This document shows, piece after piece, positions 1-64,000 of a DNA stretch of 64,000 nt. The stretch comes from Plumapathes pennacea (taxonomy: Eukaryota > Cnidaria > Anthozoa > Antipatharia > Myriopathidae): positions 12,467,578-12,531,577 of the forward strand of contig OZ038470.1 of assembly GCA_964036295.1 (NCBI GenBank), given 5' to 3'. Within the stretch, counting starts at the first letter, position 1. Every line of letters starts with the position of its first letter. Under the pieces are notes generated by a model. The model did no database searches and had not been told where the DNA came from. It saw nothing but the letters and a program-made list of their open reading frames with translations. The translations under genes and the position numbers were made by a program.

Positions 1-4
1 TTAC

Positions 5-3000
5 CACATCTCGGTTTTTTCCCTGCACTTGTTCCATCTGAAACGAGAAATCTGTGTTAAAATAACACAAGAGATGACACAAGAGATATAACCAGACCTT
101 TAGGACATTGTTCGATGTACTTTTAAGATAAATCTTTAGTCTAAAATCTCTAATATTGTGAAGCAGTCCCTATGCTTCGACTTCAAATATAGGGTTACTT
201 GTATATTAAAAGGCCGGCGACGTTATAGGTTCAGCAAGGGTGTACGGTCGTTATCATACCTGTTAAATCTTCATCATTTACAAGCTTCAACTTTCCTTCC
301 ATCTTCTTTATTTCCTCGTCATTGAACTTGTACCAAACACCAGACTTCAGGCAATAAAAGATAACACTTCGTAAGTACAAAATGAAAAAAAAGGTCTATA
401 AAAGCAGGTCTGCAACATTCCCACTTCTTTGCTACGGACTTCTTAAAAAATTTCTGGGTTCACCTTTCTGTCTCTGATGTGGGCCACATAATGTCCTGAG
501 TACGCCGTGGGACCGTGATGTATCAGGACAGCGGTCAACTCGTACACTGGTCGAGGGCCTGGTGCATGAATAAAACGTTATTCTTTTAAGAGGTTTTTTT
601 TTTAAGAAAGGTTAAAGAAAAAACTCAAGACAAGATTTTAATGGCGTTTGTTGCTGTAGATGAGAGACCAAGGAGGTGACTCCTAAGATGGCTATTCAGT
701 AGCTGGAAAATCAGCTATAAAGAACTAGAACTAAAAACTAGACTGACTGAGTCGGCGTGGAGAAATACATATAACTTGGATCGACTGAGGGTCAATGTGT
801 GAAAGCTGGACGCCGTGAAAGAATTTGAAGCTGACGTTTCGAGCGCTAGCCTTCCGTCTGAGCAATTTTTTGATAAAAAAATATACGCCTTTCTAATTAT
901 TTGACTAGAGAAAAGGATATACACTATTTAATACCCAACTGAAAATTGCGCTTTTTATGCCAGAAATCAACATGGCTGTAGTGTAACACCAGTTGTCTCA
1001 CCTGAATATTCTTTCTTCAAGTGTTCTGTCATGTCTAACACATCTGGAAACTGGATGAAGCTGTTCAGTTTCTTCTTGCAGCCTGTTTTCCTGAACAAAA
1101 CAAAAACAATAATATGAATAATAATCAAACCCCAAACCAGTTTCACTCAAAATATTTTGCAAGTTGTGGTCACGTGATGCTATCGCACCAATGGATCGTT
1201 CATGTACTGTACGAGTGAAGTTGACTTGCCTGTCAAAGACAAATCTCAAAAGCTGAAGGTTGAGAACAGGGGGTAAAGTGTTGAGCTCTATTCGTCTCTC
1301 GGCATTCTGTTTGCTGCTGCAGTTGGTGCAGAAGTATTGGTTGTCACCATCAAGCTTTTCTTCCTGAAAAATATAATTGCATTATAAAAAGACATGTTGG
1401 TAAGTTGTCGTTCTTATTTCGTTGATATCACTGGTGTCGTCGTCATATCGTCAGTGTCGCTATTACTGTGAATGAATGAATAACTTTATTAACGTGTCCG
1501 AGATCCTTTGGTTTGTCTTGACCGTTATCATCATCGCTGTCACTGCCGTTGTCGTTGTAATCATTAACACGTAATTTTTATCCTCATCGTTATCACTTTC
1601 ATCACCTTCACTATAATCATTACTATTATGTCGTCATCGGTACCATTTTCGTCATCATGTATGGTCATTACTATCATGTCGTCATCGGTATCACTGTTGT
1701 CATCATTGTGACTTTCGTCATTATATATGGTCATTACTATCATGTCGTCATCAGTATCATTTTCGTCATCATGTATGGTCATTACTATCATGTCGTCATC
1801 GGTATCACTGTTGTCATCATTGTGACTTTCGTCATCATATATGGTCATTACTATCACGTCGTCATCGTTATGACTATCGTCATCATATCGTCATTAACTA
1901 TGTCGTTATTATCATTGTCGTCATCATTGTCACCCTCGTGTCGTCATTACCGTCTTTGTTGTCTCCATTATCAATGTCGTCATCGCTGCAATTATCGTCG
2001 CAGCATTGTCGATTCTGCCTCATGTGTGTCAAATATTTATTGTCGTCACATATAAAAATCGCTCCATCTTCTAGTTCTCACATATCTACCGGTTACCTTA
2101 AGAAACTCCTTGATGCACTGGTTAAGGGAGGAATGACCCTGAATATTAAGATCCAGCTCATAAAATCTGGACAGCCTCTTAGATCTGTTCTTGCAGTTTT
2201 GGCACCTAAAAATGCAGAAAAAATCACAATTTCAAATTGTTACTGTCATACTCTGTTCATGGATTAACGATAAACAGCAGGAGATTTTGTAAAAGAGTTC
2301 TTTGACAAAAAAAAAAAAAAAAAAAAGCCAGAAGCAGGAAGTTGGGATAACACGAGAGTAGCAAAAGGAAACCAGAAGGCTGTACATATTTCTTATAATA
2401 TGGCACAACTCGTAAATGTATACAGCCATGTGATCCATATGTACACGCGTAGATGTCTAATAAGACATATATATTTAATACTTGTTTAAGTTGTTAAATA
2501 TTGTCTTGAGCACAAATCAGCAGTAAACAATCGTTTTCATGACTTACTCAGTTACATAATGGTAGTCTCCTCTAAACTGATTCTGCACAACATGGCGCAC
2601 CTCTGGATTGGGCTAAAGAAGAAAAGAAACTGTTGCATCAGGCAATAGTAACACAAGCCTAGCTAATGACCACAAAACAGTGAAAATTCAGTGAAAAATA
2701 ATAACGTAAACTACAACAACAACATGTGCTTGCTTGGTGCTACAACGATGGTCCAACAATACCTGTTGTGATAACTTTTCCTCCAATAGGGATATAAACA
2801 GCTTGCTGAACTCCTGAGCATCCTTAGTGTTTGAAAGAAAAATTACTAAGTGTCAATACAGTACGCACTTCTGAGATGCCTGTTGTCTCTGCTTCAAAAT
2901 GAGGCCCGACCGGTGTGAAACTTTTCTTATGAAAATGAGTTTGATTTTTGGGCATGAGAAACTCATTTTCAAAATAAAAGTTTCACATTAGGGTTTTGTG

Positions 3001-6000
3001 ATCTATCAGGTAAGATTAATCTTCAGAAAGACTTTTGCTGGTGATTGCATTTCAACCACTTGAGCTGTAGCTAAGGTAGGGTCACTTAGCAGTAACTGAC
3101 TAATAATGAAATTATTATAGTCCTGGTAATAATAACAATCATTATAACTCAGCTACAATAATATTAACTATGCCTAGTAATTATTTAATTAAGGTAATAA
3201 TATCATTAATCATTTAGCATAAGTTAGGAGCATGTGTTGTACATTAAGCAAAATACAGTATATACATCTAGCAGTAATAATTACCTGTTGTTGTCCTGTG
3301 TCTAGGCCCAGACTGTTGATGAATGGTGTTGGGTCAATGAACCTGCAAAAAAAACACACACACACACACACACACACTCAAACTGTGGCCAGGTCCTAAC
3401 TCTCCCAGCCTGTCCTGAACAAACTGTATGAGGTTCTTTTTTTTTTGTATCACATCTTTTCTAGCCCAGCAGATCACTTTGGTTAAATTACTTAAGGGGT
3501 GGGGAGGAAAGATGGAGGGAAGCATGACTGCTTCCCCCCCCCCCCCCCCCTCCCCCCACCCCAGGAATGATAATAGGGGAACTTTTTCAGTGGCCTATCT
3601 GCTAGTCTGAAAGTTAATACAGTGATTATTACTAAAAATTCCTGTCACCTTCTAGTGCTGTATTGAAGCTGAGAAAACAACAGCTGCAGATGTCCACAGA
3701 CAGACAGATGTGTTGCAGAGGAGCTCAGTGTGTTTAGCGGAGGAAGAGCTGGAATGGTTGAATGACTGGAGATCTCCTCAGCTGCAGGACTGTTACTCTT
3801 GTGAGTGCCTGGGGTTATGTCAAGAGCAACATTATTCTCATGGCTGGATGCTGTTCCACCTGTAATAGCACAAACACCACAATGTTTTAACCCTTTCACT
3901 CCAAAGCTCATAATGCATATTCTCCTAACCATTTAAGAAAGAAATTTGTTAGGGATATAGTGAGAATTGATAGTTCAATCAGATTTCATATTACTCTTGG
4001 GAGTGAAAGGCTCCATTCAAGAACAAACTGTATGAGTGATATGTTAAAAAATATTACATTTTTAATCATTCATCTCAGCAATCTATTAAAACCTATTTGT
4101 ATGAGATGTAATTTTTGTGAGAAATGGATTTTTTATAGTTGCTAGATAGAACTATAGGTTGGTTGTGATCGTCCGGGTTAGAGTAGTCTCCAGAAAGACT
4201 GTTGGACTACTCTAACCCAGACGATCACAACCAACCTACTGTTCACACTCCTGGGTTCAAACCATTTGCCAGATAGAACTATGTACTAAGTAAGTTTTAC
4301 AGTGTTGCTGGGACACCAAAAATGGCAAGAGTTTATGAAGCCAATGTACAGCAAATCTTGGACAAATTACAGTACCATCATGTGAAATTCCTTGGACATC
4401 TTCAGATTCAAGATGAACACATCGATAAAGTGCCGATCTCATCACAGGGTTGTGAAACCACAACTAAAGCAAAAAATGAAAAAATTAATTAATTAATGAA
4501 CCTTTCCTGGAACCATTGAAATCAGTAGGTATATCATGTGGAAGATATCACTGTGTATGATGAAGATCTCACTTTTTATATTTTTACACAAACCAATATA
4601 ATCAAACGTTACCAATATTATGTTGGATTTGGTTTTCAAAAGTCAAACAAAAATCACTCAATTGACACTTTATGCCAATGATAACAAAATAACAAAAATT
4701 GATTATTCCCAAGATAACAGTAATTTATTCCTAAGCTAGTGATTTTATTTATCATAAACGACCCAAATGACATTCTCTCTTCAATAATTCAAAATGTACC
4801 ATACCTGTAAAAATGTGTTGACATAGCATGTTGCTCCCAAATTCTTCAGTCCAACAAATAAATCCTGTAAAGAGACAATATGCCACACACATAAAGGGGT
4901 CAATATCTTGTAATATGATTTTATTCTCTCACAAAGCAATGTAGCACAGTGGAACTCCGCTTTGCATTCAATTAATTTGAAGTCCCTGTTATTTCAAAGT
5001 CGAAATAGCGGGGTTCAACTGTACGTATGTGTTAAATTTAAAGTATAGAATTGGCTTACCTTTGGCCTTCTGCTAGTTTCTGGGTCCTCACATGTAACCC
5101 AAAAATTATCTTAAAAAAAAAAAAACAAAAACAATAACAACAATCATATTTTAGCATTAGTTCACCTGACAATTTGGCCAATAAAACTTACTAGAAGATT
5201 GAAGGCATCGACTAAGGCAAAATAATAAATGTAATATTATTACACTCCATCTCTAGCTTTCAAAAATATTATACCTTAAGTTCCCTTTTCATTGCTATTC
5301 TTCACAACCCTCTTTGTCAATCCATTCAATTTGTACCCAAATGACATCATTCAATTACATTAAATTTGTTTCCCTGGGTAACAACTAAACAACCTAACAA
5401 GTCTCTCAAAAATGACATACGTGTACATACAATACCTTTAATCTCTCCAAACCACAAACGTTCCCCAAGGGCATTAAAACAATTAGGATTAGCTTTACAA
5501 TTTCTCCTGAAAAAGATAATATTGTTATTCTTCGACACAGTAAAACAAAAGGAGCATACAGGAAGTAGTGTCTTAAAAGTTGGGAAAACATGACAGCTTG
5601 AAAGAAAGTCAGGAATACAGACAGACAGACAGACAGACAGACACTGACATGCAGTAGCATGCCATCGACCCAGAGTGAAAAAAAAGATGAGAGAATTTCT
5701 GTCCCCATGGTCCAGGTTGGAGGTGGGAGGCTTGGGTCCCCAGCCACAGGAATTAGCATTTTGTTGAAGTATTTGGCCTCTGGTACGAAACATAGATTTT
5801 GTGACACCGGTAAGCCTCTCACAAATATAATCTTTCCACATGTATACTAACTGGTGCAGGAGGTTGGAGTGCATTACAATCATATTTTAGCATATTTTTT
5901 AATGTTTTGGAAAAAAGCACGAGATTCAATGTCTTTGACATTCCCAAAAGTCTCAGGCAGAAGCGTTAGGGTTGACAGGTCTGCGGTGAGGTATTTGTGA

Positions 6001-6581
6001 GTCCCAATAAGAAATACAATAATCATAGTAACATTGGTCTCAATCGACAGTACGTTGTATACACAAAAGATTGATGTACATATGCTAAAAGACCAACACG
6101 ATGTCATTTTATAAAGCTACAGTGTTCTGTTTTAATCAGTGTTCTCTCTGGTGACCGGGTTACCAGGCATGAAATGTACACTGAAATGTACTACGTACTT
6201 TAGCGCACGCACGCAATCAAAGAAAGCCTTTTCTTTTCAATTCTTCACCCACAGAACGGCAACTGCTACATTGCTGTATAAACTGTACCGCTACATTGGG
6301 GTCAGAGCTGAGGTCGTAGTATCAAGCGGTTGCAGTAAACAGCGCTCAAACAACGCTACTGGTCAAATGAACACTAAACTACATAAACAATCAAATCGCG
6401 GACTCGCAGTAAGTACTATATTTACTACATAAGAATACCTGCAGTTGCCTTGAGCACATGCCTTGGTCTTGACGCGATAGACGCGCTCTATCTGGTGCTG
6501 CTTGATGTCTTTTGGGTCCGTTCCTTCTGCCCATTCCCAGATTTGTTTCCATACGTTCACCTGCTTTGCCCGAGGAGCCAT
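5..6581 (-). CDS. USP48: USP48 ubiquitin-specific protease, 5' part (15 exons, continues past left edge)
   Basis: Cysteine deubiquitinase of the USP/UCH family; vertebrate USP48 is nuclear and removes ubiquitin from chromatin and NF-kB pathway substrates. Exons, 5' to 3' on the minus strand: 6439-6581, 5436-5506, 5060-5109, 4805-4864, 4376-4463, 3649-3859, 3285-3342, 2763-2822, 2548-2612, 2097-2205, 1230-1363, 1002-1090, 464-558, 260-344, 5-37. All phases join, giving about 450 residues. The Cys box [11 protein letters not shown] (catalytic Cys about residue 101) is in exon 4, the QQQDAQEF motif spans exons 7-8, a C-x2-C zinc pair (ECQNC) is at the exon 9/10 junction, and the His box YSGHYVAH (about residue 402) and KFNDE are in exons 13-14. 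The start MAPR matches human USP48. Exon 6 carries a Ser/Thr/Pro-rich insert of about 50 residues. Intron 11 has a GC donor. The C-terminal DUSP and ubiquitin-like parts lie outside the window. Family assignment is firm. Confidence 0.95.
705..862 (-). repeat. Dispersed repeat, copy 1 (USP48 intron)
   Basis: The reverse complement of this segment matches 24083-24230 closely. Both contain the phrases GCTAGCGCTCGAAACGTCAG, CACGGCGTCCAGCTTT and GTCGATCCAAGT. Two copies in opposite orientation in introns of two genes indicate an interspersed element. Its class cannot be told from this window. Confidence 0.8.
1562..2005. repeat. Degenerate ATC/GTC minisatellite in USP48 intron 10
   Basis: About 440 bp of imperfect repeats built from TCATCAT/GTCGTCAT triplet runs, with a longer unit (phrases such as ATGGTCATTACTATCATGTC recur near 1663, 1727, 1776 and 1840). 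It opens frames on both strands that encode only low-complexity Asp/Met or Ile/Val peptides, so no gene is called. It lies between USP48 exons 10 and 11. Confidence 0.9.
3353..3377. repeat. (AC)n microsatellite in USP48 intron
   Basis: Dinucleotide run just upstream (in gene orientation) of the exon 7 acceptor at 3343-3345. A poly-C tract follows at 3534-3562 in the same intron. Confidence 0.9.
3889..4012. repeat. Dispersed 'CCCTTTCACTCC' repeat family, copy in USP48 intron
   Basis: Starts with AACCCTTTCACTCCAAAGCT, contains TTCTCCTAACCATTTAAGAA and GAGAATTGATAGTT, and ends with an inverted GGGAGTGAAAGG. Related copies in both orientations occur near 14328-14435, 15810-15875, 19315-19440, 19818-19940, 21568-21680, 26740-26850, 45035-45252, 47950-48172, 53260-53410 and 55870-56036. 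The terminal inverted similarity suggests a MITE. Confidence 0.75.
4155..4250. repeat. Near-perfect hairpin in USP48 intron 5
   Basis: A left arm of about 38 bases beginning AGGTTGGTTGTGATCGTC is matched by an inverted arm ending GACGATCACAACCAACCT, around a short loop. It is probably a foldback MITE or remnant. No exon overlaps it. Confidence 0.8.
5621..5643. repeat. (CAGA)n microsatellite, USP48 intron 1
   Basis: Tetranucleotide run of five to six units in the intron between USP48 exons 1 and 2. A shorter run of the same unit occurs near 14813-14832. Confidence 0.85.
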
Positions 6582-7214
6582 ATTGGATTCTCGCGCCCAA
6601 CTTGCGCGCGCGCATGCTGTCAGACTGCTGGACAGTCTGGCCCCAGTCCCCTCTCTGTTCTCTGCAGCGAATTCCTGTTATTTCTGTCATTTCTTTTCTT
6701 TTTTCTGCCCTCGCGTTTCTGTCCTCCCATTTCCGTCCCTTCTTTTTAAATCTCCTCTCCACTACTTTTCACTCCTCTCCTTTTACATCCTGTTTTCAGT
6801 CCTACCCGACCACGTTACGGACCACAGAACGACCAGCTTACCGACCACATACCCATAACGTTACCGATCAAATATCGACTAGTTCTACTTGCTTATTGAC
6901 TCAAGCAACTTTTAAGTGTTAACATTTAACTGTCTTAAAAGATAGTTCACGAGGACAATAAAATAGTGGCACACTGGTGTTTAATTCTAATCCATAACAA
7001 ATACAAATACAAAAGCTACACTTTTTGTAGTCATTCCGGTATATTACAGGGGCATTCGGTATTGACCACTCATATCACTACAATAAAATATGCTATCATT
7101 CTTGTGAACATTTATACAAATAGAAATCGTGCCCGAGGCTAAGTTGTTCACGTACTTCAGTAGAAAAGTGCGCATGTGCTCTGAACTTGGTGAAGTTGAG
7201 TCCAGCATGTTAAA
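6582..7214. other. Intergenic region between F-box gene 3' end and USP48 start
   Basis: About 630 bp lying downstream of the minus-strand F-box gene and upstream of USP48, so it must hold the F-box 3' UTR and the USP48 promoter and 5' UTR. A CpG-containing block (GCGCGCGCATG near 6606-6616) lies just upstream of the USP48 start codon. Open frames here are pyrimidine-rich and look non-coding. Confidence 0.5.
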
Positions 7215-8639
7215 TTAATTCGAGTAGGTCGGACAGTAATTCAAACGCGCGATCACAGAATCCAACGTATGAGCGGGTGGCGGAAGGACGCACTGCCACC
7301 GCTGAGTGATTTTAGACCTTGTGTCCGCGGGCGCCAACGCGACGAGAGTGAGGAGCGCGGGGTCTGGTTCACAGAGATTTATTCTTTGCAGACGAGTACA
7401 ATTCTCGGCCAGGGTATCCAAGAGAACGCCATCCGCAAACGAATCCACCGTAGTAAAATTAATGAGAGAAATTGACTGGACCAGCGGGCAATATCGGATC
7501 ATATTGGGGATAAACATACTTTCCGACAAAGAAGCTTTGCCAAACGCTCCGTATTCGAAAACTTCCAGTTTTGGTAAGACTCGCAGTATGTCCGCCATGG
7601 CTGCGGTTGTGATGCTGGACGACTGATATACGCCGAGGCATCTTAGTAAAGGACAACCGCGGAGCAGGCTAAATAAGGCGTCGGGGGTTAACGATAAACT
7701 CCATCTTACGTCCAGCATTTCTAGTTTGAGTCCGCTATTTTGTAGAGACATCTGAATCAGCACCGCGTCTGTAACTGCGCGGCCCACTCCACAGTAAGAT
7801 AAATTAAGATAAGTCAAGGTCTTCACTCGACTTAAGAGGCTTATGAGGCCGATCTGGGTGACGTTCGTGCAAGCCGAGATGTCCAGTTCCTCAACAGGCG
7901 CCAGACACCATTCCCGGAGCTGCAGACAGTCATCACGAATGGGTGTGTAGCGAAGGAGGAGTGTACGCAGGCGCGAACAAGAGCGAAGAAGCTGCAAGAA
8001 CGTTCTCCCGTAGACGTATTTACAGCCGTTAAGGCAGAGCGACTCCAACAATGGGCAGTTCTCCGCCACTTTAGAAACGGCCTCGTCTGTAATCGTGTCG
8101 CAGTTGGTGCAGTCCAACATCACCAGTTGTTGCATTTTGTTAAAGATGTGCGGCATGGTTCCCTTGGACGAAGCATTCCCAATGCCAAGATACTTGATAT
8201 TACAGAGGTGTCTTGTAATCCTGCGCAAAAAGGTGAAGTCGCCTTTCACCGGTCTCAATTCAATCATCTGCAGCTCGGATGGGAAATCAAACATGGCTCC
8301 TCGTCTTGAGTTTGCAGGACGGAGCTTTGCGCCGCGTCCAAAGATAAGATATTTCAGATTGCGACATCTCTTGGAGAGTTCCGTAAAAACATCGTGTGTT
8401 ACGCGACATCCTCCAAGATTCAACACAGAGAGAAACGGAGAAAAGCGAGTCCTGATTAACATGCAGAGCGTGTCCTCGTTAATGTGGAGCGCATGCCGTT
8501 TCAAGTTTACAACTTTCCACAGCGAGTGATCGTACGCAATACGCCTCCATTGCAAACAAACTTGGGCGACTATTCCAAGATCAGCGATCGTCAGAAACGA
8601 GAATATTTTCAACAGGATGATTTCAGGTAGTCGATCCAT
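7215..8639 (-). CDS. F-box/leucine-rich-repeat protein (FBXL family), single exon
   Basis: A 474-residue intronless protein. Residues 1-45 form an F-box (LPEIILLKIFSFL, then VCLQWRRIA and a SLWKVVNL end) that would bind SKP1 in an SCF ubiquitin ligase. The rest is a run of leucine-rich repeats of the Cys-containing or amn1 type, with phrases such as LESLCLNGCKYV, VEELDISACTNVTQIGL and LTYLNLSYCGVG, which would form the substrate-binding solenoid. The F-box plus first LRR resembles human FBXL12, but that protein is shorter (about 326 residues), so orthology is not claimed. The start is the first Met before the F-box. It sits tandem with USP48, also a ubiquitin-pathway gene. Being intronless among genes with 15-21 exons suggests a retrocopy origin or intron loss. 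Confidence 0.88.
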   Translation of the reverse strand: MDRLPEIILLKIFSFLTIADLGIVAQVCLQWRRIAYDHSLWKVVNLKRHALHINEDTLCMLIRTRFSPFLSVLNLGGCRVTHDVFTELSKRCRNLKYLIFGRGAKLRPANSRRGAMFDFPSELQMIELRPVKGDFTFLRRITRHLCNIKYLGIGNASSKGTMPHIFNKMQQLVMLDCTNCDTITDEAVSKVAENCPLLESLCLNGCKYVYGRTFLQLLRSCSRLRTLLLRYTPIRDDCLQLREWCLAPVEELDISACTNVTQIGLISLLSRVKTLTYLNLSYCGVGRAVTDAVLIQMSLQNSGLKLEMLDVRWSLSLTPDALFSLLRGCPLLRCLGVYQSSSITTAAMADILRVLPKLEVFEYGAFGKASLSESMFIPNMIRYCPLVQSISLINFTTVDSFADGVLLDTLAENCTRLQRINLCEPDPALLTLVALAPADTRSKITQRWQCVLPPPAHTLDSVIARLNYCPTYSN

Positions 8640-9450
8640 TCCGTCATTTTAGAAATACAAGAGTTAATTCCTACCGGCTGATAAAAAAGAAAACTTTTCC
8701 AGTAAGCAATATATAGTTGAATTTAGACGTCACAATGGTCTAATTAAGTGTGCGCGTTTGAGGTCAGATAATTAGAAGTGACCGTCACGAGCGCGCGACT
8801 CAAATGATCTATTTTTAACCGACAGTACGCGCAATCTGATTGGTTGTCCCCCGAGCAACAAAATACAGACTAATACATCAATTCCTGTATATATTTGATC
8901 ATAGTCGTCTGGCTTGTCAGTCAATGTCTATAATATAGTATAAAACGTGTTTACACGCACAAAGACACGGCGGCTATGTTGGAAGTCACGATTTTAAAAA
9001 AAGAGATACCTATTGCCTCTGTCTCGAAACAAGGCCTTGTGCATAAACTCTCCTATGACAATTAGTTTCAAAAGAAAGCTTTCGCATTAGGCCTCGTTTT
9101 GAAACAGAGGCAACGGGAATGGCCTATTACAAATCATGCCTCACGTGCAAATATCGTATTCCTAGTATATTGCATTTTGAAAAAAAAGCCGTTCATATAT
9201 GTATTTTCAAATCACCAAAATTTGCAAACCTTATTCAACAATGACTATTTCTCCATACAAATCTTCCTGATGTATTTCTGAACTTCGAGATGACACCAAA
9301 TTCCACATGTCAGTGCTACGACCTAAAACTGAGCCTTTCTACTCGAGTTCTCCTAACCTGCTTTGTCCATTTAAGGGCATTTTAAAAAGCATTTTGGACT
9401 GGGTAGATAGTGCGACCAGACTGTAAATGGCTTGTTTCATTTTCGTGCTA
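8640..9450. other. Intergenic region, ALDH4A1 3' side to F-box promoter
   Basis: Holds the presumed F-box promoter (8640 upward) and the ALDH4A1 3' UTR. A small MITE-like palindrome lies at 9011-9115. No other gene is visible. Confidence 0.5.
9011..9115. mobile_element. Small MITE-like palindromic element
   Basis: About 105 bp with imperfect terminal inverted repeats: left TTGCCTCTGTCTCGAAACAA, right the inverse of TTGCCTCTGTTTCAAAACGA. A related half-element (TGTTGTCTCTGCTTCAAAAT) begins near 2880 in a USP48 intron. Confidence 0.6.
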
Positions 9451-18704
<9,254 letters not shown>

Positions 18705-18923
18705 TCTGAATTGGGCAGTGAAGCAACCTTCACAAAGGCTACAAGAAGAATTCTTGACCGAAGAAGGAAGAGAAACTATGGTGAACCATATTTGGGTTTT
18801 TTTTGGGGGCGGGGACTGGAGTCTCGAACCAACCAATCACACCAACGTTTCAATGTGCCAGTCCCAGGCTTACTCAAAGAGATAAAAAGATGTTTATTCC
18901 TGGGAACTAATATAATTTCAAAA
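18705..18923. promoter_or_regulatory. Probable bidirectional promoter, ALDH4A1 (-) / DNAJC11 (+)
   Basis: 219 bp separates the two start codons of head-to-head genes. It contains a GC-box-like GGGGGCGGGG at 18805-18814 and a CCAAT motif at 18833-18837, and no TATA box near either start. This is the usual make-up of a shared housekeeping promoter. Both products are mitochondrial, so joint control would make sense. Transcription start sites are not visible. Confidence 0.7.
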
Positions 18924-21900
18924 ATGGCGGACAGCGAGGGAGATAGTGTTGAAGAAGAAAACAACGACTATTTTGCTATCTTGAACGTTCGAAAAGAGGC
19001 ATGTTTAAACGATTCAATGTTATTAGATGCATGCTGACGGCTTGGTCTCATCTGATGCTATTTTTGTTGTTTTGCAGGCGACTGAGGAGGAATTGAAGGC
19101 AGCTTATCGCCGCATGTGTGTCCTTTATCATCCCGATAAACATCAAGATCCCGATAAGAAGAAGGTAATGCGACTAAAGACAACGGTTTTCTACGGAAGA
19201 AGAAAGAAGTTTCGATGCTGTACCTGTAAACGGTGCAAAACTAACTTAATCCAAGTCCGTATTTACTCTCCCGTTTTATCAACAGCTGAGAGGTCTGTAT
19301 TAATAAAAAGATAGGGAGGGGTACTCCTGGGATCGTAAGAGGAAATTCTTCCAACCACTCAAGAAGATAATGCATTAGTGATGTGATGAGAATTGATAGT
19401 TTAATCAAATTTTATATGAATGAGGTACTTTATCAGTTGCCAAATTATATCTTCAGGTGGCGTGATGATTGCACATGATCACTTTCAAGAACTTGTTTTA
19501 AGGGAGATACTAAAACCAAGGATCGAAAAAGAGGTTGTTGTTAATCGTGTATCTCTTACATTTTTAGACTGCACTTCAACTCTTCAGTAAAATACAGACT
19601 GCTTATCAAGGTACAGTATAACTGTAATATCATAATACTCTACAGATCTACAGCACAGGGATACATGCAAAGCTAACTTGCTGTCTCTGTTTCTCTCTAT
19701 GTCTGTCTTTTTGCTCTTTTATTTTGTAGTCTTGAGCAACCCAGAAAGTAGAGCAATTTTTGAAATATATGGTCAGAAGGGGCTGGATGCTGGGTGGGAG
19801 GTAAGTGATGTTGTACACTCAGATTCTCCCAACTACTAAAGTGGAAAATGTATAAGTGATGTAGTGAGAATTGATTGTTTAATCAGCTGTCATCTGAGCA
19901 AGGTTTCAAGAGCCAGTGTCACTCCTGAGAATGAAGGGGTGGAGTAACATTAAATGGATTGTGTTATATGTTCTCAATTAATGAAATAAATAAGATAATG
20001 TGTACTTTTTGGTTTTAGATCATTGAACGGCGGAGAACCCCAGCAGAAGTAAGAACAGAAATTTATTTCAATCTATTAGATAATGTTTAGTTGATGATTA
20101 TTGTCAATGAACAACAACAAACATTTAGTTGAACCCCAGTCAATGAATAAATATAAGTATTTCAGTCTATTAATGTTATGAAAGATACTAATGCTATGGT
20201 ACAGGCTACCAACCTTTTGGCATTATTCCAAATCATGTTCTTTATTGTAGATTCAAGCTGAGTATGAACGTCTTCAAAGAGAGAAAGAGGAAAGACGCCT
20301 GCAACAAAGAACAAATCCTAGGGTAAATAAATACAAATTATCTTCAACCATTGACAGAGTTTACAGTTGAGTGAAGTACATGACTGTACATGACATATGG
20401 TGTATATTTTATAATGTAATTTGTATCAAAGATGCTCTTGAATTCAAGATTGGTATTCACAAAAAAAAAATAATAAGGAGGTTTAATATTGCACAATAAA
20501 ACAGTAACTTGCAATAAGCAAACATAACCACCACTTGTACTAAGCAAAAATGACCACCATACATTATACATGAAATACCTAGACTGTGAAATGGAGCTCA
20601 AAAACAAAACAATTAAAAGAACCACACTGACTAAAATAATTTAGTTTGATTGATTAGTCATTATAATTGTACATACAATGATATACTGCATCTGTGCACA
20701 TCAGGGTACCATTTCAGTTGGAGTTGATGCAACAGACCTGTTTGATAACTATGAAGACCTCATTGAAGACAGGTATGAGTGATATAACCCATGTACAGTA
20801 GAACATACTGTACTCACCATCTGTGAGCATTAACATTATTGATATTACTCTCAAGCTCAATATTAATGTAACAAGAAGAAAAAAAATCAGTTGGGGCACA
20901 ACAAAAGCCATGGCGGCTACCAGACAACTTGCTCTGTTTGAACTACAGTATGATCTGGGCTAAGCGAGTCATGGTGCTAGTGTCAGGCTTGCCTGTGGGT
21001 AAGCTGCAATTGTTTTTCTTTTATTATACAATATGTATTTCATGTCCTGTACACTAAGCGATGTTGTGAGAATTGATTTCATAAAAAAAAAAAAAGACCA
21101 AAAGCCAAGTTCTCCAGGCTGTATCATACAGTATCTGATATCTGGATCTGAAAGAGAAAATTTAGAAATTGGTCAATGAGGATCGTTAGTGTATTCATTA
21201 TTGTGCGTCTGTCTTTTCATCAGAATGCTACCCAACATTGAAGTCAGTAACATGTTAATTGCACAATCTATTGAGGTAAGGCTTGATGTTTCTGTGGCAA
21301 CATTTTTATCAATCCTCTGTTGCAAAGTGAGAAGATATGTCACTCTATTCTCCTCATCCCTTAGCCATTAGGGAAATTTGTTTCTAGTTCTGCCAACAAA
21401 AATATATAATTATATGGTGTTTATTTTATTTCTAGGCCCCTCTGACACGAGTTGACACTGCAACCCTTGCTGGCTCCTTGAAAATTCGTAATGGAAATGG
21501 AAGCGGTAACATTGCATTGTCGCTTCGTAGAGTGATATCCCACCAAGCATGGGGTGAGGTGAGTAAATTTTCCCACCCATTTAAGAAGGAAATGCATTGC
21601 TGCTGTGGTGAGAATTATTGATAGTTTGATCAGGTTTTATTTGAGCATGCTTTCTGGTACTGACTGCCATGTTTTCATTGCTGTACTATTGATGAGTGAA
21701 TGTAAAGATTCATGTGGCAGGACTTTCAGGTATGTATTTCACTCTCTGGTTGCAGGCTGAGTTTGGTGCAGGGGAAGGCCCAAACATAACATTCAGAGCT
21801 TTTCGAAATCTTACAAAAAGAAGGTGAGGAAAATTAAGATTATATGACTGTATTATTTACAGGTACAGTACTTGTGACATTACCATTAACTCCTTTTTTC

Positions 21901-22835
21901 ACTCCTGAACATAGTGTTATAACAGAGATTCTCTGAACTATTCAAGACAAAAGTGTGTGGTGTACATGTACTGTTACTAGTGAGAAATAAGTTGTTGAAC
22001 CAGCTTTCCTCTGCTCAGCCAGTAATCAGAGTGTAGTTTTAAGTTCATTAATTCAGAAAAACGTGCCTGACATGATAAATGTTGAGTACATAAGTATTAT
22101 TGAAAGGTTTCATAATCATGGATTTCTGTGTTGTAGTTATGGTACCGCCACCTTGTCTCTGACTGCACATAACAACATGTTGGCTGCGGGATTGACAATG
22201 AGTAAGAATTCCTACTGACTGTACTTCAGAGTGTCTGTATTATCCTTACCTTTATTAACCCTACGGTAATGTTCACAAGACTTGCAACCAACCCATTTAG
22301 TGTCCACATACTGGAAGAAACATATAGTAGTCCTTCAAGTGTAAAAACTCTCTCCTCCAGAGAGGCTCCCGAGGGGAAGGGGGTGGGTGGAAAGGAAAGA
22401 AGGCGGCACACTGGGGACAATGGGAACAGGGAAGGGGGGCAGACAGAGATGCATCTTATAACTGGTTGATACTGTAGTCTTGCAGTCACATCTTTTGGAG
22501 TATAACACATTTTCAATAATTGCAGTTGTTCAAAATTACAACTCAAGCCCTTATCTACTGTATCAATCATCAGGAACCTACAGTATAAGTTTGACTGGAT
22601 GGGCAAGCTTTCAGCACCCTTGCCGTTTTAGCTGATTGTTACTTTTTTCTTTGTTTGCCTTCCTACCACAAGTGGCTGCACGACAGCTGGACAAACACAC
22701 CATCGGCTATTTGACCTGGAAGACGGGTCTACACTCATCCATGAATACCATGATAGTGAGAGAAACGGAACACTCCAGAACTGTTGTAAACTTGCAGGTT
22801 AGTTGAGTGACACTTTCCCATCCAATAATAATAAT

Positions 22836-22867
<32 letters not shown>

Positions 22868-24922
22868 GAGAGATCTGGTAGAATCATACAGTAGGCAGTC
22901 CAAGCTCCAGGGTCATAATATGGTGATTATTGCATATTTATGACACATTATAAGGAAATTTATGGGGACTCGTTATGATCTCAATAAATCATAGGATGAA
23001 TGCGTAACCAGAGGAAACACTTTCTGTCAACTGAATAAGACTGAAGCAATGGGATGACTGGGCAGTTTAGAGCAGGAAAATGTGAAAATGTCAGGATGCC
23101 CATTAGTTAAAACTTGTTTAATTGTATACACTACAAAAAGGGAACATAAAAATTAATGGAAATAGGAAAATAGGTACAGTCGAGTTATCTATACCTATTC
23201 AAACCTGTACTAAGCAGACATTCTTGGGGAATTGTTAAGTGTCCGATTAATACAGGATATCCACTTAATACAGATTTGACTGTAGTTTGTAATAGCTTAC
23301 GACTTCAGTGAATTTTCCTTGTGCTCCGCGTTTTGCATCCAAATGACACACCTTTTTTCTGCCTGTAGCTTGGGATAGCCAATACGTTCTGTATGACGTC
23401 CTTCGTTAAGAAAGTCAACAAAGACACTAAAGTAAAAGGAGTGGTCAAGTAAGTGTCTATTCATACTGTACGTACTGTATTAAAGTTGATAAATATATGC
23501 TCAGTTGGGGCGTGACGAAAGCCGTGTCCGCCAGATCGTTTTTCCCGTCAGTCTGGCAGATTTTCCCCACAGCTTGCTTAAAATAAAGTTGTTTGAACTC
23601 TTTAATAGGGCTAACAAGTCAAAGCTGCAACTAGCTCTTGCAGCCACCTACTTTTCTTATAGACAGACTGTCATTCCTTTCTTCAAAATTTCCAAGAATT
23701 ATTGTGCATTTTAGAGAACTTTGAAGGCAAGGGTACGACATAACCCGAGGACTCATTGGCAATAAATTGTCTCCATACTCCTCATGGTGTTGTGACCTTG
23801 CCTTTTCATTGATTGTGACTCTTTTGTTTGGATATCTTCAGGTTTGGCGTGTTTGGAATGATCCTGGACTACGGCTGTGAACGTCAGATCTCAGAACACA
23901 GTGTCTTGGGGGCTACCATGAGCATCGGCTCCATGTCTGGCGTAACACTAAAAATAAAGTGAGTTGAAGGACTCGCCGTTTGTTTGATCTGTCTGTCAAG
24001 CTTTCTTGTTCGTCTTACAGTCTCTTAAAGCCACCATTACGGTCTTGTGGTTGAAGTAGCAAAGCAGCCTGAATCTTGATGAGACAAAAGGCTAGCGCTC
24101 GAAACGTCAGCTTCACATTCTTTCACGGCGTCCAGCTTTTACACATTGACCGTTTTATAGTCGATCCAAGTGAAACGTTTTTCTCCACGCCGACGCGGTC
24201 AATCTAGTTCTCTTCAGAGCTGATTTTTCATTGTAAATCTTGATGAATTTTGCCTACTGTGGTTTGGATTGCAAGTTTAATATACATTTTGTCTAAATTG
24301 CCTTCAATCACCTCCACCCCACATTCTAATAAAGAAATAACTGCTCGCCAAACTAAACAGACACGTTTTGTTTGTTTTTGTCTTCCTTTTCTGTATCTTG
24401 CCTGTCTGGTTGTCCACTATCTGTCTGTCTGTCGCAATCCCTTTCTCATGTACAGTATATTTTTGCCTTTGTTCATTTCGTGGCCTATCTGTCTCTTCTT
24501 TTCAGGCTTACCAGATCAACACAAGTGTACAGCTTTCCCATTTCGCTCTCAGAGGAAGTGAACCCTTCAGCAGTATTCTATGGCACTGTTGTACCACTTG
24601 CTGTATACTGGGCTGTCAAGATGCTAGTTGTTAGTCCATTTTTACAACGAGAAAAAGAAAAGTGAGTCAGTCTTGTGACCGTTCCCAACTGAGATTGCTA
24701 GTTTTGGGTTAAAACACTAAAACACTTTGTATGATCTTTATAATTATTCTCTTTTTCAAATTATTGCACTTGGTAATAAACTCCACGACCTGAAAAAATG
24801 TTTGTTCAAAGTCAGCTATGTAAAAGGAATATACCAACGGCAACACACTTTTCACGGGATTATGTCGGCGTTTTACTGCCACGTAGACACAGACCTTGTA
24901 TACCGTTCAATTGTCAAACTGC

Positions 24923-24954
<32 letters not shown>

Positions 24955-26467
24955 TTGTTGTTGTTGTTGTTTGTTTGTCTTTTTCAGGGAAGCTGAAGCA
25001 AACAAAGAAAAGCATGCAGAGAAAATCGCCGAGCGAAAGAAAGAGGCAGAAGAAAGCGTAAGCAAATGCAGAGATTTCGTTTGTTTGCTTGTCTTTCTTT
25101 CCTTTTTTTTTTTTTTTTTTTTTGTTTTTTCTTGCCGGTTTCTTTTTCAGACGTCCTGAATTTCCGTCTGCATAATTCATGGCGCCTGTGATGATGTGGC
25201 TGATTTTTGGTTGGATGGATTTCTTTCCAGATTCGACTCATGCAAGAAGCCTACGAACGAATAGTACAATATGAAAGATCCAGGCACGGTAGGTTTTAGA
25301 AGGGGAGTGGCCTTGTGAGGGTGACTGACCTCTTGTTCATTCTTTCCTCTCTCCCGCCTCCTGTTCTTCATCTTAGTCACTGTCTCTGAGTAGTTGCATG
25401 TTGAACTTGACTCTAAACGTCTTCACGAAACTCAAACTTTGGCTACGACCACTGACACTAAAAAAATTCGTTTCCAAAATCCTCCGTTTACCAAGTCGCC
25501 CGCCCAAACTAAATCGTTTTCATTTAGAAATGTATCCGTTCTCCACTTTTAAGAAACGTTTATGAAAAACCTCCGTTTTCAAGTCATCTTACTAAGTTTA
25601 GCGTGGACGATTGGCAAAAACGGATAAAAAAGAAATTGTTTTCAAACGAAAACGGACTAGTGTGGACGGGGCCTTCGCCAGTAATTTCATATTCCAATGC
25701 TTGAGTTACTATAACGTAAGCCATGCGCATTGCAAGGAAAACGAAGAGTTCACACGATATTAATTTCACTCCGTCGCTGAAGTCTAATCTTTGCTCTGTT
25801 CACAGGTTTGTTCATAGTAAATGCCTCGTATGGCCACTTGGTGTCGGTCAGTGAAAGGTTAGTGTGAAAAAACCTCGGGTTATTTTGGTACACCCTTGCA
25901 AGGTAATAGCTGTACAATACTCGCCGGACATGTTGACTACCGAAAGTTAAAAAGAAATGTTCTCTTTGTTTCTCTGAATAGCTCTCAGTCCTCCAACGTC
26001 CATACAAACCACGTGATCGACGTGACAGTGCCCGTGCAGTGTCAAGTAAAGGAGTCGCGTTTATTTTTGACGGAGGCAAACAAGGTTTGGTTTCTTTTGT
26101 TTGCCTCTTGAGTCTTGTTGCTTTCTAGTTTTGTTCTTTGTTTGTTGGTTGTTGTTAATTCTTGTTTGTTTGCTTTTCTTCAGCACAACTTGAGTGGTTT
26201 CTACGACCCTTGTCCGGGGCAGGAGAAGATGCTGACAATCCGTTACGAGTTTCGAGACGCCCTACACGAAGTAACAGTGGAAGACAACGAACCTGTAAAA
26301 ATACCCTTACAATGTAAGACATTCATCCGAGCTAGCAATCAAATGCTGAGTTATCCATATACGTGGTATTAAAAGTTATCAATAGAGTTAAAACACTGTG
26401 ATTACCTTTAACAAGCCTTCTTTGTGTGTTTTTTTTCCCTGCAGCTCACAGAATAGATCGACATTGA
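18924..26467 (+). CDS. DNAJC11: DNAJC11, mitochondrial J-domain protein (complete, 21 exons)
   Basis: J-domain co-chaperone associated with MICOS/SAM complexes and needed for cristae structure. Exons: 18924-18998, 19078-19164, 19568-19610, 19730-19800, 20019-20048, 20251-20322, 20705-20772, 21224-21275, 21436-21558, 21756-21823, 22137-22201, 22673-22797, 23369-23448, 23842-23958, 24506-24661, 24988-25057, 25231-25288, 25806-25857, 25982-26084, 26184-26313, 26445-26467. They total 1668 nt (555 aa; human 559), phases all consistent. The J domain (about residues 13-85) has [16 protein letters not shown] with HPD at about 43-45. [19 protein letters not shown] and [14 protein letters not shown] follow, then the DUF3395 C-terminal region ending in HRIDRH, as in human. 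Intron 1 uses a GC donor (AAAGAG|GCATGT); reading through it would give a stop after 37 residues. The exon 12 acceptor (CACAAG) is the least certain junction. Confidence 0.96.
22825..22867. repeat. (AAC)n microsatellite, DNAJC11 intron 12
   Basis: An ATA run grading into about 12 CAA units. A second trinucleotide run of the opposite sense, (GTT)n, lies at 24921-24973 just before the exon 16 acceptor. Confidence 0.9.
24083..24230 (+). repeat. Dispersed repeat, copy 2 (DNAJC11 intron 14)
   Basis: Inverse of the copy at 705-862, sharing GCGCTCGAAACGTCAGCTTC and TTTCTCCACGCCGAC. Confidence 0.8.
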
Positions 26468-27303
26468 TCTGGCTGTCCAACCCACCTCGTCACGTGATCG
26501 GATCAGGCCAATGAAGATTGAGAACTGTGTCATGTGATCACTCTAATCTGTCACGCTTGACTGGAGTGAATAACATGGCGGACTTATCAAGTTTTAACGG
26601 ACATATATTTACTGGCCCGAAAACCTGCACTGTTGCCTATAATATGTCAGGATTAAAAATATCCGTGAAAAAGACACAATCTACCGCGTTGCTGTGTCTA
26701 TTCAGCTTCCGAGAGTGATCAAATTCAATTATCCCTTTAGTCTTTCTTTAGAGAGTATCTCACTATGTAAGGAGAAATTGGCATTTGATAGCTGGTTTAG
26801 GTTAAAGCTGATTGAACAATGTCAATTCTCAATGCATCGCTCATTATCACATAGTTAAGGTGAGATAATTTGTCCAGTGAAAAATCATTTCAGATGTTTT
26901 ATTACCTTAATTAAAGCCGACATGTTTTCATCGTTCATGGCTGTTTTCCTTAGCATTTCGAGACTGATTTGCGGATTTGCATTACGAATTTTGGAGTGAT
27001 TCACGGTTGACGGTTGACAAGATATACACACGATAGAGATGACTTAATCTCTCTGCTCAGGGTCAAAAGGATAACTTTTCTCGTCATTGTACGATATGGG
27101 CGAATGAACAATAAAGGAGTCTTAGCCGATCTAGGACATAGTAAGACACTCAATTTTTCAATGCCACGTATTTATTTGCAGTCCCACTTCGTGTAAGCTT
27201 ACATCTACGGCAGGTTCAGGTCACCCACCTTCAACTACTGCATCAGTGTGTGATGTCGTGTAGGGACACTAGGCCGGCTAACAAGGGCGGAGTTTATTTC
27301 AGA
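26468..27303. other. Convergent 3' intergenic region, DNAJC11 (+) and TLDc gene (-)
   Basis: 836 bp between two converging stop codons. An AATAAA for the plus strand is at 27110-27115. AATAAA on the minus strand is at 27176-27171, 128 nt past the TLDc stop, and at 27298-27293. A dispersed-repeat copy covers about 26740-26850. No gene is seen. Confidence 0.55.
27171..27176 (-). terminator. Candidate poly(A) signal for the EGF-FN3-Ig-TLDc gene
   Basis: AATAAA on the minus strand, 128 nt downstream of the stop codon at 27304. A second AATAAA lies only 6 nt past the stop (27298-27293) and is probably too close to be the main signal. Confidence 0.45.
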
Positions 27304-30300
27304 TCATGCCTGGTAGAACACCTCGTACTCGTCACATCTGAAGTTGTACCACCCAGTGAAGATATTCCTGGCCTGGATGCTGCCGTAGCTATAACTGAAT
27401 GGCGGACGGTACGTGTGGCCTAAATTGCTGGAGGACTTGGTATTTACGTTGCACTGGTTTGCAAGGTACAGATCGCGGCCGCCACCAAAGGTCGGTCCGT
27501 AGTCGTTGTTGCTGTAGATGGCGTTTCCTTGGTTTCCGTAGATTTCACTCTTAAACGGTTGGTTTAGATGGTTGTTGAGTGAGAACAGGAAGGCTTTGAC
27601 GCTCTGTGCGTAGCCGGTGTCTGGAACAAAACATTTTTATGATTTTTAAAGTTTTTAACGGTGTGATAAATTTTAACTGTTTACATTATAAAGTTCATAA
27701 AAATGTTTGAAGCAAAAACCTTTTGATATATCGCACGCCAATATTTCAAGATATTTTGCCAAGTAAAAAATTTAAAACATATATGGCATATATTTAGGGG
27801 AAGGGGAGTGATTCCTTAAACACAGGAAACGGCGCATAAAATAGTTTGAGACCTATCATTTGCTTAGTTTACTGACTTGTCCAGTTTTGATCGGTGTATC
27901 CTCCAAAAACGTAAATTCCAACCCGAACCAGCGTTACAGTGGGGCCTTTGTGGTTGCACTGACGGTGGAATGAGCTGGACTTGAAGTTGTTGTCACTGGC
28001 TTTAAAGCATCTCTTCCACTCCTTCCCCTTTATTTTCACTGGCTGGAGGTACTGAGTGAGTTGTTTTGAATGAATGAGATAATCCTGAAGGTTTAATTCT
28101 GCAGGAAAAGAGTACCAGACAAACACATATGTTAAAGCCCGTCTAAACGAGTCCAACATCGTCCAACATTGTTGGATACATGAAACACTCCCATTTAGCC
28201 ACTATAATTATTTGATTGTATCATAATCAACCTCAATGGTCAGATTACTGCGCTGATTATCATGAAGCTGGGAATATGAATGACTGACGTGAAAGAGAAC
28301 GAGTAGAGGTGCCAGGATAAGTTATCGATACCTTGATAGAAAACTTCGTACTCGTCACATCTGAAGTTGTACCACCCAGCGAAGATATTCCTGGCCTGAC
28401 TGCTGCCGTAGCTATAACCAAATGGTGTACGGTAAGTGTGGCCGAGTATGCTGTGGGAATAAATGTTCAAGTGACACTGGTCTGCAAGGTACAGATCTCT
28501 GGTGCCACCAAAGGTCGGTCCGAGGCCATTTTGGCTGTCTATGGCATATACGTAGTTACGGTAGATTTCACTCTTGAACGGTTGGTTTAGATGGTTGTTA
28601 AGTGAGAACAGGAAGGCTTTGACGCTGTGTGCATAGCGACGGGCACCTACAAAAACAAAAACAAGGCAAAACAATTACAATATTCCAGTTAAAGTTGAAA
28701 CGAAGTTAAGGCAGGTTTCGCGGCAGGAGTACAGCAGGCGCAAACACAATCACAAGAGAATAGAATAAAATCCATTCTCATGCGCTTGCCTCACCGTGCT
28801 AGCCAGCCTCTTTACTATTGACGTGAAGTTACAGCAACTTTTGGAATGATAAACTACTTCCGTCTCCAAAATGTGTTAGAACGGATTGGCGTCATGGCAT
28901 AGCATATGAACCTTTATAATTCATAGGCGCAAAATTAAAATCAGGTCGGAAAACAAGCACCAAATTAATAGCTCGTGGCCTCTCATCTGCTTGGGGTACT
29001 CACTTGAGTTAAACCAGTCTCGGTCGGTGTATCCTCCAAAAACGTAAATTCCAACCCGAACCAGCGTTACAGTGGGGCCTTTGTGGTTGCACTGACGGTG
29101 GAATGAGCTGGACTTGAAGTTGTTGTCACTGGCTTTAAAGCATCTCTTCCACTCCTTCCCCTTTATTTTCACTGGCTGGAGGTACTGAGCGAGTTGTTTT
29201 GAATGAATGAGATAATCCTGAAGGTTTAATTCTGCAGGAAAAGAGTACCAAACAAACATGTGTTAAGGCCCGTCTAAGCGAGTCAACATCGTCCAACATT
29301 GCTTGATACATGAAACTGACTCACATTAATATTCGGCCAATATATAATTATTTAATTGTATCCTAGTCAACGTCAATGGTCAGATTACTGCGCTGATTAT
29401 CATGAAGCTGGGAATATGATTGACGGACGTGAAAGAGAACGAGTGGAGTTGCCAGGATAAGTTATCGATACCTTGATAGAAAACTTCGTACTCATCACAT
29501 CTAAAGCGGTAAGACCCAGCGAAGATATTCCTGGCCTGACTGCTTGTGTAGTTATAACCGAATGGCGGACGGTAAGTGTAGCCGAGATTGCTGTACAAAT
29601 TGGTGTTCACGTGACACTGGTCTGCAACGTACAGATCTCCGTTGGCAAGGCCAAATATAGGTCCGTGGCCATTGTAGCTGTATATGGCATTTGCGTAGTT
29701 ACGGTAGATTTCACTCTTAAACGGTTGGTTTAGATGGTTGTTAAGTGAAAATAGGAAGGCTTTGTTGCTGTGTGCGTAGCCACGGACACCTACAAAAACA
29801 TAAACAAAAAAAAATACGATGCCAGTTAAAGTTGAAACGAATTAAGGCAGGTTTCTCACGAGTACAGCAAGTGCAAACACAATCACAAGAGAATAGAATA
29901 AAATCCATTCTCATGCGCTTGCCTCACCGTGCTAGCCAGCCTCTTTACTGTTGACGTGAAGTTGCAGTAACTTTTGGAATGATAAACTACTTGCGTCTCC
30001 AAAATGTGCTAGAACGGGTTAACGCCATGTTCGTAGCATATGAACCTTTTTAACTCATAAGAGCAAAATGCAAACCAGGCCGGAAATATTTATTAGACTG
30101 TTTTACTTTTTGTAGAATTGGTTTTAACAATAAAATATTTGACATTGTGGGCACTTAAACACAGTACAAGCATCAAACCAATAGCTCGTGGCCTCTCGTC
30201 TGCTTGGGTTACTCACCCACAGAGTTAAGCCAGTCTCGGTCGGTGTATCCTCCAAACGCAAATTTTCCAACTCGAACTAAGATGACAGTGGGGCCTTTGT

Positions 30301-31065
30301 GGCTACAATCAGCGTGGAATGAGATGGACTTGAAGTTGTTCTCACTGGCTCTAAAGCATCTCTTCCACTCCTTCCCCTTTGTTCCCACAGACTGAAGGTA
30401 CTGAGTGAGGGGTTTTGAATAATCGGGATGATCCTGCAGAATCTTGGAGATTTTTTCTGGAAATCAACCCGGAAAACAAGAAAAAGCATATTTTACCAAG
30501 TAATCCATTATTCTAATGCCCCCCCCCCCCCCCCCCCCCCCTCCCCCCACTGCAACGCCGACTCGGGTACAGGCCTCGAAAGCAAAATCGCAACAGCGTT
30601 TGGCTATGGTGGGATCAAAATGTTTATAGGTCCGACTTGTATAATGTACATGTGGTGTTTTATTGGCCCCGAAATAAATGCTCATCAGACACCCCACTCT
30701 ATTGCATTCCTAATCCTTAACTATCTCCCCCCTCCCCCCCCCCCCCCCCCCCTACCCCCCACCCCCCATTTCGCCTACTCAGCCTTTAGAGTTGATGGAA
30801 AACAAGTTGTTTTTGCTGTGGATTGCATGTTAGTCTGCTTCAGTGGTCAGATTCACTAGCTTGGCTGATATTACTGAAAGAACACGAAAAATTGCCAGAA
30901 TAAGCTGCCTCCTGTACAAGCGATCAAAAGTTCTCCATACTAGCTAGAGACTAGCCACAGGATCTACAGTATACATTCGATTTTTCAAGTCCCCGCTTGT
31001 CATGCGAAGTACATTCCATGATGAGTATTATTGCGGAAATTATTCAATATAATAACCAAAAAAAA

Positions 31066-31118
<53 letters not shown>

Positions 31119-31380
31119 TCATTCCCGAAAAGGTTGTCCAGTTGAAATATATATATAGGCAATTATATCTATCACGTGACCACTCAAAAAAAACGTATAA
31201 CTACAAAGAAATAACATTAAGTCAGCATGTTTATACAATTTTATGGTTGCTAGTCATTAGAATGGTAAAATCAAGAGCCTTTGGAGTGTTTCCAGTTTAA
31301 AAAACGCTAGTTTTAGGTGATCACGTGACAGTATATTTGTATATTTATATATTTAGACTGGACAACCTTTTCAAGATTGA

Positions 31381-31425
<45 letters not shown>

Positions 31426-34400
31426 CAGTATTTACCCAGTGAATGATGTAGTACAACAATCTCTGTGACAGCAGTAATTTCCTCAAGATTGTTAGAGACT
31501 TTACAGGTGTAATTTCCTGAATCTTGCATCAGCACTTTGCTTATGATGAGTTTACCATCTTTCTGTCGGCTTCGTCCTTGGGGCAACTGCAAGCCTGTCC
31601 ACTCAACTGTCGGTTTAGGTAAACCAGAGGCGTTGCATTCAATCGTTAAGTTTTTGCCAATTTCCACGTAGATGAGTTTTAGGGGTTCTTTGGTGAACTC
31701 AAGAGAAACTGCAACAGAAAAGATTTCTTCATTTGTGTTTGTACCATTACCTATTTATCCAGTCTTTTAGAGTCGAAGACTGCCTTGTGGACTATTTGGT
31801 TTAAACCTTTTAACAGAGTTAAAATAACTCTCCAACAAAAGTCGGCATGACAAGAGGCAACCTGGAGCTAAAAGAATTCCATATGTGGGGTTGCTTTAAC
31901 TCCAAAAATTTAACTCCACTATGGGGAGTTATTTTAACTCCTATAAAGGAGTCAAAGCAACTCCTTGAAAATGGCAGTGCTTCCAAGGTTGCCATTGACT
32001 GGCCACTGCATCCGGATTATTAAAGTGTTCGTATTAATTTACCTTTAACTATTTACGATAACTTTCAATCCCTGTGAATGTACAAAGAAGTGCGCATGGG
32101 CCCTGGATAGCGCTCAGGAAAGTCGCAAAACAATTGTTGGAGGAAGTGTCGTGTGCAACGGCAATTGAAAATTGTTGCAAATGTTGCAAATTATGTACTT
32201 TGCGCAAACTTTGCGTACAACAAAAAGACTAGTTGCTGAGGCATCCTTTTACACTGTTCAATTCTTTAGCAACCGCCGTTGCGAAACAGGTTGCTGAGAA
32301 AATCGTATGGTGTAACAGGGCCTTAGTTTATGGTTTGAGTTACAGTACTTTTACAAAGCGCCACCTTTTACCAATTAACTAACTAACTATCAACAGACAC
32401 CATCGATATATAAAGAATGACCAACAGAACAAGATTTGTACTTACTTGCACTTGTCCTGAACAGAACTTCCTTTGACCATTCTCCAAGCTTCTCGGCCCT
32501 GACCTGAACACTGTAACGAGTGTATGGCTCAAGGTTGCTTATCTCGATGAGATTTCCTGGCTTTAGATCCACGATGAACGGCTCAGTTGAACTCATGCTC
32601 TGGAGATGGGTGAGCCTGACGACGTAGGATGCCCACAGACTGCTGTCAACCCGAAGTACGGCCTTCCTTACTTCAATTTCTTCAACTGTTAATGTGACTG
32701 GTTATATTACAGAGAAATAACAAGAATAATTAATGATGAGCAATGGTAACTTTCCCTCGACCTCGCATGCCATAATAACTTCGTAACATTTCTTGCCACA
32801 AATATTGAGATCTATGGAATACAAAACAGCATAATTATTCTCAGAGACCCCGTAAAACCGGACAGTTTACATGGTCCCAATGGCTTTCATTCTAATGGCT
32901 TTCCTCGACTCAAATCTCGCAAATACATGCACGTCAGCTTGTGTCTACCGGCTCAAACTGAACCAAGACGCCTGGCATGATTTAGGGAACAGAAACTACC
33001 CATATTACGAATGAATAATTTTTTTTTTGAGTTAGGAAAATCGAGCAGACAGTTCAAATAGTCCAAAATCGAGTCTCAGGCACGATAAGTATGCTGGCTC
33101 CTTCGTCGGCAGCAATTACTGTGATGTAATCGAGTAGTGTACCCTTTTCGTGATGACTAAAGCAAGTCAAACCCTTTGAGTGGTCGCCTACGAGAGCTTT
33201 TAAAAACAAAGGGAAAAAAAAAACAGTTGGTACCGAGGTGTAATTCCAAAAAGTGGTCGCGGCCGCTTACGAAAGCTTTTATAGTATTATTGGGTTCGGA
33301 GTGTCAATTCAAACGGGATTTCACAATGGCGGTTGTAGCTTGAGCTGGTTGCTTACAATTAGCCTCCTGACTGTAGCACCAAATTTATATTCTCCAGTCC
33401 AATTATACCCGTACAACGATATGTAGTACGTGTACGTCTCTTAAGTAGCGACGCTGCAACAACTTTTTCCGGGAGGCACATTTATTGAGACCTTTATGAG
33501 GAACTTATAACAAATGATAAGGAGTTTTATAAGGCAAAGGCTGTCTGTGAAATATTTTCAATTAGATCTGGAATAGCACAGTAGGTCTAGAGTTGCTCTC
33601 TGATTTTTCTCACGTCAGAAACCTATGACTTGGAAAGAAACACTACCAAAATTAATTAAGATGCTGAGGCCGCACCTTTTCCATTTTAAATGCCTTTAAA
33701 AACATGTATTTCAAAAACAGGATTTTAGTGATCGTAATTATAGTCACCGCGCGTTTTTGCTGTTACTAGGATACACACAATTGAAACAAAATTACAGAGG
33801 CAAAAAATTAATAGAGTAAACTGGAAGCCCCAGTCTTGATGAGAAATATTATTACATTAGACTGTGGTATGACAGCTTGACGCCTGAACAGTACTCAAAA
33901 TTGTCACAGGTGACATATATGCATCGTTAAGTGCCAAGTGTGTGATGTTATTATATCGTGGGGAACGCTTCATGGTTGCTTGCAAACTTTAAGGATAATC
34001 CACAAACGTATGCACCTTATTCATAAATGGCGGACCTAAACTACATCCACTTAGAAGATTTTAAAACTTTTAAGATAAACGTTTCGCCACCGCATCAAAG
34101 TACTCAAAATCTATCAAAGGCCATATCTTAAATAGTAGCTTCGTGCAATTTTAACGGTGTATACTGAATTTAAGCAAATTTATCCGTGTGTAAGTGCAGC
34201 AAATACATAAAAGCGAGGCTTGTGAGGCAAGACTGTCTTTCTTCGTACAAGTCTCTATAAACTGAAATAGCTGTAACTCTGCAGATTTTAAGCTACAACA
34301 TTTAAATTTTTCAAGGTTTCTAATGTTGGTATTTGTTGTGGACTCACTCGGCGAAGCGCCTCGTGAGTCCACAACATTTTGACCATGTGATGACGTAAAT

Positions 34401-35037
34401 TGTGGTAAATAAGAGTCCACACCACGGCAAACCAGTGGAAATTTATTAATTTTACAATGATGCAGCAATGCTGTAACCCAGAGAACACGCCTTTATGAAT
34501 ACGGTGTATGAAGCAACGTTCTTCCCACATCAATTCGAAGAAAAAAACAACAATAACCAAACGTTTAACCGAACTGCTTGTCGGCATATCTATATTTTTA
34601 AAATAAAATTGTGTGGCAGTCTTTAACAGAAAGGTTGAGCAAGACTTCGTGCTAAATACTTATAGCAATGAAACCCAGACCTCTTCAAAGCCATCGTAGG
34701 GCAGCAGTAGAAAAAGTAGACAATTAGGAACTGAAATTGGCGCTAGCTATGTTAGATAGTACACGTTTTAAAATGTTTAACACAAATACTTACTGAGTTT
34801 TTCTTGGCAGTGTTTGCCCCCAAATTCTTTTGGGCAGGTACACTTGTACTGCTCGTTGTCATCAGTTGGGCTGCATGTCCCTCCATTTTCGCACGGCTCT
34901 TGAAGCGCAGTGCAAACGTCCTTTGGGTCATAACAGGCGACCCTTATGCCGACGATGGTGCGTTTGTGGTCAGAGGCTTTGATGACTGGCACCACAATAA
35001 AAGCGATGCACAAAACTGAAGCATTAAGCAACTTCAT
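27304..35037 (-). CDS. Secreted multidomain protein: EGF - FN3 - Ig - 3x TLDc (9 exons)
   Basis: Exons: 34794-35037, 32446-32697, 31436-31708, 30217-30456, 29472-29789, 29004-29231, 28332-28646, 27877-28098, 27304-27620; 2409 nt, 802 aa, all internal introns phase 1. Residues 1-22 are a signal peptide (MKLLNASVLCIAFIVVPVIK). Residues 47-77 are an EGF module with six Cys (PCENGGTCSP, CTCPKEFGGKHC). Residues 82-165 are FN3-like (LIEISNLEPYTRYSVQVRAE). Residues 166-256 are an Ig domain (NLTIECNASG, DSGNYTCKVS). Three TLDc domains follow, each from two exons: KGPTVxLVRVG and FGGYTD in the first half; KAFLFSLNNH, GPxFG and CDEYEVFYQ in the second. Each TLDc has about four Cys, fitting an extracellular site. 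Most known TLDc proteins (OXR1, NCOA7) are intracellular. The first-half donor of domain 3 (ACAA|GTCAGT) is weak. The start is set by conservation with the paralogue at 50645. Function unknown; a matrix or recognition role is only inference. Confidence 0.88.
28240..30060 (-). repeat. Tandem duplication of a two-exon TLDc cassette, about 1.1 kb unit
   Basis: Exons 29472-29789 and 28332-28646 are near-identical, as are 29004-29231 and 27877-28098, with spacing of 1140 and 1133 bp. Intron sequence is duplicated too: 28680-28915 matches 29815-30055, and 28240-28330 matches 29380-29470. The unit has phase-1 introns at both ends, so it could be added without breaking frame. The third copy's last exon (27304-27620) is more diverged. 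Confidence 0.9.
30520..30760. repeat. Two poly-C tracts in TLDc gene intron 3
   Basis: Runs of C at about 30520-30541 and 30728-30752 (with interrupting T), separated by about 190 bp of unique sequence. Pro/Gly-rich frames across them are artefacts. Confidence 0.85.
31058..31114. repeat. Poly-A plus (AT)n microsatellite
   Basis: A run of A (31058-31083) followed by AT units up to the left end of the element at 31115. A matching (AT)n run occurs on the other side at 31385-31422. Confidence 0.9.
31115..31384. mobile_element. 270-bp MITE with Tc1/mariner-like ends, between TA repeats
   Basis: Left end ACAGTCATTCCCGAAAAGG; the right end read inverted is ACAGTCAATCTTGAAAAGG, followed on both sides by TTGTCCAGT. 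It sits exactly between two (TA)n tracts, as expected for an element that targets TA dinucleotides. No coding capacity. Superfamily call is inference from ends and target. Confidence 0.7.
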
Positions 35038-35175
35038 GTCTTCGAATGACACTTGTCATTCAACAAGTTCGAAATGGAACAGAGAATGCCATCTGTTCGA
35101 AGAAATAGCATCATGGTTAGTTGCCATGGTAACATCACGCTATCTGACAATGTGTACGTGCATATATATAATACA
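35038..35175 (-). promoter_or_regulatory. Promoter/5' UTR of EGF-FN3-Ig-TLDc gene, shared with paralogue
   Basis: A TATA-like TATATATAT (minus strand, 35170-35162) lies about 125 nt upstream of the ATG. Between TATA and ATG the sequence matches the same interval upstream of the pentraxin gene (50512-50644), including ACACATTGTCAGAT, GATGTTACCATG and TTTCTTCGAACAGATGG. A stop codon (TGA) in the leader blocks any upstream in-frame start here. Confidence 0.65.
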
Positions 35176-35237
35176 ATTATAATACATGCGTTCATTTGTA
35201 TTCTGAACTTTACCTTTACCGGAGTTAGGGCCTGGAA

Positions 35238-35345
35238 CATCAATTTTAACGGTGTATACTGAATTTAAGCAAATTTATCCGTTTTATCAGTTGCCATCGG
35301 GCAACATCACGCAATCTGACAATGTGTACGTGTATTTATATAATA
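35238..35345 (-). repeat. Second, partial copy of the promoter block plus a repeated leader
   Basis: 35285-35345 repeats the CAACATCACGC, TCTGACAATGTGTACGTG and TATA-like (TTATATAATACAATT) part of the promoter at about 35125-35190. 35238-35282 matches intronic sequence at 34148-34190 (TTTTAACGGTGTATACTGAA). Evidence of local duplication at the 5' end of this gene. Confidence 0.7.
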
Positions 35346-36111
35346 CAATTAAAATACAATGCATGCGTGCATTTATATTAGAGTGATTTCATATAACCCG
35401 ATGATGAAACAATGCACGGTTGAAACCTAACTTTAACGATTAGTATAAATTTAGTATCGCAAGCTTTACTAAGAAACAAGAGACCTCTCTTGTAAGAAAT
35501 TAGCTCGATCATAGCCTTTAGGAATGAGCGTCCACGAGGAGCGTGCTCAAAATTCTGAAACACGCTAAATAACCATGGAACAAAACGTAGTATAATTTAC
35601 GCGCTTCCCCTGGTTATGTCCATATAATATCTTGTTTGTTTTTTTTTTGTTTTTTGTTTTTTGTTTTTTTGTTGTTGTTGTTGTTGTTGTTTTTTGTTTT
35701 GTTTTGTTTTGTTTTGTTGTTTGTTTTGTTTTGTTTTTTGTTTTTTTATTTTTAAGATCTTTTAGTTTTCCTTTGGTTAGACAGGATGGCTTTTAAGAGA
35801 GCGGTAATGACTGGAATATTGTCAAGCGGCCGACCAACGGGCCCGGCCCATACGATGAACCGCTGACCATGCATCTCTCTGACGTCACGGCAGTGCTCGT
35901 TTGCCACCAAACATGGCGCAGGTGTGTTTGACAGAGGACTCTTCTTGTGTCCATTAATTCGACACTTATCTGTCTTGGCGAAGATTCGATGAGCAGCAAA
36001 CTAGTATGGTCACAAATCAGAAGCCTCAGAGGCAATTCACGAGGGTACGCCAGGGTTTCATCGAAGTGCCAAGTTCAATAAGGCCCGTGAGACCTACATG
36101 GAAATCTTGGA
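35346..36111. other. Divergent intergenic region upstream of CAMTA
   Basis: Contains a T/G-rich simple-sequence block (TTTTG/TTG repeats, about 35631-35755) and then about 350 bp of unique, CpG-containing sequence that probably holds the CAMTA promoter and 5' UTR. No TATA box is evident near the CAMTA start. Confidence 0.45.
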
Positions 36112-39100
36112 ATGACAGGAGAACAAGCCGACTTTAGACCACCGTCGCCGACCAAAGAAATTACATTACCTGCGAAATTATCAAAGATCAAGAAGGCGGA
36201 CAACTTTCCAGCGCTTAAATATAGATGGAATAACAACGAGGTAAGAGATGGCAACTTACATGGAAATGTACATCGTCTTGACACAGTGTTAGTTTCTTTC
36301 AATAACTTTCTGTTGCGATGTCAACAAATACGGGAAGCGCTATTTTAATCGAGTGTCAAAGTCTTTCACTGCGTCCACTCTAGTGAACAAGCTACTTTTC
36401 CCCGTCTGTCTTGCATTTTGACCCCGACGCATAACACAACGTTAGTTCGAACTTTTTTAGGTACATTCAAGGACAAAGTATCTTCAACTTCTGTAACCGA
36501 CCTCTAATATAAATAATTGCGGCTAACTGATCAGGAAACGCTTGTCTTATGGTTTGATTACCCTCTCCTTTCTTGGAACTGTAAATACAGTTTGGAGAAC
36601 ACAGTTCCGCGAACGTTGAAGACTTCGATCGCGTGCCAAATGAATTACATTCGACGTCACCGTCAAAATCAAACCGGCGAAAAGAAATCACACTACCTCA
36701 CAAGCTGCAGTTTGACGAGATCGTTTCTCGAGAACTGAAATCATGCCGATCGTAAACGTATTTGGATTTGACGGGCGTGCTGCAAAACTCACCTTGATTG
36801 AATGTATGTTTTCTTTCGTTGAATATTGGGAGGAGAGCGTCCACCATAGCTTTGTCATGTCTGGTTAATTTACGCTGAACGTACGACCTTCGAACAGTGT
36901 TTGGGCAGTAATCATTTTGGGGCTCCTGGACGTGTTTTTCTACTAGTCGTAACGATAAAATCGTGGGAAATTTATATTTTACTGTAGCTGTGGAATCAAA
37001 TTGTGCGCGGGATTACTGTTACAATCGTATTGGATTTCTTTATTGCTAGCTATCACGTTTATCGACAGGATTTTGGATTTAAAATGCACTGTTTTCGTCG
37101 GAAAAGAAAGTTTATTTTTTTAGATATTAATATTTTTTCTGCCAAACCCCTGGAAGAATATGTTTCCCGTCATGAATATTTTATCTGCCTGATTTTTCTG
37201 ATCTTAATTACATGTATTTATTCGAGAAAACAAACTCAAAATCGTCACGTTGGCTGAGTGGGTGTGCATTTTAAAACAAGCCAGGTGCTATGTTTTTCAA
37301 CATTGATTATGTTACTAGCTGGAAAACCTCTATCCACTACAGCACCATATTTTAAGAAATATTCAATGTAAAACTTATGGTAAATTAGGTATATGATTTT
37401 TTTATATCAATAATTTTTGCCTATTTTGAAGAAGAACTACATGAATGTATAGATGCTGCCTGATTCAATTTGAGTGACTAACATTATGGGGTGAACAAAA
37501 ACAAGAAGCATTTAAATGAGTTTCCTTATTTTTGAATAATTTAACATTTTTCAATGAGTATTTTGCTTCTGCTGTTTCATATTAGTCCTAATATTGCAGT
37601 ATAATTCATTAAAGTTTGATTGATTGGTGAATCGAGCCATTTATCTATCTAATCTGTTTCTTTATTTATGAGTTCTCCAATTTCTTATTTGTGTTTTTTT
37701 TTTTGCCACCAAATTTATTTTGACAATGCAAAACTTTGGTGCATAATTACAAAAGCTGTCAATTTCACAGCAACTTGAAGTCATTAAAATGATTTTGTTG
37801 TTAGATACATACTTCAATACAGGGGTTTATTACAAACTCTGGTGTGATGCAGAGATTTCCACCACTGAGAAATGACTTGTATCTGAACACTCATAAAGAT
37901 ATGATATTTTTATGTGTATTAATATCAGCCAAGCAGTGATCTTGCATGTTTTTGTATTTCTTAGTGGCCGGTAGAAATCTCTGATCACACCAGAGTTTAT
38001 GAAATAAACAAATAATATGTGGACGCTGGGAGATATGAAATTTATCTTCACTTTGCTCACTCGTGGGATGTCAAGATGAACACTCAAAGATAAATTTCAT
38101 GTCTCTGCATGTCCATGTATTATTTCTACTTATCTTTACAACATTAAACCTGTCAAGGTTGTCATTTCTGCGCATGTGCCTGTTTTCGGACTCAGACAAA
38201 ATGTTCATTATGCACAACAACCTAAGTGATGCATACAAATCAGAGAGGCACTGTGTCTACATACATGGACCACAACTTCCCTATTTTCCATATATCCCTG
38301 CAAAGAGTAGGCTGAGATACAAGATGACAAAGGCAGTGTACTAATCCAATGAAGTTGAAAAAGGAGTAAAACTTCCCTTTGATACTTTTTACCATATTTG
38401 TTCCTTGTTCACAGGAAGTCTTGTCATTTTTGATCAGTTTTGACAATCATGAACGTTGGATTACATTCTCTACACCAAAAAGGTATGACATTCTGTATAT
38501 ATGTACACACATATTTTTAATGATTTAAGATGATTTGAAATTTATATACTGTAGCATAAATTCCACGTGGATATGATCAAAATAATGCACTTTACAGTGC
38601 AATTGTAATTAATATGCATACGGTCAAACCGAAATTAAAGCATTGAAGGTACTGGGCTTGCACTTGAGTCAGTAAATTTGCAATATGATGAGATTGTTAC
38701 TGTGGTGGAGGACAAATCACAGCACTGGGGAGTTACATCTCTGCTCTTATCAAGAAATGTGTGAGAGAACTGTACGTACAGTCAGCAATTCTATTTAGCT
38801 ATCACATCTAAGTGAAATGTCGTTATCAAAACACAAATTGTCAAACTGGTGGGTAAATTTTGACAGTATGCAGTAATTTTACTTTGAACCATGACAGACA
38901 AGTACATTTTTAAGTCCAAATATATTTTAGTGTAAACCTTTGATAAGTGTACTGTACCTTGCTGAGACAAAGCTGATTCAACTCTCATTTCTCACCAATT
39001 GCATACAGCATTGCATTTCATTACATTGACTGTGGATCCAGACCAGTTTACAGAAACTGGTCAGATTTTTTTAAAATCATTAGTTCTCAGCTAATGAATT

Positions 39101-40845
39101 TAAAATTATGGTGTTTTTGAGAGTTAAATCTCAATTTTGTCTGTGTCCCCAAATCCTCCCTAGAAATTTACACCTTTAGTATTGTCTTCAATTTTCAGAC
39201 CAGAGAATGGGTCAATGTTGCTGTATAATCGTAAAAAGGTAAATTTTGTATAAATTAATGATAAGTCATAATAAATATCATTTGTTAACGTGTTTATTGT
39301 TCATATTAGGTATGCACTTCCTGACTGGTGGTATGCAACTGTGTAATTTGCAGTTTTTGCTTTTTACACACATTGTTTTTTACACATGTTTGATTGTGTA
39401 CTGTAGTATGTGTTGGTTAGACAAGACTCACACAATAGATGGTACTGTAATGTGACTTACGTTTTTTGGTGGTTTACACATCATTCTGTACTGTTGGAAG
39501 CATCAACTGATTGCATATTCTTGTGCACCATCTTTTTATAGACCAAAGACTATCGGAAAGATGGATACCTGTGGAAGAAAAGAAAGTCTAATAACACGAC
39601 AAGAGAAGATCACTTCAAACTGAAAGTTGACAAGATAGAGGTATAGAATTGGATCAAGATACTCTAGACATACAATCCTAGACAAAATTGTTGGGGCAAC
39701 AGTAATGATTTGTGCTTGTCACACTCCTTCCTCCCCCCTCCCATTTCAATATTGGATGTGTGTGCATTGTCAAGTTTATGTCTTCAACATTGTCAAGAGG
39801 AGGAGGGGAGGGGAGACACATAACCATTAAATCTGTGAGCTGAGAGTCGCTCAGGATACTGTGTCCCACACAATTTTTCCTGGGATTGTAGTTTCTAAGA
39901 TTTTTGCATATGTCTTGATAACTTAATACATATTTATTGTTTTCACATTTTTAATATAATAAGCATGTTCTCAGTAATTAGAATGAATTTTTTTTTTTTC
40001 TACTTTTAGTGCCTGAATGCCCTGTACACCCATTCTGCATTGGTTCCTACATTTCACCGCCGTTGTTACTGGTTGCTGGAGGTAACTCTTTTGCCATTTT
40101 TCATGCACCAAAAAATATTGAGACTTTGACACACCCAGGTATGCCAGCTAGCTCTTCTCTCACATTTTCATCATCATTATCATCAACAACATCATTGTCA
40201 TTATCATCATCATCTTCATCATCACCATCATTATTGTCATCATAATCATCACCACCACCATCATCATCATCATCATGAACAACAACATCATCATCATGAT
40301 CATCGTCATCATGATCATCGTCATCATGATCATCATGATCATCATGATCATCATCACCATCATGAACAACATCATTATCATCATCATCATCACCACCACC
40401 ATCAGCATCAGCATCAGCATCAGCATCATCATCATCATCATCATCATCATCACCATCATCATCATGACCATTATAGTGTGGTAGCTTACTAACCAAAACT
40501 ATTTTCTTTCTGTCTAAAGAGCCCAGACATTATTCTGGTCCATTATTTAAACTTTGTGGAAGAATGTACCAGCCCACAAACCATCTCTGTACAAGCTCAT
40601 GCATCAAAGTTCAGCAAGGAGGACATTTCACGCCAACTAGACAAAATATGTAAGTACAATAATTATTGCTACTTTAGTTGAAAGAAATCAAAACTTAATA
40701 AGTTTTACTTCTGTTTAAGATTCTGGGATCTCTCATGAAGTTAAGCCTGATGTGCAGGTAAGTGTTTTCATACAATATGCATGCAGTATGAAAAGTGGTA
40801 TAAGCAAATATTATTAATTATTATTAATTATTATTATTATTATTG

Positions 40846-40905
<60 letters not shown>

Positions 40906-43900
40906 TCTTCTTAAAATTAGCTGCTTTCTCACTCATGCACAGTTGACAGGGATGTTGCTTAGTACCAGCTGCTGGTGAATTTTACTGGCTGAGAAATTTG
41001 GCCAGCAATTGTGCAACAAAGGGCATCAAGCAGAGCTCCTCTGCTCATAGCTGGTTGAGTTCAATTATAAGCCGGCACGCTTAACTATAGTCGATGAAAC
41101 TGGGATATTCTGACCAAACATGTGGGCAGAGTGATCCAGAAACTCTCCATAAGTCATGATGTAATTTTTGTAATTAGTAGATAAACATTCAATGGAGAGA
41201 TTAACTTCCCATTCAGTTTTTTTATAGGAAACTAAAAGGTATTGTTAGCTGCCTGAAGTATGAAATTTGTCTGTTTGTTTGTTTGTTTGTTTGTTTGTTG
41301 TGTCCTACAAGCTGGCATATTTTCCACAGATTTGTGAAGGCTTTGTATAAATGAACGAATAAATTTATGGATACACACTTTTTTTCAGGTCACCGAAGCT
41401 ACCGCCTCGACTGATTCGTCCTCTTCACCTGAAAATAACGACAAAATAAAAGGAAAGGGACCATTAAACTGGAAAGTTTTTACCATATCCATCACACCAC
41501 CCACGAAGCAGGAATTACCAATGAACGCACAGGATCCTGGGACATGCAGCAACGGAACTAATGGAATGTTAGACGGCAGTGGAACGGCAAACGTCTTTGT
41601 TAATCTTTTTAATTTGCCAGGCGATTTGCCCAGCTTGTTCCCTTGCACCTCAAATAATTCTCTGCAAACACAAGCTTCTTTTCCACTTATTGTTGGTTCA
41701 ACGTCACAGCAAACTCAACCAATTACTTCGTCCGGTTTGTACATGTGTAATCCGATTGTTGGTTTCCCTTCAACGTCACAGCAGACTCAACCAATCAGTT
41801 CGTCTGGTCTATTCACTTGCAGTGCTATTGGTAATTTAACGTCACAGGAAGCTCAACCAGTCAGTTCGTCTGTTTTACACACGTGTAATCCGGTTGGTAG
41901 TTACCTTTCGACGTCACCGCAAACTCAACCAATCAGTTCGTGTGGTTTATCCACGTCCAATCCAATTAGTGGTTCTTCTTCGTCGTCACAGCAAGCTCAA
42001 CCAATCAGTTCATCCGATATATACACATGCAATGCGATTGTTGGTTTTCCTTCGACGTTGCAGCAAACTCTGCCAATGGGGTCATCTTATGTGCCAACGT
42101 CAGGAAATAGCCCTTCCATAATTGGGCAGCAAGTGCGTTCTCAGCTTCCAGTCTCTTCATTTGGTTTGCAAACAGAACTTGATCGAGCCAATTCTGTTGT
42201 GGTTTTGCAGAAAATTGCAAGGTCTACTTCCACGTCTTCATCTGGTGCATCTAAACCAGTTGAGATAGCTCCAAAGCCTTTACAACAAGAGCCTTGCTTT
42301 CCACGAGACACCCAGATCAATGCGCAGCTTGGCAACCTAACTGATAGTACTTTCAATGGATTCAACTTGAATGCAGTGCCGACGGGGAATATCAGCAGCA
42401 GTCCCTCGAGCGATTATGGGAGCTACATTTCAGACCCCGGCAACAACGCTAGCGCCGAAGGCGTCCGAGAGGGGTTATTTGATGGTCCTTTCCGCGTGCC
42501 ACACCCCATCGGCCAGGAGATCGGTAGAAATGGGCAATCGCCACAACTGCAGAGGGTGTTGTCTGCGAGGAGAGGAAGCGTGGCCGAATCCTCTGGTAGT
42601 AGTGCTTCATCTTCATCTCGAAGTTCGTCTCAAGAAGCATCGGTTCAACAACTTCGATCGAAGACTAACGGCGCCTCTCTCGCTGCGAGTTCGACGGACA
42701 GCGACGCGGGCATTGATTTGACAGATTTGCAAGATTTCCCGCCGTTCGAGTTGCATTTGTTGGACGCAGATCTATGTCTGAACCTCCCTGGTGATGGTTT
42801 CGCAGACACTAACAATTTTTCGGTCAAGGAAGCGTCCATGTGTGACCCGCTAGGGCAAAGCTCAAATTTCCTAGAAAACAGTGAAAATTTCACGGAAATC
42901 AGTCAGTGCTTCGCAGGAAACAATGGAAATTTCTCGGGAAATAGTTGTTCTGCACCTTGTCACGACTCGTCTGTTTTACCAATGGCTCACAATACAGTTT
43001 CTACGGCAACCGCAAAACAAAGCGACACGTGCTTAGACTCGCCCTTCGTCTTCCCTCCAGTTGTTTTGTCTCCTGTTGTTACGCCTGCGGCTTATTTTCC
43101 AGATGCCAGCAAGGCGCCATTTTCTGCGACGACAACGTCTCACGTGACAGGGCTGGTATCTAATGCGCCGTCTCCACACACCAAAGCTTCGCAAGGGATT
43201 ATGGATGTCAATATGGTAGACGTGCAGGCGACCTCCTCAGAACCTGCAATTTCTGGGAAAAACGTTTTCCTTTCGACTGTTGCACAGCTACAGCCCCAAT
43301 CCGTTTCAGCCCAAACTGTCAACTGTGTCAGCGGTAGTCATACTGACAGTTGCGGTTCTCAAGCGCAACGCTTGGTCCCTAGGCCCCCTAACCACGTAGT
43401 CCCAGTTTCCGCGCGGATCATTGAGTACTCGCCCGAGTGGTCGTACCCGGAGGGTGGGACCAAGGTCCTAGTGACGGGCGAGTGGTCTGTCATGCAAGAC
43501 AATTTCACGTGTTTGTTCGATGGCTGTAGTGTCCAGGCCACGCTCATTCACCCAGGAGTGTTGCGTTGTTTCTGCCCGCCCCACGAACCAGGCCTGGTCA
43601 CCTTGCAGGTGGCCTGCAACGGCTTCATCGTCAGCAACGCGTGCGTGTTCGAGTATCGCACGCGCGACTCGCCCACCTCGAGCGGAGCGGGTTACCACGA
43701 GTGGCTCGCGAGGGACGACACGCGTTTTAAGCTGGCCGTTTTGGACCGGCTGGAGAGACTGGAAGCGAGACTTTTCTCGGGAACTGCGAGTACTGCGGAC
43801 GTGGGGCAAATCCAACATTCTCTGGAACTCGAGGAGCGACTTGTGAAGATCTGCGCGACGCTGTTCAGTGCCGTGAAAGCGGAAGACGCGAGCACCCGCG

Positions 43901-44288
43901 AGAGGGAGAAGCCGTACCGCGGGCTCACGTTGCTACATCTTTCGGCTGCGCTCGGGTACTCGGTTCTGGTCGTTCGGCTGCTTTACTGCCGACAGGAAAC
44001 TGAGTCGGAGACGATTAAAGAAGAGCTGGATCCCTTGAGGAAGGACGACTTTTCGTGCACGCCGCTGATGTGGGCCTGCGCTCTCGGTCAAACAGACACA
44101 GTCATGGTGTTGTTGGAGCATGAGCCTAACGCTCTGCTGCTGGCCGATGCTCGCGGACGTTTGCCTTTGCAGATTGCACTGGATCGAGGCTATGTGGACG
44201 TGGTGCAACGTATTGAGGACTTCGTCTTGGCGGTTCCTCAGAGGTAAGTCAATATATGTAGTCATAGCATCCGAATAGTATGATTTCC

Positions 44289-44322
<34 letters not shown>

Positions 44323-47300
44323 CTATTTCCTCTGTCCGTGCTATTGGCATTACTGTCTGTCACATGCTTCCCAGTGAATTATAGATTGTAACCTAACAAC
44401 ACAACTTCTTATAGGCAAGTCCTGCTATTTGGAAATGTCCCGGAAGAGCCTAGAGCCCCAGGAGGTACCTTGGAGCCCCTTTCAGTAGCGAGCTCCCCCA
44501 TGTCTGCTCCTTCTATGTCGCCTCTTTCAGCACCGCCCAGTAATGGCCCTATGGAGCCCATGTCCGTTGAGTCCATGACGAGTGAATGTTCTAGTGAGGA
44601 CCCAGAAAGTGTTCCAGTTGTTGGTCGACTTTTGATGTATCAGGCAAACACGCTTGGGAAAGCTCTAACGCAGGTTCGATCAATGATCAACAAAGCCGAA
44701 CAAGAAGCCGAGATGGAGCAAAATGGCTCCTCGGGCTGGAGCCACAGAGTGTGTGGACCACTCCGTGAGAATTCCGAGCTGGTCACTTCTCCCAGTTCCT
44801 GGAAGACCGCGGGCAGAATGCGTTCTTTCAGTTCCACGTCTCCTCAGGGTTCGCCCCTCACTTCCTGTTCATCTCGGTCCTCGCTCTCCCCAGGCTCTCC
44901 TGGATTTCTTAGTTCGCCCCATTCCTCCACGGGCGGAGCTCCGGATACTGCAGAGTTCGAGGAGTTTATTTCGAGTTCAAGGCGACTTCTGGAAAGGGAC
45001 TTCTCGGATCTGACCCTCACAGGTACCTTGTTTGTCTGTTTAACCCTTTCACTTCTGAGAGTGATCTACTTCAACTTTCTCTTTATTCTCTCACCAGAGA
45101 TAAATGATGTAGTATGGAGAATTTGCTGCTTGATAGTTCACTCAGACAAAAACTGATTGATTGACCTATCAGTTCTCACTGTGTCACTCATACATTTTCT
45201 TCTTGCATAGTTAGGAGAATTTGTATTCTGAGCTCAGGAGTGAAAGGGTTAATTATATTGTACACTTGAAATCCCATACAAGCAATCACAGTATTACTTC
45301 TTAATTTTTCAAACTGTCCAATTAAGGTTTACAGTTTGAAAAATGCAATAAAATGTATATACAAACAACAGCAATATAATTGATTCTCTCGTGTACAATA
45401 TAAATAACACATAACAGAACTACATGCTGTACAATTTGGAAATGATTGAAAATTTGAAAAATTCTTCTGACTGCTAAACTAATTCCTCGGACTTGTTCTC
45501 ACCCAATTATTTCCAAATTGGACATTATATAGTCTTGTTGCATATACTAATCCTACGCCTGTGAATATCTTCCCTACTTGTTTTAGTATCCCCCTTCCCC
45601 CTCCCCTACCCCCCGCCCCCCCCCCCCCGCTGTCACTTCCCTACCATCCCCTGCTCCACTATAACTTACGTAACAGTATGACCACCACCCCTCCCTGGCT
45701 GGTACTGCATTGTCCTTTCCATTCCTGCAGATCGAGAACAACAAGAGCTTTATGAGGCGGCAAAGATAATACAGAGTGCCTACAGGAACTACAAGGTAGT
45801 GTTGTTCAACAAAAACATGTCACTCAGGCCCGGTTCAGACGCCGCTCCTCACATGCGTTGAACCGAATGAAAATTAGCTCAAACAATAACGGCGCATGTG
45901 AGGACGGCGTCTCAGCCAGGCCTTGGAGCCGTTTTCAGACGACTTGTGTCGAAAGTAAGCCTGTGATTACTGTAACTGGGTTTGCATTTGCTAGGCTTTT
46001 TGATTGGTCTAAACAATTTTGGCAGCACAGTGTCGTCGGGCCATCAGGAACAGAACCTGATTGCAATCAACTCACTCGAGCAAGCAAGTGGCGATGGCGT
46101 TTTCTCGCACTGCCGATTGGTTTCTTCTTCGAAATAGTTTTGGTTTCTGATTGGTTCAAAGTGTTTTCTTACAGCCTTTGCGATTGGTGCTGTAATTACT
46201 TTGTTTTTGATTTTCGAAATTCATCCGGAAACCGCTCTGGGGAAGTTACGACTTTTTTTTTTACAATGCTTCACGTAAAAGCAAAAGCGTAGCGTAGCTG
46301 AATAGGTTGGTCTGTTGATCGATTTTGTATAACCATAACAACTGTACTGCTCGCTCTTTCAGGTTCGACGGCACCAACAGGAGCAGGAGATTCAAGCCGC
46401 CATTTTGATCCAACACCAATACAGACGTTACAAACAGGTTAGTCCATAGACAGATTCCTTACATGTTTCGCATTAATTAGACCAACCTTTCAATTAACCT
46501 ATAACCCTTCATTATTACACGACTTCACATTTTCGAGTGCAAATACGGACCAAAACGAGTGCAAAGATGGGAGCGTATTGCACTCGTCAGGAACCAGATC
46601 AACTGGTTTATTAGCTTACGCGATCAGTTTTCGCAAGCAAAGTTTATGAACGCGTCATTTTTTTGTTCCATTTTGCGCGCGGCGAGAATGTTTTCCCTGC
46701 TTCGTTTGTCGTGTAATAAACAATTTATTACACCAAAAGTCGTGCAATACGGCTGTATTTTTACTCGTCAGTTTTATTTTTTCTCAATTGAAGCAGGCTC
46801 GAAAAAATAAAACCGACTCGTAAAAATACTCCGCCGTATTGCACTCCTTCCCGTGTAATAACCTCTTTATATCCAAGAAGGACCTGCACCATGAAAGGTC
46901 AACGATCTGTTTGAGCCGTCAGTCAGTTGTCAATCGACAGCGACAAAAACAAGTAGAGCCAATAGGTTTTCATTGGCACAGCACTTATTTTGAGTGAAAA
47001 CCGAGATAATTCTTAAATATGTGCAGCGTGCAGTCATGCGTGGCGATACTGCCGCGAAATTCAAATATTTTTAGCAATCTAAAGCAAAACTTTATATCGT
47101 GTTTTTCGGCTTTTGAGCTCAACGTAACAGTTACACTTTTGGGCGTCACGCTGGAGTAAAATTTGTAACGAATTGCACGAGTTTTGAACGTTTTGGAGGC
47201 TTGTATCAGTGCACACCGTATTCGCTATTTTAGGAATTAAATAACTCAGAATTACCTCTCGCAAATATTTCTGGCATCGTTATACCGAGACGTGGAAGCC

Positions 47301-47940
47301 ATTATGTGACAGAGTGAGATAGTAATATAAATTAGATCAGGATCGAGCGAGGGGTCAAGAGATTGTTGGAACTGTGAAGGGAAAATGATGGCAAATGTGT
47401 TCTGCTCAGCTTTTTTCTCCACTCTCAGTGAACCGACTAAATTCGTGTGTTAGAAACGAGTTGTCATCCTTCATAATTACCTTGTACTTCTGCAGCAACC
47501 CACGGCTGGGAATACAGTAAAACTTTACGCCCAGTGGCTTGTTTCTTTGGAGCACAATTATTATGCTTCGGCATCTTGTCCCTCCGGCTATCAAACTCGT
47601 TCAAAATGGCCTCCGCTCCCTGGGAACAATCCCAGAAACCTCTGCGAGAGGTAATTCGGAACCAATCCCCGGCGATGATTGCTGTTTTGACCTTTGAACT
47701 TTGTCCTTCTGTACCCAGTATGTTGTGACAAAGAAGAAGACTCAGGCGGCCCGTATCATTCAGAATCAGTTCAGAGCTCACAGAGAACACGAACACTTCC
47801 TGAAAAGTCGACAGGCAGCCGCCATAATTCAGAACCATTTCAGAATTTACCGTGAACGGCGCAGGTCGCAAAGACGACGGGAGGAGAGCAAGAACAAGCG
47901 ACAAGAAGCGCGCTTTATGAAGCAATTCTCCAACAGGTAG
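36112..47940 (+). CDS. CAMTA: CAMTA, calmodulin-binding transcription activator (complete, 12-13 coding exons)
   Basis: Nuclear calcium/calmodulin-linked transcription factor. Exons: 36112-36240, 38415-38482, 39199-39238, 39542-39640, 40010-40081, 40520-40649, 40720-40757, 41389-44243, 44415-45022, 45731-45795, 46363-46437, 47719-47940; 4401 nt, 1466 aa, phases consistent. Exons 1-6 encode the CG-1 DNA-binding domain (YRWNNNEEVLSFLISFDNHE, GSMLLYNRKK, DYRKDGYLWKKRK, TTREDHFKLKV, HRRCYWLLE). The 2.9-kb exon 8 holds a low-complexity region with a 25-residue tandem repeat (about 297-427), a TIG/IPT domain (about 865-950; YSPEWSYPEGGTKVLVTG, GVLRCFCPPHEPG) and ankyrin repeats (about 1035-1140; LTLLHLSAALGY, CTPLMWACALG). 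Four IQ motifs end the protein (IIQSAYRNYK, LIQHQYRRYKQ, IIQNQFRAHRE, IIQNHFRIYRE). The last exon may stop at 47940 or splice at 47936 to 48662-48680 (AKENP, stop). Invertebrates usually have one CAMTA gene. Confidence 0.95.
40160..40470. repeat. (ATC)n compound microsatellite, CAMTA intron 5
   Basis: About 310 bp of CAT/ATC/ACC/AGC triplet runs. It opens long frames of Asp, Met or Ile in several phases, which are composition artefacts. Confidence 0.95.
40810..40904. repeat. (TTA)n microsatellite, CAMTA intron 7
   Basis: About 30 TTA units with few interruptions. Smaller simple repeats nearby are (GTTT)n at about 41273-41298 and (GTT)n at 44289-44323, both also in CAMTA introns. Confidence 0.95.
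41701..42095 (+). repeat. In-frame ~75-bp tandem repeat inside CAMTA exon 8
   Basis: Five to six imperfect copies of a unit encoding roughly TSQQTQPISSSGL, a Cys-Asn-Pro-like patch and an hydrophobic-Gly spacer. Copies begin near 41702, 41774, 41846, 41912, 41987 and 42053. Spacings vary by multiples of three, so the reading frame is kept. Confidence 0.8.
45035..45252 (+). repeat. Dispersed 'CCCTTTCACT' repeat, full-length copy (CAMTA intron 9)
   Basis: Begins TTTAACCCTTTCACTTCTGA, contains TCTCACCAGAGATAAATGAT and ACATTTTCTTCTT, and ends inverted with GGAGTGAAAGGGTTAA. The inverted ends (AACCCTTTCACT / AGTGAAAGGGTT) define a MITE of about 218 bp. Confidence 0.8.
46508..46865. mobile_element. 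Candidate MITE with TTATTACACG ends, CAMTA intron 11
   Basis: Left end contains TTATTACACGACTT and GAGTGCAAATACGG; right end read inverted gives TTATTACACGGGAAGGAGTG. The interior has TGTAATAAACAATTTATTAC, itself palindromic. No coding capacity. Confidence 0.55.
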
Positions 47941-47949
47941 CGTTCAAAA

Positions 47950-48172
47950 GACAGATTCTCCCTACCATATGAGAAGAAAAGAGTGATCAACTTCAATTCT
48001 CTCCTTTCAGTCTCCCACCAGAGATATATCATAAAGTACGGAGAATTTGGCATTTGATACCTTGCTGAAATGGCAGCTGATTAAAACATTAATTCTCTTT
48101 TTATCACTAATACATTTCTTATTTTATGGTTGAGAGAGTTTGTATTTTGAGCTTGGGAGTGAAAGGGTTAAA
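47950..48172 (+). repeat. Dispersed 'CCCTTTCACT' repeat, second near-full copy
   Basis: Shares TCTCCCACCAGAGATATATC, TAATACATTTCTTATTTTAT and the end GGAGTGAAAGGGTTAA with the copy at 45035-45252. It lies immediately past the CAMTA exon 12 stop, in the 3' UTR or last intron. Confidence 0.75.
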
Positions 48173-48680
48173 GTGGTTTTTTCCGCTGTAAACTTGAGTA
48201 ATGCACGATCCGTGTCAGAACAAATTCATTATTTCTGTGGTTTAATTTAATTTTCTGGTTTGACTGTGTGAGGTAATTAAGCTTGAGAAACCCCAGTCAA
48301 GGAACGTACGGGAAGATTTGGTGGCTTTTGTTCGCTTTCTTTGTTCAAAATGTGCATCATATTGAAAAATAAGAGTTTGATAGAAACATTCGTCCTCTTG
48401 TTTCTCGGAGAGTTTTGTGACCTCCATTTAGTGTTGCAGTGAAACACGACTGGCATCAAGTATTAAAAGAAGTGGTGAAAACAATCACATTTATGAGTAA
48501 ATAATTTTGGTGCGAGATTTGTTTCGGTTTATCGTAATTACACTCGAGACTGTAGTTGTTAAATTTATCTGAGCAAACTTTCAATGTACAAGTTTTCTAT
48601 ACTGCATGCATGATATGCCTATGTACGGGCAATTTCTCATTAGCAATGTTTCTCTCTTCAGGGCCAAGGAGAATCCATGA

Positions 48681-50480
48681 AAATAGTTGCCCTGTAGTCA
48701 CAAATCACGATCCTAACTGGAAGCCCACAATTTCCACACAGGACTTTCAAGTCTCCTTAGTACTTACTGAAGATCAGGAACACAGTCAGAAACGCCATGT
48801 TTCATGAACTTATTTATAAGATGTAAATATTGTACACAGGATTAATAGTATTTATTGTAAGTGTCTTGTAACGTAAAGAGATTTTGCAGCCATTGGACGT
48901 GCACCAGCTTGCTTTTCGTGACGTGCATCGTTTTATGCGATATTTTTCTTCGAGATTTTGAAGAAACTCGTCGCTTGTTCACAAACTGATTTTCACAACC
49001 ATGCTCAGGTAGCAAAATAGGATTTTTACTGCCGGTCCAAATTAGTGTCACTGTCAGTGACGTAAATATCTGCTGAGCTTGTTTTATTTCCTTCTTTCTT
49101 TTTTTATTTCTACATAGTTGCACTATGCTACCAAAGAAGCGGTTCTTTACGCTGCCCGACAGGTTTTGTCACCAGGTGGCAAAATCTAAAACTCACGAAC
49201 TGCGCATGACTGTGAAAAATGGTTTCTGGCTTCTGTTACGAGGCAACTCGGGCGACAAAAAAAGTTTAAGCATACATGTCATCTTGTGGCGTTTTTCATC
49301 AGATGCATGTGGCTGTCACATTTCTCTTTGTGTAACAGGACCTTACGAGGTGAAATCCAACTCTCGAAGCTTGTCTGAAGTCGGTGCTCATAAGATTAGT
49401 ACTTGTAACTCGTTTAGCTCTCTTTATGTCACAAAACGGTGGATTTCTTATGAATCTTCATGTGTGGCAACCTTTCAGACCAATTTCCGACTTGGCGCGA
49501 AGTGTTTCATCACTAGCGAAAACTCTCGCAAATACACGGAATCTCATTCAAATTGAATTGCTATAAAACGTCATAAACTCGATTTCAAATTTTTCCAGCA
49601 CATGTCTGTTTTTGTTTTTGTTTTTGTTTTTTGTTTGTTTGTTTGTTTGGGCTTTTTTGACAGAGTTCTAGGTATGTCTTTGTTTCTTGTTGCTATCGTT
49701 TTTTCTATTTGGTCGTCGCCGTGTTGTCGTTTGTGGTCGGGCCGTTCTCGTCGGTTGGTTGCTATTCAGTTGTCGTCGGGCACTATACTTGTTATTGTCG
49801 CAGTAGTAAGTTATTTTTGTCCTGTATTTTCTTAAGTTATTTATTTTGTTGGCTACGGCTTTTCGTTGTATACTCATGGAGGTCGCCGTATCCAAGGAAT
49901 TAATTGCTCAGGCCCAGTATTTCAAACCACGATTAGGCTAAACCTGAAAATGGGAACCATTTCCTCACAACACATCTTCCCTGATATATTTTGAGCTAGA
50001 ATTAGTATAAGTAAAAATAAATAGTTTGTCTTTGATTAAAACCCTGCCGTTTGTTGGCCAAGAGGTTGCGGGAAACAATTTTACTGCTTAATCCCGAACT
50101 ATTAGTTTAATCGGACTTTGAACAAACGTACGCTGGACAGACGGTAACTGTGCTACCGACATGCACATTGCGAAATTGTCAAGCTGAGAGTTGGAAATAT
50201 GAAATAAAACAAATCACATGGAAAAGTTAGTACTGGTAATCAACAGTGATATTTTAAAGTTTATATTCGCGCTATAGAACGAAAGGCGACAACGTTTGCT
50301 GAAATTTGTAAAGTGTTTTGCCCGCGTTTCTCCACAATCAATTACGTTAACAGGGCCTTTCTTGGTCTTATATCTTGTAAATTGTGTTTACAAAATGCAA
50401 ATCCTTTGACGGTTCAATCGGTCTAACATCGGGCCCAACCCCCCGTCCTTATAAATAACGTACCTTCCCTTGAGATGGAC
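48681..50480. other. Intergenic region between CAMTA and the pentraxin gene
   Basis: About 1.8 kb. It holds the CAMTA 3' UTR and a G/T-rich simple repeat (TTTTTG units, about 49602-49650). A 143-codon frame at 49125-49556 has no recognisable domain and no plausible splice partners. I see no gene here. Confidence 0.45.
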
Positions 50481-50644
50481 CTCCAATAATTTAAATTAAC
50501 AAAGAAACAGTTATATAAATGCGCGTACACATTGTCAGATCGCATGATGTTACCATGAATGGCAACTATGATGTCATTTCTTCGAACAGATGGAATTCTC
50601 TGGTGCATTTCGAACTTGTTGGACGACAAGTGTTGTTCGAAGAC
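50481..50644 (+). promoter_or_regulatory. Promoter/5' UTR of the EGF-FN3-Ig-pentraxin gene
   Basis: TATATAAA at 50512-50519 lies 126 nt before the ATG, the same spacing as in the TLDc paralogue. A CCAAT motif is at 50483-50487. The TATA-to-ATG block is homologous to 35038-35175. The frame is open here up to 50519, but the paralogue's leader has an in-frame stop, which supports the ATG at 50645 that starts the signal peptide. Confidence 0.65.
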
Positions 50645-51136
50645 ATGAAGTTGCTTAATGCTTCAGTTTTGTGCGCCGCTTTTATTGTGTTGCCAGTCAT
50701 CAAAGCCTCTGACCACAAACGCACCATCGTCGGCATAACAGCCGTCTGTTATGACCCAAAGGACGTTTGCAAAGTGCTTCAAGAGCCGTGCGAAAATGGA
50801 GGGGCATGCAGCCCAACTGATGATGACGAGCAGTATAAGTGTACCTGCCCAAAAGACTTTGGGGGCAAACACTGCCAAGAAAAACTCAGTAAGTATTTGT
50901 GTTAACCATTTTAAAACTCGTCATTCATTGCTATGCTATAGAGATAGCTCGAAGTCTCGCTGAACCTTCAATATTTTACAAAATGCCACACATTTTCGTT
51001 TAAAAATATATTTACCGACCAGAACTTTGGTTAAACTATGATTTTTATATTACTTCAAACGACATAGAAAAATAAGTCTTAACTCGTAATTCTTTTTTTC
51101 GAAAATTATTTTGTAAGCGACAAAGGGCTTCGTGAG

Positions 51137-51203
<67 letters not shown>

Positions 51204-52647
51204 AATATGTATTAGTGACTGTTGTAACTTTTTCTTTAGATCGGTAGAAAATGTATAACTTAGAAACGACAAAGACCATGGAAATCAAGCTAGCCCACGA
51301 GCCATATGGTCCGGAAAAATAATCCTTTAATCACTATTTTTCACTCCTGCCGAAGGCGAGGAGTCCTAAAATACACTTTTGTCATGTCGAGAATCTGCTC
51401 GGCTCTGATTGGTTTACGTGTGTTCATGGTTACCATCGTTAAAGTCGTGACGTCACGAGCAATGGCGCAATGCAATGCGTTCTTTTATAGTGGTGTTTTG
51501 AATTCTTTGAATAGCTATATTTCCAGCATGACTTTACTCGGGCTTTATCGATTTCTCGAATTATCATGCTGGAATTGCAACATTATTTGGCAGGAGTACA
51601 CTGATGAGAGTCAGTCTTGTTTTACAAGGCACTCAGAAAGTCTGTTTTGACAGATGGTTTTCTCAGAACCAGTCGGTATAAACATTCTAACGTAGGAAAG
51701 GTATTTTGACTACAGTATACGTTAACAGGACCATTATTGTTTTTCATTTACTTTTTAATTTCGCAAGCGACAAAGGGATTCGTGAGAATATTACATTAGT
51801 TATCCTTTTGGATTTTATTTTTCAGATCAGTAGAAATTGTATAACTTAGAATTTTTCAACAAAGACCATGGAAATCAAGCTAGCCCGCGAGCCGCATGGT
51901 CCGGAAAATAATCCTTTAATCACTATATTTTTTACAAAGCACTCAGAAAGTCTGTTTTGACACTATAGGCCGTGAATTTTAAATTATCTTAAATTATTGA
52001 ACGAAGAACCTTGTAATGTAGCAAATATTACTTTGTAGTCAAAGACGCAAAAAGAAAAACATTGTACTCCCTCTAAGCTAATCAGGAATTCAACCAGTCG
52101 AAGAGTTTATAATCAAGATGGCAATTCGTCAATTTGATAAAAAGCAAAGTTGCATAAATTAAGTGCGTTTTGTGGGTGTGGCCGTGTCAGTCGATTTTCT
52201 TCTAGTGTTGAATCGTATAACTTACTGAATTACTTCTGAGAGAAATGTGATATTTGCACTAGGGACTCGTGAAATCGAGTAACAGTGAGTTAATATGCCA
52301 CTTGTAGTGCTGCCGAGCACTGGGTAGGCTGCATGCTAATCTTTTGAGAGGAAGGCATGCAGGTGGCTGTGGACCCGGTCATTTTAGGCCTGTTTCAAAC
52401 GTCGTACCTCTGTCGTGCGGAGCTCAATTAAAATACTGGTTCGGCAATTGCACGGTGGTGGACTCAAACGTTGAGCTGATGAAGTCGCGAAGAAACTGAA
52501 TTTATAAACTTGAAATACAATCAAATTGAAATAAACACAGGACATGTAATACACGCATAAGTTGGGATTAAACACACGGCACACGGCACACGACACACGA
52601 CACACGACACACGACACACGACACACGACACACGACACACGACACAC

Positions 52648-52682
<35 letters not shown>

Positions 52683-55600
52683 AACCACAAAACCGTCAAA
52701 CCGGTTAACACCGTGCGCGTGTATGTATTAACAATCAAGATTTTTTGTCTGGGGAAACAATATCATAAAAACTGTCCTGTTTTACGAGGTATCTCTGGGT
52801 AATTTGTCTGTATAAACTGTTTTTTGTTCCAGAGATCATGCTATATTATTTTTGTGGCAAGAAATGTTACGATGTTAGCAGAATGCATGTCTTGTCGCAG
52901 AATTCGCATAGCTCATTGTATTTTCGTTTCTCTATAACCAGTTACATTAAAGGTTGAAGACATTGAAATGAGGAAGGCCGTACTTCGGGTTGACAGCAGT
53001 CTGTGGTCATCTTACGTCTTAAGGCTCACCAAACGCCAGAGCAAGAATTCAACGGAGTTCATTGTGAATGTAAAGTCGAGAAATTTAATTGAGATAGACA
53101 ACCTTGAGCCATATACTGATTACACGGTTCAAATCAGGGCTGAGAAGCTTGGAGAATGGTCGAATGAAGTTCCATTTAAGACGCGTAAAAGTGAGTACAA
53201 AACTGGATGTGTGGAGGTGTAGAGTGAAAGCTGGGCGTCGTGTTAAATAATTACGTCCCCCAACCAAAATGGGAGTGATGTAGTAAAAGAAATGCTAGTT
53301 TTAATCAACTTTCATCTGAGCAAGGTATCAAAACTTAAGTTCTCCTTGCTGTATGATATATTTCTGGCAAGAAAACTGAATGAGAAAGTCAGCGATAATA
53401 CACTCTTGGAAGCGAAGTATTGAGCCAAATAGTCCGTGAGGCTTCGACTCTAAACGACTAGATGCAGATAATGGCACAGACACAAACGAAGAAATCTTTC
53501 CTGTTGCAGTTTCTCTTGAGTTCACCAAAGAACCCCCAGAGATCATTTATGAGGAACTTGGCAAAAATTTAACGATTGAATGCAATGCTTCTGGTTTACC
53601 TGAACCGACAGTTGTTGAGTGGACAGGCTTGCAGTTGCCCCAAGGACGAAGCCGACAGAAAGATGGCAAACTCATCATAAGCGAACTGCTGATGCAAGAT
53701 TCAGGAAATTACACCTGTAAAGTCTCCAGCAATCTTGAGGAAATTACTGCTGTTACAAAGATTGTTGTACTACGCGGTCCACAAGGTAAATATTGGTTGA
53801 TGTGTTAGCTTGTTTTTCGTGGTTGTTAGACAGAATGATGTGCAAATTGCGCAAGCAAAGTTTTGGAAAATTGAATGTGTAGCGTGGATCCTGTGACTAG
53901 TTTCTTGAAATATCGATTAAATAAAGTATGCTGACTTCTACGCCATTGAATAATTCCAATTGAGTGTGATGGAGGACACTGTACGTAGTATGAGAGTTTG
54001 AAACTTCCGTATGTGATCCTGCGCTGTAGTGTTTATGAACCCGTACTAAAGGGTGTGGTGGGAGAAGTTGTGTCCTACACTGGATCGATTGTACCCTTGT
54101 AGATTTTTAACAAACAAATATTTTTTATGACAGGCCAAAATATTTTTGTTGTTAGAAACTCAAGAAAATCCGGTAGACGGTTGGTAGAATATATCAATTC
54201 TTCAATGCTCGAACAGTCCGGCATTTATTGCCCAAACTCTGTACCGGCCTGATTTTGTACCGTGAAGAAAAAAAAAAAAAAAAAAAAGAATCGAGGACTT
54301 GGAAACATCAGTTTTTGAACTGCGTCGAAAGTCAGACTAACCACTTACAAACTAGTCAATTACTAGCGACAATATTATGTGTTTTTGTACTGTGGTGTTT
54401 GTGAAATATCAATTTATTTCGCAAGGGAAGCTAGTATTTTTTCGGGTTGTTAATGAATACATATCTTACGCAAACAAAATCGTGGAAAACTGAATGTGTA
54501 GCGTGGATTCTGTGACTAGTTTCCTGAAATATCGATTAAATAAAGTAAGCTAAAATGCAGACTTCTATAGACCACTGAGTGTGATGGAAGACCCTGCACG
54601 TATCACGAGAATTTGAGTCCCTAAGCCCTGTAGTGTTTATGAACCCGCACTAAAGGGCACGGTGGGTGAAGTTGTGTTCTCTACACTGGATTGATTTTAT
54701 CTTTGATATTTTAACAAAGAAAAAGTCGTTGTAGTAGACCAATTTATATTTGTTATGAGGAAACTCAAGATTGTCCAGTAGACGGTTGGTATAATGTAAT
54801 GATTAGTTCAATGCTTCAGTAGTCAAGCAGTCTGGTAATTGTTGTCCAAACTCAGTATACCGGTCTGACATGTATCATACAAAACTGACTAGTACTTCGA
54901 AGAACTATAGTTTATGGATTGCGTCGGCGCTGAGAAAAGCCGATTCATCAAGTGAGTTCTACAAGTTTGAATTTGCACCAATCTGATGAAAAATTTCTGC
55001 GTTAGTAGAGGGCTAAGTAGTCGAGTAAATGTCTCGTTTTGGTTTTTCATTGTAGACTTCTCTCTCCTCTTTCCCAAGAAGAGTATCACAGACTACGTAT
55101 TAATTAAGGGAATGCCTTCTCTTGCTGCCGTCACTGGATGTTTCTGGATGCGGTCCATTGATCAGGACAACAACGGTACACCCTTTAGTTACGCCATTAG
55201 TGAAGATAGAAATGATAATGAACTCCTCATTATTAACTACAAGAACTTTGACCTTGTTGTTGGCAAAGATGGGAAATCAGGGTAAGCCATCACTAACTAA
55301 ATTGAATAAGTGAAATTACAAGTAAAATTGCTAAATAATTCTTAATTTTCATGTGGTTTTAACCTTTTCACTCCCAAGCTAGCCTTCTACGCAGCCAGTA
55401 GTAGTCTCGGTTCCTCTCGCGCTCACCGCTAAACGTCTAGTGCTCAAATTAAATGAGCGGCATATTCAGTCTAATCTTTGTAATTCGGACTGACCTCTTC
55501 GATGGTTCTTGTCTCATATGCAAAAAGTCCTTAAAACGTTTAAGAATACATTAACGTATAAAATTATCTTCGCAGAACTGTCGGTATATAATGCAGATTG

Positions 55601-56542
55601 CATGTTTCTTCTATTAATTGAGAAGTCCCGAGTATTAGCAACGAACTTTTGATTTGTTCCGAATATTACCGCATCTCTGTCGTGAATACGTTGTGTGGTT
55701 TTCACGAACTGTATATAATAGCTTTTTATTAGTTCCGAATCTGCAACCGGCCGTTTATCGATTCTTACTTACAGGTCATTATACACAATATAGTGTCATA
55801 CACAACATAGTGCCTACATACGCAATCGCAGTAGATAGAAAAACGGTAGCGTAGGAGGGTACTCGTACGGGTGATCAACTTTAATTTTCTCCTTCAGTTT
55901 CTCATGGAGAACTTGGCTTTTGATACTTTGTTTAGATAAAGGCTGATTAAATATCAGTTCTCACTAGTGTATGTTATAACTCGCACATTTTCTTCTGGTA
56001 TAGTCTGCATTTTGCGCTCGGGAGTGATTGAAATTGGTCTCCCAAGAAGCCAATAAATACAAAGCGGCAAAGTATATAGTGATAAGACAAACCCGTACTG
56101 ACTTCTTTTTTCAATTGACAAATTCACTTCATTACTTTTTCTCGGCCCCAGTCCTACTTCTGTATCAGCTAATGATGGCTTGTGGCACCATATCTGCTTC
56201 ACTTGGAAGAACACCGACGGCTCATGGAAGATCTACAAAGATGGCACCCTCAGGAGAAGTGAAAACAACCTTAAAAAAGGTTACAATATCACTGGAGGTG
56301 GAATCCTTGTACTTGGACAAGATCAAGACAAACGGGGAGGGAAATTTGACGAAGATCAATCGTTTGTTGGGGAGATGAGTGGCGTCAACGTATGGAATCG
56401 CGTGCTGACCGCACAGGAGATTTTCAACTTGTCCAAATCGTGCGACACAGGGGAGGGGAACGTGTTCAAGTGGTCTGACTTCAAAAGTGGAGTCAAGGGA
56501 GCGGCACAGGTCATTCAACCGTCCGCCTGCACAACAGGTTAA
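50645..56542 (+). CDS. Secreted multidomain protein: EGF - FN3 - Ig - pentraxin (5 exons)
   Basis: Exons: 50645-50888, 52942-53190, 53510-53785, 55056-55281, 56152-56542; 1386 nt, 461 aa. The first three exons match the TLDc gene in length, phase and sequence; the EGF exon products differ at only about 10 of 81 residues. Residues 1-22 are a signal peptide (MKLLNASVLCAAFIVLPVIK), 47-77 an EGF module (PCENGGACSP, CTCPKDFGGKHC), 82-164 FN3-like, 165-256 Ig (NLTIECNASG, DSGNYTCKVS). Residues 257-461 are a pentraxin/LamG-like fold: GCFWMRSIDQDNNGTPFSYA, the family signature region WHHICFTWKN, and LVLGQDQDKRGGKFDEDQSF with FVGEMSGVNVWNRVL. Pentraxins bind ligands through calcium, and the acidic/Gln residues of LGQDQD fit that. 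The final stop (GGT TAA) could instead be a donor (G|GTTAAA), but pentraxin length favours a stop. Probable secreted pattern-recognition or adhesion protein; function inferred. Confidence 0.9.
51115..51960 (+). repeat. Local direct duplication in intron 1 of the pentraxin gene
   Basis: GCGACAAAGGGCTTCGTGAG (51117) recurs at about 51768, and AAAGACCATGGAAATCAAGC recurs at about 51271 and 51864. CACTCAGAAAGTCTGTTTTG recurs at about 51630 and 51940. The first copy carries an (AT)n expansion at 51138-51201. Confidence 0.8.
52572..52680. repeat. (ACACGAC)n / (AC)n compound repeat
   Basis: About ten 7-8 bp CACACGA units followed by about 16 AC units, in intron 1 of the pentraxin gene, 260 bp before exon 2. 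A Cys/Val frame on the other strand is an artefact. Confidence 0.95.
53850..54760 (+). repeat. Local tandem duplication in intron 3 of the pentraxin gene
   Basis: Segments near 53870-54210 and 54480-54800 share TGAATGTGTAGCGTGGAT, CTGTGACTAGTTTC, GAAATATCGATTAAATAAAG, TGTAGTGTTTATGAACCC and GTAGACGGTTGGTA in the same order, at a spacing of about 610 bp. Confidence 0.85.
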
Positions 56543-58458
56543 AAAAAATATTTCACTAATAACTGCAGCGTTGTGTGTTTGTGAAATACTAAAGGGTGTC
56601 GAGCTCTCTGAATTGAATTGATTTTACTTTTGACAGCACTTGACAGTCGTAGAAAAACCTTAGAATAGGATAGTTGCCGAGTAAATAGATACTACATAAA
56701 AACAATAATTGCAGCCAAAACAGGGTCAAATCAAAGATGCAATGTTGTACCTAAATACTATATGTGTAGAGAACTATTGGGAAATAAAGATTACCCAATA
56801 AGAGAGGTGTTGCTTATTATATGACTAAGCTAACTATCAATCCTCTATCAGTCCTTATTAAAAGACTCCCCTCTATCTCTGCTGAACTAGCCTCTTTGTT
56901 CACAGACATGTCTTTATCACAAGCTTCAAACTCAAGATCAAGCTTATCTCGGAGGGAACTGCCTTGCACAGGTGTTGAAAAATGCTGATTCATCTCGAAT
57001 GCACTTAAGGCCTGTTCCTCTCTCATTTATAGACCAGTCACTCGATTGGACGATGGACTGGTTTCTTGAGTTCTTTCGGCCTTGGATTGCAATTCACAGA
57101 GTGGCCCTAAAGGCCCTCAGATTTTGTGAAGGTTTCGCCGAGTTCGGTCGTCGGCGTTCTGTTATTCAGCCAATGGCTATAATCCAGTATAAAATAATAC
57201 TGCAAATTATGACAGGGGATTAGAACTACAGTAGTTGTACCAGAGCTGCCATGGAGCGGACACAGCGTATCCCCTTACTTTTAAACTTTATCAAGGGAGT
57301 ACCAGTTTAATCTTTTTTTTTTTAACCAGCCTTCGATATTCTACATATTTCGATATGTAAACAAAGGAACATTATTTATCACAGACTGAAACCCAATTAT
57401 TTTTAAGAGGGTTGGTTTTTGTACGTGTTGGCACCCTACTACTACTTTCTCATTAATTAATATTTCTGGAAAAAAAATACACAAGAAGCATTATATTTGA
57501 ACTAAAATTTTCTATGGTAAAACCGCCGTGGCACAGTATAAATAGGTCCTAGTATTGCTAACTATATTGAGCTGGAAGTTTCAAATTATTTCCTTCGGTT
57601 TCTTTTGAAACCGCAGGCGCAGGAATTTGAACCTATGACCACTGGCACGAGGAAGCTCAAGTAATTTAGATGTAAAGAACCTAACTCCGTATAGGAAGGT
57701 GACCTTTTTTTATTGGAATGGGTAGGCTGGCGCTACAGAGAGGAGGGCCATTAGTAAAATTCTGAAGTGATTAGGAGGGTCAAATCTATTTGTTTGAGTT
57801 GGAAAGCAACGATGATGTGGGGATCATGCGCTTTAAAATACCTTCCTGGGGTCGAAATAGTGACCATTTTATATATCTTTAGTACAACCGTTCTCCCTCT
57901 TTATACCTCTGAACAGCAAAAGGGCAAAAAAGAACTCTATAAAATAACAATACGATTTTATTTTATCCAGCCATTCTTACCGACCCTTTAAATTTCCAAA
58001 AGACTTCATTTCTTAACACCTTTTTTGTAGCTGAGGCTTGTTAATGAACCCCTTTCGGGTGGAGCCTCACCGTATAGCCTATTATATGAATTATCCCTCC
58101 CCCCTCCGGACCACAGTGCTGGCACAAGAAACACCAGCAGATGGAAGTCTCTTTCAAATTCCTCGCTGTCACTACGAGCGCAGTTTCTTCGTTGAATTCC
58201 TCGTGATCTTTCCCTATTTCGAGTAGATACGAATTGCAAGCAGGATAATAAATTGATTTGTGGACAAAGTAATGAAACTGCCGGTCAAAAGAGGACCGGA
58301 AATAAATATAGCGGAAATAAGGGGAAGATCACACTTCTTTTTACTGAGACCAAGGGAGGGCCCGCACTTAAAAAAAAAAAAAAAAAAAAAAAGAATACAA
58401 AAAATCCCCCACCCCTAGGATGGACAGCAAATAACTAAATTAACAAAGAGACAAATAT
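56543..58458. other. Intergenic region between the pentraxin gene and the transposon block
   Basis: About 1.9 kb with the pentraxin 3' UTR and a poly-A tract at 58370-58393. Short frames here have no recognisable domain. I see no gene. Confidence 0.45.
56783..56788 (+). terminator. Candidate poly(A) signal for the pentraxin gene
   Basis: AATAAA 241 nt past the stop at 56542, the first such hexamer downstream. Confidence 0.45.
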
Positions 58459-58531
58459 AGTTATTTATAACATAGTCACGATACAAGCCGCGCGCTGATT
58501 GGTCGAAAACCGTGGTTTGCCAGAGTATAAA

Positions 58532-59656
58532 TACATCTTATTCGATGGTTTAGCGCGTAATACGGGCCGGTATTTTACGAGTTGCTCGAATTTTTCCGAG
58601 CCCCGCCGCGGGGAGAGGAAAAATGCGAGTAACGAGTAAAATGCCGGCCCGTATTACGCGCTAAACCATCGAATGAGGGATTTATTATATGACTGTGACG
58701 TAGTTTTACCTTTATATAAAATATATTTCAGCAAACATAAAACAGAGACTTCGAGCAAAACTGTTTTCATTCAATCCCAGGCAAAATTTACGAACACTCA
58801 TTTACACAAAGATTCACTTACAGCTTCCAATCCGGTCATCGATTTAAAAATCTTGACAGAGAAAATTAAAGAAGTTATGCCACCAAATGATCGAAGTTCA
58901 ATTCAGATTAAATGTGCTGAGATAAATGCGCTGGAGACGAAAATGCTTGCTTCGACAGAATAAATATTCAGCGAACAAACGTGCTTCGAGCGGTTGAAAT
59001 CGATCACTTCGCTTAAACTTTTAACCATTTTTGTTCTTCAATAGTAAGCAGCTTTGTACTCAAAACAGGATTTTTATTTTCTCGGAGTAGTTAAGGAATA
59101 AACACAAGAACAGAGCCAGCGAATGTGTACGTTGAAGAATCTGAAACTTTCATAACACAACTAGGATTTTTACCGCCGACACGTTGTCAAGTTAGATTAT
59201 TAACAACTCACCGATTTCCTGTCTGGTTGTAGAAAGTTTAAGACCCCTTCCAGCAAAGGAACCACTCAAAACAGTGTTCGTACAGGGCGAAAATTATTTT
59301 GCAGTGTTTACAGTGACGGCATCGTGCGGAAAACTTTACGGAGTCAGAACTGCCGTTTGTCCATGGCGATTGTTCGCTTTCCACCAACTGAACTGTGCTT
59401 TCTCTTCCTTGAAAAATTATCCAGTAACAGTTTCTTTCGATGGAAGGGTCTTGTATTTGAAAAGTCATAGACTTTCGTTGCACCGTTTTACCTTGCACTC
59501 AGAAAAATCTTTGATTCATTTGTTATACGCGCGCGTCTAAACCGGTCAAACCGGTTTCCTACAGTGTAATACGGATTTGAAGTGTGTAATACGCTCCCGT
59601 ACCGGCACTCTGTTGCGACCTTATATGGTAAAACTACGTCACAGTCATATAATAAA
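58532..59656. mobile_element. Nested element (~1.1 kb) inserted in the left arm, with an internal hairpin
   Basis: The right arm preserves the empty site (inverse: GAGTATAAACCACACCC). Here that site is split after ATAAA (58527-58531), and the flank resumes after ATAAA at 59652-59656, suggesting a 5-bp target duplication. Positions 58538-58676 form a near-perfect hairpin (CGATGGTTTAGCGCGTAATA and its inverse). A second inverted pair, TTATTATATGACTGTGACGT at 58681 and its inverse ending about 59656, bounds about 975 bp. Frames of 96 and 88 codons inside (58673-58963, 59274-59540) have no recognised domain. Confidence 0.7.
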
Positions 59657-59781
59657 CCACACTTACCCGTGGTTTATAAGTTATAAACCACGCTTACGTC
59701 ATCCTCTGGCAAAAAAGAGAAAATAATGCGAGAATGCATGGAGTCACCAATGCCCAACTTCGAGATAAAATTTGGCTTTAA

Positions 59782-61322
59782 GGTGGCTTCATAGGGTTTT
59801 CAGACGCAATTTCGCGTGGGCACCAAAATCGCAATGAAATAAAAACCCGACTTTCGTAATTCTCTGGAGGAAATCTGAATTTAACAGGAAATCCTAAAAT
59901 CTCGGAGTAAAAACAGTTTACGATGCGTGCACGGTTCTTCGAGTCACGAAGAAAGCAAACTTGAAAGCCTTTCAATGTACACGCCGGCTTTACTTGATCG
60001 CCGATCTTTATAACTTTACCTTTCGAATTATAACTCTACTGAATTAGTTTGAAAGTATTGTTTCTGCACATCCTGTCAGGCCAATAACTAAACAAGCAAC
60101 ACAACGATGAAGAAGTTCTACAATTCAGATTTTATTCTGTTTGACTTTGAAATGAACAGCCGTCACAAACGCGGCTCGAACGGTCATTTCGGCAATCATC
60201 AGTTGCAATAGACAAACCAGTACATTCGGCCTAGTCACAACACTGACAGCAATTCTTGGAAGTAAGCAAACTTAGACAGAAATTATTGGCGTTGTTATGA
60301 AGCTTTGCAAATCCTACTAACCTGCAGAGTTTGATCCCGTGTGTCAGTCTGTGGCATATTGTCTCAGGTGAGCAGTCGCAAAACTAAACATTCACGAACT
60401 GTACTGAATAAGTATGAATGAACTTGATGGGACACAACTGCCAACAAACTTGTTGGGAGCTAGTGGACTAGCATTCGACGGCTTGAACTGACGACTTTCG
60501 AACTGTCTTCACGGCTTTGTATTGAAAAGGATTGAGTTGTTGAACAGCTATCACCCTCAAATTGTTCGAGACTTCGCTAACAGTAGTTCGCACAGCATAA
60601 TTCGTGGCTGACATATCCAGTACGAGCTTCTCAAGACAAATTCAGGAATTGCATGGTGTTTCCTTTCAGCTTCGCACCAAGAAAACTTGCTGTACTTGCA
60701 GGCGTGCGATCGCCGCTTTCTCCTCGTGTTTACATGCACACATTACGGCTAACGCGTGCGCACTTGTCGATCTTGTCGAGTCATTATTTTGCATTTGATG
60801 GCGCAATACGCACGTAAAATATCAAGTTTTTCTTTGCATTTTTCTCGAGTTTCCTTCGGTGAATCTGTCTTAAATTTTGCAGGCAAACGAAGATTATATC
60901 CGGTTTTGTAATATTTGATTTTAATGGAAATTTATGGAGCAGAATTTTTTTTATTTGCAAAAAACATAAATTGCCAATTAGCTCGGAATCCGCTCCTCTA
61001 ACCCCAACTTTTTTTCACAGTTATGTTTACCTTATACATATTTCTAAACATACTGAAAGTTTCAGAAAAATTCACCGAAGAAAACTCGAGAAAATAGAGC
61101 AGAAAGTTTGAAAACGGGGTAGAAGACCTTTATTTCAAGGACGTATTGTTTCCATAGAAACCACACTAGAGTGACAAAAGTAAGACGTATACGCAACAGA
61201 CCTTTCGAAACATCTACTCTGCAAATTTGATCAAGAAAGAATATAATGAAATGAAAATATGACAGTTTTGGTGTCATAAACTAAATACAAGGAAGTGCAG
61301 GGAAATACCCTATGGAGCCACC
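59782..61322. mobile_element. Nested 1541-bp element flanked by TTAA, in the left arm
   Basis: Flanked by TTAA at 59778-59781 and 61323-61326. The right arm has the matching empty site with a single TTAA (inverse: TTTGGCTTTAAGTGAAGAC). Ends are inverted repeats: left GGTGGCTTCATAGGGT, right (inverse) GGTGGCTCCATAGGGT. TTAA targets are typical of piggyBac and Kolobok elements. No long ORF remains, so it is non-autonomous. Confidence 0.85.
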
Positions 61323-61957
61323 TTAAGTGAAGACCGGCTAGTACGGTTCACCGTGAATCGGTAAAGAACGTGACCTCATCAAAAAGCACTTCAACAGTTT
61401 GGAGAGGGAAAATCTATGTCGAAGAACGGCAAGTTTCTTGTCAGCGTCGTGGGAAGCGACTCGGTTTAAGCACTCTCCCTAAGTACAGCATATTTGGGAG
61501 TCACAATTACATCAGTGGTTTGTTTGAATGAAGTTGAATGCTTCAACAAGGAAGGAGAGAGCAAATCATTCAGTTGAAGAAGATCAGCCGTGAGCAATCA
61601 CTAAACATGAACGGCGAAGACATACGAACAGACGTGTTTGTAGTGATGCAAGAGAAAGAATTTCCGACGATGTGCCTGAAAAAATGATTGAAGAATTTTC
61701 GGACGGACTTCAAATGATTGTACTACGAGGTAGAGTCAAGAAATCGGTAAGTTTTCATTCACACAATTTTCGAGTCGGCCGTTGGAGCATTTGTTGATTC
61801 CCTTCAAATTTGCATTTTATGCACATACCTATGGCGCTTGATTGAGGTCAAAATTAGAATCAATAAATTCATCGACTTTTAAATTCGTCTCATCTCAAAT
61901 TCATTGAACATCCAAAATTCATCAACACTCAGATCGATGGAAACGTGAATTCTTCAC

Positions 61958-62571
61958 CAAACAGTCAAATTCATCGAACAGTCAAATTCACCAAACACTC
62001 AAATTCATCAAACAGTCAAATTCATCGAACACTCAAATTCATCAAACAGTCAAATTCATCGAACACTCAAATTCATCATACAGTCAAATTCATCAAACAG
62101 TCAAATTCATCGAACACTCAAATTCATCAAACAGTCAAATTCATCGAACACTCAAATTCATCAAACACTCAAATTCATCAAACAGTCAAATTCATCGAAC
62201 ACTCAAATTCATCAAACAGTCAAATTCATCGAACACTCAAATTCATCATACAGTCAAATTCATCAAACAGTCAAATTCATCGAACACTCAAATTCATCAA
62301 ACAGTCAAATTCATCGAACACTCAAATTCATCAAACACTCAAATTCATCAAACAGTCAAATTCATCGAACACTCAAATTCATCATACAGTCAAATTCATC
62401 AAACAGTCAAATTCATCGAACACTCAAATTCATCAAACAGTCAAATTCATCGAACACTCAAATTCATCAAACACTCAAATTCATCAAACACTCAAATTCA
62501 TCGAACACTCAAATTCATCGAACATTCAAATTCATCGAACAGTCAAATTCATCGAACAGCCCAATTCATAA
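61958..62571 (+). repeat. 17-bp tandem array, left arm (~36 copies)
   Basis: Unit AAATTCATCGAACACTC with variants ATCAAACAGTC and ATCATACAGTC. The ATCATACAG variant recurs at spacings of 170 and 136 bp, multiples of 17, giving a higher-order pattern. Since 17 is not a multiple of 3, three units make a 51-bp codon-phase period and an open frame of 208 codons results; it is not a gene. Confidence 0.95.
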
Positions 62572-62610
62572 AAAAAAAACCGTCCCAGAGTTCCCGCGGT
62601 CAAACATCAA

Positions 62611-63015
62611 TGGCAGACGAGGCAGAAAGGCGTTGTTTTTTTCGCAGTCTGAGACTATCGTTGCTTGACTTGTCGAGGAAAATAGAACATGATGCCAGCG
62701 CTGAAGCATAAATGGACTATGTGATTTTCAGGCTTGCTGCGTCTTGGAGGAGTAGACAACATAACGGAAGAAGTTCATCAATCTCTCGTAATCGTAACGT
62801 CATTGTTGAGTCAAGTCGAGCAAGAGAGCCTTCCAAATTTGCTTACAGCAGAAGGAAGCAATGGTTGCGTTGGACGGCCACGCTTTGAAATACCCAGAGA
62901 GTAGCTGGAGTATTTTTTGATTATGACTTCAGCCTACGAGATATTGCTGAAGCACTGGGAGTATCTCAAAGCACGGTAAAGAAGCGTGCTCGGGCGATCT
63001 GCTGTAGAAATTAAT
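62611..63015 (+). pseudogene. Broken transposase/integrase-like N-terminal ORF in the loop
   Basis: A first frame begins MADEAERRCFFRSLRLSLLD and stops after about 33 codons. Past a possible acceptor (TTTTCAG, about 62730) a second frame runs from GLLRLGGVDNITEEVHQSL to CVGRPRFEIPRE, then a TAG stop; a one-base shift downstream reopens FSLRDIAEALGVSQSTVKKR, a helix-turn-helix motif, before a final stop. The GRP-R-x-IPRE then HTH order resembles N-termini of integrase-like transposon proteins in aquatic animals, from memory. The catalytic core is missing. A decayed remnant of the element's own protein is likely. Confidence 0.6.
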
Positions 63016-63118
63016 CTTTCTGCACATTGTCTCAAAATTTCAGGATAATCCGCCATTGCTGTTGCCTCGCACACGTGCGAAAGATTGAACCACGGGGAAC
63101 TGGGACAGGCTGTTTTCA

Positions 63119-63380
63119 GCTGTTCAATGGGGCTGTTTGACTGTTTGATGAATTTGAGTGTTCGATGAATTTGACTGTTTGATGAATTTGAGTGTTCGAT
63201 GAATTTGACTGTTTGATGAATTTGACTGTATGATGAATTTGAGTGTTCGATGAATTTGACTGTTTGATGAATTTGACTGTTCGATGAATTTGACTGTTTG
63301 ATGAATTTGAGTGTTTGGTGAATTTGAGTGTTTGATGAATTTGACTGTTCGATGAATTTGACTGTTTGGTGAAGAATTCA
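63119..63380 (-). repeat. 17-bp tandem array, right arm (~14 copies, inverted)
   Basis: Inverse orientation of the left-arm array (GATGAATTTGACTGTTT units), ending at the same junction (CTTCACCAAACAGTC when inverted). It is shorter than the left array, so the two arrays have changed length independently since the arms formed. Confidence 0.95.
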
Positions 63381-64000
63381 CGTTTCCATCGATCTGAGTG
63401 TTGATGAATTTTGGATGTTCAATGAATTTGAGATGAGACGAATTTAAAAGTCGATGAATTTATTGATTCTAATTTTGACCTCAATCAAGCGCCATAAACG
63501 CGAGCCGAAGGCGAGCGTTTTTCCCCACTTCTTGAATGCTCACGGCTGATCTTCTTCAACTGAATGATTTGCTTCCTCCTTCCTTGTTGAAGTATTCAAC
63601 TTCATTCAAACAACCCACTGATGTAATTGTGACTCCCAAATATGCTGTACTTAGGGAGAGTGCTTAAACCGAGTCGCTTCCCACGACGCTGACAAGAAAC
63701 TTGCCGTTCTTCGACAAAGATTTTCCCTCTCCAAACTGTTGAAGTGCTTTTTGATGAGGTCACGTTCTTTACCGATTCACGGTGAACTGTACTAGCCGGT
63801 GTCTTCACTTAAAGCCAAATTTTATCTCGAAGTTGGGCATTGGTGACTCCATTTTTCCATTTCTTTTTTTTTCCCAGAGGATGACGTAAGCGTGGTTTAT
63901 AACTTACAAACCACGGGTGTGGTTTATACTCTGGCAAACCACGGTTTTCGACCAATCAGCGCGCGGCTTGTATCGTGACTATGTTATAATTGTTAAATAA

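Follow-up and report, generated by a model that had tools for sequence, protein, structure and literature searches.

Two neighbouring genes with a common front and different ends

The 64,000-nucleotide stretch of Plumapathes pennacea DNA analysed here (the window) raises the question of how two neighbouring genes can begin with the same domains and end in unrelated ones. All gene models, for genes A and B as for the other loci, are predictions from the DNA letters. Gene A (minus strand, 35037-27304) is predicted to encode a signal peptide with EGF, then FN3, Ig and three TLDc domains; gene B (plus strand, 50645-56542) is predicted to encode signal peptide with EGF, FN3, Ig and a pentraxin end. 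Exon 1, covering signal peptide and EGF, lies at 34794..35037 in gene A and at 50645..50888 in gene B, and ends in phase 1 in both; the sequence-only reading gave its length as exactly 244 nt, which is correct for the two genes. The FN3 exons (32446..32697, minus; 52942..53190, plus), assigned by fold comparison, and the Ig exons (31436..31708, minus; 53510..53785, plus) are all of phase 1-1. The three exons have the same order, lengths and phases in A and B, order and phases being as that reading had described, with 83% protein identity, and the resemblance extends upstream: the 5' flank of gene B (50511..50644, plus) is about 85% identical to gene A 35171-35038, forming a common upstream region. 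The platform pair has evolved under constraint (dN/dS about 0.48, p 0.002).

The different ends of the two genes are borne out by Pfam. Behind intron 3 on the minus strand, gene A carries TLDc 1 in two halves (30217..30456 and 29472..29789) and TLDc 2 likewise (29004..29231 and 28332..28646), all of phase 1-1, followed by TLDc 3, whose first half (27877..28098) has the donor GTCAGT and whose second half (27304..27620) includes the stop codon. The Pfam TLD profile scores 205.6 bits over the three copies, above its gathering score, and matches in three stretches, the best covering 14-167 of 170 positions and thus near full length. Four cysteines are conserved across all three copies, the units are under constraint (p 6e-3, 8e-5 and 8e-7), and the first halves of TLDc 3 and TLDc 2 are 98% identical. 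A PDB sequence search with the TLDc units returned no TLDc chain; the Kelch likeness given by a PDB profile (a synthetic Kelch-like chain at E 7e-7, others weak) was taken to reflect a common glycine-rich motif. In gene B, the pentraxin occupies a first exon at 55056..55281 (plus; entry phase 1, exit phase 2) and a last exon with the stop at 56152..56542 (plus). It matches Pfam Pentaxin with 126 bits over positions 4-191 of 194, and its closest solved structures are neuronal pentraxins (E 8e-43 and 5e-42). In alignment with the SAP-like pentraxin 3flp, NDNE and GQDQD...FDEDQ of gene B fall opposite DNQ and GQEQD...FEEQE; the calcium-loop stretches of that solved structure appear to be kept, a residue-by-residue correspondence to CRP being putative. 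For human CRP, the accessible part of one source gives a list of calcium-loop residues (PMC6503050).

In the 24-contig assembly the A and B loci are adjacent, short of a misjoin, and the objection that a genome assembly might separate them fails. In a platform tree of 22 rows, 12 of which have one or two domains instead of all three, gene B groups with L012 (support 93) and gene A falls elsewhere with weak supports of 51-74, so A and B as mutual closest copies was rejected; dating the pair by the near-identity of exon 1 was rejected as well, the dS of FN3 being 0.36 versus 0.07. Eight long intronic or neighbouring open frames of the window contain no domain above cut-off, Rfam gives nothing at gathering score over the window, and viral and prokaryote contigs yielded no confirmed relative, as expected for an animal gene.

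One platform, several heads

We consider it probable, at roughly 0.8, that A and B are members of a large family of modular proteins, predicted to be secreted, that share one platform and exchange their heads in the intron after Ig, gene A being chimeric; this reading is built on comparison of genomic sequence. The common front (upstream region, signal peptide and EGF, as a rule with FN3 and at least one Ig) would serve as a platform for secretion and as a stalk, and recombination in the intron after Ig would exchange the C-terminal head with the frame kept. Such a swap is frame-safe: phase 1 is shared by the ends of the EGF, FN3 and Ig exons and by the starts of the C-terminal modules. The phase-1 introns at the module joints of A and B agree with what had been proposed from these two genes, and the same phase-1 junction is present in L013 and L016.

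Exon 1 has at least 42 near-full-length copies in the genome, A and B included; these were the ones spanning at least 79 of 81 residues among 138 matches (150 of 911 candidates scored). Fifteen of the 42 are 80-100% identical to gene B. Heads were assigned by tblastn, Pfam and coordinates, with downstream DNA examined for 20 of the 42 copies plus A and B in the window; some of these loci overlap (L012/L010/L018/L015 and L021/L020). Behind the 15 close copies are nine pentraxins, one TLDc (gene A), one fibrinogen, one F5/8C and one weak Ly6-like domain, while two copies have no assigned head. Pentraxin, TLDc, fibrinogen and F5/8C pass the Pfam cut-offs, and these four head types behind 15 close copies of one exon are evidence for exon shuffling. 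Heads may also be repeated, as Ig-PX-Ig-PX in L009 and L019 and as PX-PX in L018. L013 has a complete predicted signal peptide-EGF-FN3-Ig-fibrinogen frame of 464 aa with a 244-nt exon 1, in which fibrinogen scores 163.5 bits and fn3 is again below cut-off; L026 likewise combines Ig with fibrinogen. L016 has an open predicted signal peptide-EGF-F5/8C frame, also with a 244-nt exon 1. Neither FN3 nor Ig was detected in L016, L020 and L021, nor Ig in L018. Among the distant platform copies (C10/C6), TLDc exons lie downstream, by proximity, in 9 of 27; this coordinate tally took in 85 of 97 TLDc exon, 73 of 150 Ig and 47 of 135 pentraxin matches, and that for fibrinogen 22 of 158 matches picked by contig.

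Some platform copies may be dead. Within the 10 kb read, no domain of L014 or L017 exceeds the cut-off, and the sole domain of L021 is a Ly6-like one below cut-off. Several candidates were not accepted as firm heads: a WSC-like open frame in L017 (22.8 bits against a cut-off of 27.8), Ly6-like frames in L020 and L021 (17-20 bits, under the cut-offs), and a fibrinogen exon 10.7 kb downstream of L014 exon 1 on the same strand, which has no second domain half adjoining and is followed by a helicase-like open frame (by eye).

Chimeric structure of gene A

The two halves of gene A have different nearest relatives, a further indication of exon shuffling. Its front matches the platform, whereas the TLDc exons and the 3' flank find their match, at 73-77% protein identity, in L033 (C9:6.06M), a chitin-binding-EGF-TLDc gene in which 9 kb of sequence revealed no platform exon; the homology persists into the 3' flanks of both genes (27129..27303, minus, in gene A). 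By contrast, the TLDc of gene A is only 53-56% identical to the TLDc exons that follow two distant platforms. The two histories meet in intron 3 (30457..31435, minus), where homology is split: 30988-30946 has 81-82% matches within intron 3 in gene B and in L010/L012, and homology to L033 begins at 30448. A palindromic insertion occupies 31076-31423 of the same intron. As judged from these homologies, gene A is a chimera with its breakpoint inside intron 3, between 30946 and 30457. As to the direction of joining, we infer that a platform of the mostly pentraxin-bearing kind would have acquired, inside intron 3, TLDc exons and a 3' end from a gene of another family.

A junction resolved to the base and a Helitron-like end

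A further junction lies outside the window. L009 (C1:36.36M) and L013 (C1:14.25M) agree in 241 of 244 positions of exon 1 (98.8%) and in 295 of 297 upstream (99.3%), and remain near-identical into intron 3, where they switch abruptly, L009 to pentraxin and L013 to fibrinogen. A near-identical platform thus leads to a different head at each of two loci, which again speaks for shuffling.

Helitrons end 3' in a short hairpin followed by CTRR, begin 5' with TC and insert between A and T. The dispersed copies L013, L014 and L017 all stop at one Helitron-like 3' terminus, the hairpin ACTGGC-AAG-GCCAGT followed by CTAG. This end motif has 714 exact copies in the genome and its reversed control none. 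Nine such ends occur in the loci examined; measured against L013, the other eight agree at 79-99% over the last 300 nt, but only at 5-13 of the next 30 nt. The flanks of all nine start with TT, and since L023 and one L024 end have one flank in common, the sites are eight independent ones. Hairpin and CTRR, a sharp boundary and unrelated flanks starting with T are therefore all present, as at a Helitron 3' end. At the 5' side no TC terminus was identified and the copies differ in where they begin; repeat-like sequences, one tRNA-like by eye, stand at the 5' breakpoints, and the dispersed platform is flanked on either side by sequence from one and the same repeat family. Eight more open frames of L014 and L017 beyond the Helitron-like end have no Pfam match, and the 10 kb read at L009 contains no end of this kind. 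At the dispersed loci the platform would sit within Helitron-family sequence, the L013 copy being in frame with the fibrinogen exon. The L013 boundary itself is observed directly; transposition as its cause is what we infer. We tentatively suggest, with rather less than even confidence, that a Helitron family carries the platform from the upstream region to the phase-1 donor, that selection keeps in-frame landings before binding domains, and that new soluble recognition proteins arise in this way with pentraxin, fibrinogen, F5/8C, TLDc or Ly6-like heads.

Alternative explanations and likely function

Differential loss, in which an ancestor with platform, TLDc and pentraxin left daughters that each dropped one head, gains some plausibility from the repeated heads of L009, L019 and L018, which make longer head regions possible, and from the TLDc exons near 9 of the 27 distant copies, since platform plus TLDc could be the old state. 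Yet tblastn over the window at E 1e-2 detected neither a pentraxin remnant in A nor a TLDc remnant in B, the TLDc of A is nearer to that of L033, free of platform exons over the 9 kb read, than to the TLDc behind two distant platforms, and the ancestor would need fibrinogen and F5/8C heads as well; we regard this history as unlikely. Less probable still, and in our estimate very improbable, is that the EGF-FN3-Ig genes end by themselves and the pentraxin and TLDc exons belong to other transcripts. Gene B does offer an in-frame ATG at 54986 with a hydrophobic stretch upstream of its pentraxin exon, suitable for a stand-alone start, as well as AATAAA twice within intron 3, and translation continued past the Ig donors yields short tails that end in stops. 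That hydrophobic stretch, however, is encoded by the T-rich tract of the acceptor, no ATG frame runs from intron 3 of gene A into its first TLDc exon, the phase-1 junction is conserved in A, B, L013 and L016, and platform plus pentraxin recurs at 9 of 15 close loci. The family-wide exchange of heads by exon shuffling, first proposed from two genes only, is the better account of these data and is supported across the genome.

For the dispersal of L009, L013, L014 and L017, segmental duplication or ectopic recombination between repeats, the Helitron end being merely a breakpoint repeat, has perhaps one chance in a few. The differing 5' ends, the repeat-like sequences there, the abundance of the end motif and its absence from the L009 read accord with such events, but three copies diverging at one point right after hairpin and CTAG into unrelated flanks do not, nor does the presence of one repeat family on both sides of the platform. 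As for function, soluble recognition or adhesion seems likeliest, at about even odds: the platform would give secretion and spacing or oligomers, and the head ligand specificity. Pentraxin, fibrinogen and F5/8C are common extracellular ligand-binding domains; we know of no ligand-binding head role for TLDc. The main alternative, that the family builds extracellular matrix or skeleton, is a serious contender and falls only somewhat behind, EGF, FN3, Ig, F5/8C and pentraxin being frequent in matrix proteins. Pentraxin domains are indeed reported, in the accessible part of the source, from cnidarian polydom proteins (PMC12549020), while the exchange of heads argues in the other direction by its resemblance to recognition families such as VIgL, as far as the accessible text describes them (PMC5433772).

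Relation to known families

The sequence-only reading knew of no described family with such a split, a claim that needs qualifying. Among the open-licence papers listed, none describes by title or abstract this platform or a TLDc/pentraxin exchange, but the VIgL proteins of the snail Biomphalaria (FREP, CREP and GREP) have a like design with other heads: according to the accessible text, they are secreted and join N-terminal Ig to fibrinogen, C-type lectin or galectin (PMC5433772). Gene B (Ig and pentraxin) and L013 and L026 (Ig and fibrinogen) resemble them by design, not by sequence; gene A differs in having TLDc in place of a lectin-type head. In the present family, heads of the pentraxin, TLDc, fibrinogen and F5/8C types follow a signal peptide-EGF-FN3-Ig platform, and the accessible VIgL text makes no mention of Helitron-linked dispersal (PMC5433772). 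The cnidarian CniFL proteins are putative Ig-fibrinogen receptors with copy-number variation, defined, in the accessible text, by a search for collagen, Ig and fibrinogen and described there without mention of an EGF-FN3 platform or of pentraxin or TLDc heads (PMC5094078); by Pfam, A, B and L013 have no collagen match. Cnidarian polydom, in the accessible text, is likewise a multi-domain secreted protein with EGF and pentraxin (PMC12549020), but its vWFA, Sushi, HYR and CUB domains are absent from A and B by Pfam. Gene A shares TLDc with the intracellular proteins OXR1, NCOA7, TBC1D24 and mEAK-7, for which the accessible part of one source describes interaction with V-ATPase (PMC8608904); its TLDc domains stand behind a predicted signal peptide, which argues against a cytosolic role, and binding to V-ATPase would call for a cytosolic place and for conserved glycines.

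Implications

Gene capture and exon shuffling by Helitrons are known from maize and bats. The present loci are alike in that a hairpin and CTRR end bounds a segment of host exons found in several dispersed copies, and differ in their cargo, a whole in-frame N-terminal platform with its upstream region, one copy of which precedes a fibrinogen exon. Inferences of exon shuffling among the secreted proteins of animals mostly rest on old, blurred events, whereas the near-identical copies L009 and L013 show a junction to the base, together with a likely vehicle. If borne out by transcripts and binding, this would be an animal recognition family whose acquisition of heads is open to dating and testing, and would reveal a way for a mobile element to give rise to genes of innate recognition. 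How animals may come to build new recognition proteins could be tested on this family, in which the spread of some front-end copies by a mobile element is indicated.

Structure of genes A and B

The window spans C9:12467578-12531577 of a genome that comprises 290 Mb in 24 contigs. The sequence-only reading had proposed that gene A (minus strand, 35037 to 27304) and gene B (plus strand, 50645 to 56542) share signal peptide-EGF, FN3 and Ig exons and then part into three TLDc domains and a pentraxin, and this holds at the level of exon sizes, phases and domain matches. Exon 1, encoding signal peptide and EGF, is 244 nt in each; the FN3 and Ig exons are 252 and 273 nt in gene A and 249 and 276 nt in gene B, followed by six exons for three TLDc domains in the former and two pentraxin exons in the latter. 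All eight introns of gene A and introns 1-3 of gene B, including the joints of the shared exons, are in phase 1; intron 4 of gene B, within the pentraxin domain, is in phase 2. EGF, Ig and both heads (the C-terminal domains, TLDc and pentraxin) exceed the Pfam cut-offs; FN3 falls below, and a predicted model of the FN3 exon, built from its two window copies, matches FN3 structures. The predicted proteins have 802 (A) and 461 (B) residues, with no strongly hydrophobic stretch past the signal peptide, where the EGF exon of each encodes six EGF cysteines and one extra.

Between the two lies a CAMTA-like gene, a call resting on its TIG, ankyrin and IQ parts, whose long open frame includes tandem 72/138-bp repeats (41697-42077). 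Elsewhere in the window are an F-box/LRR gene (7218-8648), an aldehyde dehydrogenase exon (15048-15347), a weak, below-cut-off ubiquitin-hydrolase-like exon (1001-1381), and a 17/34/85-bp minisatellite (61953-62573) with an inverted array of its 17-bp unit about 560 bp away (63136-63373).

Over the three shared exons, which together with the upstream region make up the platform, the A and B proteins are 83% identical. At synonymous sites exon 1 has diverged by 0.07, against 0.36 for FN3 and 0.20 for Ig (EGF versus FN3, Fisher p 0.006), and the middle part of intron 1 is no longer alignable; gene conversion has probably kept the two copies of exon 1 alike. The dN/dS over the whole platform is about 0.48 (p 0.002), with no constraint signal in exon 1 on its own (p 0.75), and the gene A TLDc units are under constraint; A and B therefore both look like working genes.

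A family with exchanged heads

With 150 of 911 candidates scored, 42 genomic copies, A and B among them, match gene B exon 1 over all or nearly all of its length, 15 at 80-100% identity and 27 at 43-68%. Seven of the 15 close copies lie within C9:12.502-12.575 Mb, so that the window takes in the start of a longer cluster, with A and B as its first two genes. Heads were assigned by reading 10 kb downstream of 20 copies. Nine close copies have a pentraxin (gene B, L009, L010, L011, L012, L015, L018, L019 and L020), where L011 and L019 are assigned from the positions of pentraxin and Ig matches that fall close to or outside the limit of the 10 kb read; TLDc (gene A), fibrinogen (L013) and F5/8C (L016) occur once each, L021 has a weak Ly6-like domain only, and L014 and L017 received no head. 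No Ig was detected in L018, and neither FN3 nor Ig in L016, L020 and L021. L013 has a complete 464-residue frame of signal peptide-EGF-FN3-Ig-fibrinogen with phase-1 joints, and L016 an open frame of signal peptide-EGF-F5/8C; exon 1 is 244 nt in both. Ly6/uPAR-like exons below Pfam cut-offs follow the same signal peptide-EGF exon in L020 (4800-5060) and L021 (3523-3789, both in gene orientation). Among the 27 distant copies, nine are followed within 40 kb by a same-strand TLDc exon, by proximity only, and three have a fibrinogen match: in L026 it is read after Ig (172 bits; 65% identical to the L013 fibrinogen), in L025 and L028 by proximity only, at 15 and 18 kb. Genome-wide, exon-level matches number at least 111 for TLDc, 135 for pentraxin and 158 for fibrinogen; the TLDc expansion forms clusters at C1:4.33-4.59M, C9:5.98-6.20M, C10:14.6-15.9M, C11:1.80-1.87M and C12:0.84-0.89M.

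Gene A is, as judged from sequence comparison, a chimera of the platform and a TLDc gene. Its match to the platform family comprises the upstream flank, exons 1-3 and 43 nt of intron 3 (30988-30946), and TLDc-gene homology lies on the other side, placing the switch within intron 3, somewhere between 30946 and 30457. Outside the window, the nearest relatives of its TLDc are at C9 ~6.03-6.07 Mb, with 69-72% identity across the first half-domain. One of these, L033 (C9:6060600-6069600), is 73-77% identical in TLDc, with homology extending 175 nt beyond the gene A stop codon, whereas identity is only 53-56% for the TLDc exons that follow two of the distant platform copies, both on C10. The 9 kb read at L033 contain no match to the platform FN3 or Ig; upstream of TLDc are two CBM14 chitin-binding domains, a pair of EGF-like stretches and a WSC-like piece that scores below cut-off, a further extracellular TLDc architecture. 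In intron 3 of gene A, a palindromic TA-rich insertion (31076-31423; 92-nt arms, 87% complementary) adjoins the switch region. Intron 3 of gene B contains, at a spacing of ~610 nt, two copies of a ~400-nt segment that are 74% alike (53847-54868); the segment begins with sequence resembling the 43 nt common with the gene A intron.

Another head swap, apparently recent, separates L009 (C1:36.36M) from L013 (C1:14.25M). Their upstream regions agree at 295 of 297 positions and their first exons at 241 of 244, and intron 3 is nearly identical until ~520 nt past Ig; from there they are unrelated, L009 leading to pentraxin and L013 to fibrinogen. In the platform tree, where many rows are partial, L009 groups with L013, L014 and L017 (support 96). 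The L009 head is doubled, an Ig-pentraxin block of ~2.5 kb being in 99.4% identical tandem (3643-6136 and 6130-8621, gene orientation).

A putative Helitron-like vehicle

Past this switch point L013, L014 (C1:26.05M) and L017 (C4:8.80M) are alike up to a common end, the hairpin ACTGGC-AAG-GCCAGT followed by CTAG, beyond which the flanks are unrelated; we take this 3' end to be of the type typical of Helitrons. Its 27-base motif has 353 + 361 exact genomic copies, and the reversed control none. Since sequence of this repeat family also flanks the platform on its 5' side (97.9% identical across 762 nt with a copy in L024 that continues to such an end), the platform in these three copies appears to sit within Helitron-family sequence, and a Helitron is their likely vehicle. 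A 5' end was looked for in the dispersed copies and not found. The Helitron-like end lies ~70 nt ahead of the fibrinogen exon in L013; in L014 a fibrinogen exon follows exon 1, by position only, at a distance of 10.7 kb, and this copy lies within a same-strand cluster of split-type fibrinogen exons (C1:26.01-26.11M, minus strand). Neither the window nor the 10 kb read at L009 contains such an end, so the vehicle covers the three dispersed copies and not A and B; we lean against reading the platform as transposon-borne.

Proposed function

The design is of a known kind. The closest to platform plus head are the snail VIgL proteins (PMC5433772) and, for the Ig-fibrinogen members, CniFL (PMC5094078); collagen, one of the CniFL criteria, has no match in A, B or L013. 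No earlier description of the platform is among the matches listed in the literature searched, and we rate this variant as new.

Modules, phases, family and split ancestry are established by the comparisons. The platform exons would provide secretion and a stalk, perhaps oligomers, and the heads would bind ligands. The gene B pentraxin has neuronal pentraxins as nearest solved structures (E 8e-43 and 5e-42) and has putative calcium-loop stretches, which align with those of the SAP-like pentraxin 3flp; calcium-loop residues for CRP are given in PMC6503050. PMC8608904 describes TLDc proteins as partners of the V-ATPase. The signal peptide and three TLDc copies of gene A, each keeping four cysteines, suggest an extracellular use of some kind. 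The family may serve in matrix building, a serious possibility but a somewhat doubtful one; soluble recognition is the function we predict for it, with a probability of about 0.5.
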